Origin: Embleya hyalina | GTDB lineage: Bacteria; Actinomycetota; Actinomycetes; Streptomycetales; Streptomycetaceae | NCBI RefSeq assembly: GCF_003967355.1 | Contig: NZ_BIFH01000037.1 | Location: forward strand, 88,277-152,276 | Length of the DNA stretch: 64,000 nucleotides | Direction: 5' to 3' | Part shown: piece after piece, positions 1 to 64,000 of the stretch | How positions within the stretch are numbered: position 1 is the stretch's first letter | How the letters are laid out: every line of letters starts with the position of its first letter | Made by a program: the position numbers and the translations under genes | Notes under the pieces: model-generated | Databases searched by the model: none | What the model was told of the DNA's origin: nothing | Seen by the model: the letters and a program-made list of their open reading frames with translations, nothing else

Positions 1-849
1 TCCGGGCGATACCTGCCGGCGGGCCCGACGCCGACGCGCGGCCGGGTGGACGTACTCGGCGCCGCCCTCGTCACCGGCGGCGTCGCGCTGCTCAGCCTGG
101 GCCTGGTGGCCGTCGGCACACACGGCTGGCTCACCGTCGCCGTACTGCTCCCGATCGGCGCCGGACTCGTGCTCCTGCTCGGCTTCGGGGTGGCCGAGAA
201 CCGGATCGCCGCGCCGCTGATGCCGCTGCGCTTCCTGGCCTCGGGGCGTCGGGTCGGCGCGCTGGCCACCGGCATGCTCGCGCCGATCGCCGGATCGTCG
301 GCGGCGTTCCTGATGTCGCTGTACTTCCAGCGGGTGCTCGGCTGGTCCGCGTTGCGCTCCGCGCTGGGCTTCGTCCCGTACACCCTCGCGCTGATCGTAG
401 TCAGCGCCGCCGGCGTGGCGATCGTGGCCCGGCTCGGCGCCCGGCGGACCGCGTCCCTCGGCCTGATCACGATGGCGATCGCGTTCCTGCTGTTCGGCCG
501 GATCGACGCGGAATCCGCCTACGTCGGCGCGCCGTTGTCGGGAATGCTCGTCCTTCCCGTCGGGATCGCACTGACCGCTGCCTCGGCGGTGGTCGGCGCG
601 ACGCGGGGCGTGTCGGCCGGGGACGCCGCGTTGGCCGGCGGTGCGTTCAACACCTCGATGCTGATGGGCCCGACCATCGGCATGGCCCTGTTCGCCTCGC
701 TCGCCGACGCGCACACCGGCGCCGGCCCGTCCCCGGAGCAGGCCGCCACCGACGGCTACGTCTTCGCCTTCCACGCCGCGGCGGCGCTGTTCGCGGTCGC
801 CGCGGTCGCCGTGGCGGTCCTGCGGGGGAGCCGGACGGCGCGGGCCTGA
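1..849 (+). CDS. MFS drug-efflux transporter, C-terminal part (5' end outside window)
   Basis: The reading frame is open to base 1, so the N-terminal half lies outside the window. The visible part has about eight hydrophobic helices with short basic loops (for example GRRVGAL and ARLGARRTAS). This matches the C-terminal half of a 14-helix EmrB/QacA-type proton-coupled exporter of the cytoplasmic membrane. It ends in a short basic tail. The next gene starts 76 bp downstream on the same strand with its own strong ribosome site, so co-transcription is possible. The substrate cannot be told. Confidence 0.85.
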   Translation, partial: SGRYLPAGPTPTRGRVDVLGAALVTGGVALLSLGLVAVGTHGWLTVAVLLPIGAGLVLLLGFGVAENRIAAPLMPLRFLASGRRVGALATGMLAPIAGSSAAFLMSLYFQRVLGWSALRSALGFVPYTLALIVVSAAGVAIVARLGARRTASLGLITMAIAFLLFGRIDAESAYVGAPLSGMLVLPVGIALTAASAVVGATRGVSAGDAALAGGAFNTSMLMGPTIGMALFASLADAHTGAGPSPEQAATDGYVFAFHAAAALFAVAAVAVAVLRGSRTARA

Positions 850-925
850 TCGGGCTCGCCCGAGCGCACGACCACCCCTCGTCCGGCCCATCGACCACCC
901 TCATCCGTCAAGGAGTTCACCGATC

Positions 926-2104
926 ATGATCAGCGTCGACACGACCGCCGCCCCCGCCCCCGCTTCCGCCCCCGCCACCACCTGGGTCGCGGGCTTCCGC
1001 TCCGCCGTGCTCGGCGGGTACGAGGAGATCCGGATCCAGCCCTCACGCGCCTTCCGTGACCAGACACTGCGACAGATCCTGCACATGGACGGCGGCGGCA
1101 CCACGTTGCGGGTGTTGCTGAGCAACGAATACGGCAGGGAGCCCCTGGTGATCGGGGCGGCGCGGGTCGGCTCGGCCGGCGCGGGCGGTCCCGTGGATCC
1201 GGCGGGGGAGGCCGTACTGCGGTTCGACGGGGCGGCCGAGGTGACCATCCCGGTCGGCGCCCGGATCCGGAGCGACCCGGTCGAGTTCGCCACCGAGGCC
1301 GGCACCGACCTGGCGCTGACCCTGTACTTCCCGGAGGACACCGGCCTGGCGACCTACGCGCACACCCCTTCCCAGAATGCCTACCTGGTCGCCGGCAACG
1401 CCTCGGGGCGGGCCGCGTTCGACGACGCGGAGGAGATCGACGGGCGGTACTACGTGGCCGGGGTCGACGTCCTGGCCCCCGAGGGCACCGCGATCGCCGT
1501 GGCGTTCGGGGACTCCTGGTTCGGCGGCGGTGGCACCACCGTCGGGGCCAACCTACGCTTCCCGAACCAGCTGAACCGGCGACTGGCCCGGGGCTGGGTG
1601 GTCAACCAGGGGCTCGGCGGCAACCGGCTGCTCACCGACGAGGTCGGGTTGCACGGGCTCGCGCGGTTCGAACGTGATGTGCTGTCCGTGCCGGGCGTCA
1701 CCCACGTGCTCTTCCACTTCGGCCTCAACGACCTGGGCCTGCCGGGCATGTCCGGGAAGCCGCCGGCCCGCGCGGCGGACCTGATCGAGGGCTTCATCGC
1801 GCTGGCGGCGCAGGCCCGCGCGGCCGGGCTGACCTCCATCGGCGCCACGATGGGCCCGTACGGCGGCACCATCTACCCGGGCGTGGACAGCGCCCAGGGG
1901 CGGGCGGAACGCCGTCGGGTGAACGACTGGATCCGTACCTCGGACGTCTTCGACGCGGTCGTCGACGTGGCCGCCGCGGTCCGGGACCCCGACGCCCCGG
2001 ACTTCATCCGGGCCGATCTCGACAGCGGCGACCACCTGCACCTCAACGACGCGGGCGTCCGCGCGATGGCCGACGCCTACGACCCGGCCCACCTACGGCT
2101 GTGA
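926..2104 (+). CDS. SGNH/GDSL-family hydrolase
   Basis: A 392-residue protein with a beta-rich N-terminal part (about residues 1-180) and an SGNH hydrolase domain after it. Block I is AFGDSWF with the nucleophilic Ser, block II is NQGLGGNRLL (Gly), block III is HFGLNDLG (Asn), and block V is DHLHLND with the catalytic Asp and His. Such enzymes hydrolyse esters of lipids or polysaccharide acetyl groups. No signal peptide is seen: the N-terminus is Ala/Pro-rich rather than hydrophobic. The ATG is preceded by AAGGAG at good spacing. A strong hairpin follows the stop. Substrate unknown. Confidence 0.88.
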   Translation: MISVDTTAAPAPASAPATTWVAGFRSAVLGGYEEIRIQPSRAFRDQTLRQILHMDGGGTTLRVLLSNEYGREPLVIGAARVGSAGAGGPVDPAGEAVLRFDGAAEVTIPVGARIRSDPVEFATEAGTDLALTLYFPEDTGLATYAHTPSQNAYLVAGNASGRAAFDDAEEIDGRYYVAGVDVLAPEGTAIAVAFGDSWFGGGGTTVGANLRFPNQLNRRLARGWVVNQGLGGNRLLTDEVGLHGLARFERDVLSVPGVTHVLFHFGLNDLGLPGMSGKPPARAADLIEGFIALAAQARAAGLTSIGATMGPYGGTIYPGVDSAQGRAERRRVNDWIRTSDVFDAVVDVAAAVRDPDAPDFIRADLDSGDHLHLNDAGVRAMADAYDPAHLRL

Positions 2105-2134
2105 GGGGCGTGCGCCCGAGCGCGCCCGCCGCCT

Positions 2135-2176
2135 GTCACCCGCCGCCCGGTCCCCGGACCGGGACCGGCGGGTGAC
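2135..2176 (+). terminator. Hairpin terminator after the SGNH hydrolase gene
   Basis: Inverted repeat beginning GTCACCCG and ending CGGGTGAC, with an inner CCGGTCCC/GGGACCGG arm. It is a very stable stem 30 bases after the stop, with no U-tract, as is usual in high-GC actinomycetes. Confidence 0.65.
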
Positions 2177-2218
2177 GCCGTTCCGGGTGGTGTCGGGGTG
2201 ATCGGATAGCGTGCCGCG

Positions 2219-2917
2219 ATGACGGATTTCGTGTTGGTCGCAGGTGCGTGGTTGGGGTCCCCCGCGTGGGACGAGGTGGTGCCGGACCTGCGAGCCGCGG
2301 GGCACGGAGCGTATCCGTTGACGCTTTCCGGCCTGGCCGAGAAGCGGGGCGCGCCGGCGGGGCGGCGTACGCACGTCCGGGACATCGTGGACGAGGTCGA
2401 GGGGCGGGACCTGCGCGATGTGGTCCTGGTCGGACACAGCTACTCGGGCATCCCGGTGGGTCGGGCTGCCGAGCGGATCGGCGACCGGCTGCGAAGGATG
2501 GTCCTGGTCGATGCGAACGTCGCCGTCCACGGCGAGTCGTTCGCGTCCGGCTTCTGGTCCGGCGAGGCGGCGATCACCGCCGCGATCGTCGCCGCCGACG
2601 GCTTCTGGGCGGTGCCGCCGGCGGCGGAGTTCGCCGGACAGGGCCTCACCGACGGGCAGATCGCCCGACTCGTGGCCGACGCGACGCCGCATCCCGGTGA
2701 CACCCTGACCGAACGGGCCGAGTTGGCGGGGTCGTTGGGTGACATCCCGACGACCTACCTCAAGTGCCTCCTCGACGGCCCGGAACCGAGCGACGCCGTG
2801 GCGAAGCTGCTGACGAGCGAACGGTGGCGGCTGGTCGAGATGGATACGGGCCACTGGCCGATGTACTCCCAACCGCACGAACTGGCCCGGATCCTCCTGG
2901 CGGAGGCCGGCCGGTAG
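2219..2917 (+). CDS. Alpha/beta-fold hydrolase
   Basis: A 232-residue cytosolic alpha/beta hydrolase. The strand FVLVAGAWLGSPAWDEV at residues 3-19 supplies the oxyanion region, VLVGHSYSGI holds the nucleophile elbow (G-H-S-Y-S), and DTGHWPMYSQP near the C-terminus supplies the catalytic His. The pattern is that of the plant methylesterase/EstC-like group, which cleaves small esters. A C39-like gene starts 15 bp after its stop on the same strand, so the two are probably one transcription unit. The true substrate is unknown. Confidence 0.85.
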   Translation: MTDFVLVAGAWLGSPAWDEVVPDLRAAGHGAYPLTLSGLAEKRGAPAGRRTHVRDIVDEVEGRDLRDVVLVGHSYSGIPVGRAAERIGDRLRRMVLVDANVAVHGESFASGFWSGEAAITAAIVAADGFWAVPPAAEFAGQGLTDGQIARLVADATPHPGDTLTERAELAGSLGDIPTTYLKCLLDGPEPSDAVAKLLTSERWRLVEMDTGHWPMYSQPHELARILLAEAGR

Positions 2918-2932
2918 CCGGAAGGATTCCCT

Positions 2933-3553
2933 GTGTTCCTTCGACACACGCGTCATCCGATACCCGCGATCACCCAGTACGCGAGCCCGGGTCTGATCGA
3001 CGCGATCGTCTACGCCGGTCGTCCGCCGGGCGACGACGACGCCTGGGCGGAGAGCGGGGCGCCGGATCGGGCCGCCTACGGCTACTGGGCCGGGCGGTGG
3101 TGCGGGATGGCCTGCCTGCGGATGGCGCTGTTCGCGCGCGACGGCGAGGCGCCTTCGTTGTACGAGCTGATGGTCGGCTGCGCGGCGCACGGCGGGTATG
3201 TGCGTCGCGAGGACGGCGGGGTCGACGGTCTCTACTACCGGCCGTTCGTCGAGTACGTGCGGGAGGCGCACGGGTTGCGGGCGGAGGTGGTCACCGAGCT
3301 GGGGCCGGACCGGCTCGCCGACGAACTCGACCGGGGCCGCCTGGTGATGGCGTCCGTGCATCGGGAGATTCGCCGCCCCGAGCGACCGGCACCGGGGCGC
3401 GGCGGTCACCTCGTCCTGGTCACCGGTCGGCGGGACGACGCGGTCACCTTCCACAATCCGTCCGGACACACCCCGGAGGCGGTGTCCGCCACGCTCGCGC
3501 CGCACCGCTTCGACGAGTTCGCGGCACGGCGCGGCATCGTGCTACACCTGTGA
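2933..3553 (+). CDS. C39-like (papain-fold) peptidase-family protein
   Basis: A 206-residue protein with a papain-like arrangement: Cys in RWCGMACLRMAL (about residue 60), His in GGHLVLVTG, and Asn in FHNPSG. This is the Cys-His-Asn order of peptidase_C39_2 domains. No ABC-transporter or membrane segment is attached and there is no signal peptide, so it is probably a free cytosolic cysteine peptidase or amidase-like enzyme. It starts with GTG 15 bp after the hydrolase gene. The substrate is unknown, and a lanthipeptide-leader role is not supported because the LanKC-like gene nearby is broken. Confidence 0.7.
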   Translation: MFLRHTRHPIPAITQYASPGLIDAIVYAGRPPGDDDAWAESGAPDRAAYGYWAGRWCGMACLRMALFARDGEAPSLYELMVGCAAHGGYVRREDGGVDGLYYRPFVEYVREAHGLRAEVVTELGPDRLADELDRGRLVMASVHREIRRPERPAPGRGGHLVLVTGRRDDAVTFHNPSGHTPEAVSATLAPHRFDEFAARRGIVLHL

Positions 3554-3641
3554 GGCGTGCGGTGTGTCGTCGGCCGATGCCCGGGTCGCGACCCGGTACT
3601 ACGCTGGGCGCAAACGTCTGTTCGGCGAGGGAGTACCGACC

Positions 3642-4076
3642 GTGATCCTGAGTGCGCTTACGTTCTCGCTCACGCCGAAGCCGTGGGACACGATGTCGTG
3701 GGTGGAGGTACCCGACGGACTCGAGTTCGTGCGCTACGAGATCACCACGATCCCCGCGCCCAGGCGTCCCGAGGTGGAGGCCACCCCGGACGAGGAGCAC
3801 CGGTGGACGCTGGCCGCGCACGACTTCGAGAAGGAGTTGCTGGACGCCCAGTCCGACGTGCGCTGGGAGCACGGCATGCGTACGAAGCCACGCTTCATGG
3901 CCGACACCGCCACGGTGCGACTGTGGCGCTACTCGTGGTTCCCGAACCGGCGGGCCCGCTCCCGCCGCTCGTGGGAGCGCTGCGTGGCCCGCATGCGCGC
4001 GGCCGAGGAACGCTACCGCCCGGTACGCGAGGAGATCGAGGCCCGGGTGGCGGCGACGAAGGCGCGGGAGAACTAG
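3642..4076 (+). CDS. Hypothetical protein, Trp-rich with charged C-terminus
   Basis: A 144-residue protein of no family I recognise. It has a Trp/Phe-rich N-terminal part (LTPKPWDTMSWVEV) and a strongly basic, probably helical C-terminal third with many Arg and Glu. No signal peptide or membrane segment is seen. I chose the GTG at 3642 because GAGGGAG lies at normal spacing upstream; the same frame is open to a GTG at 3564, which lacks such a site. Confidence 0.6.
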   Translation: MILSALTFSLTPKPWDTMSWVEVPDGLEFVRYEITTIPAPRRPEVEATPDEEHRWTLAAHDFEKELLDAQSDVRWEHGMRTKPRFMADTATVRLWRYSWFPNRRARSRRSWERCVARMRAAEERYRPVREEIEARVAATKAREN

Positions 4077-4259
4077 CGGATCACCCCACCCCGTCGTCCG
4101 GAACCGGCGCGGTCCGCCGTCGATGCCGCGTCCGCCCGGGCAGTTCCGCGCGCCGCGCGTCGCGAAGGCACGGATGAGCGTGGTGCGGTAGCAGGCCATC
4201 CCCGCTTCGCACCACGCCCACGGGACCGGCTCGCCGGGCCCGGCAAGGGAGACCGGGTA

Positions 4260-4468
4260 GGCCGGGCTTCACGGAATCGGCCCTGTCCATGGCGGTCATC
4301 ACGACGCCACTGGAGAATCGCCGTCTGCGCGGGCTGTTCCTGGACTTGCGAGATGCGGCGTTGGATCCTGTCGACAGCCACACAATGATCCGGAGCCGGG
4401 CTCGGTTACCCACACCGACCGAGCACGTCTCATGGGATATGCCGCAGCCGACGCATCGATGTTGGTGA
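4260..4468 (+). pseudogene. Remnant of an XRE-family regulator (DUF5753 C-terminus)
   Basis: The frame reads ENRRLRGLFLDLRDAALDP followed by VDSHTMIRSRA. This resembles the last helices of DUF5753, the C-terminal domain of actinobacterial Scr1-type XRE regulators, which are normally encoded just upstream of a DUF397 gene. No helix-turn-helix or upstream DUF5753 sequence could be found in any frame back to 4077, so most of the gene has been lost. The damaged DUF397 gene that follows supports this reading. Confidence 0.5.
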
Positions 4469-4679
4469 ACGCGCCTTGGCGTACCAGCAGTTACACGGCG
4501 AACAACACGAACTGCGTGGAGGCCGCCCCGCTGTCGGGGACGGTCGCCGTGCGGGACTCGAAGGTACCCGGGGGCCGGCCCTCGTCTTCGGCGCCGCCGC
4601 CTTCGAACGGTGCGTCGCGGCGATCGCGTTGGGCGCCGCGAGTGTGCGTCCTCGGCCCTCGCGTCGGTGGGCCGCGTGA
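4432..4679 (+). pseudogene. DUF397-family gene, frameshifted
   Basis: The first frame gives WRTSSYTANNTNCVEAAPL and then VAVRDSKVPGG, the typical DUF397 core. At about 4570-4580 the match moves to another frame, which continues PALVFGAAAFERCVAAIALG, the typical DUF397 end. A single-base indel in the G/C run ACCCGGGGGCC explains the break. DUF397 proteins are small partners of XRE/DUF5753 regulators in actinomycetes. A sequencing error in the G-run is possible, but the partner regulator beside it is also degraded. Confidence 0.7.
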
Positions 4680-4788
4680 GGGGGATCCCCATGACTCGGG
4701 TGGTTGTGCTGCGGCAGCCTGACGGCCTGTCACGTCGCTTGGCGGATGTTCCCGTCGGGGACGAGCCTCCCGGAAGGAACCATTCTTC

Positions 4789-5553
4789 ATGCCGTTTCGT
4801 GCCCGCTTCGCTGCCGCCGTCATACCACCCCTCCTCGTGATGACCGCCGCGTGCGGCGGGTCGGGCGACAAGAAGGACGATGCGAAGGCGCTCGATCCGG
4901 GCAGCACTGTGGGCGCGACCACCGGTGCCCCGGGCGGTGGTTCCGTGACCGGCGGTGCGGTCGCCGCCGGCACCAAGGGTTACAAGCTCGTCGTCCCGGA
5001 GTCGATCGACGCCTACACGAAGTCGAGCACCGGCACCACGCCCGACGCGAAGGAGGCCGAGGACCTCGGGGTGAAGAACGCCCAAACGGTGTCCGGCGTC
5101 TACAACGCGCCCAATCCCGACCCCGACAACCGGGCGAGGCTGGGCGGCACTCGGCTGAACTTCCACGGTTTCCACGGCGAGATCACCGACCCCGCCAAGG
5201 CACTCGACGCCTACCTGGCCAACGTCGGCAACAAAGGCATGAAGGGCGCCGGGAAGGCGCCGGGGACCGACATACAGCCCATCGGAGGCGCCAAGACCGT
5301 CAAGCCCGCCGGCTTCGAGGGCGCGCTGATGAAGTGCCAGGTCATGCAGTTCACCCACGGCAAGGGCGACGGGGCCGCGAAGGCCCCTGCCGATTTCCGG
5401 TTCCCGGTCTGTGCCTGGGCCGACTACGCAACCCTCGGCGGCGTCGACGTCGCCGTCTTGACGGAAATGAAGACGGGCGGCGAGGGCATCTCCCCGGACG
5501 AGGCAGCCACGCTGACCGCCAAGCTCTACACCCTGGCCCGCCAAAAGCCCTGA
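4789..5553 (+). CDS. Putative lipoprotein
   Basis: A 254-residue secreted lipoprotein. It has a basic N-terminus (MPFRARF), a hydrophobic stretch and a lipobox ending VMTAAC-G, then a Gly/Thr/Lys-rich linker and a soluble domain of about 190 residues. Two further Cys (in MKCQVM and FPVCAWADYA) could form a disulfide. I do not recognise the domain; small actinobacterial lipoproteins of this build are common and mostly uncharacterised. GGAAGGAA lies upstream of the ATG. Confidence 0.75.
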   Translation: MPFRARFAAAVIPPLLVMTAACGGSGDKKDDAKALDPGSTVGATTGAPGGGSVTGGAVAAGTKGYKLVVPESIDAYTKSSTGTTPDAKEAEDLGVKNAQTVSGVYNAPNPDPDNRARLGGTRLNFHGFHGEITDPAKALDAYLANVGNKGMKGAGKAPGTDIQPIGGAKTVKPAGFEGALMKCQVMQFTHGKGDGAAKAPADFRFPVCAWADYATLGGVDVAVLTEMKTGGEGISPDEAATLTAKLYTLARQKP

Positions 5554-5645
5554 CCCACGACGCGGCCCGCCCGATCCCTCCCGGAAACCCACACCCCCGA
5601 GCCGACCCAAGCCGGCTTCTCCGAATGACTCTTCTCGGACACCCT

Positions 5646-6701
5646 TCAGCGAAATGTGGTGCGATACCCGCGCAGCCGAGGAGCGCGTATGGCGGGCAAT
5701 CTGACCAGGGTGTACGCGAACGCACCGGAATGGGGCGTCAGTGACTGCCAAGGGTGTGGCGGCAGCGGGTAGTCGTCGCGCAGGACGCCCTCCGGGAGCA
5801 CCCCGGTCGCGGGCATCGGCGACGTCTCGCCCGGGTGGTGCGCGAGGTATCCCCAGACCCCGCCATCCATCGGCACCACGACGCCCTCGTCGCCGAGCGG
5901 GCGCCAGGGCGCACCCGTGAGGGGGTGGCGGGGGACGAGCAGGACGTCGGGCCGGGGATGCGGCAGGCGGATTCCCGGGCCGGCCAACCCCACGGACCGG
6001 GCGCCGGGCCCGTCCGGGAGGTACCGCTCGACGGCGTGGCCCAGCAGTTCGGCGACCGGGCCGGCGGGGAGGGTCACCGGCCGGCCCTCCGTGGCCGCCA
6101 CGAGGTGGGCCAGTGCGACCCCGACCGCCGCCTCCCAGCGGCGGCTCCACGACCCGTCGGGTTCGACGGGTGGGACACGGTGTTCGGCGCGTTCCAGGTC
6201 GTCCCAGTCGGGAGCCGGGCCGGCCGGGCGCCCCGAGGGACGGCGTACGACCGCGTCGGGCTCCAACCAGACCGTCTGCCACGATCCACAGTCGTCGACG
6301 CGGGTCGCCGCAGCCCGCCCGCACTCCACGCAGGCCAGGTTGGGGCCGGCCCGGCCGTCCACCCCCCGGCAGTAGCCCTCGCACTTCTCGACGATCAGGG
6401 TCATGGACCGGGAGTCCCCGGGAGCGATGACGATCCTGTCCCGCGCGCCGAACGAGACCGCGTACACCGGCGCGTAGACGCCTTGCCGGGCAGCCGTGTC
6501 CTCCCCGACCTCCTCCCACAACCGCCAGGGCGGTCCGGTGGGTTGGGGGTCGACGGCATACGTCGAGGGCTCCATCAGCGGAGGATGAAGTTCCTCCCAC
6601 GCCCCGTGGTGGGTGTGGACGGGGAGGGCGACCCGGGATACCGGCGCCGTCAACACTGTTCCGCACCCGACACACCCGAACACGTCCAAGTCGGCTCCCA
6701 T
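5646..6701 (-). CDS. Hypothetical protein with Cys-rich zinc-ribbon-like N-terminus
   Basis: A 351-residue protein of no family I can name. The N-terminal half carries paired cysteines (FGCVGCG near residue 10, CEGYCRG, CVECG) suited to one or two zinc-ribbon sites. The rest is Pro/Trp-rich and soluble. There is no signal peptide or membrane helix. It stands alone, facing away from the LanKC-like pseudogene. A conserved streptomycete hypothetical is the most I can say. Confidence 0.65.
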   Translation of the reverse strand: MGADLDVFGCVGCGTVLTAPVSRVALPVHTHHGAWEELHPPLMEPSTYAVDPQPTGPPWRLWEEVGEDTAARQGVYAPVYAVSFGARDRIVIAPGDSRSMTLIVEKCEGYCRGVDGRAGPNLACVECGRAAATRVDDCGSWQTVWLEPDAVVRRPSGRPAGPAPDWDDLERAEHRVPPVEPDGSWSRRWEAAVGVALAHLVAATEGRPVTLPAGPVAELLGHAVERYLPDGPGARSVGLAGPGIRLPHPRPDVLLVPRHPLTGAPWRPLGDEGVVVPMDGGVWGYLAHHPGETSPMPATGVLPEGVLRDDYPLPPHPWQSLTPHSGAFAYTLVRLPAIRAPRLRGYRTTFR

Positions 6702-7076
6702 CAGCTCAGGTTCCCTGCGGATTGTGCCTCGCTCACGGCAGCGGAGCCACCGAGATTCGAACGGCTCCGGGGCGCTCCCCTCCTCGTGCCGCCGTCGGCC
6801 GGAACCCGAAGTTCTGGTCCGACGCGCGATGGGGCGGGTGTACGGCGGTCACCTCGGCGGGCCCGATCGGCAAGGGCAACTTTTCCCGTCCTGCCGCGAC
6901 TTCTTCGGCTCGGGGCGGTTCGACGGGCCGGGTGGTCCGAGCTGCGGCGGCTGGCCGGCCGGTGACGTGGCGATGTCATCTGATGGTTCGGCGCAACGGT
7001 GGACGTGGTCGGCCGGCCACGAGGGGCGCCCCCGAGTGGTGCGTGGGTTCGGGAACGTGGTTCGAGGTGTCACTGA
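6702..7076. other. Divergent intergenic region, no gene seen
   Basis: About 375 bases between the Cys-rich hypothetical gene and the LanKC-type pseudogene. I looked for a short Ser/Cys-rich lanthipeptide precursor on both strands and found none. A tRNA-like 3'-end string occurs near 6745-6775, but no cloverleaf can be built around it. Confidence 0.5.
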
Positions 7077-8440
7077 GTGACTCGGGTGAGTGGTTCGGGG
7101 GGATGTGCGGTGGCACTTCCGTTGGCGGTCGCGCAGGTTTTGGCGGAGGTGGACGACACCGGAGCGTGGCGGTTGTGGCCCGGGGATCCCTGGTGCATGG
7201 TGGCGCCGCCCAAGCACATTCGGCGGCGGCAGGGTTGGAAGTTGCATCTGTCGTCGACGGTTCGATCCGCGCCTCGGGTGTTGGAGAACGCGGCGCGGGT
7301 GTTGGTCGCGCACGGCTGTGCGTTCAAGTTCGCGGTGACGCCGAAGGCCGCCGCCGAGCTGAACGCGGTGCGGGCGGTGCGGGCGATGTCCGGCACGTTC
7401 ATCACCGCCTATCCGGCCGACGATGAGCAACTGGCCATGCTCAACGCCAAGTTGCATGCGGCGACCGAGGGGCTGCCGGGGCCGGCCATACTCTCCGATC
7501 GGCGGTATCGGCCGGGCAGCCCGGTCCACTACCGGTTCGGCTGCTTCGCCCACCCCCGGGAGTTGACCGACGAGGGCTTCTACGAGGGTCGCCTCCAGGC
7601 GCCCGACGGCACGTTCGTACCGGACCGACGCGAGGCCTGGTTCGCGGCTCGCGGACCGCTACCGGGTCCGGGAGGCGATCAACCACTCCAACCGGGGCGG
7701 TGTGTACCGGGCCCGGGACGAGCGCGCCGGCGAGGACGTGCTGATCAAGGAGGCCCGTCCGCACGTGGCTTCCGGGCCGGACGGGCGTGACGCCCGGGAC
7801 TGGCTTCGTTACGAGGCGAAGGAGCTCGAACGACTCGCGCCCGGCGGGATCGTGCCGGCGGTGCGCGAGGTGTTCGAGCAGGGTGGGCACGTCTTCCTCG
7901 TCGAGGACCTGATCGACGGCGACACGCTCCAGCGGTGGACCACGGACCGGTTGGAGCGCCGGCACGGCGACGACGGCCGGATCCCGGTCCCGGTCGCGTG
8001 GCAACTGGCCCGCGAGCTGGTGCGGTTGGTGGTACGCGTCCACGAGGAATCGTTGGTGCTACGGGACTTCAAGCCGAGCAACATGATGATCACGCCGCAG
8101 GGCCGGCCCGTGCTCGTGGACCTGGAGGGCGCGGTGCCGCGACGGTCGCGCGCCCGTGATCGGTACTCGTGGGTTCGGCGCGCCCGAATACCTCACCGTG
8201 AGCGGGTCCGCGCCGCCCGCGCCCGGTCCTCGCCACGGAAGACGCGCCGGCGCGGTCGACCGGCGAGCGGATCGCGGCGATCGTCGGCGCCGCGGCCCCC
8301 GGGATCCCGGCGCTCGACGCGTTGGCGCCGCTGGTCGTCGGACTCACCGCCGACGTCCCGGAGCGATGGACGTTGGCGCACGCCGCCGACTTCCTGCGGG
8401 CGGACCCGGACCCGGCCCGCCCACGCGCTCAGGCCGGGCC
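7077..8440 (+). pseudogene. Broken LanKC-type kinase (lanthipeptide synthetase-like), cyclase domain missing
   Basis: The frame from 7077 shows the N-terminal domain of RamC/LanKC-type proteins (GWKLHLSSTVRSAPRVLENA; GTFITAYPAD; SDRRYRPGSPVHYRFG). At about 7640-7655 the match moves to a second frame (ADRYRVREAINHSNRGGVYR, then IKEAR and the catalytic loop LRDFKPSNMM). At about 8140-8155 it moves to a third (VIGTRGFGAPEYL), and by about 8260 to a fourth stretch (RWTLAHAADFLRADP-like). The sequence then runs into the exporter gene with no lanthionine cyclase. Three frame changes plus the loss of a domain make this a pseudogene rather than a sequencing error. Its decayed end abuts the left edge of the biosynthetic operon. 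Confidence 0.75.
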
Positions 8441-9751
8441 GGCGGTTGCGCGGGTTGGGGTGTCGGTGGGGTCGGTGTCGGTCGGGGTCGGTGGTGTCGT
8501 GGGTGGCCGGTCCCGTACCGAGACCAGCACCAGCACGATCGACAACGCCGAGCCCACGGTCAGTACGGGCCACACCCCGTGTCCGAACCGGATGAACAGC
8601 CACCCGCCCACGACCGGTCCGACCGCCGCGCCCAGGCTCCAGGCGAAGTGGAAGCCGGCGATGTAGTGGCTCTTGAGCCGCGCCGGCCCGGCCACCACCG
8701 GATAGGCCGTGGTCGCCGGCCCGCCCAGGATCTCGCCGACGGACCAGATCAGCGTGCCGAGCAGGATCACGGCCGGGCCCAGCGGCAGGCCGTACACGCC
8801 CACGCCGACGCCCACCAGGACCAGCGCCCACGCCATGGTGAGCCGTTGCGACCACGCCTGCGCGTACTTGGTCATCAACAGTTCGAACGCGATGACGATG
8901 AAGCCGTTCAGCGACACGGCCAGGGTGTACCAGAAGATCGCCACGCCGCTGTCCTTGACGTCGAGCGGCAGCGTGGACAGGTACTGCACGTAGACGACCC
9001 CGAAGAAGAAGATCGCGGTCAGGTACAACATGTAGCGTCGATCGCGGATCATGGCCCGATACCCGCCGCGCCCGACCCGCTCGCCCTCCTCGCCGGCCTC
9101 CGGGTTCGTGTCGCCGGCCGCGCCCGGCTCGGCGGATCGCGGCGGCAGCGTCACCCACGCGAGGGCCGCGTAGCACAGCGCGACCGCCGCCTCGACCCAG
9201 AAGACCAGGGCGTAGCTGTGCCCGGCCAGGTTGTACAGCGCGAACCCGAACAGCGGCGCGACGGTGACGCCGAGGTTCAGCCCGAACCGGTACATCGCGA
9301 AGATCATCACCTGGCGGTTCGCCGGGGTGAGGTCGGACAGCAGGGTGGCCGACGCCGGACGGTACAACTGCCCGGCCATGCTGACCAGCGCCACCGCGAC
9401 CAGGATCAGCCCGAACGAGGGCAGGTACAGGATGGCCGCCAGCGGCACGCTCGCGCCGACCATGCTCACCACGCTCGCGTTGCGCGCGCCGAGCCGGATC
9501 GACAGCGCCCCGCCGAGCAGCACCCCCACGATCGCGCCGCCGCCGTACACGCCCAGCGCGAACGCCGCCTGCGCGTCCGAGTAGTCCCGCGAGGTCAGGA
9601 ACAACACCAGGAAGATGTTCAGGAAGGCCCCGAGGCGGTTGATGAACGCCCCGGTGAGCAGCGTCTTCGCCGGGAGCGAGGCCTGCCGGAAGGTGGCCAC
9701 CACGGTCGCCTCGTCGCTGTCGTGGCCCTTGTCGCGGGCGACGTCGACCAT
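8429..9751 (-). CDS. MFS exporter of the biosynthetic operon
   Basis: A 440-residue, 12-helix major facilitator protein with the loop motif GVYGGGAIVGVLLGG in helix 2 and the basic loop IRLGARN. It ends in an unusual Pro/Thr/Asp-rich tail. It is the last gene of the 16-gene operon, 5 bp after the ATP-grasp gene, and probably exports the product or gives self-resistance. The ATG at 9751 was chosen because the frame upstream runs into the preceding gene. Its stop touches the end of the LanKC-like pseudogene. Confidence 0.85.
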   Translation of the reverse strand: MVDVARDKGHDSDEATVVATFRQASLPAKTLLTGAFINRLGAFLNIFLVLFLTSRDYSDAQAAFALGVYGGGAIVGVLLGGALSIRLGARNASVVSMVGASVPLAAILYLPSFGLILVAVALVSMAGQLYRPASATLLSDLTPANRQVMIFAMYRFGLNLGVTVAPLFGFALYNLAGHSYALVFWVEAAVALCYAALAWVTLPPRSAEPGAAGDTNPEAGEEGERVGRGGYRAMIRDRRYMLYLTAIFFFGVVYVQYLSTLPLDVKDSGVAIFWYTLAVSLNGFIVIAFELLMTKYAQAWSQRLTMAWALVLVGVGVGVYGLPLGPAVILLGTLIWSVGEILGGPATTAYPVVAGPARLKSHYIAGFHFAWSLGAAVGPVVGGWLFIRFGHGVWPVLTVGSALSIVLVLVSVRDRPPTTPPTPTDTDPTDTPTRATAGPA

Positions 9752-9756
9752 GTCGG

Positions 9757-11091
9757 TCAGCCGACGACGACGCGGATGGCGGCCCGCACGCGCCGCTCCA
9801 GGGCATCGAGCCCGTCGGGCGTCGGGGCGTCGATGAAGAACGTGACGGACCGGTCGTCGGAGTCGGCGAGCGGGGTCAGCGCCGCGCCGCGCTCGCGCAG
9901 GACCAGCACGGCCCGCAGCGTCGGTTCCTCGCCCGGCCCGCCGGGCTTGATGTCGGGCCACACACCGCTGGCGCCGATCCACTCCGGCCGCACGTCCGGC
10001 CAGTCGAGGACCACATCCTCCAGCGTGCCGGGCCGGTGCTCCAGGTAGACCTGGCGGGCATAGCGGTACGGCCGGGGGTAGTTCGCCGGTTCGCCGAGCG
10101 CGACGCGCAGGATCTCCGGCTCCAGCGGTCGTCCGGTGGCCAGTTGATACAGCGTCAGCAGCCCGTCGCCGGGGGTGCGCGCCGCCACCTCGATCAGGCG
10201 CGGGCGACCGTCGTCGCCGACCCGCCACTCGGAGTGGGCGATGCCGTGCTCGAACGCGAGCGCCGCCACCAGTTCCCGGTTGGCGCCCAGGAGCGCCGCG
10301 CGCAGGTCCTCGCGCACGCTCGGCACGCTGTGCGCCATCTCCACGAAGGTGTGCGTGTGGCTGTCGGTGGTGACCTTGTCGGTCACCGAGGCGAAGACCA
10401 CCTCGCCGTCCTGGATCAGGCTCTCCACGGAGAACTCCGGGCCCGACACCTTCTCCTCGACGAGGACGACCTCGTGGTCGGGGTACGTCGCCAATCTCGC
10501 GCGCAGCCCCGCCACGTCCGCCACCGTCTCGACGCCGGAACTGGACGCGCGCGAGGCGGGTTTGACCACGGCCGGGAAACGCACCGCGTCCAGGTCGACC
10601 CGCTCGCGCTCGCCGGCGGGAATGGTCAGCGACGCCGGGCCCAGGCCCGGGGCGTACCAGCGCTGGAGGTACTTGCTGCGGCAGGCGCGGCTGGCGCGCA
10701 GCCCGGGCGAACGCACGCCGAGCCCGTCGGCGAGCAGGCCGGTCGGCTCGGCGAGGTAGTCGCCCACCGCGTAGGCGCCCACGATGGTGTACGCCTCGCG
10801 CCAGGCCGAGGTGCGCGCGATCGCGCCCGCGACGAACGCGCCCTGCACGGTGAAGTCGCCGGTGACATAGGCGATTTCGGTGATCTGCGCGGCGGGGTTG
10901 GAGGTGTCGGCCATGGCCTCCGTCGCCTGCGCGCGGTAGGACTCCGCGGTGATGACCAGGATCTTGAGCCCACGCCCGGAGAGTTCGGTCAGGTAGAGCG
11001 GATTGCGGCGGATCACGGGAAACGAGCCGGTCAGGATGAACGCCTGGGGCCGGTCGGCCGATTCCCGCGACTCGAACGGTGCCTGGGTCAT
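9757..11091 (-). CDS. ATP-grasp carboxylate-amine ligase
   Basis: A 444-residue protein of the ATP-grasp superfamily (biotin carboxylase/PurK-like). Visible parts are the nucleotide-binding strand VVKPASRASSSGVETV, the hinge VVLVEEKVSGPEFSVESLI, and the metal-binding strand RPRLIEVAARTPGDG. Family members activate a carboxylate as acyl phosphate and join it to an amine, thiol or hydroxyl group. In this operon it may form an amide or dipeptide bond late in the pathway, or attach an amino acid to the N-N building block (inference). The ATG at 11091 gives a normal N-terminal Rossmann-like domain. LYS9-like gene lies 131 bp upstream. Confidence 0.85.
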   Translation of the reverse strand: MTQAPFESRESADRPQAFILTGSFPVIRRNPLYLTELSGRGLKILVITAESYRAQATEAMADTSNPAAQITEIAYVTGDFTVQGAFVAGAIARTSAWREAYTIVGAYAVGDYLAEPTGLLADGLGVRSPGLRASRACRSKYLQRWYAPGLGPASLTIPAGERERVDLDAVRFPAVVKPASRASSSGVETVADVAGLRARLATYPDHEVVLVEEKVSGPEFSVESLIQDGEVVFASVTDKVTTDSHTHTFVEMAHSVPSVREDLRAALLGANRELVAALAFEHGIAHSEWRVGDDGRPRLIEVAARTPGDGLLTLYQLATGRPLEPEILRVALGEPANYPRPYRYARQVYLEHRPGTLEDVVLDWPDVRPEWIGASGVWPDIKPGGPGEEPTLRAVLVLRERGAALTPLADSDDRSVTFFIDAPTPDGLDALERRVRAAIRVVVG

Positions 11092-11222
11092 GGTTCCGTG
11101 TCCTCCTGGATCGGGCGGTTCGGGTGGTCCGGGTGGTTCGGGCGGGCCGGATGGTGCGGGACGGGCCGGAGCGAGGTGCCGAGTGGATCGCGGCGACGAG
11201 CGGTGCTGCGGTGCTGCGGCGC

Positions 11223-12383
11223 TCAGGCCGTCCGGTGCCGCTCGTCGAAGCGCGGCTCGACGCCGTTCGTGCTCAGGAACTCCAGCCACCGGCGGGCGTC
11301 CTCGGCACCCTGGGCGGCCTGGCGCAGGCCCGCGGGCACCCGTCCGGCGAGGATCTCGGTGATCCCGTACGCCAGCGGCAGGGACACGCACCGCGCCATC
11401 GCGCTCTCCTCGGCGTCGCCGACCGTGTCCAGGACGTATTCGCCGCGCCAGCCGGTGCCGTTCGCGCCCTCGATGTCGAGCGCGACGGCGAGGACGACGC
11501 GGTCCCGGTCGGCGTCGGTGGTCGGATACCGGGCGGCGAGTTCGTCGGCGAGGGCGGCGATGCGGTCGCCGTCGCCGGTGCGCACGGTGGTGAACACGTC
11601 CTCCCACGCCCGCGACCAGCCGTCCAGGCGCAGCGTGCCCCGGACGAACACGCGGGCCCGCCAGTCGGTCGGGAACGCGTACTGGGTGAGGTAGGGGAGG
11701 CTGTCGCGGTTGGGGTACGCCTCGAACGTCTCGCCGTCGAGCACGAGCGCGCGCGTCGCCGTCCACGGGAGGTCGACCACCTGCTCGACGTCGCCGTCGA
11801 GGTAGCGGGCCGGCGCGCGCAGCGCGTTCAACACCCCGCGCGGCGCCCAGCTGAAGCGGTAGCGGAACTCGTTGGATTCGGCGGGGACTCCGCCGCAGTA
11901 CGAGGTGAACTCGACGGTCGCCGGGCCGTCGCCGACGACCTCGCGGCCCCTGGCCACCAGCAGGTCGGCGAACAGATGGTCGATGCCCGGGTCCAGGCCC
12001 GCCTCGGTCAGCACGACCAGACCGGCCTTCGTCGCGGCCGGCGCCTCGGTGACGATCTCCTCGGACACGTAACTGCTGCACGCGAAGTGGGCGTCGCGCT
12101 CGATACACAACCGCAGCAGCGCGGGGTGTTCGCTCGCGGGCAACATCGACACGACGATGTCGCCCTTGTGCAACTCCGCGCTCAACCGGTCGAGATCGTA
12201 CGCGCGGGCGGCGGCGCGACCGGTCAGGTCCAACCGGGCCAGGCACCGCTCGGCCTTGGTGTCGGTACGGCCCCAGACCAGCAGCCGCTCGGCCCGGTCG
12301 GCCACCACCCGCACCCCGCTGCCGGTGGACAGGCCGGTGCCGATCCAGTGCACGGTTCCGCCGGCGGGTATCGCGTCAGACAT
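11223..12383 (-). CDS. Saccharopine reductase (LYS9)-like dehydrogenase
   Basis: A 386-residue protein with a degenerate N-terminal Rossmann segment (WIGTGLSTGSGVRVVAD), then DIVVSMLPASEHPALLRLCI, and the motif LVVLTEAGLDPGIDHLFADLL. That motif is typical of the saccharopine dehydrogenase/reductase (LYS9) and homospermidine synthase group. LYS9 interconverts saccharopine with 2-aminoadipate 6-semialdehyde (AASA) plus glutamate using NADP(H). It overlaps the LYS1-like gene by 8 bp, so the two fungal-type enzymes are translated together. I infer that they rebuild lysine from AASA left by hydrazinoacetate release. A direct role on the hydrazine lysine adduct, itself a saccharopine analogue, is the alternative. 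Confidence 0.8.
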   Translation of the reverse strand: MSDAIPAGGTVHWIGTGLSTGSGVRVVADRAERLLVWGRTDTKAERCLARLDLTGRAAARAYDLDRLSAELHKGDIVVSMLPASEHPALLRLCIERDAHFACSSYVSEEIVTEAPAATKAGLVVLTEAGLDPGIDHLFADLLVARGREVVGDGPATVEFTSYCGGVPAESNEFRYRFSWAPRGVLNALRAPARYLDGDVEQVVDLPWTATRALVLDGETFEAYPNRDSLPYLTQYAFPTDWRARVFVRGTLRLDGWSRAWEDVFTTVRTGDGDRIAALADELAARYPTTDADRDRVVLAVALDIEGANGTGWRGEYVLDTVGDAEESAMARCVSLPLAYGITEILAGRVPAGLRQAAQGAEDARRWLEFLSTNGVEPRFDERHRTA

Positions 12384-13461
12384 GGACGTTCTCCGTTTCC
12401 AGGCCGTTCGCCTCGCATGCCTCGCGGAAGACCCGCAGGCAGCGCTGCCAGGGTTGACCCGGTTCTCCCAGGGTCAGTAGATGGGGCGTCAGTTCGGCGG
12501 AGAAGGCGGTACTGGCCTCGCCGGGAAGCAGCGACGGCAGGTTGTCGATGGCGATCACCCCTAGCGGGTCACCGACATCGGTCAACGCGCGGACCGGTTC
12601 GCGCCAATCGGTGATGTCGTCGTAGACGGGCAACACATTGTTCCGGGACGTGACATCACAGGTGACGTCCACGATCAGGGACAGTCGCCGAGGCCCGGAC
12701 CGGAGCGACGCGAGGGTCACGAACGGCGGGGTCGGCGCGGTCACCAGCACGGCGTTGACGAGGATGTCGTGATCGAGCAGGGCCGCGTGATCCAGCGACC
12801 TGGTCTCGGCCACGTCCCAGCAGGTCGGCTCGATTCCGGCGACCGCCAGCGCGTCGCGCGCGCCGCGCCCGCACCGGCCCAGCGCCCCGATGACCAGCAC
12901 CCTCGGCCGCGCGCCGCTCGACGTCTCGCGCAACACCCGGTCCAGGTCCTCCTTCGGGCGCGGGCGCAGCGGCGGATCGAGCCGGCCCCGATGCCGGAGC
13001 ACCGCGAGCGCGGCGCCCACATATCCGGCCCAGTAGCCGAAAGCGGCCAGCCGCCGACCGTCCGCGTCGGTGAGGTATTCCAGGTCGAGCAGCGCGCCGG
13101 CGCCCGCCGTGAAGCGCCGCAGCAGCGCCCGGGCGTCGCGCTGGCCCTTGTACGCGTGGCCGAAGAACACGTGCCGGTGCCGCAACGCGGGCGGCTCGTC
13201 GGGGAGTTCCTTCAGGCCCACGACGAACTCCGCGGCTGGCGCGGCGCGCCAGCTCCCGGCGTCGGCGGCCACGCAACCGGCGTCGAGGTAGTCCCCGATC
13301 GGGAACACGCGCTGCGGCGAGTGCTCGACGGTGACCGTGATGCCGTGCGCGACGAGCCGCGCGGCGTCGGCCGGCACGATCGGCGCGCGCCGCTCGCTCT
13401 CGCGCGTCTCGTGCCGCATCGTGATCCCGACATCGGTCGTGCGCGGGCGGGGATCGGCCAT
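12376..13461 (-). CDS. Saccharopine dehydrogenase, lysine-forming (LYS1)-like
   Basis: A 361-residue protein of the alanine dehydrogenase/LYS1 family. It shows the N-terminal signature MRHETRESERRAPIVPADAA, the conserved HVFFGHAYKGQ (HAYK with the catalytic His/Lys pair), LLDLEYLTDADGRRLAAFG and the dinucleotide-binding segment VLVIGALGRCGRGARDA. LYS1 interconverts saccharopine with lysine and 2-oxoglutarate using NAD(H). Most bacteria make lysine by the diaminopimelate route and lack this enzyme, so its presence beside a LYS9-like gene in a lysine-consuming operon is telling. Length is close to fungal LYS1 (about 370). Confidence 0.87.
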   Translation of the reverse strand: MADPRPRTTDVGITMRHETRESERRAPIVPADAARLVAHGITVTVEHSPQRVFPIGDYLDAGCVAADAGSWRAAPAAEFVVGLKELPDEPPALRHRHVFFGHAYKGQRDARALLRRFTAGAGALLDLEYLTDADGRRLAAFGYWAGYVGAALAVLRHRGRLDPPLRPRPKEDLDRVLRETSSGARPRVLVIGALGRCGRGARDALAVAGIEPTCWDVAETRSLDHAALLDHDILVNAVLVTAPTPPFVTLASLRSGPRRLSLIVDVTCDVTSRNNVLPVYDDITDWREPVRALTDVGDPLGVIAIDNLPSLLPGEASTAFSAELTPHLLTLGEPGQPWQRCLRVFREACEANGLETENVHV

Positions 13462-13509
13462 GTGCTGTCCTCCGGTTTCCGGTTCGTGGTCGCGCGGGGG
13501 CGGGCCGAC

Positions 13510-15855
13510 TCAGATGACCAGGTCGGCCAGGTCGTCGGCCGCGCCGGGGGCGGAAGGATCGGGGGACGGGGTATCGGGGTCCGCGGTGTCGCGGGGCGCG
13601 GTGTCGGCGGGCGCGCCCTCGGCTCCGGCGACCGGATCGCCGGTGGCGGATATGCGCTTGAGCATGGGCTGTTCGAGAAAGTACGCGAAGGAGGCGTAGC
13701 CGCGCCAGACCCGGCGCCACTGCTCGGCCACCGCCGCCTCGCCCGCGGTGCGCCGCACCCGGTCGAGGAATCCGACGATGATGTCGGCGGCCTGTTTGGC
13801 GTGCCCGGCGGAGAAGTTGTCGATGGTCAGGTGGGCCTGTTCGTAGCAGTCGTCGATGCCGTGGTGGCGCAACTTCTGTATCTCGTGCAGCCGCATCTCG
13901 CCGGAGCCGAACATCTCGATCGCCAGGTTGTAGCCCAGGATCTCGTTGTGGAAACGATCGGGGAACAGGCACATGCACAGCTGCTGGATCGCGAACCCGT
14001 AGAGGTCGTCCGGAAGTTCGTCCTGCTCGACGAACGCCTCGTCGCGAATGTGCGGCAGTTCGATGCCCGCGCTGGCCAATACCCGGTGGGTCAGTGTGAT
14101 GTGGTTCTTGCGCAGGTCGCCGTTGCCCATCTCGTCGGCGTAGATCGCGAACAGCATGGCGTCGGTCTCGCGCTCGTCGTGCCCGAGGTTGCCGAGGCGG
14201 TGCAGCCACGCGCCGTCGATGAGGTAGGTGAGGTAGTAGGTGGACTGCCGGAACAACACCTCGTCGCGGTCCGGGATCTCGCGCAGCGGTTCGTAGGGGT
14301 CGACCAGCTTGTCCCAGTAGACCCGCTCGGCCCGCTCGTACAGGGCCCGCGGGCTGTAGTCGAACCAGGTCGCGTCGGTGTACCGGCCGCCGGCCCCGTG
14401 TACGAACAGGATCTCCGCGTCCCGGAAGCATCGTTCGGCCCGTTCGGCGGCGATCGGCAGCGTGTTGGCGAAGTTCTCGATGTTCACCAGGTGGTGGAAC
14501 AGCTCGCGGTGGTCGCGGGGTTCGGCCTCGGCGATCACCACGTCGGCCGGGGCGCTGCGGATGATCGCGGCGCGTCGGCGCTCGGCGGCCGCGTCGCCGG
14601 CGGTCTCGGCGGAGATCTCGACGGTGGGCCGCTCGCCCGCCTGTACGCTCACCGCCCACGCCCGGAACGTGGCCGCCTCGTGCTCGTCGAAGATCCCGAA
14701 CATCGGCCCGCCGAAGCGCATCGCGTCCAGGAGTCGGCAGTCGCCGTTGCCGGGCCCGCGCAGATATCCGGACTCGCGCAGATCGGTGAGGAATCCCACG
14801 AGGTCGATCCGGGCCGCGCCGAAGACGTCCGTCAGCGCCCGGCCGCCGACCCGGGTGCCGCCGTGTTGGCGGCCGGCCAGCGGGGCGTGGCGCGCGATGA
14901 TCGCGGCGACCCGCGACTCCAGGGTGCGGCCGGCGCGCCAGGCCGCGTGTTCGGCGAGCATCGCGACGTGCTCCCGCTCCAGCTCCAGGGTCAGCCGCAC
15001 GGCCGTGTACAACCGGCGGCGCGCGGCCGGTCCGGCCACGGCCAGGTGCTCGGCCAGCACTTCGCGCAGGGCCGGCTCCGGCAGCAGCGGTGCGGTGTCG
15101 GCGAGCAGGTCGTCCACGCCGAGCGCGAGGAAGGCGTAGTGCACGCCCGAGACCTCGGGCAGGAAGTTGGCCGGCAGCCGGGACAGGGCCAGGTAGAAGG
15201 CGGCGTGCAGGGCGGTGAGCGGGCGTGTGCGGGCCCGGTCCGCGAAGTCGGCGGCGGCGATCTCCGGCAGGAGCACACCCGCGTCCTCCAGCGCGCGCCG
15301 GCGCGACCGGGCCTGGCCGCGCTCGGGGTTGCCGCCGCCGCGCAGCGTCAGGTGGTGCGCGAAGAGCCGGTTGACCACGACGGACGGCTGGGTCGCGGGC
15401 TGGGAGAGCGTGTCCAGCCAGCAACCGGCCGCCAGTGCCAGCGGCGCGCGCCCGCGCAGGGCGTCCGCGCGGGCGTTCGGACCCGATCGGATCAGCGCCT
15501 CCAGGACCTCGGCCGCCTCGGCCCGGGCGGCCCGCACGTCGGCGGCGATCGCCCCGGCGAGGACATCGGCCTCGGCGTCGATGCCACCCGTCGGGTCGCC
15601 GGGCCCGGGGCGGCCCGCGTCGGTCAGGAACGCGTCCAGCACGTGGCGGGCGACCAGGAGCGTCGACTCCGACTCCTGGTCGCGCAGCAGCAGGCGGAAC
15701 AGCTCGTCCGGCTCCGCGCGTACCGCCGCCCGGGCCCGGTCCCGGGCGGCGCGGCCGAAGACGAAGGGCCGGTGCGGCAGCGCGTCGACGGTGTCGGGCA
15801 GCACGAAGGGCACGAAGGCGCGGTCGGGACCCGGGGTACGCGGTGCGGTGGTCAT
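13510..15855 (-). CDS. Haem-oxygenase-like di-iron protein (iron-containing redox enzyme family), two-part
   Basis: A 781-residue protein. The C-terminal half (about 430-720) has the marks of Haem_oxygenas_2-type di-iron oxidases: ADEMGNGDLRKNH (about 577-590), FHNEILGYNLAIEMFG (about 633-648) and HLTIDNFSAGH (about 673-683), which carry the Glu/Asp/His ligand pattern. The N-terminal about 400 residues are helical and Ala/Arg/Leu-rich with no motif I recognise. A Pro/Asp-rich tail follows. Family members such as UndA, BesC and SznF activate oxygen for C-C cleavage or N-oxidation. Here it may oxidise the hydrazine or hydrazone nitrogen, or act on the carrier-bound unit (inference). It is much longer than single-domain relatives. 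Confidence 0.8.
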   Translation of the reverse strand: MTTAPRTPGPDRAFVPFVLPDTVDALPHRPFVFGRAARDRARAAVRAEPDELFRLLLRDQESESTLLVARHVLDAFLTDAGRPGPGDPTGGIDAEADVLAGAIAADVRAARAEAAEVLEALIRSGPNARADALRGRAPLALAAGCWLDTLSQPATQPSVVVNRLFAHHLTLRGGGNPERGQARSRRRALEDAGVLLPEIAAADFADRARTRPLTALHAAFYLALSRLPANFLPEVSGVHYAFLALGVDDLLADTAPLLPEPALREVLAEHLAVAGPAARRRLYTAVRLTLELEREHVAMLAEHAAWRAGRTLESRVAAIIARHAPLAGRQHGGTRVGGRALTDVFGAARIDLVGFLTDLRESGYLRGPGNGDCRLLDAMRFGGPMFGIFDEHEAATFRAWAVSVQAGERPTVEISAETAGDAAAERRRAAIIRSAPADVVIAEAEPRDHRELFHHLVNIENFANTLPIAAERAERCFRDAEILFVHGAGGRYTDATWFDYSPRALYERAERVYWDKLVDPYEPLREIPDRDEVLFRQSTYYLTYLIDGAWLHRLGNLGHDERETDAMLFAIYADEMGNGDLRKNHITLTHRVLASAGIELPHIRDEAFVEQDELPDDLYGFAIQQLCMCLFPDRFHNEILGYNLAIEMFGSGEMRLHEIQKLRHHGIDDCYEQAHLTIDNFSAGHAKQAADIIVGFLDRVRRTAGEAAVAEQWRRVWRGYASFAYFLEQPMLKRISATGDPVAGAEGAPADTAPRDTADPDTPSPDPSAPGAADDLADLVI

Positions 15856-15898
15856 CCTGAGCCTCCAGCTCGGGCGTTCGGTGGTGTCTCGGCCGCGC

Positions 15899-16816
15899 TC
15901 ATGCGCCGGCTCGGCGCAGCAGCACCCCGATCCGCTGCCCGGGGACGCCGGCGGCCAACAGGTAGTGCCGGCCCGGTTGTACGTGCCCCGCCTCGGCCCG
16001 GTCGACCAGGTTGATCAGCGGGTCGGCGGCGAAGCAGTGGCCCACCCGGGTGATGTTGTCCAGATGGAGCTGGGCCGGGGTGAAGCCGGCCTGTCGTTCC
16101 TTCATCACGATCACGGGTTTGAAGATGTTCGCGTGCATCAGGCCCGCGATGTCGCCCGGCTTCATGCCCAGGGGGGTGAGCAGGCGCTCGTTCACGGTGC
16201 GGGCCAGGTCCGCGCTGATCTCGTTGGAGTGCGCCAGCCTGCTCCGGTCCTCGGCGCTCGCGCAGGCCAGGATCTCGTAGCCGCCCTCGATCTCGCCGTC
16301 GGCCGTCACCAGGCAACTCGCCGCCCCGTCGCTGAACAGCGCGTAGCTCGCCATGCGGTCGTCCTCGTGCGCGGCGCTGTCGGTGGTGACCACCAGCACC
16401 CGCCGGTGGCGGCCGGCGCGGACGAACGCGGTCGCGGTGTCGATCGCGGCCAGCAGGTTGACGCAGCGGTTCATGTTCTGCCCGTAGAAGGGCACGTCGC
16501 CCAGGCCCGCCTCGGCCAGGAACGTCTCCATGAACGCGCCGTGCCCTTCCGAGGGCCCGGGCACGCGGGTGGAGCACAGCACGACGGCGTCGGCGTCGCT
16601 CGCGCCGGCGCGCAGCGTGGCCGCGGCGCTCTCCGCGGCCAGCTCGGCCAGGCCGCGCTCGGTCCGGCGCACGCTGCCCCAGCCCCACAGGTCGGGCGTC
16701 GGTGCCATCCTGAACTCGGCGGCGCGCGCGGGCAGATTGCCGATGCTCGTGTGCGCGACCTCGAACTCGCCCAGGACGTAGCGTGGTGCGTGCAGGTGGG
16801 CGGCCGGTGCGCTCAC
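15899..16816 (-). CDS. KAS III-like acyltransferase with Cys-His-His site
   Basis: A 305-residue thiolase-fold protein of the beta-ketoacyl-ACP synthase III class. Cys118 lies in QNMNRCVNLLAA and His228 in GLMHANIF. The usual active-site Asn (in GNTSAAS) aligns with His260 in RVGHCFAADP. FabH enzymes condense acyl-CoA with malonyl-ACP using Cys-His-Asn. Relatives with altered triads, such as CerJ, instead form esters or amides. The operon has no ketosynthase-extending partner enzymes, so acyl transfer from a carrier to an O or N nucleophile is more likely than chain extension (inference). The GTG start overlaps the stop of the preceding gene by 4 bp. Confidence 0.8.
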   Translation of the reverse strand: MSAPAAHLHAPRYVLGEFEVAHTSIGNLPARAAEFRMAPTPDLWGWGSVRRTERGLAELAAESAAATLRAGASDADAVVLCSTRVPGPSEGHGAFMETFLAEAGLGDVPFYGQNMNRCVNLLAAIDTATAFVRAGRHRRVLVVTTDSAAHEDDRMASYALFSDGAASCLVTADGEIEGGYEILACASAEDRSRLAHSNEISADLARTVNERLLTPLGMKPGDIAGLMHANIFKPVIVMKERQAGFTPAQLHLDNITRVGHCFAADPLINLVDRAEAGHVQPGRHYLLAAGVPGQRIGVLLRRAGA

Positions 16817-17676
16817 GCGTCCTCCTCCGATGCGCCGGCCGGCGCGGACATCAGCGTGTTCGCCTCGGCGTAGGGCACGGCCTCGGCGACGAACGTGAAC
16901 GTCCCGTGCTCGTGCACCTCGCGCGCGGCGCGCAGGAAACCGCCCAGCGCGGCCCGGGCGAACGCCGAGCCCAGGCTGATCCGTCGGGCGCCCAGCTTCT
17001 CCAACTCCGGTACGGACAAAGCCGGTCCGACTCCCGCGAGCACGTTGACGGGCCGGTCGAGCACCGAGCACACGGTGCGGATCGCCTCCACGTCGGGCAG
17101 GCACGGCGCGTACAGCACGTCGGCGCCCGCCTCCTCGTACGCCCGAAGCCGTGCGAGGGTGTCCGCGAAGTCGCGGCGGCCGTGCAGGAAGTTCTCCGCC
17201 CGCGCGGTCAGCGTGAACGGGAACGGCAGCGCCCGGGCCGCCGCCACGGCGGCCGTCACCCGCTCCACGGCCACATCGATCGGCAGGATCGGGTCGGCCG
17301 GATCGCCGGTGGCGTCCTCGATGGAGGCACCGACCAGGCCCGCCTCGGCGGCCAGGCGGATCGTCTCGGCGATCTCCTCGCCCGAGGCGCCGTAGCAACT
17401 CTCCAGGTCGGCGCTGACCGGGTGCGGCGTCGCGGCCACGATCGCGCGCGCGTTGTCCAGCGCCTGACCACGATCCAGCAGGTTCACGCCGTCGGTGTGG
17501 CCCAGCGCGAAGGCCAGTCCCGCGCTCGTGGTCGCCAGCGCGGTGAAGCCGAGCCCCGTCAGCAGGCGGGCGCTGCCCGCGTCCCACGCGTTCGCCACCA
17601 CGAACGCTCCCGGGCTCTCGTGCGCCTCCTTGAAGGCGAGGCCCCTGCGGTACTGGTCAGCCGGGTCGAGCAGCAT
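16813..17676 (-). CDS. PEP mutase/isocitrate lyase-family protein
   Basis: A 287-residue TIM-barrel protein of the ICL/PEPM superfamily. It has FVVANAWDAGSARLL at the first strand, the metal-binding region SADLESCYG (DxDxGYG-like), GASIEDATG, TARAENFL and LGVG-like RISLGSAFARAA near the end. Members include methylisocitrate lyase, PEP mutase and oxaloacetate hydrolase. The ICL signature K-K-C-G-H is not present, so it is not a standard isocitrate lyase. No partner enzymes of phosphonate biosynthesis are nearby. A role in making a small 2-oxo acid or glycine/glyoxylate-type precursor is possible (inference). Confidence 0.75.
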   Translation of the reverse strand: MLLDPADQYRRGLAFKEAHESPGAFVVANAWDAGSARLLTGLGFTALATTSAGLAFALGHTDGVNLLDRGQALDNARAIVAATPHPVSADLESCYGASGEEIAETIRLAAEAGLVGASIEDATGDPADPILPIDVAVERVTAAVAAARALPFPFTLTARAENFLHGRRDFADTLARLRAYEEAGADVLYAPCLPDVEAIRTVCSVLDRPVNVLAGVGPALSVPELEKLGARRISLGSAFARAALGGFLRAAREVHEHGTFTFVAEAVPYAEANTLMSAPAGASEEDA

Positions 17677-17691
17677 TGCCGTTCCTTCCGA

Positions 17692-17720
17692 TGTGTCGAC
17701 GCGCCGGTGTGTCGACGCGC
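17692..17720. repeat. 13-bp direct repeat in the thioesterase/PEPM-like gap
   Basis: TGTGTCGACGCGC occurs at 17692-17704 and again at 17708-17720, in the 70-bp gap between two operon genes. Each copy contains the palindrome GTCGAC. It could be a slip duplication or a weak regulatory site. Confidence 0.5.
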
Positions 17721-17746
17721 TCGTGTGGTGAGGCGCTGTTGGAATG

Positions 17747-18541
17747 TCAGATCACTTCGACGTGCTGGTCGGCCCGAACAGCGCTCAGCAGCAGGTCGAT
17801 CACCGCCGAGGGGCCCGTGTCGCGAAAGTGGAAGTGGCCGCCGTCGACCCAGTGGCACTCGGGCGGGCGCACACACTCCCCCTCCCACAACGCGACCTTG
17901 TCGGCGGACAGATAGGGGTCGTCGCGCCCGGCGATCACCGTGACGCCCACCGACAACGGTGCGGCGGCCGTGTACTCGTATCCGGCGGCCATCCGGAAGT
18001 CGGCGATCACGCCGGGCAGCAGCAGGTCCAGGACCTCCTCCTGGGCCAGGACCTCCGGGGGCAGCCCCTCGAAGAACTCCAGTGCCTCGGCGAACGCGCG
18101 GCCCTCCAGGGCGGCGAGCCGACACACCCGCTCCGAGGGCGCGAGCGAGGGGGCCGAGACCCCGGAGACGAACAACCGGCGCAGCGCGGGTACATCGCGC
18201 AACCGCCGCGCGGTCTCGAACGCGACGAGGCTGCCCAGGCTGTGCCCGAACAGGTACACCGGCCGCGTGCCGTCGGCGCCCGCCGCGCCGGCCCGGGCCC
18301 GGATCGCCGAGGCCGCGCCGTCCGCGAACCCCGCCAGCGTCGGTCGGGCCTCCCGGGCCCGGTGCGCGCGGCCGGGTGGGCACACCGCGACCAGTTCGGC
18401 CTCGTCGCCCAATTCCTCCTGCCAGGCCAGGAACGACCGCGAGTCGCCGCCGGCGTGCGCGAAGCAGTAGACGAGCGGGGTGTGCGCGGCGGCGTCGTCG
18501 CGCGAGACGAACCAGCCGTCGCCGGTCACGGACACACTCAC
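17747..18541 (-). CDS. Type II thioesterase (alpha/beta hydrolase)
   Basis: A 264-residue stand-alone thioesterase of the GrsT/RifR type. VYCFAHAGGDSRSF forms the N-terminal region, LFGHSLGSL carries the nucleophile Ser101, and VDGGHFHF the catalytic His. Such enzymes remove wrong or stalled acyl groups from carrier domains. Because the NRPS here ends in a carrier without its own thioesterase, this protein might also release the product (inference). The GTG start overlaps the stop of the C45 gene by 4 bp (GTGA). Confidence 0.88.
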   Translation of the reverse strand: MSVSVTGDGWFVSRDDAAAHTPLVYCFAHAGGDSRSFLAWQEELGDEAELVAVCPPGRAHRAREARPTLAGFADGAASAIRARAGAAGADGTRPVYLFGHSLGSLVAFETARRLRDVPALRRLFVSGVSAPSLAPSERVCRLAALEGRAFAEALEFFEGLPPEVLAQEEVLDLLLPGVIADFRMAAGYEYTAAAPLSVGVTVIAGRDDPYLSADKVALWEGECVRPPECHWVDGGHFHFRDTGPSAVIDLLLSAVRADQHVEVI

Positions 18542-19635
18542 GAGGTCACCTCCGCCGACGCGGACCCGCCGAGCGTCGCGGGCGCGCCCAGTGCGAACGA
18601 GTGGGTGCGGTTCAGCGCCGGATCGCCCGGCCGCACGTGCAGTTCGCCGAGGTCCGGCCGCAACACCGCGGCCGCCACCGTGCGTTCCCGGCGGATGTCG
18701 CCGTTGCCCTCGACCCGGATCGGCGCCCGCGACAGCAGCGCGAAGTGTTCCTCGACGCCGGCGTCGGGCGGCAACTCGCCCACCCGGGCCCGGCAGGCGT
18801 CCAGCCGCTGCCGGGAGAAGTTCCGGGCGAAGACGTTGAGCTCGTCGTGGGCGAGGAAGTCCGGGTGCAGGAAGTGGTTGGTGTGCATGCTCGTCGAGGA
18901 CTCGCTCACCCGCTGCTCGTCGTCCAGGATCTCCACCCACGCCGTCTTGCGGGCGTCGCACAACACCAGGTTGCGCGAACTCGCGAGCCTGAGGGTGCGC
19001 AGGATCCGCACCGCCTCGTCCACGTCGGCGGCGCTGTCCAACAGATGACGGATGGCCAGGTACGGCGGCAGACCCGGCCGCCACCGGCCGCCGAGCACGA
19101 GGTTGAGCCCGACCGCCAGGCCGTCGCTGTTGATCCCGAGATAGCCCAGGAGGCCACCGAAGCCGAGCACCAGGACCCGGCGGGGCGAGCCGGTCCGCGC
19201 GATGTCCAGGACACAGATCTGGTCGTCGAGGTCGCCGTTGAGATCGACCGTCTGCGCCAGCACCGCACCGGCCGCGCCGGCGACGGCGTACGTCGTGCAG
19301 TCGCCCATGGTCGGGATGCGCCGGTACCCCATCACCTCGCGCCGGATCTGCAGCAGCAGCGCCTCGTCGGCATCGAGCCCCGCGCCCTCGGCCAGCCCGC
19401 GCAACTCCTCGGCCAGCAGCGGCGCCTGGGTCTCGATCTCGACCCGGTACGCGTCCAGCGTGGGCCGCAGCGTCGCCCACGACACCGGGGTCGACCCGAC
19501 CCGGTTCAGCCGGGCCAGTCCGTCGTCGAGGAAGGCCCGCAGGCTCTCGGCGCGTTCGACGCCGTGCCGCCGCCCGCACGCGAAGGCGTCGCCCCGGGCC
19601 CGCACCACCGGCACCGCGAGGGTGTCGGGGGTCAT
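18538..19635 (-). CDS. C45-family Ntn-hydrolase (acyl-CoA:6-APA acyltransferase-like)
   Basis: A 365-residue protein of the peptidase C45/IAT family. Gly-Asp before Cys113 in PTMGDCTTYAV marks the expected self-cleavage point that would expose an N-terminal Cys nucleophile. LGINSDGLAVGLNLVL and TSMHTNHFL are typical later motifs. Penicillin isopenicillin-N acyltransferase from this family removes and adds acyl groups on amines. In this operon a plausible job is removal or exchange of a protecting acyl group put on by the GNAT protein next to it (inference). ATGA overlap with the GNAT gene sets the start at 19635. Confidence 0.82.
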   Translation of the reverse strand: MTPDTLAVPVVRARGDAFACGRRHGVERAESLRAFLDDGLARLNRVGSTPVSWATLRPTLDAYRVEIETQAPLLAEELRGLAEGAGLDADEALLLQIRREVMGYRRIPTMGDCTTYAVAGAAGAVLAQTVDLNGDLDDQICVLDIARTGSPRRVLVLGFGGLLGYLGINSDGLAVGLNLVLGGRWRPGLPPYLAIRHLLDSAADVDEAVRILRTLRLASSRNLVLCDARKTAWVEILDDEQRVSESSTSMHTNHFLHPDFLAHDELNVFARNFSRQRLDACRARVGELPPDAGVEEHFALLSRAPIRVEGNGDIRRERTVAAAVLRPDLGELHVRPGDPALNRTHSFALGAPATLGGSASAEVTS

Positions 19636-20246
19636 GCCTGCCCCGTCGGCCGGGTCACCTTGGGCCCGGCGAGCAACTGCTCCCGCACCGACGGCCATTC
19701 GCCGCGCAGCACGCTGTAGTAGATCGCGTCCCGGCGCCGCCCGCCGGGCATCGGATTGAAGCTGCGCAGCACCCCCTCCTCGGTGGCGCCGATGTTGCGC
19801 AGACCCGCCCGCGCCTGGAGGTTGAGCACGTCGGTCTTGAACTCCACCCGCTCGGCACCCAGTTGTTCGAACGCGTGCTCCAGCATGAGGAACTTCGCCC
19901 AGCGGTTGACGCCCCTGCCCCGGAACTCGGCGCCCAGCCACGACCACCCGATCTCCAGCCGCCCGTCCGGCTCGGCGATGCTGCAGAAGCTCATGCTGCC
20001 CGCCGTGCGGTCCACCGACTTGTCGATCACGTTGTAGACGACCCGGCGACCGGCGTCCTGATCGGCCAGCGCCGCGTCGAAGAACGCGTCGAACTCGGCG
20101 TCGGTGGCGATCACCAGCACGAAATAGCGCCAGATCTCGGGGTCCATCGCCTGTTTGCGGATCGCCTCGCGGTCCTCGGGGACGATCGGGCGCAGCAGGA
20201 CGTGCTCGTTCTCCAGTGTCGTCGAAGCGGTCCGCACCCAGGTCAT
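19632..20246 (-). CDS. GNAT-family N-acyltransferase
   Basis: A 204-residue GNAT protein of the RimJ/RimL-like group, with LLRPIVPEDREAI at the start, strand LEIGWSWLGAEFRGRGVNR containing the acyl-CoA pyrophosphate-binding RGRGVN motif, and AGLRNIGATEEGVLR. It sits 1 bp from the ACP gene, and the ligase is beside that. In triacsin biosynthesis a GNAT enzyme succinylates hydrazinoacetate before loading on a carrier, so the same masking step is the leading guess here. Self-protection by acylating the product is the alternative. Confidence 0.82.
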   Translation of the reverse strand: MTWVRTASTTLENEHVLLRPIVPEDREAIRKQAMDPEIWRYFVLVIATDAEFDAFFDAALADQDAGRRVVYNVIDKSVDRTAGSMSFCSIAEPDGRLEIGWSWLGAEFRGRGVNRWAKFLMLEHAFEQLGAERVEFKTDVLNLQARAGLRNIGATEEGVLRSFNPMPGGRRRDAIYYSVLRGEWPSVREQLLAGPKVTRPTGQA

Positions 20247-20247
20247 C

Positions 20248-20511
20248 TCAAGCCGCCTTTCCGGCGTGGCGCGACAGCGCCTCGGTGACGTCGCGCAGCG
20301 TGCTCATGGCCGCGACGTCGGGTTCGGTGAAACAGGCCAGGTCCACCCCGGCATCGTCGCAGGCGGCCATCAGGAACAAGACCTTGTTCAGTGAAGTCAA
20401 TCCGTACGTGCCGACCATGTCCTGGTCCGGGTCGATGTCCTGGGGGGCGACGTCGGACTCCAACACCCGGGCCAGGTTCGTCCTGGCCACGGTCTCAATC
20501 TCGGACTGCAT
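20248..20511 (-). CDS. Free-standing acyl carrier protein
   Basis: An 87-residue acidic helical protein with the phosphopantetheine site Ser40 in YGLTSLNKVLFL (DSL-like, here TSL). I chose the ATG at 20511; it overlaps the ligase gene end by 17 bp, so the pair is translationally coupled. It probably carries the acyl group activated by that ligase as a thioester while other operon enzymes act on it. Confidence 0.85.
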   Translation of the reverse strand: MQSEIETVARTNLARVLESDVAPQDIDPDQDMVGTYGLTSLNKVLFLMAACDDAGVDLACFTEPDVAAMSTLRDVTEALSRHAGKAA

Positions 20512-22045
20512 GGATGCCTCCCTCGGTGTCGTGGATCCGGGATCGGTAGGCGTCGAGAACGCGCCCACGCCTGGGCTTGAGCTGGGAGGTGAGCAGTCCG
20601 TTCCCGACACTGAACCGGGGACTGGCCACCACCACCGCGCGGATCTGCTCGTCGGGGCCGAACGCCGCGTTGGTAAGGGCCAGTTGCTCGGCGACGGCGC
20701 GCTCCAGGTCGGGTCCGCTCGCGTCCTCGGCCGGGGAGACCACGGCGACCAGCCGGGTCTGCGTCGGGCAGAACACCACACATTCCTCGATCGCGGGACT
20801 GGCCTTCATCCGCTCCTCCAGCGGCCGCACGACGACCTTGCGGCCGTTGTCCAGCACGATCACGTCGTCGGCGCGGCCGTGCACGAACAGGAAACCGTCC
20901 TCGTCCAAGTGGCCGATGTCGTTGGTACGCACCGTGCCGTCGGGGGCGAACACCCGCTCGGACACCCCGGGCGGCGCCTGCTCGTAACCCGCGCACACCG
21001 GGTGGTCGGCGTGTACGTGGATCACCCCTTCGGCGTCCAATATCACCCGTTTGCCCGGCAGTACGCGCCCGACGCTGCCCCGCCGATGCGCGCCGGGGTG
21101 GTTCTTGGTGACGATGCACGTCTCGTTGAGGCCGTAGCCCTCGAAGATCGGCAGTCCCGCGTCCTCGAAGAAGGCGAGCGTGCCGGTCGAGGCCGGCGCC
21201 GAACCGGTCCACAGATAGCGGATGCGGTCGCCGAACAACCGCCGCGCGCCGTCGCGGCGCGCCGTCGCCTCGTCCGTGTCGGCACCCGCGCCGCGCATCC
21301 GCGCCTCGATGTGCTTCCTGGCCGTCTCGAAGAACCCCGGCACGCCCATCACCACCGTCGGCCGGATCGCGCGCAGCGCCGGGAACGCGGCCTCGTAGGT
21401 GCAGATCGTGACGTCGTGGCCCCAACGCAGCGCGGAATACGTCCAGTAGCGCTGCTGGAGCACCGACAGCGGCAAAAACACGAGCAGGTTGTCCCCGTCG
21501 CCGTGCGCGAACATCTCCTGGACCGCGCGCAGATCGTCGTCGATGCTGCCGACGGACGCGGTGAGCGTCTTGGGCTCGCCGGTGCTGCCCGAGGTGAGCT
21601 TCAGCGACAACACGTCGTCGGGCGAGTAGACGACCGGCTCCAATACCCGGCCGTCGTCCGACAGGGCCGCCGCGACCTCGATCTCGGCGAGCGCCCTGCT
21701 GCCGGGGGCCCGCGCCGGGCCGTCGGTGAACAGCACACCCAGGCGGTAGCGTTCGCGCAGTCCGGTGTCGGTGTCGAACTTGGCCGGGTCGAAGCCCACC
21801 GTCACCGCGCCCAGGCGGATCGCCGCGAGATCGAGCAGCACCCATTCGAGGCCGTTCGCGGCGATGACACCGATCCGGTCGCCCCGCTCGATGCCCAGGT
21901 CGCGCAACCACAGCGCGAGGCGCCCGGCACGCGTGTGCAGTTCGGTCAGCTCCATCGTCCGGGTCCCGCCGAGCCGGAAGAAGGAGACGCGCCCGCCGGG
22001 GGAGGGGGCCCGGGAGGCGATGTGGTTGATCACCGAGTCGCTCAC
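20495..22045 (-). CDS. AMP-forming acyl-ACP/acyl-CoA ligase
   Basis: A 516-residue ANL-superfamily ligase of the FadD/long-chain type. Motifs are LTSGSTGEPKTLT (P-loop), EGYGLNETCIVTK, TNDIGHLDEDGFLFVHGRADD, and NGLLTSQLKPRRGRV holding the C-terminal catalytic Lys. It forms an acyl-adenylate and transfers it to a thiol, here most likely the ACP encoded next to it. The substrate could be hydrazinoacetate or its N-acyl form, as in triacsin, or a fatty acid. The GTG start overlaps the NRPS stop (GTGA, 4 bp). Confidence 0.85.
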   Translation of the reverse strand: MSDSVINHIASRAPSPGGRVSFFRLGGTRTMELTELHTRAGRLALWLRDLGIERGDRIGVIAANGLEWVLLDLAAIRLGAVTVGFDPAKFDTDTGLRERYRLGVLFTDGPARAPGSRALAEIEVAAALSDDGRVLEPVVYSPDDVLSLKLTSGSTGEPKTLTASVGSIDDDLRAVQEMFAHGDGDNLLVFLPLSVLQQRYWTYSALRWGHDVTICTYEAAFPALRAIRPTVVMGVPGFFETARKHIEARMRGAGADTDEATARRDGARRLFGDRIRYLWTGSAPASTGTLAFFEDAGLPIFEGYGLNETCIVTKNHPGAHRRGSVGRVLPGKRVILDAEGVIHVHADHPVCAGYEQAPPGVSERVFAPDGTVRTNDIGHLDEDGFLFVHGRADDVIVLDNGRKVVVRPLEERMKASPAIEECVVFCPTQTRLVAVVSPAEDASGPDLERAVAEQLALTNAAFGPDEQIRAVVVASPRFSVGNGLLTSQLKPRRGRVLDAYRSRIHDTEGGIHAVRD

Positions 22046-25000
22046 GGCGTGCTCGCCCCCGCCCCGGTGCGCTCGGCCAGGCCGCGTTCGATGTGCGCGG
22101 CCATCGTGCGGATCGTGTCCACCTCCGGCAGGCGGTCCAGCGTGATGGTCAGACCGAACCGTTTGCGCACCCCGGCCAGGATGCGCGCGGCCACCAGCGA
22201 GTCGCCGCCCAGGTCGTACAGCGGGCGCGTGACGTCCAGGTCGACGTCCGCGACGCGCAGCGGTTTGGCCCACAACCCGGCGACCACCAGCTCCAGTTCC
22301 GAATCGGCGGCGGTGGGCGCGGTCGAGGCCGGCCCGGCCGCCTCGGCGGCGGCCGCGAGCCCGGCCCGGTCGACCTTGCCGTTGCGGGTCAACGGCAGCG
22401 CGGCGTGCCAGTACACCGCGGCCGGGATCATGTACTGCGGCAGATGTTCGCGCAGCGCGGCGCGTACCGCCTCCACGTCCGGGCGTTCGTCGCCGGCGGG
22501 GACCAGATGGGCGACCAGCCGATCGCCCCGCGCGCCGGGCTGCCGGGAGACCACCGCGCGTTCCACGGCGGACAGCGCGACCAGTCGGGTCTCCACCTCG
22601 CCGGCCTCGATGCGGTAGCCGTTCACCTTGATCTGGAAGTCACCCCGACCGAGGATGTCGATCTCGCCGTCCGGCAGGTAGCGGCCCAAATCCCCGGTCC
22701 GGTACAGGCGTTCACCGCGTTCCGGATCGAGCACGAAGCGCGCGGCGGTCAACTCCGGGTCGTCCCAGTAGCCCCGGGCCAGACCCACCCCGGCGGCCCA
22801 GATCTCGCCGGTGACCCCGTCGGGCACGTCGCACCCGAACTCGTCGAGCAGGTAGGCCCGGTTGTTCGCGTTGGGCCGGCCGTAGGGGATGCTGCGCGAG
22901 CCGTCCTCGTCCGGGCCGATCGGGTGCGACACGTTCCAGATCGTGGTCTCCGTCGGCCCGCCCAACGAGACGATCCGCGCGTCCGGCACGAGCTTGCGCA
23001 GGTCCTGCGGCAACGTCGGCGGGATACGGTCGCCGCTCATCATCACCAGGCGCAGCGTGTCCAGCGCGTCCGTACCCTCCGCCGCCTGGTCGCGCAGCAG
23101 CGACACGATCGCCGGCACCGAGTTCCACACGCTCACGCGCGCCTCGGCGCACAACGACAACCAGTGCGCGGGATCGGCCGCGCGGTCCGCGTCCGGCAAC
23201 ACCACGGCCGCCCCGGCGCACAGGGCGCCGAAGACGTCGTAGACGGACAGGTCGAAGTTGAAGGCGCTGATGCCGAAGAATCGGTCCGTCGGCCCGATGC
23301 CGAAGCGCGTGTTGCAGTCGGCGACCACGTTGGCCACACTCCCGCGAGCGACCATGACGCCCTTGGGCTCGCCCGTGGTCCCCGACGTGTACAGCACGTA
23401 CGCCAGATGGTCGTCGTTGCTCGCACCGGGCACCGGACGCGGATCGGGCACCGGTCCCGGCGGCAGCGGGCGGCCGACGTCGAGCACGAGGACCTCGCGT
23501 CCCGCCTCGGCGCCCGCCCGCGCGTCGTTGGTCAACACCACCCGCGCCCGGCCGTTGTCCAGCATGTACGCGCGCCGCGCCGGCGGGAGCGCGGCGTCGA
23601 CGGGCAGGTACGCGGCCCCGGCGAGCATCGTCGCGAGGATGCCGACGACCTGCTCGGGCCCACGCCCCATCACCAGCCCGACCAACTCGTCCGGGACCAC
23701 GTCGTGGGCGCGCAACCAGGCGGCGGCGTGTGCCGCGTGCCCGTACACCTGCGCGTAGCTGAGCGAGGCACCCGCGGTCAGCACCGCCGGCGCGTCCGGC
23801 GCACGCTCCACGTGCGCCAGGAACGCGTCGATCAACATGCCCGGCGCGGGCGGCGCCGTCGCCGTCGCGTTGGCCGTCCGGCGGCGTTCGCGCTGCGCCT
23901 CGGGCAGCAGGTCGAACGTCCTCGCCGACCACGACTCCTCGGCGAGCAGCGCCTCCAGCAGGTGCTGGTAGCCCGATACCAGATCCGGTACCAGACCGTC
24001 CGGGAACAGCCCGTCGACACTGTCGAACTGCACCACGACGCCGCCGTGTTGCTCGAACGTGGAGACGTCGAGCCACACCTGCGGGGTCTGACTGGAGGTG
24101 TACACCTCCGGCCCGAACACCTCCAGGGCCGAGCCGTCGACGTCGGCGTGCGCGTAGCCGAGCGCGCTGTTGAACGTGTACGGCATCGGCCCGCGCGCCG
24201 CGCCGTCGCCGCGTCGGGCCGCCTCGCGCAACACCTCGATGCCGGTGAAATGCCGGTTGTCCAACCCCCGGCGCAGCCCGGCCTGCAACGCCCGGGCCCG
24301 CTCGACGAAGGGCAGGCGTCGGTCCACCTCGATCTCGACGAGCATCGTCTCGCAGAAGTTGCCGACGGCCTCGAAGATGCGCGGGTGGATCGGCGGACGG
24401 TTCGCCACCGTGGTGTTGATCGTGAACCGCGAACCGGCGCCCCAGGCCGCGAGGGTGTCCGCGTAGACCGCGAACAGCACCGCGGAGGGGGTGAGTCCGG
24501 CCGCCGCCGCCCGGGCCTTGAGCGCGCTCCACCGCGGCTCGGTCAGCCGGGCGAAGCGCGCCGAGAAGCGTGGTGCCACGATCGAGGAGGGGCTGGTACG
24601 CAGGGGCAGGTCCGGGGCGGGCGCGAGGTCGTCGAGCCGCTCCATCCAATACCCGCGGGCCCGCTTCGCCGGGGCCCGGGTACGCGCGGCCTCGACCGCG
24701 GCCACGTACGCCTCGAAGGACGCCTCCTCCGCCGGGCTTTCGGCGGCGTCCTCGCCCGCGTCGTAGGCCCGGCGCCAGTCGCGGAAGAACAGGAACATGG
24801 CGATCGCGTCCATGACCAGGCCGTCGTGGTCGACGTGCAGCACCATCCGATCGTCCGCCAGCACGGTGACGTCGACCGCCACGAGCGGCGCGCGGTCGGC
24901 GGGCAGCACACGGTGCGAGCGCGACGCGCGTTCGGCGCGCAGGTGTTCGTGCCGCGTCGCCTCGGACGCGTCGCGCAGGTCCATGCGCCCGACGCGCACC

Positions 25001-25383
25001 TCGACCTCGGCCTCCCGCACCTGTCGGCCGTCGGGGGTGAAGCGGGTGCGCAACGCGTCGTGGCGCGCCACCACCGCGCGCAGCGCGGCCTCCAGGCGGT
25101 CGAGGTCCCAGGCACCCTCGATCTCGTGGTAGACGTGACTGGCCACGTTGCCCATCTCGACGTGCTCGCCCCGCCCGACCAGGTAGCTGCGTTGCAGGTC
25201 GGTCATCGCGAAGCCGTCCGGCGGGTCCAGATGGGCGACCAGGGCCGCCTTGTGCTCCTTGATCAGGCGCAGCAGTTCGGGATCCATCCGTTCCCGGGGA
25301 CCCTGCAGGCGCAGATCGGCTCCGGAGGCCGAGATGGTCAGCCCTCTGGCCTCGATCTCGCGGAGAACCCCGAGGTGCTTCAC
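22042..25383 (-). CDS. NRPS module: TubC docking - Cy (cyclization) - A (predicted Cys) - PCP
   Basis: A 1113-residue single module. Residues 1-52 (KHLGVLREIEARG) are a TubC-type N-terminal docking domain. Residues about 58-480 match Cy domains: FAMTDLQRSYLVGR, D187-x4-D192-x2-A195 (the DxxxxDxxS motif with Ser changed to Ala), and SQTPQVWLDVS. The A domain (YTSGTTGEPKGVM, FDLSVYD, GGPTETTIW, NGYRIEAGEVE) gives the ten-residue code D-L-Y-N-M-S-L-I-W-K by alignment to PheA, a known cysteine code. The PCP has LGGDSL near the end. Cy plus Cys normally yields a thiazoline. No oxidase, epimerase or thioesterase domain is present. GTG start at 25383 overlaps the upstream stop (GTGA). Confidence 0.9.
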   Translation of the reverse strand: MKHLGVLREIEARGLTISASGADLRLQGPRERMDPELLRLIKEHKAALVAHLDPPDGFAMTDLQRSYLVGRGEHVEMGNVASHVYHEIEGAWDLDRLEAALRAVVARHDALRTRFTPDGRQVREAEVEVRVGRMDLRDASEATRHEHLRAERASRSHRVLPADRAPLVAVDVTVLADDRMVLHVDHDGLVMDAIAMFLFFRDWRRAYDAGEDAAESPAEEASFEAYVAAVEAARTRAPAKRARGYWMERLDDLAPAPDLPLRTSPSSIVAPRFSARFARLTEPRWSALKARAAAAGLTPSAVLFAVYADTLAAWGAGSRFTINTTVANRPPIHPRIFEAVGNFCETMLVEIEVDRRLPFVERARALQAGLRRGLDNRHFTGIEVLREAARRGDGAARGPMPYTFNSALGYAHADVDGSALEVFGPEVYTSSQTPQVWLDVSTFEQHGGVVVQFDSVDGLFPDGLVPDLVSGYQHLLEALLAEESWSARTFDLLPEAQRERRRTANATATAPPAPGMLIDAFLAHVERAPDAPAVLTAGASLSYAQVYGHAAHAAAWLRAHDVVPDELVGLVMGRGPEQVVGILATMLAGAAYLPVDAALPPARRAYMLDNGRARVVLTNDARAGAEAGREVLVLDVGRPLPPGPVPDPRPVPGASNDDHLAYVLYTSGTTGEPKGVMVARGSVANVVADCNTRFGIGPTDRFFGISAFNFDLSVYDVFGALCAGAAVVLPDADRAADPAHWLSLCAEARVSVWNSVPAIVSLLRDQAAEGTDALDTLRLVMMSGDRIPPTLPQDLRKLVPDARIVSLGGPTETTIWNVSHPIGPDEDGSRSIPYGRPNANNRAYLLDEFGCDVPDGVTGEIWAAGVGLARGYWDDPELTAARFVLDPERGERLYRTGDLGRYLPDGEIDILGRGDFQIKVNGYRIEAGEVETRLVALSAVERAVVSRQPGARGDRLVAHLVPAGDERPDVEAVRAALREHLPQYMIPAAVYWHAALPLTRNGKVDRAGLAAAAEAAGPASTAPTAADSELELVVAGLWAKPLRVADVDLDVTRPLYDLGGDSLVAARILAGVRKRFGLTITLDRLPEVDTIRTMAAHIERGLAERTGAGASTP

Positions 25384-27683
25384 GCCGGCACCCCCGTGCG
25401 TGCGGCGACGTCGTCCGGATCCAGGCCCTCGGCGATCAGCGCGCTCAGTTCGGCGACGGTGCGGGCGCCGAGCAGTTCCTCGATCGGCACGTCGGCGTCC
25501 ACCTGCTCGGTGAGTCGGTACTGCAGGGCGATCGCCTGGAGCGACGCCATGCCCAGCTGGATCAGCGAACGGTCGTGCACGGGCTCGTCGGCGGGCAACC
25601 GCAGGAGATCGCGCACCAGCGCGCTGAACCAGGGGAGCAGCGGCGGCGCCGGTCGGTCGGCGGTCGGGTCCGAGGATCGCGCGTCGGCCGTCCCGGGGAC
25701 GGCGAAGAACTCCCGACCGGCCAGGTCGACGGCGGTCCCGGCGGGCACCAGGTCGACCCGGGCGGGCCAGCGGGTGGGCGCGGGGATGCCGAGCGCGGCC
25801 GAGAGGCGATCCGCGAACCGGGGCATCACCGGGGCGCCGCACGTGGCGAGCAGTCGGGCGGCGGCCAGTTCGAGGGCGATCCCCGTGCGCGCCTCGTCCT
25901 TGAAGTCCGCCACGTCGGCGGCGGGGGCCTGGAGACGGGCGAAGGCGGTGACGTCGGTGACGATGCCGTCCAGCAGTTCGGCCGCGCGGTTGAGCGAGAA
26001 GCCGTCCTGTCCCAGGGCCCCGGTCAGCGCCGACCGGCGCGCCTCCAGGCGGGCCAGGAAGGCCGCGTGCTCGGGCCGCCAGACGCCGGCGTCGGGTGCC
26101 ACGCCGGCGTGCCGCTCGGCGACGCGCTCGCCCAGGTCGTTCAACCACCTCTGCCAGGTGCCGACCAGGGTGTCGCGGACGAAGGTCTCGTAGGTGTCGG
26201 GGGAGAAGCTGGTGCGCCGGCCCTCGGGGCGGGTCAGCGCGAGGTAGAAGCGGATCGAGTCGACCGTGCGGGGGTTCAGCACGTCCTTGCCCCAGATCGC
26301 GTGGCCGCGGCTGGTGGAGAACTTGCTGTCCTCCAGGAGGTAGAACTCGTTGATGTTGTAGTCGATGTCCGGCTGCCAGCGCGGATGCGCGACCCGATAC
26401 AGCGCCGGGATGAACATGGGGTGGAAGAAGCTGCCGTCCGAGCCCAGGAAGTGCACGATCTTCCAGTCGGGCGAGGGGGCGTCCGCGTCCCAGTCGCGGC
26501 CCAGGTCGCGGCCGAGTTCGCCGATGCCGTACAGGATGCTGAAGGCGTAGTCCAGCCAGGACCAGATCACCTGGCCCGGCACATCGGTCTCGGCGGGGGC
26601 GATGCCCCATTCGGCCACGTGCGTGACCGGGATGTGCAACTGCTCGCGGCGGCCCAGGCGTTCGGCCAGTTCCTTGACCGCCGCCGGGACCCGGCCGAGC
26701 CGGTGGTGGTCGGTGACCACCTTCCCGAACTCGTGCAGCGGGAAGGTGTAGCGCACCAGGGCCCGCTCGTGCGGAGGCGCGTCGCACGCCGCCGAGCGCG
26801 GCTCGATCAGGTCGGTGCACACGTTGGGTTCCAGGCACGTCTCGCAGATGTTGCCGCCGCTGTCGCCGTCGCACGTGGGGCAGCGGCCGGAGACCCCCGA
26901 CTCGTACAGGTATTCGCCGGTGTCGGCGGCGAACAGCGCGGCACTCTCGCGCGGCGCCACGGTTCCCGACGCGGTCAGTCGGGAGAAGAACGCCCGCAGC
27001 GCGGCCGGATAGGCGTCGTCGCGACTGGTCGCGGTGTACTGGTGGACGTCGATGTCCATCAGCTTCAGCGTGGCCAGGATCTCGGCGCTGTAGTGCGCGG
27101 CGGTCTGCGCCGGGGTGCGGCCCTCCCGACGGGCGGCGGCCACCACGTAGTTCTGGTAGTCGTCGCTGCCGGTGATGTGCCAGGCGTCGGCGCCGAGCAT
27201 GCGCTGGTGGCGCACGAACACGTCGGCGCCGAAGAACGGCCCCGACAGGTGGCCCAGATGCAGGTCGCCGTTGGGTGTGGGCGCGGAGGAGAAGACGAAC
27301 ACGGGACGGGTGCCGAACCCGCGGTGTCCGGTGTCGTGGGCGGCGTGCGTCGCCCGTTCGCCGTCGCGCCAGTACAGGCTGACGAACAGCAGGTCGGTGT
27401 CTCCCGTGTTCTCCACGGAGTGGGTCTCGAACGGTTCGAACTGGACCACGGTGGAGGCGGACACCGGATGGCGTTCGGCGTCCACGGTCAACTCCCCGGT
27501 GCCGGAGACGAACACCCATGTCTCCGTCTCGTCGTGCTGGTGCGCCTCCGAGCGCGCGCCGGGGGCGACACCGACCCAGGTCGCGCCGACACCCAGCCGC
27601 GTCGCGGAGCCCGCCTCCACGGCGGCCACGGCGACGCCGTCGGCGGCGTGGGGGGCGTCGGGGCGGTAGGTGCTGATCTTCAC
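25380..27683 (-). CDS. Hydrazine synthetase-like cupin/MetRS-like protein with fused C-terminal carrier domain
   Basis: A 767-residue protein. Residues about 1-115 are a cupin with G42-x5-H48-x-H50-x3-E54-x6-G61 and later H88-x3-N92. Residues about 125-640 resemble methionyl-tRNA synthetase: HLGH (142-145), a zinc knuckle C268/C271/C280/C283 and a KMSKS-like KFSTSRG (454-460). Spb40 in s56-p1 biosynthesis has this cupin-MetRS layout and joins N6-hydroxylysine to glycine through an N-N bond using ATP. Unlike the Spb40-type layout as I know it, residues about 675-760 form a carrier domain with Ser714 in LGMASLQAIAL. Its short tail runs to the NRPS start, whose product has a docking domain. Confidence 0.9.
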   Translation of the reverse strand: MKISTYRPDAPHAADGVAVAAVEAGSATRLGVGATWVGVAPGARSEAHQHDETETWVFVSGTGELTVDAERHPVSASTVVQFEPFETHSVENTGDTDLLFVSLYWRDGERATHAAHDTGHRGFGTRPVFVFSSAPTPNGDLHLGHLSGPFFGADVFVRHQRMLGADAWHITGSDDYQNYVVAAARREGRTPAQTAAHYSAEILATLKLMDIDVHQYTATSRDDAYPAALRAFFSRLTASGTVAPRESAALFAADTGEYLYESGVSGRCPTCDGDSGGNICETCLEPNVCTDLIEPRSAACDAPPHERALVRYTFPLHEFGKVVTDHHRLGRVPAAVKELAERLGRREQLHIPVTHVAEWGIAPAETDVPGQVIWSWLDYAFSILYGIGELGRDLGRDWDADAPSPDWKIVHFLGSDGSFFHPMFIPALYRVAHPRWQPDIDYNINEFYLLEDSKFSTSRGHAIWGKDVLNPRTVDSIRFYLALTRPEGRRTSFSPDTYETFVRDTLVGTWQRWLNDLGERVAERHAGVAPDAGVWRPEHAAFLARLEARRSALTGALGQDGFSLNRAAELLDGIVTDVTAFARLQAPAADVADFKDEARTGIALELAAARLLATCGAPVMPRFADRLSAALGIPAPTRWPARVDLVPAGTAVDLAGREFFAVPGTADARSSDPTADRPAPPLLPWFSALVRDLLRLPADEPVHDRSLIQLGMASLQAIALQYRLTEQVDADVPIEELLGARTVAELSALIAEGLDPDDVAARTGVPA

Positions 27684-27702
27684 GACGGCTCCTTCACTTC
27701 GG

Positions 27703-28809
27703 TCACGCGTGCGGAGGAATCGAGGACAGGTCCAGCAGATCCGCGGCCTCCGCCGCGATCGCCGGGGCGAGCCGATATCCGGACCCGTTGGCGGCGCCGG
27801 CGAAGACGACGCGGCCGTCGCCCAGCGCCCGCACCTGCGGTTCGCCGGTGGGGCTGTACGCGTCGCAGAACACCCGTCCCGAGACGCGGTGTTCGGCCAG
27901 CGCGGGGGCGTGGCGGCGCAGGCTCGCGCGCGCCTGGTCGACGTCGTCGGCGGACAGGCCGCCGGCCAGGTCGTCGGGATCGACGTCCCAGGTCGTACAG
28001 GTGTAGCTGAACAGCCAGTGCCCCGAGGCGTGCAGCGGCAGCAGGAAGGCGTCCTCGTCGTGGAAGACGACGGCCCGGTCGGTGCGGGTCGGAACCCGCT
28101 CGACGTGCAGCGCGACGATCTTCTTGACCCGGGCGCCGAGCGGGGCCAGCGACTCGCGCCAGGCGGGTTCGGCGAGCCAGGGTCCCGGGGCCAGCACGAC
28201 CCGATCCGCGGTCACCGTCTCCCCGGTGCCGAGGGCGAGTTCGACACCGCCCACGTCCGGCTCGCGGCCGGGGTCGGTGTGGCCGACGGCGCGCATCGTA
28301 TCCACGTGCACGCCCTCGCGCAGGGTCACCCGTGCCCGCAGTTCGCGGGTGAGGTCGCGCACCAGCGCGTAGACGTCGGCGTACTGGGCGCCCCGACACT
28401 CCCAGATCCGCGCGTGCTCGGGAAGTCGTAGATCGGGCGCGCCGGCTCGGTCCTCGGAAGGGTCGACGGGGGTCAACTCGGCGCTGTCGAGGTAGATCTC
28501 GTGCACGCGCGAGGCGTTCACGGGGGAGGCGACCACCGACATCGGGACCGCGTGAATCGGCAACTCGGGAGCGTTGTGCTTGAGTTCCGCGTAGTAGTCC
28601 TGGCTGTACGCCGTCATGCGCCGCACCCGCTCCGTCGCGCCGCGCGGACAGTGCAGTCCGGCCGACCGGCGGCTCGCGCCGGCACCGACGGTGTCCCGGT
28701 CCAGGAGCAGGACGGACGCCTCCGGCGCGCGGGCGACGATCTCCCGGGCGACCAGGCAGCCGACGATTCCGGCGCCGACGACCGCCACATCGGTGTGTTC
28801 CCGGTTCAC
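27703..28809 (-). CDS. FAD-dependent oxidase (DAO family), hydrazinoacetate-releasing type
   Basis: A 368-residue FAD protein of the D-amino-acid/glycine oxidase family. The dinucleotide site is VAVVGAGIVGCLVA at residues 8-21, followed by DTVGAGASRRSAGLHCPRG, and the C-terminal FAD segment is VVFAGAANGSGYRLAPAIA. In the s56-p1 and triacsin pathways the homologue oxidises the lysine-glycine hydrazine to release hydrazinoacetate and leave 2-aminoadipate 6-semialdehyde. Its place between the lysine hydroxylase and hydrazine synthetase genes supports the same role. GTG start overlaps the hydroxylase stop by 4 bp. Confidence 0.87.
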   Translation of the reverse strand: MNREHTDVAVVGAGIVGCLVAREIVARAPEASVLLLDRDTVGAGASRRSAGLHCPRGATERVRRMTAYSQDYYAELKHNAPELPIHAVPMSVVASPVNASRVHEIYLDSAELTPVDPSEDRAGAPDLRLPEHARIWECRGAQYADVYALVRDLTRELRARVTLREGVHVDTMRAVGHTDPGREPDVGGVELALGTGETVTADRVVLAPGPWLAEPAWRESLAPLGARVKKIVALHVERVPTRTDRAVVFHDEDAFLLPLHASGHWLFSYTCTTWDVDPDDLAGGLSADDVDQARASLRRHAPALAEHRVSGRVFCDAYSPTGEPQVRALGDGRVVFAGAANGSGYRLAPAIAAEAADLLDLSSIPPHA

Positions 28810-30158
28810 AGAGCGTCCAGGTCGTCGACGGGCGGTTTGGCGGACCACTCGACGAACGACGGCAATTGTTCGTCGGAGCCCACCCCCAGAAGCCGGTCGA
28901 GGATGCGCCGGCTGCGCCAGGCGGTCAGGCTCAGATTGGGGTCCGCCAGCCCGCGCTGACCGCGTGCCGCGTTCTGCATGAAGATGAGGCGGTCGCGGGG
29001 GCCGTCCCATTGCACGGCGAAATCCCGGTCGATGCGATACTCGTCGCCCTCGCGTTCCAGACGGCTCTCGATCGGCGCGAGGAATTCGGTCGACGCCGGA
29101 CGGAATCCGGTGGCCCACACGATGGTGTCCACATCCACGTACTCGACCACGTCCGGCCGGTCGTTGTGGCCCATCTCGATGGTCCACCCGCCGGACTCGT
29201 TCCCGCTCACGTCGGTGACCGCACGATTGGGCAGCAGCGCCAGCAGATCCTGCGTGCCCTCGATGAAGCGGTGCTCGTAGCAGCGCTGGTAGATGTCCCG
29301 CAACGTCGACTCGGAGATGCCGTCGCTGCTCAGCACATGACGACTGTTGAGCGACTCGCGAACCGCCCGGTCCACCCCGGCGAAATACTCCGAATAGCTG
29401 GGCGTGTAGTACTCGTTCGTGAACGGCGAGTCGTCGATGGGAAAGTAGTTCCCGCGCCGCGAGATCCAGGTGACACGCCGGGGCAGCTCCTTCGGCGCAC
29501 GGGATATCAGATCCAGAAACGCCTCGGCCCCGGACTGGCCGCCACCGACCACGGCGACCCGCTTTCCGGCAAGTCCGGGCCGTGTTCCGTCGATGAAATC
29601 GCTGACGTGGAACTGCGTGTCGCCGAGTTTGTCCCGGGCATGTGCGGGAACCCATGATCTGGTGCCCACGCCGACGCAGATGTTCTCCGCGGTGACGGTG
29701 CGCCTGCTGGTGTGCACGACGAACGAATCACGTACGTCGTCGAAATCCACGGCGACCACTTTTTCGCCGAAGACGATGTTCTCGTTGCGTCGGCTCGCCC
29801 ACTCCAGATAGTTCCTGAATTCCCGGCGGGGAACCGCGTCGTATTGGGCGTTGATGAAGTGGTAGATCTTGCCCTGCTCGTGCAGATACGAGAGGAAGGA
29901 AAACTCGTTGGTCGGGTCGGAGAGGATGACGAGATCCTTGAGCAACGACACCTGTAGCGACGCGCCGGGTATCTGCTGATTGTCGTGCCAACCGAATCTT
30001 TCCTTCTGGTCGAGAAAGAGGTTCGGTGTCTCCGAGCGCCCGTGCAGCAGTGACGCCAGGCTCAGGTTGGCGGGACCGACTCCGATGCCGACGCAGCGGT
30101 ACTGCGCCGATTGGGGTTCGCTGTTTCCCGAAACACGGTTTTCGACTGGTTTCCCCAC
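28806..30158 (-). CDS. L-lysine N6-hydroxylase (flavin N-monooxygenase)
   Basis: A 450-residue class B N-hydroxylating monooxygenase (IucD/SidA/PvdA type). FAD site GIGVGPANLSLASLL (about 24-38), the substrate-pocket stretch SLLKDLVILSDPTNEFSFLSYL, NADPH site VAVVGGGQSGAEAFLDL, and the C-terminal ATGFRP. It hydroxylates the side-chain amine of lysine using NADPH and O2. No siderophore synthetase is nearby; the hydrazine synthetase gene in the same operon makes lysine the likely substrate for N-N bond formation. It is the first gene of the 16-gene unit; the start is GTG and the Shine-Dalgarno match is weak. Confidence 0.9.
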   Translation of the reverse strand: MGKPVENRVSGNSEPQSAQYRCVGIGVGPANLSLASLLHGRSETPNLFLDQKERFGWHDNQQIPGASLQVSLLKDLVILSDPTNEFSFLSYLHEQGKIYHFINAQYDAVPRREFRNYLEWASRRNENIVFGEKVVAVDFDDVRDSFVVHTSRRTVTAENICVGVGTRSWVPAHARDKLGDTQFHVSDFIDGTRPGLAGKRVAVVGGGQSGAEAFLDLISRAPKELPRRVTWISRRGNYFPIDDSPFTNEYYTPSYSEYFAGVDRAVRESLNSRHVLSSDGISESTLRDIYQRCYEHRFIEGTQDLLALLPNRAVTDVSGNESGGWTIEMGHNDRPDVVEYVDVDTIVWATGFRPASTEFLAPIESRLEREGDEYRIDRDFAVQWDGPRDRLIFMQNAARGQRGLADPNLSLTAWRSRRILDRLLGVGSDEQLPSFVEWSAKPPVDDLDAL

Positions 30159-30875
30159 GGCTCGACGACACTCCCAGCACTCGCGCAGGATTGGTCATCC
30201 GGCGACATCCCCCGCTGGACGCGCGTAACTCGCGTCACGGCCGGGGGACAGCCCCGGGCGTCGGGAACGGCACGCACGGAGCTTCACGACGGATGCTTCT
30301 CGGAGGATGGCCGTCGGGCGCCGCGGCGGTGGAACGATGGTCCGCGGCGCGCGGCGGGTGGTGACAAGTGGTCGGATGGTGCGCGCATGGGATTCCCCGC
30401 CCGCCCGTTCTCGAATTTCGAGAATCGGCGGCCGGGGCGCGGAGACCGGGCCCCGGCCCGTCCGGTCGAGTCGATGCCGATGTCGACCGGAGGAGGGAGC
30501 GTCGGCTTCGCGGGAAGCTTCGGAATGGCTGGGTTCAGCTATTCATTTCTATTTAACCGAAGGTTCGGGTCATCAAATTTTCCCGTGCGACTTCGCGCGG
30601 ATTGATGACCGGGATTGACTGTATAGCAGGTCGGGGCGGCTTGGCTAGTGCGTCGCGGCGAACCCGGGAGAAGATCCATTTCCGGTCGACCGCGAGGAAA
30701 TGCGAAGATCGTATTCCGGTTCCCCAATCTGTGACAACTGGCGAGATGGCATTGATCGGATCGTTTGCCGTGGATATCGACGCGCACATGCGCAGGTCGG
30801 GCCATGGATGAACGAATTTGATCTTCGCCCGCCGACAAGATCGATGCGGGTATTTTCGCCACCGCATATCGTCGA
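30159..30875. other. Long, relatively AT-rich leader region upstream of the biosynthetic operon
   Basis: About 700 bases without a convincing gene on either strand. Parts around 30530-30620 and 30800-30860 are clearly lower in G/C than the flanking genes (for example ATTTCTATTTAACC). The promoter for the minus-strand operon must lie here. I see a CCGGGG-GACAG-CCCCGG hairpin at 30241-30257 but no clear -10/-35 pair or operator repeat. Confidence 0.6.
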
Positions 30876-30896
30876 GGCTCCCCGGGGAGGGGAGCC
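30876..30896 (-). terminator. Hairpin terminator after the small membrane peptide gene
   Basis: Perfect 8-bp stem GGCTCCCC/GGGGAGCC with a 5-base loop, 36 bases beyond the stop of the minus-strand small gene. No U-tract follows. Confidence 0.55.
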
Positions 30897-30931
30897 GTCG
30901 ATTTCGGGATCGTCCGCGTGCCGGCCGCGGA

Positions 30932-31087
30932 TCAGGTGCGCACGGCCGCCGAGGCGGTGGGCCTGGAAGCACGCTCCGGGCGGGGCCGGCTCATCGCGCG
31001 GGCGAGGTATCGACCCAGGGACAACAGCGCCCAGAGCGGTAGCCCGAGGAGGGTGAGGGCCAGGAACAGGCCGCCGATGAGGAACAT
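30932..31087 (-). CDS. Small membrane peptide (51 aa)
   Basis: A short gene with strong third-position G/C bias encodes MFLIGGLFLALTLLGLPLWA followed by LLSLGRYLARAMSRPRP and a Ser/Ala-rich end. This is one membrane helix with a positively charged cytosolic tail. I recognise no family. A strong hairpin follows it. It lies between the biosynthetic operon and the two-component system on the same strand as both, but the 373-bp gap upstream and the terminator downstream suggest its own transcription unit. Confidence 0.6.
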   Translation of the reverse strand: MFLIGGLFLALTLLGLPLWALLSLGRYLARAMSRPRPERASRPTASAAVRT

Positions 31088-31460
31088 GAATCGGAAGTAT
31101 GCCGGACGAGATGGGGCACGTCACCCTCTTCGGGCCGATCGACCCGGCCCCGCCCCGGGACGGACGCCGTTCCCGGGGCCGAGGGATCGTCCGGAGGGAC
31201 GATCTCCGGCCTGTCGGCAGGCCGCGCCCACCGGCCGCCGGGCCCGCCGTCGCCGACCGGGGAGCGGGTCCGGGCGTGGTCGGACAGTGTCCGGAATTCG
31301 GCTGCCGCAGCCGGGAATTCCCGCCGAGGACGAGATCCGCCGGCGGGTATGTGCGCCTCCCCGCCGGTGCGTCGGCAGGACATCGGCGCGGTACGGATCG
31401 TCGCCGCCTGCGGGCACGCCCCGCGCACCGCCCTGCCCGCCGGCTTCCACGCCTTCACCG
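31088..31460. other. Intergenic region, no confident gene
   Basis: About 370 bases between the small membrane gene and the histidine kinase stop. A short plus-strand stretch near 31370-31480 has coding-like third-position bias, but it has no credible start and runs antisense into the kinase gene, so I do not call it. Confidence 0.4.
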
Positions 31461-32972
31461 TCACGGGGGATCGAGCCTGCGGATCGGCCCGCCCGTCCCA
31501 CCGGCCCGGCCCGGCCCCGAGCCGGCCTCCGCATCCGCCTCCGCCAAGGCGGGCAACCGCACCTCGACCACCGTCCCTCCGCCGGGCGCCGGGCCGATGG
31601 TGATCGTGCCGTGGTGCATCTCCACGATCGCCGCGACGATGGACAACCCCAGGCCGCTGCCGCCCTGGGTGCGACTGCGGCTCTTGTCGGCCCGGTGGAA
31701 GCGGTCGAAGACGTGCGGCAGATCGGCGTCCGGGATGCCCGGACCGCGGTCGCGAACGATCAGCACCGCCTCCCCGTCCGCCGCGCGCAGTTCGACCTCG
31801 GCCGGGGTATGGACGGGCGTGTGCATCCGGACGTTTCCGAGCAGGTTGGCCACCAGCTGCCGCAACCGATCCTCGTCGCCGAGCACGCTCACCCGGTCCT
31901 CGTCCCCGAGCACGCCCACCCGATCCTCGGCGGGCCGGCCGGCGCAGGTCAGCGGTCGGTCGGGCTCCACCGCGGCGGCGTCGCGGCAGGAGTCGGCGAC
32001 CACCCGGGTCAGGTCGACCGGTTCCAGGTCGGTGTCCTGTTCCTCGTCCAGGCGCGCGAGCAGGAGCAGCGCCTCGACCAGGCCGTTCATCCGGCGTATC
32101 TCGGCCCGCATCCGGCTCACCGCGTCGTCCACCGCGGCCCGGTCCGGCAGTGCGCCGCGCTGGTACAACTCGGCGTATCCGCCGATGGACTGCAGCGGAT
32201 TGCGCAGTTCGTGCGAGGCGTCGGCGACGAATCGACGCAACCGTTCCCGGGAGGCGTCCCGGGCGGCCAGCGCGGCCTGGATCCCGTCGAGCATCCGGTC
32301 GAGCGCGATGGCCAGTCGACCGACCTCGGTGCGCGGGCCGATCAGCGGATCGTGCACGCGCCGTGCGTAGTCGCCGGCGGCGATCGTGTCGGCGACCCGG
32401 GCGGCGCGCTCCAGCGGCCGCAACTCCCGGCGCACGAACAGCGCGGCGAGCAGGGCCAGGGTCGGCAGCGCGATGCCGACGGTGGCCAGCACGACGTAGA
32501 GCGCGTGGTCGGCGGCCGCCTCGGTCTCGCGCACGCTCAGCGCGACCAGCGCGGTGCGTCCGTCGGTCAACTCCTGCACCCGCACCCGGAAGCTCTCCCG
32601 CGAACCCGGTTGCGCCGAGCCGGTGGTGAACGTGGCGCCGCTAGCGGGCAGCGGACCGCTCAACCGCGGCCCCGGACCCTGGGGTTGCCGATGCACGACG
32701 GCGAGCGCGACGTACAGGCCGCCCGGATACTCCAGCCAGACGCCCGGATCCAGGCTCATCGGCGCGTTGCTGCGCTCGCGGGTGTCCAGCGCGCGCAACG
32801 CGGCGGCCGTGGTGTCCAGTTGCTCGTCGAGGCGATCGAACAGCGAGTCGCGGAGCACCCCCACGGTCACCGCCGCGCAGGTGTTCAGCACGACCGTGCA
32901 CACCACGATGATCACCACGACCAGGCGGCGGTGCAGCGGTTGGGTGCGGATCCGGGCGCGCAGCCTCAGCAC
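31461..32972 (-). CDS. Sensor histidine kinase of a two-component system
   Basis: A 503-residue membrane kinase. Helix 1 is LVVVIIVVCTVVLNTCAAVTVGVL, followed by an extracytoplasmic loop of about 130 residues, helix 2 YVVLATVGIALPTLALLAALFV, HAMP, the H-box FVADASHELRNPLQSIGGYAEL with the phospho-acceptor His, an N-box-like NLLGNVRMHT, the G1 box DRGPGIP and the G2 box GGSGLGLSI. An unusual in-frame repeat, VGVLGDEDR then VSVLGDEDR, lies just before the N-box. The GTG start overlaps the response-regulator stop by 7 bp, so the pair is translated together. Confidence 0.92.
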   Translation of the reverse strand: MLRLRARIRTQPLHRRLVVVIIVVCTVVLNTCAAVTVGVLRDSLFDRLDEQLDTTAAALRALDTRERSNAPMSLDPGVWLEYPGGLYVALAVVHRQPQGPGPRLSGPLPASGATFTTGSAQPGSRESFRVRVQELTDGRTALVALSVRETEAAADHALYVVLATVGIALPTLALLAALFVRRELRPLERAARVADTIAAGDYARRVHDPLIGPRTEVGRLAIALDRMLDGIQAALAARDASRERLRRFVADASHELRNPLQSIGGYAELYQRGALPDRAAVDDAVSRMRAEIRRMNGLVEALLLLARLDEEQDTDLEPVDLTRVVADSCRDAAAVEPDRPLTCAGRPAEDRVGVLGDEDRVSVLGDEDRLRQLVANLLGNVRMHTPVHTPAEVELRAADGEAVLIVRDRGPGIPDADLPHVFDRFHRADKSRSRTQGGSGLGLSIVAAIVEMHHGTITIGPAPGGGTVVEVRLPALAEADAEAGSGPGRAGGTGGPIRRLDPP

Positions 32973-33700
32973 GGCGGGGTGCGCAGGCAGTAGCCGACGC
33001 CGCGTCGGGTGTGGATCAGCGGCGGACCCTGCCCGTCGTCGATCTTGCGGCGCAGGTAGCTGATGTAGGTGGCCACCACGGTGTCGTCGCCGTTGAAGTC
33101 GTAGGACCAGACGTGTTCCAGGAGCCGGGCCCGGGTCAGCACCCGGTCCGGGTGCAGCATCAGGTAGCGCAGCAGGCGGAATTCGGTGGGGGACAGGTCG
33201 ATGTGCCGGCCCGCGCGGCGCACCTGATGGGCGGAGGAGTCGAGTTCGAGGTCGGCCACGCGCAACACGTCGCCGCCGGGGTCGGCGCGGCGGGTGCGGC
33301 GCAGGACCGCCTCGACGCGTGCGGTGACCTCGTCCAGCCCGAAGGGTTTGGTGATGTAGTCGTCGCCGCCGGCGGTCAGCCCGCGCACCACGTCCCTGCG
33401 GGTGTCGCGTGCGGTGAGGAAGACCACGGCGACGGGCAGGCCGTCGGCACGCAGGCGGCGCAGCACCTCGAAGCCGTCGCCGTCGGGCAGCATGATGTCG
33501 AGCAGGACCAGTTCCGGTAGGAAGTCCCGGGCCACGGTGAGCGCTTGGCGCCCGGTGCCGGCGGTGCGCACGTCGTAGCCGACGAAGCGCAGGAACCGGG
33601 TCACGGTGTCCACGATCGCGGGTTCGTCGTCGACGACCAGGAGGCGGCCGCGCTCGGTCGGCGGCACGGACGAACCGGGCGATGGCTCCGCAGTGTTCAT
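32966..33700 (-). CDS. OmpR/PhoB-family response regulator
   Basis: A 244-residue regulator. The receiver domain has the acidic pair VVDDE, the phospho-acceptor Asp in LVLLDIMLPDGDG, the Thr in VFLTARD and Lys in YITKPFGLDE. The C-terminal winged helix carries LSPTEFRLLRYLM and VATYISYLRRKID. It is encoded directly before its kinase and divergent from the MMPL exporter gene 283 bp away, which is a likely target. The ATG at 33700 gives a normal family length. Confidence 0.93.
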   Translation of the reverse strand: MNTAEPSPGSSVPPTERGRLLVVDDEPAIVDTVTRFLRFVGYDVRTAGTGRQALTVARDFLPELVLLDIMLPDGDGFEVLRRLRADGLPVAVVFLTARDTRRDVVRGLTAGGDDYITKPFGLDEVTARVEAVLRRTRRADPGGDVLRVADLELDSSAHQVRRAGRHIDLSPTEFRLLRYLMLHPDRVLTRARLLEHVWSYDFNGDDTVVATYISYLRRKIDDGQGPPLIHTRRGVGYCLRTPPC

Positions 33701-33983
33701 CTGGTTCCTTCTCGATGCGCGTTTCGCCGGAGGGTCGCGGTCGGCGGTGGGCCGAGGGGGCGGGTGCCGTCCCGACATTACGGCGGCCGGCCGGGGCCGC
33801 GGGCGGGCCCCTGTCCGGTACCAGCGTGGCCCACGAACCCGCGCGCATTCCATGGGAGTCGTGTGTGAATGGGGCCTTTCGCGGCCCGGATCGCGGGGGT
33901 TGCGCGGCGGTCGGCTCCTAGCGTGGACGGGGTCGGGTCGACCCGATTCCCATCCCCGTGCCGTATCCGTCCGGGAGTTCGTG

Positions 33984-36194
33984 ATGTCCTCGCTGTTGTA
34001 TCGCCTCGGCCGCTTCGCCGTTCGCCGCCGCCGGCTCGTCATCGCCGCCTGGGTGCTGATCCTGGTGGCCTCGGCGGCGGCCGCGCTCACCCTGATGAAA
34101 CCCTTCGCGTCGCACAACGACATCCCGGGCACGGAGTCGCAGCGCTCCCTCGACGTGTTGCGGGACCGCTTCCCGACCGCCGACGGCGCCGAGGGCCGGA
34201 TCGTGTTCCACACGTCCAACGGGGAGCGGATCGACGCCGGCCCGGCCCGCGCCGCGGTCCTGGCGGCCACCGAACAGGCCGCGGCCGTACGCGGGGTGGC
34301 CGCCGCCGAGGCCCCCTACCCGGCCGGCGCGGTCTCGGCCGACCGCGGCACCGCGATCACCGCGCTGACCTTCGCGGCGAAGCGGCCGGAGGACGTGCCG
34401 GCGTCGGTGCGCGACGCGGTGGCGGAGGTCGCCGAGCGGGCGCGGGGCGCGGGGTTGACGGTGGAACTGGGCGGCGAGGCGTTCGTCGAGGAGACCGCGC
34501 CGTTCGGTGTCGCCGAGTTGGCCGGACTGTTCGTCACGCTGGGCGTGTTGGTGTTCGTCTTCCGCTCCTTGCGCGCGGCGGTGGTGCCGCTGGTGACCGC
34601 GCTCGTCGGGGTCGCGGTGGGGGTGCTTCTGGTGCTCGCGGGCGGGCATTTCGTGACCATGGACAGCAGTTCGCTGACCCTGGCGTTGATGCTGGGTCTG
34701 GCGGTGGGGGTCGACTACGCGCTGTTCATCGTCTCCCGGCACCGTGATCAGGTCCGGGCGGGCATGGAGCCTGCGGAGTCGGTGGGGCGGGCGGTGGGTA
34801 CGGCCGGGACGGCGGTGGTCTTCGCCGGTGCCACCGTGGTGATCGCGCTGGCCGCACTCGCCGTGGTGCGCATCCCCTTCCTGACCGTGATGGGGGTGGC
34901 GGCCGCGGTCACCGTCGTGGTGTCGGTACTGGTGGCGCTGACCCTGCTGCCGGCGCTGCTCGGGGTGCTGGGTGCGCGGGTGGCGTCCAGTGCGATCCCG
35001 GCACTGCGGCGGGCGGCGGATCGGGCCGACGGGGCCGGCCGGGCCGGGGGGCGGGCCGCGCCGGGCGCGCGGTGGGTGGGCGTGGTGATCCGCTCGCGGT
35101 GGGTGGTGCTGCCGCTGGGCGTGGCCGGCCTGGCCCTGTGCGCGTTGCCCGCCCTCGACCTGCGACCGGGCCTGCCCAAGGACCGCGGCGACACGACCGC
35201 GGTGCGGGCGCAGCGGCTGATCGACGCGGGCTTCGGGCCCGGGTACACCGGCGCGCTGGTGGTGGTCGTCCAGGGTTCGCCGGCGAGCGCGATGCCGGCG
35301 GCCGAGATGCTCGCCGCGAAGGTGGCCACGCTCGCCGACGTCGCCTCGGTGGCGAAGCCGGTTCCGGACGCGAGCGGCGGGACGGTGATGGTCCACGTGG
35401 TGCCGGCCGCCGGGCCCGACTCGACCCGTACCCGGGACCTGCTCGACGACATCCGGCACGCGCGCGACCCGATCGCCGGCGGCACCCGTACCCGGATCGA
35501 CGTGACCGGCGGCACGGCGGTGGATCTGGACGTGGCGAGCAGACTCGCCGCCGCGCTGCCGGTGTACTGCCTGGTGGTGATGGGCCTGGCCGTGCTGCTG
35601 CTCACGGTGGTGTTCCGGTCGGCGGTGGTGCCGGTGAAGGCGGCGCTGGGCTTCCTGCTGTCGGCGCTCGGCGCGCTGGGCGCGGTGGTCGCGGTCTTCC
35701 AGTGGGGCTGGTCGTCCGCGCTCGTGGGACTGGACGGCACCGGGCCGATCGTGAGCTTCCTGCCGATCCTGCTGATCGGCATCCTGTTCGGCCTGGCCAT
35801 GGACTACGAGGTGTTCCTGGTCTCGCGGATGCGCGAGGAGTACACCCGCGGCCGGCCCGCGCTCGACGCGCTGCGGGTGGGCTACGGGCACAGCGCCAAG
35901 GTGGTCACCGCCGCCGCGTTGATCATGGTGTCCGTGTTCGGGTCGTTCGTGTTGTCCGACAACGTGGTGGTCAAGGGCATGGGGTTCGCGCTGGCCGCGG
36001 GCGTGTTGTTCGACGCGTTCGTGGTCCGGATGACGCTGGTGCCGGCCGTCCTGGCGGTGCTCGGCGATCGGGCCTGGTGGTTGCCCCGGGCCCTCGACCG
36101 CCTCCTGCCGGACGTGGACCTGGAAGGCGCCGGACCGACGCGCCGACTCGACGGCGCCGCTGCCGTGCCGCCGGAGCGGGTGAACACGTGCTGA
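33984..36194 (+). CDS. MMPL-family RND transporter
   Basis: A 736-residue membrane protein of the MmpL/ActII-ORF3 type. A first helix (LVIAAWVLILVASAAAALTL) is followed by an extracytoplasmic domain, then a five-helix block with GLAVGVDYALFIVSRHRDQ, and a repeat of this layout in the second half with LFGLAMDYEVFLVSRMREEY. The two Asp-Tyr motifs in helices 4 and 10 are the proton-relay sites. Such pumps export lipids or drugs across the membrane. Its divergent placement from the two-component system suggests control by it. ATG at 33984 was chosen as the first Met before the helix. Confidence 0.9.
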   Translation: MSSLLYRLGRFAVRRRRLVIAAWVLILVASAAAALTLMKPFASHNDIPGTESQRSLDVLRDRFPTADGAEGRIVFHTSNGERIDAGPARAAVLAATEQAAAVRGVAAAEAPYPAGAVSADRGTAITALTFAAKRPEDVPASVRDAVAEVAERARGAGLTVELGGEAFVEETAPFGVAELAGLFVTLGVLVFVFRSLRAAVVPLVTALVGVAVGVLLVLAGGHFVTMDSSSLTLALMLGLAVGVDYALFIVSRHRDQVRAGMEPAESVGRAVGTAGTAVVFAGATVVIALAALAVVRIPFLTVMGVAAAVTVVVSVLVALTLLPALLGVLGARVASSAIPALRRAADRADGAGRAGGRAAPGARWVGVVIRSRWVVLPLGVAGLALCALPALDLRPGLPKDRGDTTAVRAQRLIDAGFGPGYTGALVVVVQGSPASAMPAAEMLAAKVATLADVASVAKPVPDASGGTVMVHVVPAAGPDSTRTRDLLDDIRHARDPIAGGTRTRIDVTGGTAVDLDVASRLAAALPVYCLVVMGLAVLLLTVVFRSAVVPVKAALGFLLSALGALGAVVAVFQWGWSSALVGLDGTGPIVSFLPILLIGILFGLAMDYEVFLVSRMREEYTRGRPALDALRVGYGHSAKVVTAAALIMVSVFGSFVLSDNVVVKGMGFALAAGVLFDAFVVRMTLVPAVLAVLGDRAWWLPRALDRLLPDVDLEGAGPTRRLDGAAAVPPERVNTC

Positions 36195-36376
36195 ACGAGA
36201 CACGATTCCCGCGGTACGGGCCGGGGTTCGAAGGAATCCGCGGATGCCCCGGACGCGACGTGGCGGACGTGCCGCGGGCGCGCCACGGGGGTACCCGAGG
36301 CGGGTGGTACGCCCGATGGGTCGCCCGAACACCCGATGGGAACACACGTTCGAATTCGGGTTCGATCGGGGCTACC

Positions 36377-36775
36377 ATGATCGGCATGACCGAGCCACCG
36401 GACGTCGACGCACTGGAGGCGTCGTTCTCCGGTGGCCGAGCGACCCTGGGGCAACGCGTCGACGCCACCCGCGCCCAGGCGGCCCGCGCCGCCGAGTCGC
36501 CGCGCCACGCCCAGCCGGGACCCCCACCACCGGCGGAGGGCACGTGGGTGTGGGTCCGGCAGCCGGAGGACCGCGGCGTACTGCTGTGTCGTGTGGTGCG
36601 CTGGGAGCGCACGGCGTCCGGTGCCTGGGCGCTGCGCGTCGACCTGCCGATCTGGGCCGGATACCGGGTCCCGGGCGGGTACGAGATCGACGGGTCGCAT
36701 CACCTGCAGATCGCGCCGACGCACGCGCTGATCGAGATCCCGGGCCAGGACTACAGCCGCATCCCGCGCCCGTAG
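36377..36775 (+). CDS. Hypothetical protein
   Basis: A 132-residue soluble protein of no known family. It has an Ala/Arg-rich helical N-terminal part and a compact C-terminal part with many Trp (GTWVWVRQPEDRGVLLCRVVRWER) that may form a small beta barrel. A second in-frame ATG at 36386 is an equally possible start. It lies 183 bp after the MMPL gene and ends at a strong convergent terminator. Confidence 0.6.
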   Translation: MIGMTEPPDVDALEASFSGGRATLGQRVDATRAQAARAAESPRHAQPGPPPPAEGTWVWVRQPEDRGVLLCRVVRWERTASGAWALRVDLPIWAGYRVPGGYEIDGSHHLQIAPTHALIEIPGQDYSRIPRP

Positions 36776-36814
36776 GGCGGGCGGGCGCGCGTCGCGGCCA
36801 CCGAATCGCACGTC

Positions 36815-36858
36815 GGCGGTCGGTGCGCGGGGCCGCGATGCCCGCCGCACCGACCGCC
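36815..36858. terminator. Convergent hairpin terminator
   Basis: Perfect 13-bp inverted repeat GGCGGTCGGTGCG / CGCACCGACCGCC with an 18-base loop, between two converging genes that end at 36775 and 36873. It can serve both strands. Confidence 0.75.
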
Positions 36859-36872
36859 GTGGGGCGACCCGG

Positions 36873-37769
36873 TCAGCGCGTGAGCACGCTCGGGTCGATC
36901 CCGGCCAGCCGCTCCGGATCGGTGAGGATGTCCAGGGCGGTGATCCGCCCGTCCTCGATCGTGAACGCCATCACCGACAGCGGCGTGCCGTCGGACGCCA
37001 GCGCGACCACGCCCGGCGTGCCGTTGATCAGCGCCGGGAGCGCGATCTCGGCGAAACGGGCGAAGGTGATCGCCTGCGACGCGACATCACCGGCACCGCG
37101 CCGGAGCAGGCGCGGGCGCAGCGTGCCGCCGTCGGAGCGGGCCACCACCTCGGGGTGGAGCACCGCGACCAGGGCCTCGAAGTCGCCGCCGCGCGAGGCG
37201 GCGAGGAACGCGTCGACCACCGCGCGGCGCCGACCCGGGTCGGGCTCCGGGGCGGGCGAGGCGCCCTCGACCCGGCGCCGGGCCCGACTGGCGAGCTGCC
37301 GGGTGGAGGCGAGCGTACGGTCCAGGACCGGGGCGATCTCGTCGAAGGGCACGCCGAACATGTCGTGCAGGACGAAGGCCAGCCGCTCGTCGGGGGCCAG
37401 CGTCTCCAGCACCACGAGAAGCGCGAAGCCGACCGAGTCGGCCAGCAGGATCTCCTGCTCGGGATCCACGCCGTCGGGACCGCTGACGATCGGATCGGGC
37501 AGGCGGACGAGTCCGTCGTCGTCCTGCAGCGGATCCTCACGGCGCGCGACCCGCGACCGCAACATGTCCAGGCACACCCGACCGACCACCGTGGTCAGCC
37601 AGCCGCCCAGGTTCCGCACCTCGGAGACGTCGGACCGACTCAGCCGCAACCAGGCCTCCTGAACCGCGTCGTCGGCCTCGCCGAGCGAGCCCAGCATCCG
37701 GTAGGCCACCGCCCGCAGATGCGGCCGGGTCTCCTCGAACCGCAGCGCCAGGAAATCTTCTTCGCTCAC
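36873..37769 (-). CDS. ECF41-type RNA polymerase sigma factor with SnoaL-like C-terminal domain
   Basis: A 298-residue extracytoplasmic-function sigma factor. Region 2 is VAYRMLGSLGEADDAVQEAW, region 4 is RLAFVLHDMFGVPFDEIAP, and a SnoaL/NTF2-like domain of about 100 residues follows (VVDAFLAASRGGDFEALVAVL). The linker RLPDPIV and ARSDGGTL correspond to the ECF41 linker and C-terminal motifs. In this group the C-terminal domain itself tunes activity, in place of an anti-sigma factor. It is divergent from an AhpD/carboxymuconolactone decarboxylase-like gene, the usual ECF41 partner. The GTG start lies one base from the partner's promoter -35 box. Confidence 0.92.
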   Translation of the reverse strand: MSEEDFLALRFEETRPHLRAVAYRMLGSLGEADDAVQEAWLRLSRSDVSEVRNLGGWLTTVVGRVCLDMLRSRVARREDPLQDDDGLVRLPDPIVSGPDGVDPEQEILLADSVGFALLVVLETLAPDERLAFVLHDMFGVPFDEIAPVLDRTLASTRQLASRARRRVEGASPAPEPDPGRRRAVVDAFLAASRGGDFEALVAVLHPEVVARSDGGTLRPRLLRRGAGDVASQAITFARFAEIALPALINGTPGVVALASDGTPLSVMAFTIEDGRITALDILTDPERLAGIDPSVLTR

Positions 37770-37770
37770 C

Positions 37771-37797
37771 TGTCACATCTCCATCGGCTGTTTCGTC
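37771..37797 (+). promoter_or_regulatory. ECF41-type promoter for the AhpD-like gene
   Basis: TGTCACA at 37771-37777 and CGTC at 37794-37797, separated by exactly 16 bases, match the published ECF41 promoter consensus. The start point should fall about 65 bases before the ATG at 37871. The sigma factor gene diverges from this point. Confidence 0.85.
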
Positions 37798-37870
37798 AGT
37801 GGAGTGAAGGACGATAACCGGCCGGTACACAAACGAACCGACCGCCCACGATCGGAAAGAAGAAGACATC

Positions 37871-38332
37871 ATGAGCGCTCGGATGAAGAACCCCGCCATG
37901 GTCCTGCCCGACGCGGTGAAGGGCATCCAGAACATCTACAAGGCGATGTATTCCAGCGGCGTGTCGCAGGAGATCCTGGAACTGGTCCACCTGCGCGCCA
38001 GTCAGATCAACGGCTGCAGCGCCTGTGTGTTCGCCGGTGTCGCCGGCGCGAAGAAGGCGGGTACCACCGACGAGCGGCTGCACGCCGTCGCGGCCTGGCG
38101 CGAGACTCCCTTCTTCTCCGACGCCGAGCGCGCCGCGCTGGCCCTGACCGAGGCATCCACCCGGCTCGCCGACCACAGCGGCCAGGCCGTACCGGACGCG
38201 CTGTGGGACGAGGTCGCCGACCACTTCGACGAGCGGCAGCTGTCCGCGATCATCCTGATGATCTCGATCACCAACTTCTTCAACCGGATCAACACCACGA
38301 TCGAGGAGCCGGCCGGCGCCTCCTGGGGCTGA
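37871..38332 (+). CDS. AhpD/carboxymuconolactone decarboxylase-like protein
   Basis: A 153-residue all-helical protein of the CMD/AhpD family. The redox pair is in QINGCSACVFAG (C-x-x-C), and the pattern continues with ALTEASTRLAD and ISITNFFNRINTT. Family members reduce peroxiredoxin partners or remove peroxides with the Cys pair. Such genes are the standard neighbour and target of ECF41 sigma factors, and the ECF41 promoter sits in front of it. A purine-rich stretch (GAAAGAAGAAG) supplies the ribosome site. Confidence 0.9.
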   Translation: MSARMKNPAMVLPDAVKGIQNIYKAMYSSGVSQEILELVHLRASQINGCSACVFAGVAGAKKAGTTDERLHAVAAWRETPFFSDAERAALALTEASTRLADHSGQAVPDALWDEVADHFDERQLSAIILMISITNFFNRINTTIEEPAGASWG

Positions 38333-38378
38333 GCCGCCGCGGCACGGGGCGGTACCCGGGATCCGGCGACGGTCCCGG

Positions 38379-38417
38379 GGCCGACACCACGCGCGGAGGG
38401 CGTGCGTGGTGTCGGCC
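38379..38417. terminator. Convergent hairpin terminator
   Basis: Perfect 14-bp inverted repeat GGCCGACACCACGC / GCGTGGTGTCGGCC with an 11-base loop, between the AhpD-like gene (+) and the hydrolase gene (-). Confidence 0.8.
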
Positions 38418-38489
38418 GAACGGGGGTCGAAGGCGTGGGCGGACACACCTTCGGCGGTCGCCCGGGACGGGCAGGGCTCGGGGCGGCGC

Positions 38490-39269
38490 TCAGGTGCGCA
38501 CGGGCAGGAACGCGTCGAGGATCGGGAGCAGCAGGTCGGTGCGCCCGGGCACGCCCATGTGCGTGGTGTCCGGCAGGACCGCGAGCCGGGACGAGGGGAT
38601 CAACTCGTGCATGCGCGCGGCGTGTTCCACCCGGATGAAGTCGGTGTCGCCGATCACCAGGAGGGTGGGTGCGGCGATCGCGCGCAACTCGTCGTCGGTC
38701 CATTCGGTGAAGCCGTGCGCGACGGGCTGGAGCTTGGCCAGGGTGGCCTCGAAGGCGGTCGGGTCGGGGGCGACCCGGGCGTACGCCTCGACCATCGCCT
38801 TGAAGTCGGCCTCGGTCGGCAGACGCGGTGAGGTCTGCTCGGGGGCGGCGATCTCCGGGAAGTAGCCGTCGTGCCGGTAGTGCGTGGCCAACAGGGCCAG
38901 CCGGTTCACCCGTTCCGGCGCGCGCACCGCGGCACGCAGCGCGGTCAGGCCGCCGAGACTGTAGCCGAGCAGGTCGGCCCGATCGACGTCGAGGTGGTCG
39001 AGCAGCGCGATCACGTCGTCGGCGAACACCTCCAGCGACATCTCGCGGTCGGTGTCGGCGGTGTGCCCGTGCCCCTGCAACTCGACGCCGATCACCCGAC
39101 GGTGCGCGGCGAGCGCGGGCAGCAGCGCGCCGAAGGACAGGTCGATGGTCTGCGCCCCACCGTGGAGCAGAACCAACGGGGGTACGGCTCCCTCGACTCC
39201 GTGCTCCTCGTGGTACATCTCGATCCCGTTGACCGGCGCGTAGCCGGCGGTGCGTGCACTGATCGTCAT
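38490..39269 (-). CDS. Alpha/beta hydrolase
   Basis: A 259-residue hydrolase of the haloperoxidase/esterase-like group. VLLHGGAQTID carries the oxyanion motif, LLGYSLGGLTA the nucleophile Ser (G-Y-S-L-G), VIGDTDF the Asp region and PDTTHMG the catalytic His. It is cytosolic with no signal peptide. The ATG at 39269 begins the conserved region; the upstream frame is open but not protein-like. Substrate unknown. Confidence 0.87.
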   Translation of the reverse strand: MTISARTAGYAPVNGIEMYHEEHGVEGAVPPLVLLHGGAQTIDLSFGALLPALAAHRRVIGVELQGHGHTADTDREMSLEVFADDVIALLDHLDVDRADLLGYSLGGLTALRAAVRAPERVNRLALLATHYRHDGYFPEIAAPEQTSPRLPTEADFKAMVEAYARVAPDPTAFEATLAKLQPVAHGFTEWTDDELRAIAAPTLLVIGDTDFIRVEHAARMHELIPSSRLAVLPDTTHMGVPGRTDLLLPILDAFLPVRT

Positions 39270-39456
39270 CCCACTGCTCTCCTGACCCTCGTCCGAGTGA
39301 ATACGCGACGTCACACTCATTGGACCGCCCGGGCCGGCAAAACTCATCGCGGGCACGCGGGCACGCGGGCACGCTTGGGCCGCCGGTGTCGGGTTTTGAG
39401 GCGGACTTGGGGGTGTTCTCAGGTTGTCTTCATCTGCGGGATCGAGAGTCTCGGGT

Positions 39457-40413
39457 ATGACGGAAGACAATGCGGGGAGTGCGGAGTCCACCGGGATCGA
39501 GACGCGGGCCCCGGGCCGGCGGCGGGTGAAGCGGGCCTTCCTGGTGCCGGCCGTGGCGGTCGTGGTGGCCGGCCTGGTCGGCGGGTTGTCGGGGGTGGTC
39601 GTGGTGCGGCACTTCGAGGACTCCGACCACGCGCCGCCGGCGGCGGTCGGCGGGGTGCCGGTGCACAACGCCTCCGCGAGCGGGGGCGCGGGGTCGGTGT
39701 CGGCGGTGGCGGCGGCCGTCCGGTCGAGTGTGGTCGAGTTGCGGGTGACCTCACGGCGCGGCTCGGTGACGGGTTCGGGGGTGGTCCTGGACACCGCCGG
39801 CCGGATCCTGACCAACGATCACGTGGTGGCCGGGGCGGGTTCCGGCGGCGTCACGGTGGTCTTCGCCGACGGTCGCGCCGCCGCCGGTACCGTGTCGGCG
39901 AGCGATGCCGCCCACGATCTCGCGGTGGTCCGGGTGAGCGGCGTCGGCGGCCTCACCCCGGCCGTGCTCGGCGACTCGGCGTCGTTGCAAGTGGGCGACG
40001 GGGTGGTCGCGTTCGGGTCGCCCCTCGGCCTGGGCGGCACGGTCACCTCCGGCGTGGTCGGCGCGCTGAACCGGCCCATCACGACGTCCGGGGAGAGTGC
40101 GGTCGTGCCCGACGACGCGAGTGGCGCGCGTACCTCGCCCATCGCGGCGACCGACTCGAACACGGTGACCTACCCGGCGATCCAGACCGACGTCGCGTTC
40201 GGCTCGGGCAGCTCGGGCGGCCCGCTCGTGGACCTGTCCGGCCGGGTCGTGGGCATCGACTCGGCCATCTACGACACCACCTCCGAGGGCGGCGACGACC
40301 TTCCCCGGGGCGGGAGCGGCGTCGAGGCCGACGCCGGCAGTGTCGGCATCACCTTCGCGATCCCGATCGATGTGGCCAAGACCTTCCTGAACACCCTCGG
40401 CCCCGACGCCTGA
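39457..40413 (+). CDS. Membrane-anchored trypsin-like serine protease (HtrA type, no PDZ)
   Basis: A 318-residue protein with an N-terminal cytosolic tail, one membrane helix (FLVPAVAVVVAGLVGGLSG) and an outside protease domain. The triad is His in LTNDHVVAGAG, Asp in AAHDLAVVRV and Ser in GSGSSGGPLVDLSG. HtrA/DegP proteases degrade misfolded exported proteins. The C-terminal PDZ domain usual in DegP is absent, so substrate choice must differ. I chose the ATG at 39457; it is the first Met before the basic stretch and helix. Confidence 0.88.
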   Translation: MTEDNAGSAESTGIETRAPGRRRVKRAFLVPAVAVVVAGLVGGLSGVVVVRHFEDSDHAPPAAVGGVPVHNASASGGAGSVSAVAAAVRSSVVELRVTSRRGSVTGSGVVLDTAGRILTNDHVVAGAGSGGVTVVFADGRAAAGTVSASDAAHDLAVVRVSGVGGLTPAVLGDSASLQVGDGVVAFGSPLGLGGTVTSGVVGALNRPITTSGESAVVPDDASGARTSPIAATDSNTVTYPAIQTDVAFGSGSSGGPLVDLSGRVVGIDSAIYDTTSEGGDDLPRGGSGVEADAGSVGITFAIPIDVAKTFLNTLGPDA

Positions 40414-40618
40414 CATCACCCCGGTCGCGCGCGGGTCGGGCATCGGGTGGCGGACCCGAACGTTCGGCTCGACGTACACCGCGTGGTCGTTCGCGGTGCC
40501 GCGGTGCACCGGGACCGGCGCGCCCGGCACCTCGACGGCGCCGACGTGCGTGGGGGAACCCGTTCGGAGCGGCCTGCGTCCATTCGCCGGATGTGCCGAC
40601 GGAAGGGGAGTCCGGGCG

Positions 40619-41254
40619 ATGGGTGGACGGCGGGTCACCGTGGGGACGGCGTGGATGCGCGGGGTGGTCGTACCGGTTGTGATGGCCGTGGCGGCGACCG
40701 CGTGCGGCGGTTCGGGTGGGGGCGGGTATCGGCGGCCCCACGCGGACGAGACACCCTCCGCGCTGCCGTGGACCGGGGAGGGGGCTCGGTTGACCCTGGC
40801 GACCGTACGCACCCGGGTCGCGGTGTTCCGGCTGCGGGTGCCCACCGACCGCTGGGTGCAGGGCGATTCGGCGGCGGTGTCCGGCTCGTTCTGCCCGGGC
40901 GTGCGGGTCGTGGTCAATCGGGGTACGGCCGGTCCGGACCTGGTGATCCAGTCCTTCGGTACGGCCTGCGACCCGCGCACCATGCCGGGATGGGAGCGGC
41001 TGAGCCCGAAGGACCTCTACCGCACCGAGTCCGACATCCCGACGGACCGCCCGGTCGAAACCGTGACCACTTCGCTCGGCCGAGCCGTGATGTTCGCCGG
41101 CACGGGCGGGGAACCGACGGCCGTCGTCTTCCTCGCCTCCCCGCTCCTGCCCGACCACCCGACCCTGGTGATCCGCACCGGCGGCCAACCCGGACTCTTC
41201 GCCACGACCCAACTCGCCGACCTCCTCCGCAACGGCCTGCTCCCGGCGACGTAG
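40619..41254 (+). CDS. Putative lipoprotein
   Basis: A 211-residue exported lipoprotein. The signal is GVVVPVVMAVAATAC-G with the lipidated Cys near residue 28, followed by a Gly-rich linker and a soluble domain of about 170 residues with two Cys (SFCPGV and GTACDP). I do not recognise the domain. The ATG was chosen for the GGAAGGGGAG site just upstream. It lies 205 bp after the protease gene on the same strand. Confidence 0.75.
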   Translation: MGGRRVTVGTAWMRGVVVPVVMAVAATACGGSGGGGYRRPHADETPSALPWTGEGARLTLATVRTRVAVFRLRVPTDRWVQGDSAAVSGSFCPGVRVVVNRGTAGPDLVIQSFGTACDPRTMPGWERLSPKDLYRTESDIPTDRPVETVTTSLGRAVMFAGTGGEPTAVVFLASPLLPDHPTLVIRTGGQPGLFATTQLADLLRNGLLPAT

Positions 41255-41482
41255 GCCCGAGCCGCGCGGGTCGGCGGGCGGGGTCGGGTCGGCGTTCAAT
41301 GTGCGCGGAGCGGGGTCGCCCGGCGTGTGCCGCCCGTGCCCGACGTCGGCATCGTGGTCGGCGACCGCGCGGCCCCGGTCGTCGACACCGACCCGGGCCC
41401 GCGCAACGTCTCGCCCACGTCCGCGCCGAGATCGGGCGCCCGCACGCGGCGGGCGTCGCCGTCGGCGCGACGGCGGCCACGA

Positions 41483-42664
41483 TCACCACGTCCTCTGCTC
41501 CGGCAAGTGCCCGGGCGGGTCCGGGAGTCGGCCCGTGCCGATGCGCAGCGGGCGGTCGAGCGAGCGCAGGCCGGTGGGTGGCGGGGCGCCGCCGCTCAGG
41601 CGGATGGCGAGCATCCGGGCGGTCAGCGGCGCGAACTTGAACGACCCGCCGGCCGACGCCGCGTCGGCGAACACCTCGCCGTCCGCCAGGTCGAGCAGCA
41701 GCGCGCCGCCCGTGACGGCGTCGGCGACGAAATAGCAGTCGCGCGCGCCGGTGATCCAGCCGGGATGGAAGCCGGGCACCAGCGGCGCGAACCGCTCGCG
41801 CAGGGTCCGGGTCCAGCGGACGGCGGCATCGCGGCCGGCCAACGAGGGCACCACGCGCGCGACTTCGTGCGCGGACAACCCGAGCGGGGCATCCGCGACC
41901 GGCGGCACCAGCCAGGCGCCGGACCCGGCGTCCAGAGCGGCCACCGCCGGCGTTCCCGTCCACGCGTGGTGCTGCTCGCGCGGCACCGCGCAGTACAGCA
42001 CGGTCTGCCGATGCAGGACGAGCCGATCGGCCGCGACCGGCGGCAGCAGCGTGCGGGCCCACGCCCCGGCCGCGACCAGCAGTCGGTCGCCGCGCAGGAC
42101 GCGCCCGTCGGCCAGGATCACCGAGCGGTCGGCGACGTCCAGGCGGACGACGGCGGTGTGCGCGAGCAGTTGTACGCGGGGATGGTGCCGCAGTCGGTGG
42201 ACGGCCGCCTCCAGGATGCGGTCCGCGAGCAGTACGCCGGCCCGCTCCTCGTACACCGCGCCCGCGCCGGCGGGGAAGCACAGATGGGGCCAGCGCCGGG
42301 CGAGCGCGATCGGGTCCAGCGCGTGCCCGCCACCGCCGGCGGCGGCGAGCAGGGCGCGGGCGCTGTCCACCCGGTGCGGTGCCAACCCGGTGAGCGCGCC
42401 CACCTGGTGGTAGCAGCGCACCCCCAGATACGCCTCCCACACCCGCCAGGCGTGATGCGCGGCGACCCCGGCCCGGGTGGCCCCGGGATCGTCCGGGTGC
42501 AGGGCGCGCAGCACCCGGTGCCGGTCGTGCGAGGCCGCGTGCGGATTGGGCAGGCGGCCCTGTTCGACGAGGGTGACCCGATGGCCGGCCCGGGCGCACT
42601 CCAGGGCGGTGAGCAGGCCGACGACGCCGCCGCCGACGATCACGGTACGCATCACCGTCCCCAT
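41483..42664 (-). CDS. FAD-dependent oxidoreductase (DAO/N-methyl amino acid oxidase-like)
   Basis: A 393-residue protein with the FAD site TVIVGGGVVGLLTALECARAG at the start and VLRGDRLLVAAGAWARTLLPP in the middle. The family (sarcosine, N-methyltryptophan and glycine oxidases) oxidises amines with O2. The usual C-terminal covalent-flavin Cys motif is not obvious, although YFVADAVTGGALLLDLADGEVF corresponds to the final FAD-binding loop. Starts at 42664 or 42652 are equally possible. It is isolated, so the substrate is unknown. Confidence 0.8.
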   Translation of the reverse strand: MGTVMRTVIVGGGVVGLLTALECARAGHRVTLVEQGRLPNPHAASHDRHRVLRALHPDDPGATRAGVAAHHAWRVWEAYLGVRCYHQVGALTGLAPHRVDSARALLAAAGGGGHALDPIALARRWPHLCFPAGAGAVYEERAGVLLADRILEAAVHRLRHHPRVQLLAHTAVVRLDVADRSVILADGRVLRGDRLLVAAGAWARTLLPPVAADRLVLHRQTVLYCAVPREQHHAWTGTPAVAALDAGSGAWLVPPVADAPLGLSAHEVARVVPSLAGRDAAVRWTRTLRERFAPLVPGFHPGWITGARDCYFVADAVTGGALLLDLADGEVFADAASAGGSFKFAPLTARMLAIRLSGGAPPPTGLRSLDRPLRIGTGRLPDPPGHLPEQRTW

Positions 42665-43286
42665 GCCGGCGCCGCCTCCGGCCCCGCCTCGGTGCCGCCG
42701 CCTAGCGGTTTCGATGGACGGCCCTTTTCGGGGCGCCGCCCTGCATCGCCCACCGCCCGGGAAAAGTGAGTCCGGAAAGCCAGGGATTTGAATTCGGACG
42801 TCGCCACCGACCGTCTCCCGGATGTAAACGATCATTTCAGGGATGCCAGGCACTCCGGATCGAACATACGGCGCCATCGGACGGCAATCAAGCCTTCTTT
42901 CGCGGGCGACCCGGAAAGCGGATCGGCGTATTCCCGTTGGTTGTGGATCAGGGGTGAATCCCGATCGATATCGACGGAGAAATGGTTCGCGATACTTCGC
43001 GGCGGAGACGAGGGAATTCACCGGGGCCGCTCGAATCGGTCCGTCCCACGGCCGCCCGGGCCGCCCCGGCCGCGACGGCCCGCCGTCCCGGTCGATCACC
43101 CGGACGGGCCAATCCCGCCCCGCCCGTCTCGACGGCCGACCGCGTGCCGGTGACCTCGCACTCCGTGTCCCCGCACGCGGATCGGGACCGTCCGGCCCGG
43201 CTCGCGGCGGGCCCGGCCCGGATGCGCGCGGGACCGCCCCCGGATTGCATGGTGAGGCCGGTGAATCCCAGCACACGGGAGCGGAA
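42665..43286. other. Long intergenic region, no gene seen
   Basis: About 620 bases between divergent genes. The part near 42770-43020 is lower in G/C than its surroundings. No frame shows the expected codon bias over a useful length, and I see no tRNA or clear hairpin. Confidence 0.5.
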
Positions 43287-43490
43287 ATGCATGTGATGCG
43301 AGCGGTCGAAGGTCCGGACAATGTGGTGTGGCACGCGATGGAGGGCGAGGACACCGCGTTGTGCGGCGAGACCCTGCCGAACTTTCGTGAAGTGCACGGC
43401 AGTCGCCGGCGGGAGACGTTCTGTGTGGCGTGCATGGTCGAGATCGAACAGATCGCGGCGCCCGGCGCGACACCGACCTCCCGACACTGA
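43287..43490 (+). CDS. Small Cys/His-containing protein (67 aa)
   Basis: A 67-residue protein with His in VVWHAMEG, Cys in ALCGETLP and a C-x-x-C pair in TFCVACMVEIEQ, a set that could bind zinc. GGGAGCGG lies before the ATG. Similar tiny proteins with a His-Cys...C-x-x-C pattern are common next to regulatory genes in streptomycetes and have no known role. It converges on the HATPase gene. Confidence 0.65.
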   Translation: MHVMRAVEGPDNVVWHAMEGEDTALCGETLPNFREVHGSRRRETFCVACMVEIEQIAAPGATPTSRH

Positions 43491-43594
43491 ATCTCCTACC
43501 GGTCCGTCCCACCAGTCTTTCCCACCCCGCGGCCCCGACCTCACCCGCCCGCTCCTCGGGGCGAAAGAGGTCGGGGCCGCCGCGCGTCGACCGA

Positions 43595-44518
43595 TCAGTC
43601 CGACACCCGAAGGCGCAGCCGCACGGTGGTGCCGGTTTCGGTGGAGCGGATCTGGACCAGGTCGCAGATCTGGTTGGCGATCCACAGGCCGCGGCCGCCG
43701 TCCTGTTCGGCGGTGGGGCGGTGTCGGCCGGCGAGCGGGTCGGTGATCCGGCCGGCGTCGTGGACGTCGCAGAGCAGGTGGGCCCCCTCGGACCACAGCA
43801 CGATCGTGCCGGCCGCACCGCCGTGCACGACGCTGTTGCCGGTGATCTCTCCGATCGCGAGCAGCGCGTGATCGACCCGGGGGCCGGTCGCGTCGGGCAG
43901 TATCCGGCGGACCAGGGACCGGACACCGGCCAGTTCGCCCGCCCGGAAGGCCAGGCGTTCGGCGTGCCCCGGGGCGGCCGGCAGCGGCGGGCCGCGCAGG
44001 GTCGCCGCGTACGCGGCGGCGTCCGGGCGCGAGTACCGCCCGCCGACGGTGCCGGTCGGCGGGCGGGAGTGGGTGCGACGCGCTTCGGCGATCACGTCGG
44101 GGTGCAGGCCGAAGACGTCGTACGGACACAGCAGCCGCCACGGCTCGCCGGCGAAGGCCAGGTTCAGCAACATCTCGTGGTGGCCGCACTCGACCAGTTC
44201 GGCGGCGTCGCGGCCGACCCAGATCGGCTCGCCGACGCCGCGCCGCCCCCGCGAGCCCTGCCCCGCCGTCCACTCCCGCCAGGTCGGAATGATCCGCGCC
44301 GGATTGCGGCCGACCCGCTCCATGTCGATCCAGGTCACCAGGTCGGCGTCGGCGGCCAATTCCTTGCGCAGCGCGCCGGCGCGCGGTTCGATCACCGCGA
44401 CGGCGACCGCCTCGTCCGCGCGCAACCCGGCACGCACGAACGCCGCCGTGCGCTCGACGAAGTCGTCGAGTCCCGCGTACAGCAGTGCCTCGTGGCGAAA
44501 CCTCGGGGCCGCGTCCAT
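43595..44518 (-). CDS. MEDS domain / anti-sigma-type HATPase protein
   Basis: A 307-residue regulator. Residues about 1-165 (FRHEALLYAGLDDFVERTAAF onward) match MEDS, a sensor domain with methanogen/methylotroph DcmR-like fold. Residues about 185-305 are a HATPase_c_2 domain as in RsbW/SpoIIAB anti-sigma kinases, with ALLAIGEITGNSVVHGG (N-box), CDVHDAGRI and GGRGLWIANQICD. Such proteins bind and phosphorylate anti-anti-sigma factors, controlling stress sigma factors. I chose the ATG at 44518, behind GGAG; the open frame upstream is not protein-like. Confidence 0.85.
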   Translation of the reverse strand: MDAAPRFRHEALLYAGLDDFVERTAAFVRAGLRADEAVAVAVIEPRAGALRKELAADADLVTWIDMERVGRNPARIIPTWREWTAGQGSRGRRGVGEPIWVGRDAAELVECGHHEMLLNLAFAGEPWRLLCPYDVFGLHPDVIAEARRTHSRPPTGTVGGRYSRPDAAAYAATLRGPPLPAAPGHAERLAFRAGELAGVRSLVRRILPDATGPRVDHALLAIGEITGNSVVHGGAAGTIVLWSEGAHLLCDVHDAGRITDPLAGRHRPTAEQDGGRGLWIANQICDLVQIRSTETGTTVRLRLRVSD

Positions 44519-44789
44519 CCGGTCGTCACCTTCTCCACCGCCGGGCGGGCAGCCGTTCCCGACCGGCCGGTTCCCAGTGAACCTACCCGATGGCCGCAAA
44601 TGCCCCGAAGCACCGCCGGGCGGCCGCGCGGGCGAGCGATACGGCACGCGACCGACCGGATACCGAAGGTCATTGGTATGGTGTCCGCGCCGTACCCGCC
44701 CGATCGCGCCGGTCCGCTCGCCTCGGCCGGGTTACCCCGAACGGGCGGTCCGAGGAGTCGGGGCGCGGTCGGCCGGACAGAGGCGAACA

Positions 44790-45365
44790 ATGAGCTTCCG
44801 CACCGCTCCCGGCGCGCACGGCACGGCCCTCGTCTACGGGCCCGAGGACCTCGCCCGCTGTCTGGACCTCTACGCCGACCCGCGCTGCCCGTTCTGCCGA
44901 CGCATGGAGGTGGGGCTCGGGCCGGTGTTCCGGCGACTGGCGGACGAGGGCCGGTTCGTACTGCGGTACCACTTCGCCACCTTCCTGGACGGACGGCTGG
45001 GCGGCGAGGGTTCGCATCGGGCGGTGAACGCCCTGCGCGGCGCGGCGGACGTCGGCCAGGGAGCCTTCCTGGACTACCTGCGCGTGCTGTACGCACGGCA
45101 GCCGGACGAGTCGACGGACTCCTTCGCCGATCCCGACTTCCTGCTGGACGCCGCCGGCGAGGTGCCGGCGCTGCGCGGTGCCGACTTCGACCACGTCGTG
45201 CGCCGATTCACCCACCGGGCCTGGGTGGATCGGGTGCAGGCGGACTTCGCCGATTCCGGGGTGACCGGGACGCCGACCGTGCTGCGCGACGGCACCCCGC
45301 TGACCGTCCTGGACGCCGCGGGCAAGGCGCTGCGCCCGAAGGTGTTCCTGGCCCAACTGCACTGA
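44790..45365 (+). CDS. DsbA-like thioredoxin-fold protein
   Basis: A 191-residue protein with the active site DPRCPFCRRME (C-P-F-C) near residue 33, a helical insert typical of DsbA, and the cis-Pro loop GVTGTPTVL. No signal peptide is present, so it works in the cytosol, as do FrnE- or 2-hydroxychromene isomerase-like actinobacterial members. It probably reduces or oxidises a small-molecule or protein dithiol. A hairpin lies between its end and the converging MFS gene. Confidence 0.85.
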   Translation: MSFRTAPGAHGTALVYGPEDLARCLDLYADPRCPFCRRMEVGLGPVFRRLADEGRFVLRYHFATFLDGRLGGEGSHRAVNALRGAADVGQGAFLDYLRVLYARQPDESTDSFADPDFLLDAAGEVPALRGADFDHVVRRFTHRAWVDRVQADFADSGVTGTPTVLRDGTPLTVLDAAGKALRPKVFLAQLH

Positions 45366-45391
45366 CCGCGTGCGGTGTTCGACCGGCGAAG

Positions 45392-45433
45392 ACCTCGTGC
45401 GCGCGGCCTCCGGAGAGGGCGCGCCCACGAGGT
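45392..45433. terminator. Convergent hairpin terminator
   Basis: Inverted repeat ACCTCGTG / CACGAGGT with an inner GCGCG/CGCGC arm, placed between the DsbA-like gene (+) and the MFS gene (-). Confidence 0.6.
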
Positions 45434-45450
45434 GCCGGTGGTGCGGGAGG

Positions 45451-46887
45451 TCAGACGCCGATCGGTACCTTGGGCGCCGGGGCCCGCGTCGCCGCGTCCG
45501 CGTGGACGCGCGGGATCAGCGCGGCGGTGACCGAGCCGACGCCGGCGAGGGCGACGCCGACCCACAGCGCCGGTACGAGGCCGTCGACGAAGCTCTGCGG
45601 CGAGCCGAAGCCGCCGTTGCCGCCGAAGACCGAGGCGAGCACCGCCACGCCGAGGACGCCGCCGAGTTCGCGCATCGCGTTGTTGGCGCCGGAGGCGACG
45701 CCCTGCTGGTCCGTACGGACCACGGACATCAGCAGGCTCGCGGTGGGGATGAAGTACAGCGACATCCCCAGCCCGCTCAGGATCAGGGCGGGAATCTGCT
45801 GCGCGTAGGTGACGTCGGTCGACGCGGTGAGCGCGAACCAGGCCAGACCCGCCGCGCTCAGGGCGAGACCCGCGACGACCAGCGGCCGGCCGCCGATCCG
45901 CGCGGACAGCGGGCCGGCGAGCGGGGCGATGACCACGGGCATCATCGTCCACGGCAGGATCCGCAGCCCCGCGTCGAGCGGCGAGTAGCCCTGGACACCC
46001 TGGAGGTATTGGGTGAGCAGGAAGATCGAGCCGAAGACGCCCGCGAACATGAGCAGCCCGGAGAAGGTCAGGGCGGTGAAGGCGCGGTTGCGGAAGATCG
46101 CCATGGGCAGCATGGGCTGTGCGGCGCGGCGCTCGTAGCCGACGAACGCGGCGATCAGGGCGACGCCGACGGCGATCGGGGCGATGACGCCGGCACTGGA
46201 CCAGCCGTGGCCCTCACCGCGGACCAGCCCGAAGACGAGGCCGAGCAGGCCGAGGCTGACCAGGACGGTGCCGACCAGGTCGAGGCGGCTGTTGGGGCCG
46301 TGGCTCTCGTCCACCCTGAGCAGCGTGAGCGGGACCAGGATCAGGCCGAGGGGGACGTTCAGCCAGAAGATCCACTGCCAGGAGCCGTGTTCGACGACGG
46401 CGCCGCCGACCAGCGGGCCCAGAGCCACCGCGAGCCCGTTGATGCCGCCCCACAGACCCAGGGCCATGGGGCGCTTCTCGGGGGCGACCGCGCGGGTCAG
46501 GATGGTGAGACTGAGCGGGAGGATCGCGGCGGCCCCGGCGCCCTGCAGGGCGCGGGCGACGATCAGCGTCTCGGAGTTCGGGGCGATCGCGGCGATCGCG
46601 GAGGCGACCGTGAAGATCCCGATACCGGTCGCGAAGATCCGGCGGCGGCCGAACCGGTCGCCCAGCGCGGCGCCCAGCATGAGCAGCACCGCGAAGCTGA
46701 GGGTGTAGGCGTTCACCGTCCATTCCAGCTCGGATATCCCGGCGTCGAGGTCCTCGCGGATGGACGGCAGCGCGGTGGTGACGACGAGGTTGTCGAGCGA
46801 GGCCATGAAGAGGGCGAAGCTCGAGGCGAGGAAGGTCCACAGGACGGTGCGCGATCCGGTCGCGGGTCGCGCCTGCTGCTGGCTCAT
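45451..46887 (-). CDS. MFS multidrug exporter, EmrB/QacA (DHA2) type
   Basis: A 478-residue, 14-helix transporter. Helix 1 carries FALFMASLDNLVVTTALPSI with the Asp typical of DHA2 pumps. Motif A is LGDRFGRRRIF and motif C-like ALQGAGAAAILPLSLTIL. It exports cationic or lipophilic drugs by proton antiport. The TetR gene lies upstream on the same strand, with two operator copies in the 172-bp gap, so expression is probably induced by the pump substrate. The start is supported by AAGGGA upstream. Confidence 0.92.
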   Translation of the reverse strand: MSQQQARPATGSRTVLWTFLASSFALFMASLDNLVVTTALPSIREDLDAGISELEWTVNAYTLSFAVLLMLGAALGDRFGRRRIFATGIGIFTVASAIAAIAPNSETLIVARALQGAGAAAILPLSLTILTRAVAPEKRPMALGLWGGINGLAVALGPLVGGAVVEHGSWQWIFWLNVPLGLILVPLTLLRVDESHGPNSRLDLVGTVLVSLGLLGLVFGLVRGEGHGWSSAGVIAPIAVGVALIAAFVGYERRAAQPMLPMAIFRNRAFTALTFSGLLMFAGVFGSIFLLTQYLQGVQGYSPLDAGLRILPWTMMPVVIAPLAGPLSARIGGRPLVVAGLALSAAGLAWFALTASTDVTYAQQIPALILSGLGMSLYFIPTASLLMSVVRTDQQGVASGANNAMRELGGVLGVAVLASVFGGNGGFGSPQSFVDGLVPALWVGVALAGVGSVTAALIPRVHADAATRAPAPKVPIGV

Positions 46888-46912
46888 GGGATCCCTTGGG
46901 TCGAGTCCGGGT

Positions 46913-46933
46913 GTAGTGATCGATTACTAACTT
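46913..46933. promoter_or_regulatory. TetR operator copy 1 (MFS promoter)
   Basis: GTAGTGATCGATTACTAAC plus TT; its right half is identical to that of copy 2, which starts 33 bases away (three helical turns). It lies 25 bases upstream of the MFS start codon. Confidence 0.65.
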
Positions 46934-46945
46934 TGACGTGCCGGA

Positions 46946-46966
46946 TTAGTTATTGATTACTAACTT
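46946..46966. promoter_or_regulatory. TetR operator copy 2 (MFS promoter)
   Basis: Palindrome core TTAGTTATTGATTACTAA (arms TTAGT/ACTAA) followed by CTT. The same sequence, with four changes in 21 bases, stands in front of the tetR gene. The A/T content is striking against the surrounding G/C-rich DNA. Confidence 0.75.
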
Positions 46967-47059
46967 CTACGGGCAGGGCTCTGCCCATCGGCGACGGGTG
47001 CGCGGAGAACGGGTGCGCGGAGAAGGGCCCGCGAGTGGTGCGGGTCGGGCGGGTGGGGA

Positions 47060-47689
47060 TCAGGCGGGCGGCGCGGACGCGGGCGGCTCGTCGAACCGCT
47101 CGGAGTCCTCGCACAGGTCGCAGCGGAGCAACTTGCCGTCCGCAGAGAGGACGTCGTCGAAGTACCGCTCGCGGGGCAGGTCGAGCGAGGCGATGACGTT
47201 GCAGAGCATGCCGCGCGCGAAAAAGTTGGTGAGTTCCTCGCCGTCGACTCCGGTGACCTCGCGGGCGAACGCGTCCAGCCGGTTCCAGAACCCGCGGATT
47301 TCGGAACGCAGTTCGGAGTCCTCGGCCGCGGCGTAGGCCTGTAGCTGGATGCGCAGCAGATCGGTGTCGGTGTCGAGGAAGTCGTGGTAGGCGTGCGCCA
47401 TCGCATGCATTGCCGGGTAGCCGGTAAGGCCCTCGGTGGCGCGGCGGAAGCGCTCCTCGACCCGGTCGAAGGCGTATTCCACGGTGGCGAGGAACAGTGC
47501 CCTCTTGTCGTCGAACAGGCGGAACAGATATGGCTGCGAGACGCCGACGCGCTTGGCGATCGACGCGGTGGAGGTGCCGTTCAGGCCGCCCTTGGCGAAC
47601 TCGGTGACGGCGGCGCGGATGACCGCGGCGCGACGCTCGTCCGCGCTCATCCGGACGGTGCCGGCCGTGTGGTTCGCAGGGGCTGCCAT
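47060..47689 (-). CDS. TetR-family repressor of the MFS exporter
   Basis: A 209-residue TetR protein. The helix-turn-helix is in TSTASIAKRVGVSQPYLFRLFDDK, and the ligand-binding domain follows, with a Cys-rich end (LLRCDLCEDSERF). I chose the ATG at 47689: an upstream ATG at 47710 would place coding sequence across the operator at 47697-47717. The ATG has no clear ribosome site, so a leaderless transcript is possible. It should repress both itself and the pump through the three matching operators. Confidence 0.9.
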   Translation of the reverse strand: MAAPANHTAGTVRMSADERRAAVIRAAVTEFAKGGLNGTSTASIAKRVGVSQPYLFRLFDDKRALFLATVEYAFDRVEERFRRATEGLTGYPAMHAMAHAYHDFLDTDTDLLRIQLQAYAAAEDSELRSEIRGFWNRLDAFAREVTGVDGEELTNFFARGMLCNVIASLDLPRERYFDDVLSADGKLLRCDLCEDSERFDEPPASAPPA

Positions 47690-47696
47690 GCGAAGT

Positions 47697-47717
47697 AAGT
47701 TATTACTCAATACCTAA
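47697..47717. promoter_or_regulatory. TetR operator copy 3 (tetR promoter)
   Basis: On the minus strand it reads TTAGGTATTGAGTAATAAC plus TT, matching copy 2 at 17 of 21 positions. It lies 8 bases upstream of the tetR start codon, as expected for autorepression. Confidence 0.7.
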
Positions 47718-47779
47718 GCCGTCAACCTCCGGCCCCGCCCCCTCTTCGGGCGCGGGCGCGGGGCGGGGGTGGTGGTGCG

Positions 47780-49336
47780 TCAGAGCGGGGGGCGGGCGTC
47801 GGCCAGTTCGCGGAGCGACTTCTTGAGGACCTTGTCGAGGGTGCCGAGGGGGAAGGCGTCGACGAAGTACACCGCGCGCGGCACCTTGTAGTCGGACAAC
47901 CGCTCACGGCAGGCCGCCAGGATGTCCTTCTCCAGGGTGTCCTCGTCCGGCGCGTTCGCCGCGCGGATCACGAACGCCACCACGACCTCGCTGAGGAAGT
48001 CGTGCTGCTTGCCGACCACCGCGACCGACGCGACGCCGGGGATCGCGCCGACCACGTCCTCGACCTCGCGGGCCGAGACGTTCTCGCCGCCGACCTTGAG
48101 CAGGTCCTTGTCCCGCTCGCGGTAGAACACGTTGCCGCCGGCGCCCAGCAGGACCATGTCGCCGGTGCGGAACCAGTCGCCGACGAACGCGGCCTCGGTG
48201 GCCTGCGGATCGCCGTGGTACTCCAGGAACAGCTGCACGCCGCGTTGTCCGCGCAGCCACAACTCGCCCACCTCGCCCTCGGCGCACTCCCGGCCCGTCT
48301 CGGGGTCGACCACCGCGCAGGCGTACCCGGGTGCGGGGCGGCCCATGGAGCGGGCGGGCAGGTGCTCGGCGGGTTTGCCGGTGATCGCGTGGGTGACCGT
48401 CTCGGTCATCCCGAACGCGGCGTACACGCGCAGCCCGAGCATCGTGTCCAGGGCCGGGGCGACCTGACCGAACACGCCCACGCGCAGCGCGCTTTCCGGG
48501 CGGTTCGGGGCGGCGAGGACGCCGAAGCAGAACGGCATCAGCGACATGTGGGTGATCCCGTGCCGGGTGACCACGTCCCAGAACCGGCTGGTCGACCACT
48601 TGGGCGTCAGTACCGCGGTGGCGCCCACGCCGAGCACCGAGAAGAACGACCAACTCTGCGCGTTGACATGGAAGAAGGGCAGGTGGATCAGGTAGCGGTC
48701 GTCGGGGCCCAGGTCGATGCCGCGCGGACCCGACCGGCTCGCCCAGATCGCGTTGGCGTGCGTGTGTACGACGGCCTTGGGACGGCTGGTGGTACCGGAG
48801 GTGAACATGATCCCGAACGGGAGCATCGGTTCGATCGGCCGACCGGTCCAGGTCGCGGCGTCGCCGTACAGGTCGGCGAAGGCGAACGTGTCCGGGGCGG
48901 TGCCGTCGATGACCGCGACCCATTCCAACGCGGCGCCGGACCGGGCCAGTGGGGCGGCCAGGTGGGGTTGGGTGACGGCGGCCACGCAGCCGGCGCGTTC
49001 GACGAAGTAGGCGATCTCGGCGGGGGTGGCCCGGGTGTTCGTGGTCACCGCCACCGCGCCGACGGTCGCGCAGGCCAGCCAGGCCAGCACCATCTCGGGG
49101 CAGTTCTCGCTGTGTATCAGGACCTTGGCGCCGCGACCGATGCCGCGCCCGGTCAGGCCGGCGGCCAATCGTTCGGTGTCGCGCAGCAGTTCGGCGTAGG
49201 TCCAGATGCGGCCGGTGCCCTCGGCCGGCTCCCAGACCAGGGCCGGATGTTCGGGGCGGTGCTCGGCCCAGTGCCGGAGCAGCCAGGGGATGTCCTGTCC
49301 GTGCACCTGGAATCCGTCGATCGTGCCGCCCGCCAT
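47780..49336 (-). CDS. AMP-forming acyl-CoA ligase
   Basis: A 518-residue ANL-superfamily enzyme. Motifs are IMFTSGTTSRPKAVVHTH (P-loop), AAFGMTETVTHAITGK, WFRTGDMVLLGAGGNVFYRERDKD and LGTLDKVLKKSLRE with the catalytic C-terminal Lys. The pattern is closest to the crotonobetaine/carnitine-CoA ligase or short-chain acyl-CoA synthetase groups. AGGGGATCACC before the ATG at 49336 fixes the start. A palindrome TTGACGACGTCAA lies in the upstream region. Substrate unknown; not linked to the biosynthetic operon. Confidence 0.87.
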   Translation of the reverse strand: MAGGTIDGFQVHGQDIPWLLRHWAEHRPEHPALVWEPAEGTGRIWTYAELLRDTERLAAGLTGRGIGRGAKVLIHSENCPEMVLAWLACATVGAVAVTTNTRATPAEIAYFVERAGCVAAVTQPHLAAPLARSGAALEWVAVIDGTAPDTFAFADLYGDAATWTGRPIEPMLPFGIMFTSGTTSRPKAVVHTHANAIWASRSGPRGIDLGPDDRYLIHLPFFHVNAQSWSFFSVLGVGATAVLTPKWSTSRFWDVVTRHGITHMSLMPFCFGVLAAPNRPESALRVGVFGQVAPALDTMLGLRVYAAFGMTETVTHAITGKPAEHLPARSMGRPAPGYACAVVDPETGRECAEGEVGELWLRGQRGVQLFLEYHGDPQATEAAFVGDWFRTGDMVLLGAGGNVFYRERDKDLLKVGGENVSAREVEDVVGAIPGVASVAVVGKQHDFLSEVVVAFVIRAANAPDEDTLEKDILAACRERLSDYKVPRAVYFVDAFPLGTLDKVLKKSLRELADARPPL

Positions 49337-49401
49337 GGTGATCCCCTCGTGCTCGTCGTTCGCGCGACCCGCGTCGGCACGGGAACGATAGGCAAGGGTT
49401 T

Positions 49402-49414
49402 TTGACGACGTCAA
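49402..49414. promoter_or_regulatory. Perfect palindrome upstream of the acyl-CoA ligase gene
   Basis: TTGACGACGTCAA (arms TTGAC/GTCAA around three bases), 66 bases before the ligase start. It could be a repressor site; no matching copy was noticed elsewhere in the window. Confidence 0.4.
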
Positions 49415-49574
49415 GGATATGGCGAAAACAGGTTCTCGTGCGGATCGTGCGCGCCTCCTTCTTTCGGGAGGCTTCACCGACCCGCCCTCACCCGTACGCA
49501 GATCCGCGAAGTCGTCCCCCGGGTCGCGTCACGCCGGCATGCTGACTGGTGCCGAGGGTGGGGAGCGGGTCCCG

Positions 49575-52500
49575 GTGGAGGCTGACGCGCGTGCCGTGGT
49601 GGTGGGGATCGGCCGGTTCGACGCGGTCGGTTCGGATGGGGGCGGAGGGGGCGCGCCGGCGTGGCCGGAGGTTGTCGCTGCGCTGACTCGGCTCGGGTAC
49701 CGCACGGAGGTCCACCCCGGCGTTCGGGGCGCGGAGTCGGGTGGTGATCGGGCGGATACGATCGCCGCGGCCCGGGTGGTTTACGTTGCCGGGCACGGGC
49801 ACGGGTGCGGGTGCGCCGACGCCGACGACCCGCGCGGGCCGGACGTGGTGCCGGGTGACGGGCGGATCGGTCCCGGTGTCGAGGTCGGGCGGTGGATCGC
49901 CGACGCGGAGCGGGCCGACGCGCCGACGCTTTTTCTCCTCGATCCGTGTTGGGCCGATGCGACTCGGGCCGATGCCAGCGCGGTGCGGGAGTCGGTGGAT
50001 CGCTCGGGTACGTCCGGGCGGGTGTGGGTGATCGCCGCCGGCGAGGGTGAGCCGGGGGTTTGCGACGGGCGGTTCGGACGAGTCCTCGCCCGGGTCCTCG
50101 ACGAGGTCGCGGATACCGGACTCGATGCCGACCCCGCGCGCTCGCACGTCGCCTTCTCCGTGGTGGCCCGGCGGATCCGGCGGGTGATGGCGGAACCGCC
50201 CGGTCGCGGCCGTCCCGTATACAGCACGGCGACACCAGCGGCTCCGGACGAACCGACCCCGCCGTTCTTTCCCAACCCACGTTTCGACCCGACCGCGCCC
50301 GGTCTCGCCGGCGTCGATCCGGCGTTACGGGTGTTCCTCGAATCCGGGGTCGTCGGGTGTGGCGTGGTCGACGGCCGCGCCCGCGTCGGGTTCGTGGGGC
50401 GGCGCTCCGCGCTGCGGGCGTTGGTGGGCTGGTCGGACGATGTCGAGATGGGCGGGCTGCGGGTGGTCGCCGGTGGCCCCGGGGTGGGCAAGTCGGCGCT
50501 GCTGTCGATGCTTGCGTGTGCGGCGCACCCCGTATTGGTCGCCGCCGCTCCGCAGGTGCGGCGGCGGTTGCTCGCCGACGATCCTCGATGTTGTCCGGCC
50601 GCGGCCGCGCACATGGCGGCCGTGCACGCGCGGGGGCGTACCCGGCACGAGATTCTGGCCGCGATCGTTCGGCAACTCGTGCCCGACGATCCGCGCCCGG
50701 ACGACCTGCTCGATGCGGGGGCGTTGGCTCGGCTGCTCGGGGACGGGCCGCACACCCCGGCGATTTTGGTCGACGCTCTCGACGAGGCCCTCGAACCCGC
50801 CGCCACCTGCGCGGACCTGGCCGATCTGGCGTGGATTCGGCGTGCCGACCGCCGTCCGGCGGTGCGTCTGATCGTGGCCGCCCGGCGCCGGCCGATGTTC
50901 GACCGACTGTTCGAACTCGCCCGCGCCCAGGGCGGATTGCTCGACCTGGACGCCGCCGACCCGGACGAGGTGCGGGCGGACCTGGCCGCGTATCTGCGGG
51001 GTCGGCTGGCCGAGGTGCCCGGGTATCGGCCGCCCGCGATGGGGGCGATCCGGGAGGCCCTGGCCCGAGCCGTCGCCGATCGGCTCGCGTCGCGCGGCGC
51101 GGAGGGGGCCGAGTGGGGGGCGTTCCTGATCGCCGACGTGTTCGCCCACCACGTGGCCGCCGTCCCGCCGCCCGCCGACCCGGACGAGGCGGCTCGACGG
51201 GGCGTCCTGGTGCCGACCGAGCTGCCGGCCGTGCTCGACCTGGACCTGGGCGTGCGCGCCGACGGCGAGCACGTCCGGGCGGTCCTGGCCGCACTGGCAC
51301 ACGCGCGTGGCGAGGGCATGCCGGCGGAGGTCGCACTGCCCCTGGCCGGACTGTTCGCGCCCGACCTCGACCCCGAGCGGGCCCGCGCGCTGCCGCCGGA
51401 CGCGCTGTTCCACGTGCGGGCGACCCCCGACCACGACGGCACGCTCCTGTACCGGCTCCGCCACCGGGCACTCGTCGACCATCTCGTCCGCCGCCCGCGA
51501 CCGGACGCCGATCCGGGTGCGCCGTCTCCCGGCACCGGTGTGCCGACGGCCGGGGCCGTGCTGGATCGGCTGCTGGAGTGTGTCGGGCGCGCCGGCGCGC
51601 GGCGTGGGTGGGATGCGGCTTCGCCGTATGTGCTGCGGCATGTCCTCGGGTATGCCGAGGCGGCCGGGCGGCTGGGCGAGTTGTTGGCCGATGACGCGTA
51701 CCTGGCGTGCGGCGACCCCGCCGATCTGCTGGCCGCGTTCGCTCGGGCCGGGATGGCGGAGCGGTGGATGGCCGCCGTCGTGCGTCCGACGCCGCCGCCG
51801 CACGGGGCCGTTCCGCCCGCCCGGCGGCGGCTGCTCGCGCTGGAGGCGCATCGGCGCGGCGCCCCCGCGTTGGCCGCATGGCTCAATCGCACGACCGCGC
51901 CCGGTGCGTGGAAGCCGATCGCGGCCGGTGGTACCGGGCTCGCCGACGAACCGCGTGGGCCCCGGCACGGGCATGGGCGCGCGGTGTGGGCGGTGGCCTT
52001 CGCCACGGTCGCCGGCCGGCCGGTCGTGGTCACCGGCGGGCAGGACGACCGGATCCGGATCCGTCGCCTCGACATCCCCGACCCGCTCGGCGCGACCCTG
52101 GCCGAACCCGTCTGGTGGGTGCACGCGATCGCCTGCGCCACCGTGCGCGGCCGGCCGATCGCGGCCACGGGATCGCGCGACAACGCGGTCCGGCTCTGGG
52201 ACCTGACCAGCCGGGCCCGACTCGGCGAGCCGCTGACCGGACACACCGGGTGGGTGACGGCGCTGGCGTGCGTCACGCTGCGCGGCCGGCCGATCGTGGT
52301 CAGCGGATCCGCCGACGCCACCGTCCGGATGTGGGACCCGCTCACGGGCCGGTCGATCGGGACGCCCCTGACCGGCCACACCGGACCGGTACACGCACTG
52401 GCCTGCACCGTCCTCGACGGCCGCCCCTTCGTGGTCAGCGGCTCCGCCGACGGCACCATACGGGTGTGGGACCCGGCGGACGGTCGGCCCGTCGGCGCCC

Positions 52501-52907
52501 CGATGACCGGCCACACGGGCGTGGTGCACGCGCTCGCCTGTACGACCGTGCGCGGCCGTCCCATCGTGGTCAGCGCCGCCGGCGACGCCACCGCGCGGGT
52601 GTGGGATCCGCGCGCGGGCACCTCGCTGGGCCGACCGCTGACCGGTCACGCGGACGGCGTGCACGCCGTCGCGTGCGCCACGGTCGGTGGCCGATCCGTC
52701 GCGGCCACCGGCGCCGACGACCACACCGCGCGGATCTGGGACCTGGACGCCGGCCGCCTCCTGGACCGCATCCTGCTCCCGGCCCCCTCCCGCGCGCTCA
52801 CCTTCACCCCGCGAGGTCTGCTGATCGCCTTCGACACGGACATCGGCCTGTGGGCCCGACAGCCCGCCGACACCTCGGGTCGGCGCGGGGCCGGGGGCGT
52901 CCCGTAG
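49575..52907 (+). CDS. Caspase-like - STAND NTPase - WD40 protein
   Basis: A 1110-residue signalling protein. Residues about 1-215 are a caspase/peptidase C14 fold with the catalytic His in VVYVAGHGHG (His74) and Cys in LFLLDPCWAD (Cys125). Residues about 270-650 form a STAND-type NTPase: VGFVGRRSAL, Walker A GGPGVGKSALLS, and Walker B AILVDALDEALEP. Residues about 790-1100 hold seven WD40 repeats (GHTGWVTAL, GHTGPVHAL, GHTGVVHAL, GHADGVHAV and degenerate ends). Such proteins sense a ligand with the propeller, oligomerise with ATP and trigger proteolysis, like apoptosome or phage-defence STAND proteins. I chose the GTG at 49575 for its GGGGAG site; the frame is open further upstream. Confidence 0.85.
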   Translation: MEADARAVVVGIGRFDAVGSDGGGGGAPAWPEVVAALTRLGYRTEVHPGVRGAESGGDRADTIAAARVVYVAGHGHGCGCADADDPRGPDVVPGDGRIGPGVEVGRWIADAERADAPTLFLLDPCWADATRADASAVRESVDRSGTSGRVWVIAAGEGEPGVCDGRFGRVLARVLDEVADTGLDADPARSHVAFSVVARRIRRVMAEPPGRGRPVYSTATPAAPDEPTPPFFPNPRFDPTAPGLAGVDPALRVFLESGVVGCGVVDGRARVGFVGRRSALRALVGWSDDVEMGGLRVVAGGPGVGKSALLSMLACAAHPVLVAAAPQVRRRLLADDPRCCPAAAAHMAAVHARGRTRHEILAAIVRQLVPDDPRPDDLLDAGALARLLGDGPHTPAILVDALDEALEPAATCADLADLAWIRRADRRPAVRLIVAARRRPMFDRLFELARAQGGLLDLDAADPDEVRADLAAYLRGRLAEVPGYRPPAMGAIREALARAVADRLASRGAEGAEWGAFLIADVFAHHVAAVPPPADPDEAARRGVLVPTELPAVLDLDLGVRADGEHVRAVLAALAHARGEGMPAEVALPLAGLFAPDLDPERARALPPDALFHVRATPDHDGTLLYRLRHRALVDHLVRRPRPDADPGAPSPGTGVPTAGAVLDRLLECVGRAGARRGWDAASPYVLRHVLGYAEAAGRLGELLADDAYLACGDPADLLAAFARAGMAERWMAAVVRPTPPPHGAVPPARRRLLALEAHRRGAPALAAWLNRTTAPGAWKPIAAGGTGLADEPRGPRHGHGRAVWAVAFATVAGRPVVVTGGQDDRIRIRRLDIPDPLGATLAEPVWWVHAIACATVRGRPIAATGSRDNAVRLWDLTSRARLGEPLTGHTGWVTALACVTLRGRPIVVSGSADATVRMWDPLTGRSIGTPLTGHTGPVHALACTVLDGRPFVVSGSADGTIRVWDPADGRPVGAPMTGHTGVVHALACTTVRGRPIVVSAAGDATARVWDPRAGTSLGRPLTGHADGVHAVACATVGGRSVAATGADDHTARIWDLDAGRLLDRILLPAPSRALTFTPRGLLIAFDTDIGLWARQPADTSGRRGAGGVP

Positions 52908-52971
52908 CGTCGGGATGCGGGCCCCCGTGGGTGCGGCCGGTGCCGCGGGCGTCGGGGGCGGCGGCGATACT

Positions 52972-52985
52972 CTACATAGGTGTAG
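52972..52985. promoter_or_regulatory. BlaI-type operator upstream of blaI
   Basis: CTACATAGGTGTAG, a perfect CTACA/TGTAG dyad with a 4-base centre, in an A/T-richer promoter stretch 150 bases upstream of the BlaI-like gene. The leader after it (52990-53130) is full of CGGCACGAC-like repeats. The same dyad recurs at 54792. Confidence 0.65.
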
Positions 52986-53134
52986 TAAGCACATGGGCGC
53001 GGAAGGCTCGGAGCACGGATGTGGAACGGCTGCGCGGCACCACCTCGGCGCCGTCTCGCCACCGCCTCGACGCCACCTCGGCACGACATCGGCACCAGTT
53101 CGGCACGACCCGCGGCACGACCTCCGGAGGCGAT

Positions 53135-53545
53135 ATGACGGTCCGTCCAAATCCCGGCAAACCGTCGGCGCGTGGGGTGCGGCGCGGGCCGGGGGAGTTG
53201 GAGTCGGAGGTGCTGGCGCTGCTGTGGGTCGCGCGCGGGCCCCGGACCGCGGCCTGGGTCCAGGCCGAACTGGCCGGTGGCCTCGCCTACACCACGGTGG
53301 TGACCATCCTGTCCCGCCTGCACGACAAGGGACTCCTCGCCCGGGCCCGTTCCGGGCGGGCGTACGCCTACACCCCGGTCACCGACGAGGCCGGCATCGT
53401 GGCCCGCCGCATGCGCGCGCTCCTCGACCACGAGGCCGACCGCCAGGCGGTGCTGGCCAGCTTCGTCTCCGAACTCTCGGCCGCCGACGAGTCGATCCTG
53501 CGCGCGCTGCTCGGTGCCGCCGGACCGGCCGAGAGCCGGGGTTGA
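53135..53545 (+). CDS. BlaI/MecI-family repressor
   Basis: A 136-residue winged-helix repressor. GELESEVLALLWVARGPRTAA opens the domain, and LAYTTVVTILSRLHDKGLLARAR is the recognition helix and wing typical of BlaI/MecI. The C-terminal helices mediate dimer formation. CCGGAGGCGAT gives a clear ribosome site. The M56 protease gene follows 2 bp after the stop, the standard pair in actinomycetes. BlaI proteins control themselves, the partner protease and other stress or cell-wall genes. Confidence 0.92.
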   Translation: MTVRPNPGKPSARGVRRGPGELESEVLALLWVARGPRTAAWVQAELAGGLAYTTVVTILSRLHDKGLLARARSGRAYAYTPVTDEAGIVARRMRALLDHEADRQAVLASFVSELSAADESILRALLGAAGPAESRG

Positions 53546-53547
53546 GC

Positions 53548-54477
53548 ATGCCGCTCGCGCTCTACCTGCCGCTGCTGCTGCCGCTCACCGCGTTCCCGGT
53601 GGCCCGACTGGCCGGCGACCACCTGCACCCGCGCACCGCCACCCGCCTGCTCACCGTCGTCTCGGTGGTCCTGTCCGTGTGCAGCACCCTGTGCCTGGCG
53701 CTGCTGGTCGTGGTCGGCACGGCGCAACTGCCCGGCAATCCGCTGCCCGACGGCTGGTCGGACGCGGAGGTACGCGACGCGATCCCGCACGTCAGCCTGT
53801 TCGGGATCCTGGCCATCCCCACCTTCCTGGCCATCCTGACCGCCGTCGCCGTCACCCACCGGCGCGACCGGGTCGAGCACCGCCTGGCGCTGAACGCCGT
53901 CGCGGGAGCACCCGCCGGCGGCGAACTGACCGTGCTGCCCGACCCGACGCCCTACGCCTACGCCCTGCGCGGGCCGCCCGACCGCATCGTGGTCTCCACC
54001 GGCATGCTCCTCCCGCTCGACGACGAGGAACGCCGCGCGCTGATCGCCCACGAACGGGCCCACCTGAGGGGCCGGCACCACCTCGCGCTCGCCGCCACCC
54101 GACTCGCGGCCTGCGCCCATCCCTTGTTGCGCCCGATCCACACCACCGTCGCCTACACGGTCGAACGCTGGGCCGACGAGGACGCCGCCGAGGCCCTCGG
54201 CGACCGGCGCACGATAGCCCGCGCGGTGGGGAAGGCGGCGCTGGCCGCCAAGGGCCGCCCGCCGTTCGCCGCACCCGCGTTCGCCGCGCCCGGACCGGTG
54301 CCGCGTCGGGTCGCCGCCCTGCTCGGTCCGCCGCCGCCGACCGCGTGGCCCACCCCTCGCTCCCGGGCGGGCGTCGCGGCCCTGGTCGCCGCGACCGGCA
54401 CCACGGTGTCGGTACTCGCCTCGCTCAACGCCGCGGTCGCGCTGGTCCTGCTCCTGATCGCCGCGACGCCGCTGTAG
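53548..54477 (+). CDS. BlaR1/M56-family membrane metalloprotease
   Basis: A 309-residue membrane protein with about four helices and the zinc site LIAHERAHLRGRHH (H-E-x-x-H) between helices 2 and 3 of the set, followed by the acidic RWADEDAAE ligand region. It lacks the outside penicillin-binding domain of BlaR1, so the signal it senses is unknown. In the mycobacterial BlaI/BlaR pair the protease cleaves BlaI to lift repression. It is 2 bp from blaI. Confidence 0.9.
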   Translation: MPLALYLPLLLPLTAFPVARLAGDHLHPRTATRLLTVVSVVLSVCSTLCLALLVVVGTAQLPGNPLPDGWSDAEVRDAIPHVSLFGILAIPTFLAILTAVAVTHRRDRVEHRLALNAVAGAPAGGELTVLPDPTPYAYALRGPPDRIVVSTGMLLPLDDEERRALIAHERAHLRGRHHLALAATRLAACAHPLLRPIHTTVAYTVERWADEDAAEALGDRRTIARAVGKAALAAKGRPPFAAPAFAAPGPVPRRVAALLGPPPPTAWPTPRSRAGVAALVAATGTTVSVLASLNAAVALVLLLIAATPL

Positions 54478-54504
54478 GCCCGGAACCGCGCCGCCGAACG
54501 CGCG

Positions 54505-54759
54505 CTACTCGCGGGCCGCGCGCTCGCGGGTGGCCGCGGAGGCGCGGTACATCCGGCGCCGTTGCCCGTCGACCGTCCGGTGCTCGGACACGAGCGTGCC
54601 GTCGCCCTCCATGCGGCGCAACATCGCGGACAACCGCTCGGCGGCGACCTCGAACCCCTGCCGCCGCAACTCGCCGAGCAGCCACGGCCCACAGAACTCC
54701 CGCTCGACCGCGACCCGAACGATCTGCCGCCACATGGCACTGCGCTGAGCCCTACCCAC
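54505..54759 (-). CDS. Small PadR-like regulator
   Basis: An 84-residue protein whose core GPWLLGELRRQGFEVAAERL and AMLRRMEGDGTLVSEHRTVD match the PadR winged helix (Y-x-L and L-x-x-L-E patterns). The C-terminal PadR helices that form the dimer are short or missing, as in the compact PadR-s1 type. GTG at 54759 has GGAAGGGGG upstream; an ATG at 54735 is the alternative. A CTACA-N4-TGTAG dyad, like the one before blaI, sits in its promoter. It ends 28 bp from the converging M56 gene. Confidence 0.7.
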   Translation of the reverse strand: MGRAQRSAMWRQIVRVAVEREFCGPWLLGELRRQGFEVAAERLSAMLRRMEGDGTLVSEHRTVDGQRRRMYRASAATRERAARE

Positions 54760-54791
54760 CGCGTCCGAGCCCCCTTCCACGACCAAAACTT

Positions 54792-54805
54792 CTACAACGA
54801 TGTAG
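54792..54805. promoter_or_regulatory. BlaI-type operator upstream of the PadR-like gene
   Basis: CTACAACGATGTAG, flanked by TT and AA so that the whole 18 bases TTCTACAACGATGTAGAA is a near-perfect palindrome. It has the same CTACA/TGTAG arms and 4-base centre as the site at 52972, 33 bases before the PadR-like start. Confidence 0.7.
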
Positions 54806-54927
54806 AAACCATACAGCTCACCTCCCGACCTCCACCGCCCCGGCCGCGGAACGTGCGGCGGTTTCGGGCCGAGACACGCGGGGTGGGAAAGTGACCCGGG
54901 GCGGGGTGGGTAACGGAGAATGTCGGG

Positions 54928-55368
54928 GTGCTTCCAGATGACGATTACCTGTTGAAGATCGGCCGACTGACCTATTCCGTGACGCTCGTCGAGGGGCTTG
55001 TGCTGTCCGAACTGTCCCGCCTGACCGGCCTGCCGCCCGGCCTGCGGGCGCGCAAGTTGGCCGGGCGATCGGCCGGGGCGATCGGCAAGGCGCTCCAGGA
55101 TCCGGGCAACATCGGCCACGTCACCGAACCCGCCGTGCGCGAGTGGTTGCGGGTGGCGGGCGAGGAACTCGCGGCGGTGGCCCGACTGAGCCACGCCCTG
55201 CTGCACGCGCGCCCCGCCGAGGCCGGCGAGGAACCGCGCCTGCATCGGTGGCCGGTCGAGGTGGGGGAGAGCTTCGACATCACCCACGAGTGGCTGGACA
55301 CCGCGCAGTCGACCGTCGACGACGCGATCCGCCAGGTCGACCGCTCCCGCGTACCCAGCCGGGTCTGA
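54928..55368 (+). CDS. Hypothetical helical protein
   Basis: A 146-residue soluble, helix-rich protein (DDYLLKIGRLTYSVTLVEGL; EWLRVAGEELAAVARLSHALLHARP). I recognise no family. It starts with GTG behind GGAGA and is divergent from the PadR-like gene, so the BlaI-type dyad could affect both. No membrane helix or signal peptide. Confidence 0.65.
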   Translation: MLPDDDYLLKIGRLTYSVTLVEGLVLSELSRLTGLPPGLRARKLAGRSAGAIGKALQDPGNIGHVTEPAVREWLRVAGEELAAVARLSHALLHARPAEAGEEPRLHRWPVEVGESFDITHEWLDTAQSTVDDAIRQVDRSRVPSRV

Positions 55369-55502
55369 CCCGACCACCGCGCCCCGCCCCTCAGCCGGCG
55401 GACCCGCCCCCGCGCCCCCGCCGGCCCATCCAGTCCCCGAGCCTGATCCCGGACGGTCTGCGCCGACCGCCCTATGCCGCCACGTGGTTGGCCCTGCTCG
55501 GC

Positions 55503-55823
55503 ATGGCCTGTCCGTTCCCGGCCGGCGTGATGGTCGTCGGCGCCGGCGTGGCGGCGTTCCGGGTCGCGCTCGGCGCGGGCGGGGTGACGGTCGGCACGTT
55601 CCTGGTGCCGCACCTCGTCGACCTCGCGGGCGGCGGCACGCTCGGCCGGCTCGACCCGCAGGGCCTGCTCGTGCTCGGCGCGGGTCTGCTCACCTCGGCC
55701 TGTGCGGCGTACTGCCTGTGGCGCCCGGTCGCCCGCCCGGGACCATGGCCCGCCGTCCCGGTCGGACAGGCGCCCCTGGTGCCCGGTCGTCGCGGCGCCG
55801 ACACCGGCGGCCTCCTCGGCTGA
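55503..55823 (+). CDS. Possible small membrane protein
   Basis: A 106-residue frame with strong codon bias and two or three hydrophobic stretches (AGVMVVGAGVAAFRVALG; LLVLGAGLLTSACAAYCLW) and a Pro/Gly-rich tail. The start is doubtful: the protein-like sequence extends a little upstream of the ATG at 55503 (PYAATWLALLG), but I see no in-frame start there. No family recognised. It ends at a strong terminator. Confidence 0.45.
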   Translation: MACPFPAGVMVVGAGVAAFRVALGAGGVTVGTFLVPHLVDLAGGGTLGRLDPQGLLVLGAGLLTSACAAYCLWRPVARPGPWPAVPVGQAPLVPGRRGADTGGLLG

Positions 55824-55852
55824 CCCGAACCCCGCCCCACCCCACACGACAC

Positions 55853-55895
55853 GGCCGACGCCGGTCGCCGGAACCCCCGGCGACCGGCTTCGGCC
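55853..55895. terminator. Convergent hairpin terminator
   Basis: 18-bp inverted repeat GGCCGACGCCGGTCGCCG / CGGCGACCGGCTTCGGCC with one mismatch and a 7-base loop, between the small membrane gene (+) and the epimerase gene (-). Confidence 0.75.
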
Positions 55896-55918
55896 GTCGC
55901 GCGCACGGCTCGGGCGGC

Positions 55919-57055
55919 TCAGGCCGCCATCGGCGCCGCCACCCCGGCCAGCAGTCCGGTCGAGCGGGCGATCCGCGCCGACGCGAGGCCGTCCCCGTAC
56001 GGACTGGCCGTCTCGGCCAACCGGGCCAGCCGCTCCCCGGAGTCGGCCAGCCACGACCGCGCCGTGTCGCCCAACTCCGGTCCCGGCCGGACCAGCACGG
56101 CGAAGCCCGCGTCGACCGCCTCCGGACGCTCGGTGGAGCGACGCACGACCAGCAGCGGCCGGCCCAGCACCGTGCACTCCTCCTGGACGCCGCCCGAGTC
56201 GGAGACCAGCAGCGCGGCATGCCGGGCCAGGGCCAGGAACTCGCCGTAGCCCACCGGCTCGACGGCGGTGATCCGCCCGAGCAGCGCGGCCAGATCGAAG
56301 CGTTCGACGGCGGCGCGGGTACGCGGATGCATCGGGAACAGCACCGGCGTGCCGGCCCGGGCGATGGCGTCGAGTTCGGTCAGCACGGCCCGCAGCGCCT
56401 CGGCGGTGTCCGTGTTCTCGGGGCGGTGCACGGTGGCCAGGACGTAGCCGTCGGGCCGCAGACCGTACCCGGCGAGCAGCGCGGCCCGCGCGGCCCGGTC
56501 GGGGAGTTGGCGCCGGACCACCTCGACCACCGTGTTGCCGGTGATCTCGATGCGGCTCTCGTCGACCGACTCGGCGCGCAGGTTGGCCGCGTTGGTGGCG
56601 GTGGCGGCGCACAGGACGTCGGCGACGTGGTCGACCATGACCCGGTTGTGCTCCTCGGGCATCGCCCGGTCGAAGCTGCGCAGCCCGGCCTCGACGTGGA
56701 CGAGCGGGATGTCGCGCGCGTTGGCCGCCAGCGCGCCGGCGAGGGTGGCGTTGGTGTCGCCCTGGACGATCACCGCGACCGGCCGCCGCTCGGCGAAGGC
56801 GTCGTCGAGCTGGTCCAGCGAGTGGGCGATCTGCCCGGCGCGCGGACGCCCGCCGACACCGGTCAGCAGCTCGGGGCGGGGCAGGTCCAGGTCGCGCAGG
56901 AAACGCCCGGACATCGCCTCGTCCCAGTGCTGGCCGGTGTGCACCAGCCGGGCGGCGGGGCCGAGTTCGTGGATCAGCGGGGCGAGCTTGACCAGCTCGG
57001 GGCGGGTGCCGAGGACGACGGCGACACTGGCGGCGGGCAGGTGGGGCACGTTCAC
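55919..57055 (-). CDS. wecB: UDP-N-acetylglucosamine 2-epimerase (non-hydrolysing)
   Basis: A 378-residue GT-B fold enzyme. VAVVLGTRPELVKLAPLIHEL opens the protein, VHTGQHWDEAMS is the conserved second motif, DTNATLAGALAA and HVEAGLRSFDRAMPEEHNRV follow, and VSDSGGVQEECTVLGRPLLV closes the UDP site. It interconverts UDP-GlcNAc and UDP-ManNAc for cell-wall or capsule polysaccharides. GTG start with GGAG at good spacing. The family-2 glycosyltransferase gene directly upstream is probably in the same operon and may use the product. Confidence 0.9.
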   Translation of the reverse strand: MNVPHLPAASVAVVLGTRPELVKLAPLIHELGPAARLVHTGQHWDEAMSGRFLRDLDLPRPELLTGVGGRPRAGQIAHSLDQLDDAFAERRPVAVIVQGDTNATLAGALAANARDIPLVHVEAGLRSFDRAMPEEHNRVMVDHVADVLCAATATNAANLRAESVDESRIEITGNTVVEVVRRQLPDRAARAALLAGYGLRPDGYVLATVHRPENTDTAEALRAVLTELDAIARAGTPVLFPMHPRTRAAVERFDLAALLGRITAVEPVGYGEFLALARHAALLVSDSGGVQEECTVLGRPLLVVRRSTERPEAVDAGFAVLVRPGPELGDTARSWLADSGERLARLAETASPYGDGLASARIARSTGLLAGVAAPMAA

Positions 57056-57101
57056 GTACGGATCTCCGAGCCGGGGGGCGGGGGTATCGAAAGAGTGGGG
57101 G

Positions 57102-58556
57102 TCAGGCTTCGAGCGCGGTGGGTACGCCCGCCGGTTCGACCTCGGCGTTGCGCCGGGTCTTGGCCCAACCGTTGCGGCCGAGCGCGAGCCGGAAGGCGGC
57201 CCGGGTGGCGACCACGAACAGGTGGTACGTGTACAGCCACATCAGGACGCCCCACCCCAGTCCGGTGAGCCATCCGCGGTCGGCGTGCACCCGTTTGCGA
57301 TAGGCCAGACCCCACGCCACCATCGGCACCGCGGCGAGTACGAACGCGGCGGCCATCACCGGCCCGAAGCGGAACTGGAAGTCGGCCGTCTCGTCGGGGA
57401 ACAGGATCAGCCCGACCCCGGTGATCGCCAGCGACAGCGGCGTGAGCAGCACGAGCAGGACACACACCAGCGGCTGGAGGAAGGTGTAGAGCACCTCGGC
57501 CTTGCCCGACCACCGGTAGTGCGGGGACGCCAGTACACGCCGCGTGTAGCGCAGGCACTGGAGGTTGCCCTGGGCCCAGCGGGTGCGCTGGGTCAGGAAG
57601 CGGCGGGAGAAGGGCAGTGCCTCCTGGGAGACCTGCGCCTCGGCGACGTGGGTGAGCCGCCAGCCCGCCAGGCGCAGTTCGAGGCCGGATTCGTAGTCCT
57701 CGAGCAACGCGCGCTCGGGCCACGGCCGACCGTCGTCGCCCGCGAGCGAGTCGAGCGCGGTGAGCCGGACGAACTGACCGTTGCCGCCCAGTCCGACACT
57801 GCCGGTACGCCGCCGCAGCAACTGCATGCCGGTGTTGTTGGCGCGGAACTCGATGTCCTGCATGCGGACCAGGAGCCGGGCCCGGGCGTTGGCGAACCGG
57901 CCGCGCTCGGGCAGCGGACGCGGGTCGTCGACGTTGCGCATCCGTACGCCGATCTGCACGGCACCGGTGTCGGGGCGGCCCATCGCCTTGTCGGTGCAGA
58001 CCATCGCGAGGGCGCCGGGGTCGAGCCGGCCGTCGGCGTCGATCACGCCGACGATCGTGCGCGCGGGGTCGGCGTCGGCGGGGAGCCGGGCGCGGATCTC
58101 GCGGTAGGCGGCGTTGAGCGCGGCGCCCTTGCCGATGCGGGCGTCCGGGCGCCGGCGGCGGACCAGGTGCACCCGCTCGTCGTGCTCGGCGGCGGCGAGG
58201 ACCAGTTCGCCGGTGCGGTCGTCGCTGTGGTCGTCGACGATCCACAGGTGCGCGTGCGGGGCGGAGCGACGCAGACCGGCGAGGGTCTGCGCGACCACGG
58301 CCTCCTCGTCGCGGCAGGGGACGACCAGGTGCCATTCGAAGGCGGTCGGGTCGCCGGGATCGGCCGGCCGGTTGTGCCGGAAGGCGTGTCGGGTGCCGGC
58401 CCAATAGACGAGGAAGCGGCCGAACACCAACAACATGTAGACGAGCAGACCGAGGGACAGCGCGGTGGCCGCCCAGAGAATGCCGGTCTGGTGGGCCAGG
58501 ACGTACTCACGCACAGCGCCGGGGATGAAACTACCTCCAGTTCGAATCCAAGGCAC
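57102..58556 (-). CDS. Membrane family-2 glycosyltransferase (cellulose/hyaluronan synthase-like)
   Basis: A 484-residue processive-type GT2. One N-terminal helix (ATALSLGLLVYMLLVFG), then the catalytic domain with VVPCRDEEAVV, IVDDHSDDRTGE, GVIDADGRLDPG (D-x-D), YESGLELRLAGW and the Q-x-x-R-W motif QRTRWAQGN, followed by four C-terminal helices. It polymerises a nucleotide sugar across the membrane. GGAGGTAG lies inside the annotated N-terminus, so the true start may be the GTG at 58514 or a non-standard codon. Likely partner of the epimerase gene 46 bp downstream. Confidence 0.88.
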   Translation of the reverse strand: MPWIRTGGSFIPGAVREYVLAHQTGILWAATALSLGLLVYMLLVFGRFLVYWAGTRHAFRHNRPADPGDPTAFEWHLVVPCRDEEAVVAQTLAGLRRSAPHAHLWIVDDHSDDRTGELVLAAAEHDERVHLVRRRRPDARIGKGAALNAAYREIRARLPADADPARTIVGVIDADGRLDPGALAMVCTDKAMGRPDTGAVQIGVRMRNVDDPRPLPERGRFANARARLLVRMQDIEFRANNTGMQLLRRRTGSVGLGGNGQFVRLTALDSLAGDDGRPWPERALLEDYESGLELRLAGWRLTHVAEAQVSQEALPFSRRFLTQRTRWAQGNLQCLRYTRRVLASPHYRWSGKAEVLYTFLQPLVCVLLVLLTPLSLAITGVGLILFPDETADFQFRFGPVMAAAFVLAAVPMVAWGLAYRKRVHADRGWLTGLGWGVLMWLYTYHLFVVATRAAFRLALGRNGWAKTRRNAEVEPAGVPTALEA

Positions 58557-58795
58557 ATGTGCTCACGTGGTTGTCATTCGGTGCACAAAACGCCTCACGC
58601 ACCATTGAATCTAAGGCAAATTCGGACAAATTCCAACCCGAAAGCCAAGTGGCGCGCCTCACCCCGGCCGGTCCGCCGGCGCCGGCACCCGTGCCGACGC
58701 CCGCCTGCCGCTCACCCACCGCCCGCCCGACACACCGACCCCCGCCGCGCGCCCGAAGACACGGAGAAGGCCATCCGACGGGTTAGTTTCGTCTC
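58557..58795. other. Divergent promoter region
   Basis: 239 bases between the GT2 gene (-) and the GT87 gene (+). The part at 58557-58640 is A/T-rich relative to the rest and should hold the GT2 promoter. No operator repeat stands out. Confidence 0.4.
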
Positions 58796-60097
58796 ATGAG
58801 ACGACCCATCGGGTCCGGTTCACATCCCATGGTTCGCCGAGACGCGGCCGCACCCCCACGCTTCGGACCGGCCGGGGCATGGGCGCAGTGGGGAAGACTC
58901 GGGGAACGACGGCGGATCGTCGGATGGACCCTCGCGTGCGCGTGCTCGATCGCCGTGTATCTGTACGTGCGACACCTCAGCCACCCGTCCATGGTCGACC
59001 TCGTCGTCTACCGCGCCGAGGGGCTGGCGGTGCGCGAGGGGATCGACCTGTACGGACCGCTGAACACGCCGCACGGCCTCGGCGCCACCTACCCGCCGTT
59101 CGCCGCGATCCTGTTCGTGCCGTTCACCTACCTGCCGCTGCGGGCGCTGCTCGGGGTCGGCGTCGCGGTGAACCTGCTGCTCGTCGCGGTCGTGGTGCGT
59201 TTGTCGATGCGGCTCGTGGATCCCGAGGGGCGTCGGCTCGGGCCGGCGGTGGTGCCGGCGGCCACGACCTTCGCCATCTGGTTCGAGCCGGTGTTCACGA
59301 CCATGCGGTACGGGCAGGTCAATCTCGCCGTGGCGGCCATGGTCCTGTGGGACTTCACCCGGCCGCGCGGGGCTCCGCTGCGCGGGGCGGTGCTCGGGAT
59401 CGCGACCGGGATCAAGGTCACCCCGGCGGTCTTCGTCGTGTACCTCCTCCTCACCGGGCGGCGCCGCGAGGCGGGCACGGCGCTGGCGACGGCGGCGGCG
59501 ACCGTGGCGTTCTCCGCGATGATGCTGCCGGGGGTCACCCGACGGTTCTGGACCGACCTGGTCTTCGATCCGGATCGGGTCGGTCGGCTGGAGAACGCCG
59601 CGAACCAGTCGATCCGCGGCCTGCTCACCCGGCTCGCCGGCACCCGGGACCTCGGCCTCGGCTGGAGCGCGGTGATCGTCGGGCTGAGCCTGCTCGGCCT
59701 GTGCGGCGCGCTGATCGCGTACCGGCGGCGCGGGGACGCGTGGGGCCTGCCCGCGTGCGCGGCGACCGGGTTGCTGGCCAGTCCGATCTCCTGGAGTCAC
59801 CACTGGGTGTGGTGCGTACCCATCGCCCTGCTGCTGTGGACCACCGTGCACGGCCCGCACACCCGGGCGCACACCGCGCTGTTCGCCGGTCTCCTGGTCT
59901 TCCCGAGTTTCCTGGTCTGGTCGGTGCCGCACCTGCCCGACCAGGAATGGCACATGACGGATTTCGAACTGTTCCGCTCGTCCTGCTACGTGGCGTACGG
60001 CGTGGCCTTCGTGCTGGTGGCGGCCGGTACGGCCCGGGTACGACCGACGCGTGTACCGCGCTCCGCGGCCGAGTTGACTGCCGGGATCCGGCAATGA
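58796..60097 (+). CDS. GT87-family (DUF2029) membrane mannosyltransferase
   Basis: A 433-residue polytopic protein with about ten helices. The first outside loop carries DLVVYRAEGLAVREGIDLYG with the acidic pair typical of polyprenyl-phosphate-mannose-dependent GT-C transferases (PimE/AftC type), followed by ATYPPFAAILFVPFTYLP, and later SPISWSHHWVWCVPIALLL. It transfers a sugar from a lipid donor on the outer face of the membrane. It is divergent from the GT2/epimerase pair, which suggests a shared cell-envelope role. Confidence 0.87.
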   Translation: MRRPIGSGSHPMVRRDAAAPPRFGPAGAWAQWGRLGERRRIVGWTLACACSIAVYLYVRHLSHPSMVDLVVYRAEGLAVREGIDLYGPLNTPHGLGATYPPFAAILFVPFTYLPLRALLGVGVAVNLLLVAVVVRLSMRLVDPEGRRLGPAVVPAATTFAIWFEPVFTTMRYGQVNLAVAAMVLWDFTRPRGAPLRGAVLGIATGIKVTPAVFVVYLLLTGRRREAGTALATAAATVAFSAMMLPGVTRRFWTDLVFDPDRVGRLENAANQSIRGLLTRLAGTRDLGLGWSAVIVGLSLLGLCGALIAYRRRGDAWGLPACAATGLLASPISWSHHWVWCVPIALLLWTTVHGPHTRAHTALFAGLLVFPSFLVWSVPHLPDQEWHMTDFELFRSSCYVAYGVAFVLVAAGTARVRPTRVPRSAAELTAGIRQ

Positions 60098-60177
60098 CCC
60101 ACGCGCGGGCGGACCCTAGGCTCGCCGGATGATCATCGGGCCGATCCCGGGGGGATCGGCCGAGGTACGGAGGACGC

Positions 60178-60858
60178 ATGGGCAGGATCCGCATACGCTC
60201 GGTGGCCGTCGCCGCGCTGGCCCTCGGACTGGCCGCGGCCGGGTGTTCCACGTCGGAGGACGAATCCGGCGACACCCCCACCCGGGTGAACACGGTGATG
60301 GGCGCGACCACGTTCCACGCCAAGGGGTCGACCACGGCGGTGGCCGGCGGCACCCAGGAGATCTGGTTCGACCCCCGCCAGGGCCTGCACATCGTGATCA
60401 CGATCGGCGGGACCGAACGGGCCGGCGAGATGTTCTGCCACGGCACGGACCTGTACACGAGCACCGACCTCGCGGTGGAATCGCTGCGCAAGGCGGGCGG
60501 TTCGGCCTACGACGTACCCGCGGACCTGAAGCAGTCCTTCGTGCGGACGCCCGCCGGGGACGGATGCGGCACGTTCTACGAGGTCGCCTCCTCGGCCAAG
60601 GAGGACAAGAAGCTCGCCGCCCCCGTCGGCGGCGTGCCGACCACCGCGATCGTCGCCCACCAGGGCACCACCACCGACACGTACTTCATCGCCACCGGGG
60701 ACAAGCCCTACGTGCTGCGCCTGGACTCCAACCGCGCCGGCCACGTCTCCAGCACGACCTACGACTCCTTCGGCGCCCCGGTGAGCATTTCGCTGCCGAC
60801 CGAGGACCGGATCGTCTCCATGACGGACTTCCGCACCAAAGCCACCCTCCCGCGGTGA
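60178..60858 (+). CDS. Putative lipoprotein
   Basis: A 226-residue exported lipoprotein with signal VAVAALALGLAAAGC-S (Cys near residue 22) and a soluble domain of about 190 residues. FHAKGSTTAVAGGTQEIWFD and later TYDSFGAPVSI suggest a LppX/LprG-like beta-sheet fold, but the match is weak. Two Cys (MFCHG, DGCGT) may pair. GGAGG before the ATG sets the start. Confidence 0.8.
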   Translation: MGRIRIRSVAVAALALGLAAAGCSTSEDESGDTPTRVNTVMGATTFHAKGSTTAVAGGTQEIWFDPRQGLHIVITIGGTERAGEMFCHGTDLYTSTDLAVESLRKAGGSAYDVPADLKQSFVRTPAGDGCGTFYEVASSAKEDKKLAAPVGGVPTTAIVAHQGTTTDTYFIATGDKPYVLRLDSNRAGHVSSTTYDSFGAPVSISLPTEDRIVSMTDFRTKATLPR

Positions 60859-60917
60859 CCGGTGGGGCGGGCGGCGATCGTGCCGGCCGCCGACGGCACG
60901 CGCATTAGGGTGGCGGC

Positions 60918-61496
60918 ATGGTGAAGCGTGGCCCGTATGGGAAGGGTGAGGCGAAGCGGCGGGAGATTCTTCGGGTCGCGCTGGAGGTATTCGCCGAGGA
61001 GGGGTACCGGGGGACCTCGCTGCGCAAGGTGGCGGCGCGTTGTGATCTGAGCCTGCCGGGGTTGATGCACTACTTCGCGTCCAAGGAAGACCTGTTGACG
61101 CAGGTGCTTCGGGCTCGGGACGAGGAGAACGGGCGGCTCTGGAACGAGTACGAGGGGCCCGATCCGCATCTGGAGATGGTGCGCGCGGGTGCGCGGGCGG
61201 CCGGGTTGATCGAGTTGTTCGTGTCGATGGCGGCGGCCGGCAGCGACCCGGAGCATCCGGCGCACGCGTTCTTCGCCGAGCGTTACCCGCGGGTGCGCGG
61301 GCAGATCCGTGAGTTGTTGGCCCGGCAGGCGCGCAACGGCGTGATCGAGAGCACGATTCCGCCGGAGCGGCTGGCGGCGCTGGTGCTCGCGGTGGCCGAC
61401 GGCATCCAGTTGCAGTGGCTCAACGATCGTTCGGTGGACATGGAGCAGGCGCTCGAAGACCTGTTGGAACTGATCGCGCCGCCGCGCCCCGAATAG
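60918..61496 (+). CDS. TetR-family regulator
   Basis: A 192-residue TetR protein with the N-terminal DNA-binding domain KRREILRVALEVFAEEGYRG and the helix-turn-helix TSLRKVAARCDLSLPGLMHYFASKEDL, then a ligand-binding domain of about 140 residues. It converges on the GH3 glucosidase gene. TetR proteins of this subgroup often control sugar or drug genes nearby. The palindrome at 63924 in front of the glucosidase gene is a candidate target (inference). Confidence 0.9.
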   Translation: MVKRGPYGKGEAKRREILRVALEVFAEEGYRGTSLRKVAARCDLSLPGLMHYFASKEDLLTQVLRARDEENGRLWNEYEGPDPHLEMVRAGARAAGLIELFVSMAAAGSDPEHPAHAFFAERYPRVRGQIRELLARQARNGVIESTIPPERLAALVLAVADGIQLQWLNDRSVDMEQALEDLLELIAPPRPE

Positions 61497-61550
61497 CCGT
61501 CGCCTCACGCGTGGCGGTCGCGCCCGGCCGGCGCCCGCGTTCGCGGGCAG

Positions 61551-61592
61551 GGGTGGGCGGGGAGCCCACGGGGAAGGGGTCCCCGCCCACCC
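61551..61592. terminator. Convergent hairpin terminator
   Basis: Perfect 13-bp inverted repeat GGGTGGGCGGGGA / TCCCCGCCCACCC with a 16-base loop between the TetR gene (+) and the glucosidase gene (-). Confidence 0.8.
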
Positions 61593-61604
61593 GACTCGCC
61601 GCCC

Positions 61605-63863
61605 TCAGCCGACGGGGGCGGCCACGCGGGCGGCGAGTTCCGCGAGTCGGTCGTGGGGGATGATGCCGCCGGCGAAGTCGGCGATCACCTCCAGCGGGAC
61701 GCCCTGCGCCGCGCGCAGCAACATCGGGTCGTCCGCCAGGCGCGAGGCGATCGCGTGCTCGGTCGCGGCCAGGCATTCCAGGAGCAGCGGTCCGCCGACG
61801 GGGTGGGCCAGCCATTCGCCGAGCGTGCTGCGCTGGTCCAGGCCGGTGCGCGAGGAGTCCTCGACGTCGACCTCGACGGACAGGCGCACGTCCCGCGAGG
61901 ACGCCGCGGCCTCGATCCGGTAGGTGCCGCCCTCCACCCGCCAACCGTCCTCGCGCACGCTGTAGTAGGCGAGGTCGGCCCGGGCGAACGACACCACCAC
62001 CTCGCGGCTCTCGCCCGCCTCCAGCCGCACCGACGCGAAGCCGCGCAACTCGCGCACCGGCCGCTCCACCCGGGACTCGGCCGGCGCGGCCGAGTAGATC
62101 TGTACGACCTCGCGCCCGGCCCGGTCGCCGATGTTGGTCACGGTGACCCGGACCGTGAACCCGGCACCCTCGTCGGTGCTCTCCACACGCAGGTCGCCGT
62201 AGTCGAACGTGGTGTAGGACAGGCCGTGCCCGAACGGGAAGGCGACCTCGCGGCGGGCGGCGTCGTAGCCCCGGTAGCCGACGAAGACGCCCTCGGCGTA
62301 GCGCACATGGCCCTCGGAGCCGGGGAAGGACAGGAAGCTCGGCGCGTCCTCCAGACGCAGCGGCACGGTCTCGGCGAGCTTGCCGGAGGGGTTGACCGCG
62401 CCGAACAGCACCCGGGCGAGGGCGCCGCCGCCGGCCTGCCCGAGCAGGAAACCCTCGACCAGCGCGGGCACCCGGTCGTGCCAGGGGGCGGTGCGCACCA
62501 CGCCGCCGTTGGACAGCACCACCACCACCCGCGGATTGACCGTCGAAACCCGGTCCAGCAGCGCGAGTTGGTCTGCGGGCAGGTCGATGTGCGCGCGGTC
62601 GAAGCCCTCCGACTCGTCCTGGCGGGCCAGGCCGAGGAAGAGTACGACGGTGTCGCTCGCGGCGGCCACGCGCACCGCCTCGTCGGCCAACACGGCCGGA
62701 TCGGCGTCGGGTTCGGGACCGTCCGGCAGCGGATAGCCGGCGGCGAACTCGACCCGGGCGCCGTCGGCCAGCGCGCGCAGCCGGTCCAGTGGTACGTCCA
62801 CCCGGGTCGGCGTCACCTGGGAGCTGCCGCCGCCCTGGAAGCGCGGCGTGCGGGCCAGTTCGCCGAGCACCGCGATGCGCCCGGCGGTCGGATCCAGGGG
62901 CAGCAGCCGGTCGTCGTTGCGCAGCAACACCACGCAGTTGTCGGCGGCTTCGCCGGCGAGGCGGTGGTGGTCGTCGTAGGGCGCGGTCGAGCCGTCGCCG
63001 GCCGGCCGGGCACCCCGGTGGGCGAAGCGGATCAGCCGGGCGACCGAGCGATCCAGTACGGCCTCGTCCAACTCGCCGGATTCGACGGCGGCGACCACCT
63101 CGCGGTCGGTGCGGCCGCCGGTCGGGGGCATCTCCAGGTCGAGGCCGGCGCGCAGCGCGGCGACCCGGTCGCGGACCGCTCCCCAGTCGGACATCACCAG
63201 GCCCTCGTAGCCCCATTCGGCGCGCAGGATGTCGGTGAGCAGCCGGGTGTTCTCGGACAGGGTCACGCCGTTGACGCCGTTGTACGCGCACATCACCGCC
63301 CACGGATCGTCGTCGCGGACGATGCGTTCGAAGGCGCGCAGGTAGATCTCGCGCAGCGGGCGCTCGTCGATGTCCGCGCTGACCCGCATACGTTCGGTTT
63401 CCTGGTTGTTGGCCGCGTAGTGCTTCAGGGTGGCCCCGACGCCGGCGTCCTGGAGGCCGCGCACCATCGCGCCGCCGAGCGCGGCGGAGTGGGTGGGGTC
63501 CTCGGAGAAGTACTCGAAGTTGCGTCCGCACAACGGCGATCGTTTGATGTTGATGCCGGGTCCCAGGAGAACACCGATGCCGTGCGCGGCGGCCTCGACG
63601 GCGATCGCGCCGGCGACGCGGTGGGCGAGTTCGACGTCCCAGCTGCTGCCCAGGGCGACGGCGGGCGGAAAGCACGTCGCGGGGGCGGCAGGGCGCAGGT
63701 CGAGCTGGCCGTTCTGCGGGTCCTCGCTCTGGAGCCGCAGTCCGTGCGGGCCGTCGGACATGGTGACCGACGGGATGCCGGCCGCGTCGAGCCCCTTGGT
63801 GGTCATCTGTCCCGCACCGCTGGTCAGCGCGGCCTTGTCGGCGAGGGTGAGGTCGTGCTCCAC
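61605..63863 (-). CDS. GH3-family beta-glucosidase
   Basis: A 752-residue glycoside hydrolase family 3 enzyme. The N-terminal barrel holds KHYAANNQETERM and the nucleophile Asp in GLVMSDWGAVRD. The alpha/beta sandwich has VVVLSNGGVV, and the fibronectin-III-like C-terminal domain follows (VTVTNIGDRAGREVVQIY). There is no signal peptide, so it works in the cytosol on imported beta-glucosides. The start is GTG with GGAG upstream. A palindrome lies just before it. Confidence 0.92.
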   Translation of the reverse strand: MEHDLTLADKAALTSGAGQMTTKGLDAAGIPSVTMSDGPHGLRLQSEDPQNGQLDLRPAAPATCFPPAVALGSSWDVELAHRVAGAIAVEAAAHGIGVLLGPGINIKRSPLCGRNFEYFSEDPTHSAALGGAMVRGLQDAGVGATLKHYAANNQETERMRVSADIDERPLREIYLRAFERIVRDDDPWAVMCAYNGVNGVTLSENTRLLTDILRAEWGYEGLVMSDWGAVRDRVAALRAGLDLEMPPTGGRTDREVVAAVESGELDEAVLDRSVARLIRFAHRGARPAGDGSTAPYDDHHRLAGEAADNCVVLLRNDDRLLPLDPTAGRIAVLGELARTPRFQGGGSSQVTPTRVDVPLDRLRALADGARVEFAAGYPLPDGPEPDADPAVLADEAVRVAAASDTVVLFLGLARQDESEGFDRAHIDLPADQLALLDRVSTVNPRVVVVLSNGGVVRTAPWHDRVPALVEGFLLGQAGGGALARVLFGAVNPSGKLAETVPLRLEDAPSFLSFPGSEGHVRYAEGVFVGYRGYDAARREVAFPFGHGLSYTTFDYGDLRVESTDEGAGFTVRVTVTNIGDRAGREVVQIYSAAPAESRVERPVRELRGFASVRLEAGESREVVVSFARADLAYYSVREDGWRVEGGTYRIEAAASSRDVRLSVEVDVEDSSRTGLDQRSTLGEWLAHPVGGPLLLECLAATEHAIASRLADDPMLLRAAQGVPLEVIADFAGGIIPHDRLAELAARVAAPVG

Positions 63864-63923
63864 CTGGCGACTCCGATCGATGGCTCCGTGGGTGGGCCGG
63901 GGAGGGCACCACCCGGTTCGAAA

Positions 63924-63949
63924 ACCATAAGGTGATCGGTTTTTATGGT
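63924..63949. promoter_or_regulatory. Palindrome in the glucosidase promoter
   Basis: ACCATAA at 63924-63930 and TTATGGT at 63943-63949, with a 12-base centre, about 60 bases upstream of the GH3 start. It is A/T-rich in a G/C-rich setting, as expected for a promoter overlapped by a repressor site. Confidence 0.55.
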
Positions 63950-64000
63950 CAAGGGTGCCCGACGACCTCCGGCGCGCCGTCGAATGGGCGTTCGGCGCGG

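Follow-up and report, generated by a model that had tools for sequence, protein, structure and literature searches.

Described pathways related to the Embleya operon

AzsF is the hydrazone-forming acyl-CoA dehydrogenase of the azaserine family, and AzsG is a cytochrome P450. The triacsin, s56-p1, and dob (diazoacetone) pathways share with the Embleya operon described here a lysine hydroxylase, a DAO-type flavoenzyme, a cupin-MetRS protein, and succinyl masking (Tri29-31, DobB/C). These pathways use glycine, and tri and dob employ AzsF-type enzymes (Tri22 and DobM), which are absent from the Embleya operon; dob also relies on a type I PKS, and its hydrazone is oxidized by a ferritin-like oxidase. 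The MetRS domain is the amino acid gatekeeper of hydrazine synthetases. Non-glycine members (PyrN for Glu, Apy9 for Ala, others for Ser or Tyr) belong to the same family as the Embleya enzyme and likewise have their amino acid set by the MetRS domain but, in the publications compared, are described neither from an azs-type cluster nor as fusions to a carrier domain.

The reference for comparison was the azs cluster for azaserine described from Streptomyces fragilis (Shikai 2023, PMC10445470). The azs/aza clusters of S. fragilis and Glycomyces harbinensis have in common with the Embleya operon a hydrazine synthetase (AzsN) with a carrier domain and a Cy-A-CP protein (AzsO). The N-nitroglycine cluster nng of S. 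noursei shares the HAA trio, a Cy-A-PCP protein with the same A code, and the heme-oxygenase-like diiron oxidase (HDO) NngH. It keeps AzsF, a glycine-type MetRS pocket, and P450s, of which NngS is required, whereas the 16-gene Embleya operon has no P450.

Gene content and organization of the operon

The window analyzed is a stretch of 64,000 nucleotides from Embleya hyalina, an Embleya soil bacterium. Codon-usage gene calling revealed 16 minus-strand genes from position 8429 to about 30158, separated by gaps of at most 131 bp. Five junctions are 4-base stop/start overlaps (four GTGA and one ATGA), and further overlaps span 8 and 17 bp. Comparison with E. scabrispora gave dN/dS values of 0.09 to 0.33 for all 16 genes, indicating purifying selection; the operon is thus the result of neither chance nor decay. 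Our own gene caller started the first gene at 29951, a position that was ruled out because the FAD motif GIGVGPANL lies upstream of it. The 450-residue form contains this motif and PF13434 from residue 20, which places the start at 30158. The single run, its overlaps, and this start agree with the initial annotation of the locus. The genes are listed below.

28806..30158, minus strand: AzsL-type lysine N6-hydroxylase (g23), PF13434 (Pfam, E 1.7e-93; start checked)
27703..28809, minus strand: AzsM-type DAO flavoenzyme (g22), lysine C-epsilon-N bond cleavage (Pfam)
25380..27683, minus strand: AzsN-type hydrazine synthetase (g21) with cupin, MetRS-like domain, and C-terminal carrier protein (Pfam, alignments)
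22042..25383, minus strand: AzsO-type NRPS (g20), docking-Cy-A-PCP (Pfam; DGLVMD motif, N405, D439, A code DLYNMSLIWK)
20495..22045, minus strand: AzsP-type AMP ligase (g19), predicted to load the succinyl-hydrazino acid onto a carrier protein (Pfam; AzsP homology)
20248..20511, minus strand: AzsQ-type stand-alone carrier protein (g18) (synteny and identity to AzsQ homologues; no Pfam match)
19632..20246, minus strand: AzsS-type GNAT (g17), hydrazine succinyltransferase (Pfam; function from AzsS/Tri31 literature)
18538..19635, minus strand: AzsT-type C45 peptidase (g16), desuccinylase (Pfam; function from literature on the homologue)
17747..18535, minus strand: AzsB-type thioesterase (g15), release (Pfam; function from literature on the homologue)
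16813..17676, minus strand: AzsC-type ICL/PEP-mutase family protein, proposed succinate supply (Pfam; azs literature)
15899..16816, minus strand: AzsD-type KAS III-like acyl transferase (g13), with clade-specific N114 and V119 flanking Cys118 (Pfam, alignments)
13510..15855, minus strand: AzsE-type two-domain protein (g12), N-terminal helical region and C-terminal HDO (Pfam, alignments)
13462..13509, minus strand: 48-bp E-I junction, site of azsF (acyl-CoA dehydrogenase) and azsG (P450) in canonical clusters (synteny)
12376..13461, minus strand: AzsI-type LYS1-like dehydrogenase (g11), proposed lysine recycling (Pfam, synteny)
11223..12383, minus strand: AzsH-type LYS9-like saccharopine dehydrogenase (g10), proposed lysine recycling (Pfam, synteny)
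9757..11091, minus strand: AzsJ-type ATP-grasp ligase (Pfam, synteny)
8429..9751, minus strand: AzsK-type MFS exporter (g8) (Pfam, synteny)

Pfam matches to lysine hydroxylase, DAO, cupin-MetRS, Condensation-A-PCP with a TubC docking domain, KAS III-like, C45/AAT, heme-oxygenase-like, saccharopine dehydrogenase (LYS1/LYS9), and MFS families confirmed the names first given to these genes. The first list had omitted the PEP-mutase/ICL protein, thioesterase, GNAT, AMP ligase, stand-alone carrier protein, and ATP-grasp ligase. It assigned the cupin-MetRS family correctly but overlooked the C-terminal carrier domain (residues 686 to 750), a hallmark of AzsN. The "two-part di-iron oxidase" was a loose wording for a diiron enzyme that is one 781-residue protein.

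Each of the 16 genes has an azs counterpart (B, C, D, E, H, I, J, K, L, M, N, O, P, Q, S, and T), the order being L-M-N-O-P-Q-S-T-B-C-D-E-I-H-J-K. The match comprises the lysine hydroxylase, DAO, and carrier-fused cupin-MetRS protein, the AzsS, P, Q, and T masking and loading set, the AzsD KAS III, and the AzsB thioesterase. This content supports a lysine-dependent N-N-forming pathway tied to a Cy-A-PCP module, as first proposed. The combination of genes had also been thought new; cluster comparison instead placed it gene for gene in the characterized azaserine family (PMC10445470; synteny), including Cy-A-PCP, KAS III, C45, diiron oxidase, and LYS1/LYS9. A literature search found no paper connecting Embleya with azaserine.

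Absence of AzsF and AzsG in a separate clade

The peculiarity of the locus, which the initial annotation missed, is the clean absence of AzsF and AzsG; the operon is an azaserine-family cluster but not an azaserine cluster. In canonical clusters the two genes sit between E and I; here only 48 bp separate E from I, and the junction is just as short in relatives. In six-frame genome-wide searches, all seven variant genomes lacked an AzsF orthologue (best matches, 35 to 48%), and the three Embleya genomes yielded no orthologue of AzsG (best match, about 31%). Linked AzsF was present at 51 to 89% in the F-positive HAA-type clusters tested, and paralogues at 47 to 48% also occur in genomes that retain AzsF. 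No P450 was detected among the operon genes or the scanned genes of the 64-kb window, so that NngS has no counterpart there.

The seven species without AzsF (three Embleya, three Streptomyces, and one Amycolatopsis) formed a single clade in each of two gene trees, the diagnostic columns having been left out of one, and the cluster architecture is retained across the three genera. AzsH and AzsI are also missing in MMG1121 and cf386. Clade-specific fixed differences numbered one in the lysine hydroxylase and zero in the DAO, and the succinylation, loading, and desuccinylation genes were little changed. A gene for an ELFV amino acid dehydrogenase is linked to four of the seven variant clusters; it was found neither at canonical clusters nor near the Embleya clusters. 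An EamA transporter was rejected as a clade-specific marker, since it flanks canonical clusters too.

Amino acid pocket of the hydrazine synthetase

The AzsN-type protein contains Cupin_2 and MetRS domains and the motif HQHDETE, in a sequence-level comparison with zinc-cupin hydrazine synthetases. Its motifs SSAPTPNG, WLDYAFSI, and LGSDGSFFH depart from STPPTPNG, WPEMSYGF, and FGYDNSFYH of the glycine-type enzymes (Spb40/Tri28/AzsN). The altered aminoacyl-pocket residues are S133, A134, Y379, I383, and G417, and the residues rewritten in this clade are invariant in 33 glycine-type enzymes. Five of the 10 Met-pocket positions carried changes (P = 2e-6; 3e-4 conditioned on conserved columns), the position list being applied after the changes had been seen, and none occurred in control clades. 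These positions are those that we assume, by homology to MetRS, to correspond to the known pocket residues. Since the glycine-type pocket is not conserved, a hydrazino acid other than hydrazinoacetate, the product first assigned to the trio, is more likely; judged from the sequence, the substrate is probably an amino acid other than glycine.

An ordinary azaserine-like pathway from glycine that can do without the P450 and draws on an unlinked housekeeping acyl-CoA dehydrogenase in place of AzsF would fit the little-changed masking and loading genes, the many acyl-CoA dehydrogenases encoded by the variant genomes, and the finding that the P450 gene nngJ is not required in nitroglycine-cluster knockouts. 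We consider it rather unlikely, given the rewritten pocket, the lack of an AzsF orthologue in all seven genomes, and the occurrence of the 47 to 48% paralogues in genomes that keep AzsF. A distant dehydrogenase may nevertheless act in trans.

Diiron oxidase

The proposed metal ligands of the AzsE-type protein (D547, E575, H585, E647, H675, and D679) are all intact. They include the conserved pattern E-x9-H ... E ... H-x3-D (E575-x9-H585, E647, and H675-x3-D679), which we take to be that of SznF. In the HDO, clade-specific changes are concentrated around the metal ligands (P = 4e-6; 6e-4 to 2e-3 conditioned); these surroundings differ from those of azs/aza. The HDO region of the AlphaFold model was poor (mean pLDDT, 64.9); a Foldseek search with this low-confidence model placed HrmI and SznF near the top, but at E values of 0.15 or worse, and was given no weight. 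In the azaserine pathway, AzsE and AzsG are the oxidation candidates, and attempts to observe this step in vitro failed (PMC10445470). Because the clade has retained AzsE while AzsF and AzsG are absent, AzsE presumably functions independently of both. With no dehydrogenase and no P450, the HDO would be the sole N-oxidizing enzyme left for the acyl group.

Specificity and chemistry of the NRPS

The initial annotation had cysteine activated and cyclized by the Cy-A-PCP protein, possibly to give a hydrazinyl-thiazoline. The 10-residue A code, DLYNMSLIWK, resembles a Cys code. It was rejected as proof of Cys, since the code is identical in the S. noursei AzsO homologue, from a nitroglycine pathway in which Ser is loaded, and the azaserine AzsO, also predicted to use Cys, uses Ser (Shikai 2023, PMC10445470). 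Relative to azs/aza, A-code position 239 is Tyr instead of Trp.

The Cy domain, which has the DxxxxD motif, has heterocyclization domains as its closest solved structures and is changed near the active site in the AzsF-less clade. Thiazoline-forming domains carry a catalytic Thr and Asp pair. The Asp is restored as D439 in the AzsF-less clade only, but every AzsO-type member aligned has Asn in place of the Thr that shapes cyclodehydration; in the Embleya protein this is Asn405, and the ester-forming AzsO shows the same exchange. D439 takes the place of Asn447 of Cy5, which is needed for the ester bond in S. fragilis AzsO but is not universal (Shikai 2023, PMC10445470). The AzsO N447D mutant, the state seen here, lost ester formation, and no AzsO mutant, N447D included, gave a cyclized product. 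A thiazoline therefore seems quite unlikely.

That the operon is a decaying azaserine cluster whose product is no longer made can hardly be credited, despite the two absent genes and the further loss of AzsH and AzsI in MMG1121 and cf386, since all 16 frames are open and under purifying selection, the catalytic motifs are intact, and the architecture is retained from Embleya to Amycolatopsis.

Proposed pathway and product

From the gene identities, order, absences, clade, and active-site changes, we infer, with a probability of about 0.6, an azaserine-type operon of a separate lineage that lacks AzsF and AzsG, uses a non-glycine hydrazino acid, and relies on HDO-only oxidation. The AzsL-type enzyme would N6-hydroxylate lysine, and the cupin-MetRS protein would join N6-hydroxylysine to an amino acid, probably not glycine. 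Cleavage by the DAO would yield an alpha-hydrazino acid and 2-aminoadipate semialdehyde, which the LYS9/LYS1 enzymes could return to lysine. For the subsequent steps, from succinylation and loading through desuccinylation and transfer to coupling and release, we rely on studies of azs homologues. The hydrazine would be masked through succinylation by the GNAT (g17), loaded on the carrier by g19 and g18, and unmasked there by the C45 hydrolase. The KAS III-like enzyme would then pass the hydrazino acyl group to the carrier domain of g21, and the Cy-A-PCP protein would couple it to serine, or less likely cysteine, by an ester or amide bond. The thioesterase would provide release, and the MFS protein export. 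The HDO probably acts on the hydrazine directly, giving a nitroso, diazo, or other N-oxide level.

The loss of two oxidation enzymes and the rebuilt pocket point to a product that is probably a relative of the antitumor compound azaserine made from a non-glycine amino acid. Tentatively, this could be an alpha-diazo (thrazarine-like) or N-nitroso serine ester built from lysine and an amino acid that has a side chain, the HDO alone oxidizing the free hydrazine. Thrazarine, an azaserine analogue expected to originate from threonine rather than glycine (Shikai 2023, PMC10445470), is a candidate; this origin would call for an azs-like cluster whose hydrazine synthetase takes an amino acid other than glycine. 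No link between thrazarine and Embleya was found.

Significance

A published filter for mining diazo clusters required PF02770 (PMC13061610), an acyl-CoA dehydrogenase domain that AzsF should carry, and would therefore probably miss this clade. The clade is a natural experiment in which AzsE is kept while AzsF and AzsG are absent. It suggests that a carrier-fused hydrazine synthetase can take a substrate other than glycine, and it offers a concrete genomic lead for thrazarine-like compounds. Should a product from a side-chain-bearing amino acid and oxidation by the HDO alone prove true, the operon would provide a hydrazine synthetase of new amino acid specificity and a route to a diazo or N-nitroso group that needs neither a dehydrogenase nor a P450.

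Gene content and relationship to the azaserine family

The operon consists of 16 minus-strand genes spanning positions 8429 to about 30158 of the window, on contig 37 of the 12.05-Mb genome. Codon-usage gene calling recovered the gene run, in which five junctions are stop/start overlaps of 4 bases and no gap exceeds 131 bp, and Pfam agreed with the family names of the initial annotation. The cupin-MetRS protein (g21) was found to carry, in addition, a C-terminal carrier domain absent from that description. All 16 genes displayed dN/dS values of 0.09 to 0.33 in comparison to Embleya scabrispora. A two-component system and a divergent MMPL transporter lie just upstream (31461-36194) and are kept beside the operon in the closest Embleya genome, not in E. 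scabrispora. At 50331-52907, an AAA/STAND-type domain is combined with a WD40 propeller in one large protein, an arrangement characteristic of signalling proteins in actinomycetes.

The initial annotation regarded the gene combination as new. It belongs instead to the azaserine (azs) family, since every gene has a counterpart in the azs cluster of S. fragilis (PMC10445470) and synteny across ten related loci agrees, with 50 to 68% identity to canonical azs-type clusters. The counterparts are AzsB (thioesterase), AzsC (isocitrate lyase), AzsD (KAS III), AzsE (iron redox enzyme ending in a haem-oxygenase-like domain), AzsH and AzsI (saccharopine dehydrogenases), AzsJ (ATP-grasp), AzsK (MFS), AzsL, AzsM, AzsN (with a carrier domain), AzsO (Cy-A-CP), AzsP, AzsQ, AzsS, and AzsT (C45) (PMC10445470). 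The roles of AzsS, AzsP, AzsT, AzsF, AzsD, AzsO, and AzsB are known from biochemistry on azs homologues. Scanning of 84,980 species genomes revealed 38 AzsO loci, including those of S. fragilis (L085) and the nitroglycine species S. noursei (L078). An azs-like cluster with AzsF and a split orientation was also present far outside actinomycetes, in a Bradyrhizobium genome (Proteobacteria; L099:1-21527).

After cleavage by the DAO, the LYS9/LYS1 pair probably turns the remaining aminoadipate semialdehyde back into lysine, a role taken from a review. Shikai et al. suggested a lysine-supply role for such a pair, and tri23 and tri24 knockouts did not affect triacsin production (PMC10445470).

Absence of AzsF and AzsG in one lineage

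In canonical clusters, azsE and azsI are separated by 2.5 kb encoding AzsF, an acyl-CoA dehydrogenase converting the hydrazine to a hydrazone, and AzsG, a P450. At this junction the window has 48 bp, and the junction is just as short in E. scabrispora and in a close Embleya relative (97% in g21). The I-H-J genes directly follow azsE in S. sporangiiformans and Amycolatopsis rhizosphaerae, as do J-K in Streptomyces sp. MMG1121 and cf386 (L111 and L113), in which the lysine-recycling pair AzsH/AzsI is absent too. Whole-genome searches detected no AzsF orthologue in the seven variant genomes (best matches, 35 to 48%; paralogues at 47 to 48% also occur in AzsF-keeping genomes). An AzsG orthologue was likewise missing from the three Embleya genomes, where the best match reached about 32%. 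Linked AzsF was found at 51 to 89% in the AzsF-positive hydrazinoacetate-type clusters tested. No AzsF orthologue was found in the source genomes of four MAG clusters (L068, L069, L071, and L072), although these MAGs may be incomplete; extra NRPS modules are visible in three of these clusters. In the palsa MAG, four additional NRPS modules have azs genes on their flanks, which suggests a peptide product with a hydrazine group.

In the AzsO tree, one group (SH-aLRT, 99) held all seven variants together with the MAG type, whose clusters (L115/L116 included) are sister to the variant clade. An AzsN tree built after removal of the diagnostic columns recovered the same two nested clades (support, 97 and 98), with one change of variant state. 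With the AzsF-bearing Bradyrhizobium cluster as the outgroup, loss of AzsF is the simpler interpretation.

Active-site changes in the hydrazine synthetase and other enzymes

We counted positions at which one residue is fixed in the variants and absent from canonical homologues, in columns at least 90% conserved in the latter. The hydrazine synthetase displayed 24 such differences and the diiron oxidase 17, with 7 in AzsO, 4 in AzsP, 2 each in AzsT and AzsS, 1 in the lysine hydroxylase, and none in the DAO. Against 33 glycine-type enzymes, the MetRS domain holds 16 of the 20 such positions of the synthetase. Alignment with solved MetRS chains placed S133, A134, Y379, I383, and G417 of the window enzyme at E. 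coli MetRS A12, L13, A256, Y260, and I297, which, in numbering and pocket membership, we take to be methionine-pocket residues. Studies of engineered MetRS are consistent with this assignment for L13. Five of the ten pocket positions are changed (P = 2e-6, or 2.6e-4 with only conserved columns counted), and no pocket change was found in five control clades. The MetRS domain has been described as the gatekeeper of amino-acid choice (Zhao et al., PMC8664883). In the diiron oxidase, 9 of the 17 positions lie at most 6 residues from proposed metal ligands, all of which are intact, and Cys118 of AzsD is flanked by two of its four clade-fixed positions. This distribution fits a predicted change in the amino-acid-derived acyl group, the lysine side being unchanged.

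The solved structures nearest to the NRPS Cy domain, by sequence and fold, are heterocyclization domains (EpoB, BmdB, and yersiniabactin). The window domain has a DGLVMD motif, its catalytic Thr is replaced by Asn405, and AzsO Asn447 corresponds to Asp439; among AzsO homologues, Asp439 and an extra HVDHDG motif are confined to the seven variants. A lone AzsO-like Cy domain of Streptomyces sp. NBC_01549 (L098:10001-11299) has the Cy5 Asp with a normal Thr (FTS), and none of the other azs genes lies within 10 kb of it. Since the AzsO N447D mutant lacks ester-forming activity, the variants would perform a different chemistry or contain compensating changes. The cysteine specificity initially assigned to the A domain could not be upheld, because its code, DLYNMSLIWK, is identical in the S. 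noursei homologue and does not separate Cys from Ser.

Amino-acid supply and candidate product

Four of the seven variant clusters have a linked gene for a second Leu/Val/Phe-type (ELFV) dehydrogenase, additional to the housekeeping one:

L112:9855-10922, ELFV dehydrogenase paralogue
L111:7949-9013, ELFV dehydrogenase paralogue
L113:9119-10150, ELFV dehydrogenase paralogue
L067:196-1230, ELFV dehydrogenase paralogue

No such gene was detected at the canonical loci surveyed, nor does one lie near the Embleya clusters. The paralogue may supply a side-chain-bearing amino-acid substrate. The variant clusters of Streptomyces and Amycolatopsis are bordered by genes for an EamA exporter (L112:6264-7145), present at canonical azs clusters as well, and for an AAA/STAND-type regulator (L112:7117-9858). 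Shikai et al. raise the possibility that one of the azs-like clusters makes thrazarine, an azaserine analogue for which threonine is the expected precursor and whose own cluster is unassigned. The clade is no more than a candidate source of thrazarine; we infer the amino acid, the oxidation level, and the product, whereas the gene identities, order, and absences, the clade, and the active-site changes are observed.

Because the clade keeps AzsE in the absence of AzsF and AzsG, it bears on the diazo-forming step. It would probably be left out by the published PF02770-based mining filter (PMC13061610), and it suggests a hydrazine synthetase of new specificity.

What the first reader, a model, noticed from the sequence alone, without database searches (positions are those of the whole stretch)
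11223..13461. LYS1/LYS9 pair may recycle the spent lysine carrier
Seen: overlapping genes for a lysine-forming saccharopine dehydrogenase (HVFFGHAYKGQ) and a LYS9-like reductase. Known: these are the last two steps of fungal lysine synthesis and are unusual in bacteria that use the diaminopimelate route. In characterised hydrazinoacetate pathways the DAO-type oxidase leaves 2-aminoadipate 6-semialdehyde. LYS9 and LYS1 would turn that plus glutamate back into lysine. Lysine would then be a regenerated nitrogen carrier, with glutamate the net nitrogen donor.
Basis: inference. Interest (0 to 1): 0.82.

Follow-up and report, generated by a model that had tools for sequence, protein, structure and literature searches.

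The report
Saccharopine enzyme pair beside hydrazine genes
Two neighbouring genes for the last steps of fungal-style lysine synthesis sit inside a bacterial azaserine-like gene cluster and most likely turn the leftover half of the lysine used to build a nitrogen-nitrogen bond back into lysine, as a helpful but non-essential step that still needs an enzyme test.

Summary
A LYS1-like gene (12376-13461, minus) and a LYS9-like gene (11223-12383, minus) overlap by 8 bases. They match fungal lysine-forming saccharopine dehydrogenase (E 1.5e-68) and saccharopine reductase (E 9.5e-41); the yeast LYS1 active-site residues checked are kept. They lie in a 16-gene azaserine-type cluster of an Embleya-like actinomycete with the full hydrazinoacetate module. 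The pair is already published as azsH/azsI (azaserine) and tri23/tri24 (triacsin), read there as lysine supply. Closing the loop from the spent carrier (2-aminoadipate 6-semialdehyde plus glutamate back to lysine) is the best explanation and fits what I found, but is not shown. Limits: only 12 of 20 hydrazinoacetate-type loci in 394 Streptomycetaceae genomes carry LYS1 within 15 kb; two Streptomyces have nearly the same cluster with exactly these two genes missing; a paper reports that deleting tri23/tri24 did not change triacsin output; and 53 of 78 LYS1 places lie in an unrelated pterin-type locus. So it is an accessory cassette, present or absent as a unit, not a core step. Unexpectedly, the window cluster also lacks the AzsF dehydrogenase and AzsG P450 of Streptomyces azaserine clusters.

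The parts
11223..12383 (-). LYS9-like saccharopine reductase (azsI/tri24 type), 386 aa
   Evidence: PF16653, PF03435; 1e5l E 9.5e-41; AlphaFold2 model pLDDT 90.3, VIA-align Z 35-38 to saccharopine enzymes
12376..13461 (-). LYS1-like lysine-forming saccharopine dehydrogenase (azsH/tri23 type), 361 aa; stop overlaps the LYS9 start by 8 bases
   Evidence: PF05222; 2q99 E 1.5e-68; ten yeast positions kept; overlap and GGAGG upstream seen
13510..15855 (-). haem-oxygenase-like iron enzyme, HDO (azsE type)
   Evidence: PF14518 E 2.4e-15
9757..11091 (-). ATP-grasp protein (azsJ type)
   Evidence: PF13535; next to LYS9 in 14 mapped azs-type loci besides the window (10, 1, 3), not in L108 or L118
8429..9751 (-). 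MFS transporter (azsK type)
   Evidence: homologue annotated MFS transporter in L181; tblastn map
15899..16816 (-). ketoacyl synthase III-like carrier-to-carrier transferase, KAS (azsD type)
   Evidence: PF08545
16813..17676 (-). isocitrate lyase/PEP mutase family (azsC type)
   Evidence: PF13714 E 2.2e-71
17747..18541 (-). thioesterase (azsB type)
   Evidence: tblastn to loci; alpha/beta fold hydrolase at the matching place of L118
18538..19635 (-). C45 hydrolase (azsT type)
   Evidence: NF040521 227 bits, over cut-off
19632..20246 (-). GNAT acyltransferase (azsS type)
   Evidence: tblastn; GNAT at the matching place of L118
20248..20511 (-). acyl carrier protein (azsQ type)
   Evidence: tblastn; acyl carrier protein at the matching place of L118
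20495..22045 (-). AMP-binding ligase (azsP type)
   Evidence: tblastn; AMP-binding protein at the matching place of L118
22042..25383 (-). NRPS, condensation/Cy-A-CP (azsO type); FNS in place of FTS and a DxxxxD motif
   Evidence: Pfam; motifs
25380..27683 (-). cupin / MetRS-like / carrier fusion: hydrazine synthetase (azsN type)
   Evidence: PF07883, PF09334, PF00550
27703..28809 (-). FAD oxidase (azsM/Spb39 type) that would release 2-aminoadipate 6-semialdehyde
   Evidence: tblastn to loci; homologue annotated FAD-dependent oxidoreductase in L118; product from PMC13274452
28806..30158 (-). lysine N6-hydroxylase (azsL type)
   Evidence: PF13434 E 1.7e-93

Best explanation
The pair is a lysine-return cassette for an azaserine-type hydrazinoacetate pathway. 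Lysine is hydroxylated at N6, joined to glycine through an N-N bond by the cupin/MetRS-like enzyme, and cut by the FAD oxidase into hydrazinoacetate and 2-aminoadipate 6-semialdehyde. LYS9 then condenses the semialdehyde with glutamate and reduces it to saccharopine; LYS1 oxidises saccharopine to lysine and 2-oxoglutarate. Net: glycine plus glutamate give hydrazinoacetate plus 2-oxoglutarate, lysine acting as a regenerated nitrogen carrier and glutamate as net nitrogen donor. It is an accessory step: it saves lysine and clears an aldehyde that could react with the hydrazine. Shown by sequence: identity of the enzymes, catalytic residues, cluster context, presence or absence as a unit. Taken from papers: the oxidase product and the paired LYS9/LYS1 chemistry. 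Inferred: direction in the cell, coupling to this pathway, benefit.
For: Closest solved relatives are the fungal lysine-forming pair. Ten yeast LYS1 positions kept. After the second strand LYS9 has Arg-Thr as in the fungal NADPH enzyme, and LYS1 keeps the Asp of the NAD enzyme (the cofactor reading is recalled knowledge), which suits the lysine-forming direction. LYS1 lies within 15 kb of 12 of 20 hydrazinoacetate-type synthetase loci, about 0.014 expected by chance, and of 0 of the 54 weaker matches on the same contig (read). All 16 pair-bearing loci in the tree keep the semialdehyde-releasing oxidase. All 6 plasmid records with LYS9 at 58% identity or more also hold the synthetase. LYS1 and LYS9 distances track the synthetase's (Spearman 0.81 and 0.82). 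No lysine 6-aminotransferase over the cut-off in the genome.
Against: 8 of 20 loci lack LYS1 nearby, and 6 of the 7 of these with neither gene keep the oxidase. Streptomyces sp. cf386 and MMG1121 lack both genes genome-wide while the mapped rest of the cluster is kept. tri23/tri24 disruption is reported without effect. 53 of 78 LYS1 places are in a pterin-type locus where no hydrazine genes were found, so the pair is not tied to this chemistry. Both reactions are reversible.
Confidence: 0.62

Rival explanations
1. General aldehyde removal: LYS9 is the step that matters, trapping the semialdehyde as saccharopine so that it cannot condense with hydrazinoacetate; lysine return by LYS1 is incidental.
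For: L077 has LYS9 without LYS1 beside hydroxylase, oxidase and synthetase.
Against: All 13 LYS1-bearing hydrazinoacetate loci in the census also have LYS9, and the LYS9-only genome holds LYS1 on other contigs. In cf386 and MMG1121 both genes are absent together.
Confidence: 0.13
2. Reverse direction: the pair degrades lysine to semialdehyde and glutamate to feed another product or general metabolism.
For: The reactions are reversible; pairs of this family exist outside hydrazine clusters.
Against: The pathway consumes lysine and already makes the semialdehyde. Cofactor-site residues look like the fungal biosynthetic pair. No semialdehyde-using gene is apparent among the 16 assigned genes.
Confidence: 0.1
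3. The enzymes act directly on a pathway intermediate, for instance cutting the lysine-hydrazine-glycine conjugate, as was suggested for the saccharopine-dehydrogenase-like PyrL of pyrazomycin.
For: The PyrL suggestion is quoted in PMC8664883 (passage); the conjugate resembles saccharopine (inference).
Against: The dedicated oxidase is kept in 16 of 16 pair-bearing loci, and closely similar clusters do without the pair. Another review assigns the same cut in the formycin pathway to an amino acid oxidase, PrfR. I held no PyrL sequence to compare.
Confidence: 0.08
4. Plain lysine supply or a passenger cassette with no benefit under most conditions.
For: Shikai et al. predict lysine supply; tri23/tri24 disruption without effect; patchy presence.
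Against: Saccharopine has no other apparent source in a diaminopimelate organism, so lysine supply by this pair reduces to recycling (inference). Reading frames and the residues checked are intact and distances track the cluster.
Confidence: 0.07

Closest known systems
azsH/azsI of the azaserine cluster, Streptomyces fragilis (Shikai et al. 2023, PMC10445470; parts 1-3 of 6 of the text read, and passages)
   Same: Two saccharopine dehydrogenase genes side by side within the same set of azaserine-type genes.
   Different: In S. fragilis azsF (acyl-CoA dehydrogenase) and azsG (P450) are listed before azsH; neither was found here. The paper predicts lysine supply and does not name the semialdehyde in its main text (0 occurrences).
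tri23/tri24 of the triacsin cluster (primary papers not held; known through PMC10445470)
   Same: Homologous pair in a hydrazinoacetate cluster; L108 shows a triacsin-like order.
   Different: No NRPS of this type found in L108; disruption reported without effect.
Fungal LYS9/LYS1 (EC 1.5.1.10 / 1.5.1.7, numbers recalled)
   Same: Sequence, fold and the active-site residues checked.
   Different: Fungi use it to finish de novo lysine synthesis; this genome has lysA. The bacterial LYS9 is 386 aa against 450.
PyrL of pyrazomycin (PMC8664883, passages)
   Same: Saccharopine-dehydrogenase-like enzyme in a lysine-based N-N pathway.
   Different: Suggested to cut the conjugate itself; here an FAD oxidase is present for that step. 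Sequences not compared.

Membership tests
Lysine-forming saccharopine dehydrogenase (LYS1) | Full-length similarity to yeast Lys1 | tested here: met
   11-349 of 361 aligned, E 1.5e-68
Lysine-forming saccharopine dehydrogenase (LYS1) | Active-site residues (yeast K77, H96 and neighbours; roles recalled) | tested here: met
   R18 K77 E78 H96 K99 Q101 E122 R131 D319 and D227 kept
Lysine-forming saccharopine dehydrogenase (LYS1) | Saccharopine + NAD+ to lysine + 2-oxoglutarate | not testable with these tools
   needs enzyme assay
Saccharopine reductase (LYS9) | Sequence and fold of the family | tested here: met
   E 9.5e-41; Z 36.2-37.3, rmsd 2.5, 363-367 aligned to 1ff9, 1e5l, 2axq; the human SDH domain ties at Z 35.4-38.2
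Saccharopine reductase (LYS9) | NADPH-type site at the end of the second strand | tested here: inconclusive
   Arg-Thr shared with Magnaporthe; the human NAD enzyme's residue was not printed
Saccharopine reductase (LYS9) | Semialdehyde + glutamate + NADPH to saccharopine | not testable with these tools
   needs enzyme assay
Animal AASS (LKR-SDH) | Both activities on one chain (recalled) | tested here: not met
   two genes
Azaserine (azs) cluster | Hydrazinoacetate module (azsL, M, N) | tested here: met
Azaserine (azs) cluster | Succinyl-carrier module, KAS III, C45, NRPS with Thr to Asn change | tested here: met
Azaserine (azs) cluster | AzsF dehydrogenase that makes the hydrazone | tested here: not met
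   no window match at E 0.1 or below; best-scoring genome match only 35% identical
Azaserine (azs) cluster | AzsG cytochrome P450 | tested here: not met
   no window match at E 0.1 or below; rest of genome not searched
Azaserine (azs) cluster | AzsR regulator and AzsU phosphopantetheinyl transferase | not tested
   not searched for
Azaserine (azs) cluster | Makes azaserine | not testable with these tools
   needs culture and LC-MS

The most novel reading that the evidence does not exclude
Lysine serves as a true catalytic nitrogen carrier: its epsilon-nitrogen is spent into the N-N bond and refilled from glutamate through saccharopine inside the same cluster, so that hydrazinoacetate is made net from glycine and glutamate while the same steps remove the aldehyde that would trap the hydrazine.
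Probability: 0.45. Interest if true: 0.6.

Novelty: new member of a known kind. Interest (0 to 1): 0.45.

Why it matters
If the loop closes, lysine joins the small group of amino acids used as recyclable nitrogen carriers, and the true nitrogen cost of azaserine- and triacsin-type compounds falls on glutamate. It also gives engineers a two-gene cassette, already present or absent as a unit in nature, to add to hydrazine-producing strains. The clusters that lack exactly these two genes make the question directly testable.

Tried and rejected
Chance proximity was rejected (12 of 20 loci against 0.014 expected). A lysine 6-aminotransferase as another route from semialdehyde to lysine: no match over the cut-off, but many weak aminotransferase matches, so a less typical enzyme is not excluded. 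The pair as a general marker of hydrazinoacetate clusters was rejected. The pair as specific to hydrazine chemistry was rejected: of 78 LYS1 places in 394 genomes, 53 are in the pterin-type locus, 12 in hydrazinoacetate loci, 13 elsewhere (contexts labelled by tblastn in stretches of 8 to 20 kb, one a 9.8 kb contig; L118 is a further plasmid locus not in the 394). One partial 51% synthetase match (G466:C15) was left out of the 20. The phylum-wide search for the synthetase found only the own genome at E <= 1e-100 among 396, so it added no outside case. The genome-contig scan gave 6 loci, one of them a distant archaeal hit not used. Searches for papers joining these enzymes to semialdehyde recycling listed no paper in which I saw such a statement, in a library that lacks the primary triacsin papers and one azaserine paper; Wei et al. 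2023 was not tried. A search for the LYS1 catalytic residues found nothing. No PyrL sequence was found; LYS9 hit no Rhodococcus plasmid. I did not model LYS1.

Full report
What is there. The two genes are real, intact and exactly at the stated coordinates on the minus strand, LYS1 12376-13461 followed by LYS9 11223-12383, overlapping by 8 bases. They are the thirteenth and fourteenth of 16 closely packed minus-strand genes from the lysine N6-hydroxylase (to 30158) to an MFS transporter (from 8429). The window lies in a 12.05 Mb genome.

What the two proteins are. LYS1 aligns over nearly its whole length with yeast lysine-forming saccharopine dehydrogenase (E 1.5e-68), far better than with the human LKR domain (E 4.9e-14). 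Ten yeast positions that I recall as active-site or cofactor residues are all kept. LYS9 is closest to Magnaporthe saccharopine reductase (E 9.5e-41), identical at 89 of 247 positions of the aligned part. Its AlphaFold2 model (mean pLDDT 90.3, 14 sequences) overlays fungal and human saccharopine enzymes about equally well (Z 35-38), then lysine dehydrogenase and carboxyspermidine dehydrogenases (Z about 31-33), so fold alone does not settle substrate. NCBIfam gave no match for LYS9 and only a weak alanine dehydrogenase match below cut-off for LYS1.

What the cluster is. The genes match the azaserine cluster of Streptomyces fragilis (Shikai et al. 2023, PMC10445470): hydroxylase azsL, oxidase azsM, cupin/MetRS-like/carrier fusion azsN, Cy-A-CP NRPS azsO, ligase azsP, carrier azsQ, acyltransferase azsS, C45 hydrolase azsT, thioesterase azsB, isocitrate-lyase-like azsC, KAS III azsD, iron enzyme azsE, the pair azsH/azsI, ATP-grasp azsJ and MFS azsK. 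The window NRPS has FNS where the paper describes a Thr to Asn change, and a DxxxxD motif. Missing are azsF and azsG, which sit between azsE and azsH in Streptomyces loci: copies from L109 find nothing at E 0.1 or below in the window, and the best-scoring acyl-CoA dehydrogenase in the whole genome is only 35% identical to the azsF copy. The same gap-free HDO-LYS1 order is seen in L080, L081, L182, L195 and L196.

What is already published. That paper names azsH and azsI saccharopine dehydrogenases, notes homologues Tri23 and Tri24, states that disrupting tri23 and tri24 did not influence triacsin production, and predicts lysine supply. Its main text does not mention the semialdehyde. Other papers state that the Spb39-type oxidase gives hydrazinoacetate and 2-aminoadipate 6-semialdehyde (passages), and that LYS9 and LYS1 together turn that semialdehyde into lysine by transfer of glutamate's amino group, both steps being reversible (passage). 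The recycling idea is a short step from these facts. I saw it stated in none of the papers that my searches listed, but the primary triacsin papers and one azaserine paper are not held.

How often the pair goes with hydrazinoacetate genes. In 394 Streptomycetaceae genomes there are 74 synthetase matches at E <= 1e-60, of which 20 (in 19 genomes) have at least 56% identity. LYS1 lies within 15 kb of 12 of these 20 (5.8 to 14.3 kb) and, on the same contig, of none of the other 54. All 12 also have LYS9. Of the other 8, seven have neither gene in the 20 kb examined, and one, L077, has LYS9 alone. Among 72,556 plasmid records, 6 hold LYS9 at 58% identity or more and all 6 hold the synthetase.

The natural deletion. 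Streptomyces sp. cf386 and MMG1121 carry clusters whose synthetases are 74% and 72% identical to the window's, but HDO is followed directly by the ATP-grasp gene, and neither LYS1 nor LYS9 is found in either genome. Streptomyces sporangiiformans and Amycolatopsis rhizosphaerae have HDO-LYS1-LYS9-ATP-grasp as in the window. On a synthetase tree of 32 loci (16 pair, 15 none, 1 LYS9 only) presence of the pair needs 5 changes, at least 4 forced by well-supported branches. The tree is a quick one with SH-aLRT support only, and warns of long branches among the rhizobial rows. All 16 pair-bearing loci have the oxidase; so do 13 of the 15 without the pair. Pairwise distances of LYS1 and LYS9 over 16 pair-bearing clusters follow those of the synthetase (Spearman 0.81 and 0.82), as HDO does (0.91). 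The cassette therefore travels with the cluster, comes and goes as a unit, and appears not to be needed for the core route.

The other home of the pair. Of 78 LYS1 places in the 394 genomes, 53 lie in one conserved locus with a GTP cyclohydrolase II, a creatininase-family gene and, in the nine loci fetched with longer flanks, a pyruvoyl-tetrahydropterin-synthase-like gene and a glycosyltransferase; 50 of these 53 also have LYS9. Thirteen are elsewhere, six with LYS9. In a LYS1 tree of 46 rows (all 13 hydrazinoacetate, all 13 other, 19 of the 53 pterin rows, and yeast) the pterin rows are one side of a branch (support 94), while the hydrazinoacetate rows need 5 changes. The same enzymes are thus used where no hydrazine genes were found, which weakens any claim that they evolved for this pathway.

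Mechanism and verdict. The most economical reading is recycling. The genome has lysA-type genes (four matches over cut-off), so lysine itself can come from diaminopimelate, and the only obvious source of semialdehyde for LYS9 in this cluster is the oxidase. The nitrogen that LYS9 brings from glutamate stays with lysine when LYS1 cuts saccharopine, so glutamate becomes the net donor. Direction, benefit and coupling remain unproven, and the reported knockout suggests that any benefit is small in the conditions used. I rate the observation confirmed, the interpretation partly supported, and the system a new member of a known kind with a testable, modest new idea.

Noticed in passing
window 13461-13510, and loci L080, L081, L182, L195, L196: The Embleya-type azaserine cluster lacks AzsF (acyl-CoA dehydrogenase) and AzsG (P450); the best-scoring AzsF match in the genome is only 35% identical. 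Either another enzyme (perhaps the iron enzyme) makes the hydrazone, or the product differs from azaserine.
   Followed up: partly
L088-L096 and most of L132-L178: A conserved Streptomyces locus joins the LYS1-LYS9 pair to GTP cyclohydrolase II, a pyruvoyl-tetrahydropterin-synthase-like gene, a creatininase-family gene, a glycosyltransferase and an LPG-synthase-like membrane protein; its product is unknown to me.
   Followed up: partly
L077 13476-14660: LYS9 without LYS1 beside hydroxylase, oxidase and synthetase, next to what looks by eye like a lysine 2,3-aminomutase gene, as annotated in the locus L115 of Streptomyces sp. SAT1.
   Followed up: no
L098, L100, L105: LYS1 alone beside genes that look by eye like purine catabolism (urate oxidase, guanine deaminase). 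In L098 and L100 the cofactor Asp of yeast LYS1 is Gly, so these copies may have changed function.
   Followed up: no
L112 (Sinorhizobium meliloti SM11 plasmid pSmeSM11b): An azaserine-like cluster with NRPS, iron enzyme and acyl-CoA dehydrogenase on a plasmid typed conjugative of a root symbiont, without the LYS pair.
   Followed up: no
L114 (Rhizobium rhizogenes pC5.7b) 4677-5591: A dapA-annotated gene lies near a hydrazinoacetate-type module, which could be another way to meet lysine demand.
   Followed up: no
G000 (own genome), loci L128-L131: Four lysA-type matches over the family cut-off in one genome.
   Followed up: no

Follow-up and report, generated by a model that had tools for sequence, protein, structure and literature searches.

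An azaserine-like gene cluster of Embleya hyalina without the acyl-CoA dehydrogenase and P450 genes, and the reading of its Cy-A-CP module

What does a nonribosomal peptide synthetase (NRPS) module with a heterocyclization-type condensation (Cy) domain and a cysteine-type adenylation (A) code make when its gene directly follows that of a hydrazine synthetase? The 64,000-nt stretch of Embleya hyalina DNA analysed here (the window) contains such a gene at positions 22042-25383, for which a preliminary description, made from the letters alone, had predicted a hydrazinomethyl- or diazo-type thiazoline. The genes around it resemble those for azaserine. This glutamine antagonist with antitumour action has long been known; how its diazo group is formed is, to our knowledge, still unsolved.

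The cluster and its known relatives

The gene is part of a 16-gene cluster (8429-30158, all on the minus strand) that is collinear with the azaserine (azs) cluster in the order L-M-N-O-P-Q-S-T-B-C-D-E-H-I-J-K, the letters denoting homology to the azs genes. When we matched the gene set to the published azs list (PMC10445470), it equalled that list minus F, G and U. Synteny and 60-97% identity connect it with azs-type clusters, with 60-64% for the O protein against O of those clusters that have both F and G (F+G+). A cupin-MetRS-like hydrazine synthetase with a fused carrier is encoded directly upstream of the Cy-A-CP gene, the loading genes S, P, Q, T and D as well as the thioesterase gene B are all present, and in the window genome the AzsN homolog was the sole match of the hydrazine synthetase query. 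Judged by sequence, 22042-25383 is an AzsO-type module of an azaserine-family pathway. The genes, all on the minus strand, are as follows.

28806-30158, minus: AzsL homolog, lysine N6-monooxygenase (PF13434, homology)
27703-28809, minus: AzsM homolog, FAD oxidase, presumed to cleave the hydrazine intermediate (profile, homology)
25380-27683, minus: AzsN homolog, cupin-MetRS-like hydrazine synthetase with a fused carrier domain (profile, MetRS alignment)
25434-25628, minus: carrier domain of the AzsN homolog, presumed acyl donor to Cy (profile; function by homology, PMC10445470)
22042-25383, minus: AzsO homolog, NRPS of TubC-Cy-A-CP type, 1113 aa, the gene in question (gene call, Pfam)
20495-22045, minus: AzsP homolog, AMP-dependent loading enzyme (profile, homology)
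20248-20511, minus: AzsQ homolog, free carrier protein (homology)
19632-20246, minus: AzsS homolog, GNAT, presumed to put the succinyl group on the hydrazine (profile, homology)
18538-19635, minus: AzsT homolog, C45 peptidase, presumed to take the succinyl group off again (profile, homology)
17747-18541, minus: AzsB homolog, thioesterase, expected release enzyme (profile, homology)
16813-17676, minus: AzsC homolog, isocitrate lyase/PEP mutase family (profile, homology)
15899-16816, minus: AzsD homolog, KAS III-like acyl transferase between carriers (profile, homology)
13510-15855, minus: AzsE homolog, 781 aa, haem-oxygenase-like diiron N-oxygenase family (PF14518 at 541-719, structure comparison)
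12376-13461, minus: AzsH homolog, saccharopine dehydrogenase-like (profile, homology)
11223-12383, minus: AzsI homolog, saccharopine dehydrogenase (profile, homology)
9757-11091, minus: AzsJ homolog, ATP-grasp protein (profile, homology)
8429-9751, minus: AzsK homolog, MFS transporter (profile, homology)

With the azaserine clusters (azs/aza) of Streptomyces fragilis and Glycomyces harbinensis the window cluster shares the core genes L, M, N, O, P, Q, S, T, B, C, D, E, H, I, J and K, including the carrier-fused hydrazine synthetase, a TubC-Cy-A-CP protein with DxxxxD and a Thr-to-Asn exchange, a standalone thioesterase and the diiron protein AzsE. It differs in being without AzsF and AzsG and having no adjoining PPTase AzsU, in placing the L-to-T block upstream of B-C-D-E, and in three protein features treated below, namely a retained Cy Asp, Tyr239 instead of Trp in the A pocket and a rebuilt hydrazine synthetase pocket. 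In the N-nitroglycine (nng) clusters of Streptomyces noursei and S. yunnanensis the genes for the hydrazine, for loading and for the NRPS are likewise azaserine-like, and N-oxidation has been proposed for an HDO enzyme there, but nng uses glycine, and for its last oxidation the essential metalloenzyme NngS has been proposed, of which none was noted in the window cluster. The dob (4-diazo-3-oxobutanoate, Nocardia ninae) and triacsin systems have the same hydrazine/hydrazone enzymes for all steps that lead to the acyl group on its carrier; they differ by an acyl-CoA dehydrogenase and polyketide machinery, and dob forms its diazo group by the ferritin-like Dob3. The Cy-A(Cys)-CP modules of yersiniabactin and pyochelin have in common with the window the Cy fold, DxxxxD, the Asp and a Cys-type A code; their ring-forming Cy domains, however, have a catalytic Thr where the window Cy has Asn.

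Ring or ester: the Cy and A domains

The gene starts with GTG and overlaps the end of the hydrazine synthetase gene by 4 bases. Its parts, all on the minus strand, are as follows.

25228-25383, minus: TubC-type N-terminal docking domain, aa 1-52 (weak PF18563 match, predicted topology)
23899-25215, minus: Cy domain (Pfam, PDB relatives)
24808-24825, minus: DGLVMD, the DxxxxD motif with Asp187 and Asp192 (alignment)
24169-24171, minus: Asn405, at the site of the catalytic Thr in ring-forming Cy domains (alignment)
24067-24069, minus: Asp439, the catalytic Asp of Cy domains, kept here and Asn in most azaserine-type homologs (alignment)
22351-23841, minus: A domain, code DLYNMSLIWK (Pfam, alignment to PheA)
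23239-23241, minus: Tyr715 (PheA position 239), Trp in all F+G+ clusters (alignment)
22090-22284, minus: carrier domain with Ser1062 (Pfam)

Pfam matches to Condensation (E 2e-36), AMP-binding (E 2e-83) and PP-binding (E 2e-13), together with Cy-type PDB relatives, bear out what the preliminary description had observed. The Pfam TubC_N match (PF18563) has an E-value of 2e-4, yet its 21.9 bits lie below the curated cut-off of 26 bits; residues 1-52 are arranged as helix-strand-strand-helix-helix in the predicted model, and by this predicted topology, that of TubC/beta-hairpin docking domains, the N-terminus is a TubC-type docking fold, as had been suggested. The model, which has a low pTM (0.56), was used for this topology. 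The carrier fused to the hydrazine synthetase had been named as the simplest donor, and this agrees with the biochemistry of the homologs, in which the Cy domain of AzsO accepted the acyl group solely from the carrier fused to AzsN (PMC10445470).

Re-reading of the A code by alignment to a PheA fragment again gave DLYNMSLIWK. This is a listed Cys code and matches the DLYN(L/M)SLIWK class of Cys-activating A domains. AzsO, however, whose code is of the same class and is called Cys by antiSMASH, loads serine (PMC10445470), and by this analogy a Cys-class code alone is not sufficient for Cys activation. Tyr239 is the residue carried by ring-type outgroups, but position 239 (Tyr or Trp) was rejected as proof of Cys versus Ser, since DLWNLSLIWK is likewise listed for Cys. 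The claim of a cysteine substrate therefore stands for the code class and is weakened for the loading itself: serine is somewhat favoured as the acceptor, at roughly even odds, and cysteine is a serious candidate at a little under that.

Among PDB structures, the best relatives of the Cy part were the heterocyclization domains of EpoB, HMWP2, Irp2, BmdB and PchE, and the closest solved Cy domains were those of the epothilone, yersiniabactin, bacillamide and pyochelin synthetases. The altered DxxxxDxxA position that had been pointed out earlier is real, but it drifts (Gly in the nearest relative, Ser in nearly all others) and was rejected as a functional clue. A change that had escaped the first reading lies at the catalytic Thr site, which reads FTS or LTS in EpoB, HMWP2, Irp2 and BmdB and FNS, with Asn405, in the AzsO homolog. 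The Thr-to-Asn exchange occurs in azaserine-type homologs and in all 13 members of the clade described below, and is absent from EpoB, HMWP2, Irp2 and BmdB. Hence the AzsO homolog carries the ester-forming signature of AzsO, DxxxxD with Thr replaced by Asn; the ring-forming pair of catalytic Thr and Asp is incomplete in it, Asn405 standing at the Thr site and the Asp being kept as Asp439. In the published set, all AzsO homologs have the exchange and some retain the Asp (PMC10445470). In vitro, AzsO formed an ester to the serine side chain without a ring, neither the wild type nor its variants gave a cyclodehydrated product, and activity was lost once the Asn was altered (PMC10445470). By analogy, the O-type Cy domain of the window probably forms no ring.

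Ring-free chemistry could also take place on cysteine, which would be loaded and S-acylated, or N-acylated after an S-to-N shift, yielding a hydrazino- or diazoacyl-cysteine. The listed Cys code, Tyr239 and the Asn at the Thr site all suit this outcome, but the near-identical code of AzsO serves serine and position 239 does not decide, and we regard it as unlikely. Cysteine with true heterocyclization, giving the hydrazinoalkyl- or diazoalkyl-thiazoline of the preliminary description, would draw on the Cys-type code, on DxxxxD with a retained catalytic Asp and on membership in the Cy family. Family membership alone was dropped as the basis of a lead reading as Asn405 speaks against it, in the window and in all 12 other clusters of its clade; because the exchange is the published ester-forming signature and AzsO gave no cyclodehydrated product (PMC10445470), the thiazoline is unsupported and improbable. 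As a separate observation, the textbook Cys code and the combination of Tyr239 with Asp439 are as in canonical Cys/Cy modules, and this could mean Cys or even ring closure, against the reading that we prefer.

A separate clade and its hydrazine synthetase pocket

We collected homologous clusters from genomes and plasmid records, using the hydrazine synthetase as the genome-search query; a phylum-wide sample gave the window genome alone. In nine clusters the genes E and H flank those for an acyl-CoA dehydrogenase (F) and a P450 (G); Trp239 is found in all nine and Asn at the Cy Asp position in eight. Thirteen clusters, the window included, are without both F and G, and all of them have Tyr239 and the Cy Asp (in one, Amycolatopsis rhizosphaerae (L013/L027), the neighbourhood is spread over several contigs). 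These form a single clade with support 100/99 in a tree with 11 of the 13 members, and again with 100/99 in a second tree with outgroups and 12 members.

AzsF belongs to the proposed minimal azaserine gene set, and what the P450 does in azaserine formation has yet to be proven (PMC10445470). No AzsF was found in the window cluster or on its contig, and a search of the window genome for an ortholog gave a best match of 35%, versus 52-69% among F+ clusters, so that a copy hidden elsewhere in this genome is not supported; in the six other clade genomes searched the best match was 45%. For AzsG the cluster was examined, and no P450 was found between E and H or elsewhere in it. The window genome has 38 matches to the acyl-CoA dehydrogenase middle domain, and, as an observation against our preferred reading, a distant enzyme of this kind could replace AzsF.

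For every shared protein we counted the sites fixed differently between the two clades, a comparison that concerns where changes fell on one branch, with pocket sets chosen after the family was seen. Of 11 such sites in the O protein, four fall in the A code or in the regions of the motifs (with conserved sites as the reference, P=0.001); read from the window clade to the F+G+ clusters, they are A193G beside DxxxxD, D439N, S441F and Y715W. In N, 9 of 24 changes lie on 17 conserved pocket sites (P=1.6e-6; raw 4e-9) and in E, 19 of 23 (22 fixed by another count) in the C-terminal catalytic region (P=0.007), whereas almost none occur in L, M, H and I, which act on the lysine side. The co-occurrence of these clade-specific changes is one evolutionary event, and the changes could be partly neutral. 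With its missing oxidases and rebuilt pockets, the clade looks like a variant of the azaserine kind that probably makes a related but different compound.

The pocket changes in N concern three segments whose counterparts in an alignment to MetRS form its methionine pocket, with the pocket positions taken from the E. coli enzyme.

27276-27290, minus: segment 1, SSAPT; STPPT in glycine-type enzymes (alignment)
26535-26561, minus: segment 2, SWLDYAFSI; VWPEMSYGF in glycine-type enzymes (alignment)
26421-26447, minus: segment 3, LGSDGSFFH; FGYDNSFYH in glycine-type enzymes (alignment)

The MetRS-like domain is the amino-acid gatekeeper of these synthetases, for which Gly, Ala, Ser, Glu and Tyr types are known (PMC8664883; PMC11705231). 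Aligned relatives of the hydrazinoacetate type read STPPTPN, VWPEM(S/A) and G(Y/F)DNSFYH with few exceptions, and this glycine-type pocket hardly varies among the relatives in the alignment, which come from azs and triacsin-like clusters and from Sinorhizobium and Mesorhizobium. In the clade without F and G the segments are SSAPTPN, SW(L/I/V)D(Y/L)A and G(S/A)DG(S/T)FFHP, and STPPTPN, VWPEM and GYDNSFYH were not found in the window enzyme when compared with the azs, triacsin-like and rhizobial relatives. Because the pocket has been rebuilt, N probably uses an amino acid other than glycine, and the hydrazinomethyl unit proposed earlier becomes doubtful, as the pocket differs from that of every glycine-type relative examined. 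Three positions have changed towards smaller lining residues, which is compatible with a larger amino acid; we infer one larger than glycine. The pocket change of the window clade is matched by no reference enzyme of known specificity. Glutamate was dropped as a candidate substrate, the Rhodococcus jostii comparator, which we assumed to be the published Glu-type enzyme, having a different pocket.

A plain azaserine cluster, using glycine and a serine acceptor with AzsF and AzsG dispensable or their functions supplied by other genes, would fit the otherwise identical gene set at 60% identity and above, the 38 dehydrogenase matches and the unproven role of the P450. Against it stand the absence of F and G from 13 of 13 members of one clade, the replaced glycine pocket, and Tyr239 and Asp439 in place of Trp and Asn, which leave it improbable. 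Thrazarine, an azaserine analogue thought to be derived from threonine instead of glycine, is a known compound to which no cluster has been assigned (PMC10445470), and the smaller pocket residues could accommodate a larger amino acid; as threonine is absent from the reported family substrates (PMC11705231), we see a slim chance for this subset of our preferred reading.

N-oxidation and the proposed product

The C-terminal half of E matches PF14518 (541-719), and its N-terminal half resembles the N-oxygenases HrmI, RohS, FlcD and SznF with Z scores of 18.7 to 13.3 by a second structure aligner, on which the fold call rests, Foldseek having given weak hits (E-values of 0.01 or more). The putative metal ligands Glu575, His585, Glu638, His675, Asp679 and His685 are invariant. 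For azaserine and N-nitroglycine, N-oxidation by an HDO has been proposed (PMC13274452). Because the cluster encodes no dehydrogenase, E would perform the whole N-oxidation of the hydrazine in this clade. In azaserine biosynthesis, F makes the hydrazone; where F is missing, the hydrazine may remain in its reduced form up to the step of E, or else an unrelated dehydrogenase may take part.

By analogy with the published homologs, L would hydroxylate lysine at N6, N would couple the N6-hydroxylysine to an amino acid, here by its pocket presumably not glycine, and M would cleave off the hydrazino acid. Succinylation, loading and unmasking would fall to S, P, Q and T, after which D would shift the hydrazino acyl group onto the carrier of N. 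From there the Cy domain of O would then take it to acylate the side chain of the amino acid bound to the carrier within O, without forming a ring, and B would release the product. With N-oxidation by E, this would be an azaserine analogue at the diazo, nitrosamine or hydrazine level. Our preferred reading, to which we assign a probability of roughly 55% on sequence and homology, is that a serine (or cysteine) side chain is acylated by a non-glycine hydrazino-acyl group and that AzsE carries out the N-oxidation; we infer what the acceptor is, which hydrazino acid is joined to it and which oxidation state is reached in the end. A combination in which a non-glycine hydrazino acid meets cysteine, the Cy domain with its kept Asp closes the ring and AzsE alone reaches the diazo level in place of the dehydrogenase-plus-oxidase route, giving an alpha-substituted diazo or hydrazino thiazoline, is very improbable.

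A sister clade without dehydrogenase and P450 but with AzsE suggests that N-oxidation is the work of AzsE, and its smaller gene set lends itself to testing this. From the altered pocket of the hydrazine synthetase a new hydrazino acid is to be predicted, and the pocket adds a naturally occurring example to the specificity code of this enzyme family. As to novelty, which had been suggested for the product, the architecture has been known since 2023 from azaserine; the clade without F and G looks new, should make an azaserine analogue, and for it the suggestion may hold. Calls of the antiSMASH style, by which Cys plus Cy gives a thiazoline, fail for the azaserine-type family. The diazo-cluster mining of Pfeifer et al. 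demanded Pfam02770 (PMC13061610), and clusters of this clade would therefore drop out there.

A predicted second fold in the AzsE homolog

The Pfam search detects only the C-terminal haem-oxygenase-like fold in the homolog of AzsE, and structural comparison of the predicted fold suggests a second one in the N-terminal half, which resembles HrmI (Z 18.7), in the following segment:

window 14932-15759: N-terminal half of the AzsE homolog (aa 33-308), second haem-oxygenase-like fold, predicted

The usual ligand set is not evident in this second, N-terminal fold.

AzsJ and AzsC homologs

window 9757-11091: AzsJ homolog, ATP-grasp
L024 (homologous locus, Streptomyces sporangiiformans) 1971-2204: AzsC-type gene, shrunk to about 77 codons

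AzsJ had been considered uninvolved in azaserine biosynthesis, yet within the clade of 13 related clusters its homolog is conserved to an unusual degree (72-73% in Pseudonocardiaceae, versus about 60% for most other proteins), and no other protein has as many clade-fixed sites relative to invariant ones. The AzsC-type gene, in turn, seems dispensable because so few codons are left of it in S. sporangiiformans. It is missing from the Pseudonocardiaceae clusters of the clade.

Related loci with other gene content

Letters denote homologs of the corresponding azaserine (azs) proteins. Genome G827 carries an azaserine-like cluster in split form (L126-L127), in which F is present and G absent, and the Cy domain has a Thr, with Asn at the Asp position. 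The cluster L070-L071 of genome G039 contains D, E, L, M, N, P, Q, S and T, and likely also F; it lacks O, and its AzsE enzyme is paired with a different acyl acceptor. AzsO-like Cy-A-CP genes with no adjoining hydrazine synthetase occur in Streptomyces NBC_01483 (L131) and NBC_01450 (L138), the former with Asp and Thr at the two catalytic Cy positions in place of Thr and Asp.

Azaserine-like sets on plasmids

L130 14318-30284: azaserine-like set L, M, N (with carrier), O, P, Q, S, T, D, E and F, Sinorhizobium meliloti pSmeRU11d
L129 1653-30354: canonical azaserine-type cluster, Streptomyces lavendulae linear plasmid pSA3239

The set on pSmeRU11d, a conjugative rhizobial plasmid, is adjoined by two large NRPS genes, and its O protein has the adenylation code DLFNMSLVWK and a Cy domain with Asn at both catalytic positions. 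The cluster on pSA3239 is neighboured by a gene for a second seryl-tRNA synthetase and by one that is VlmB-like.
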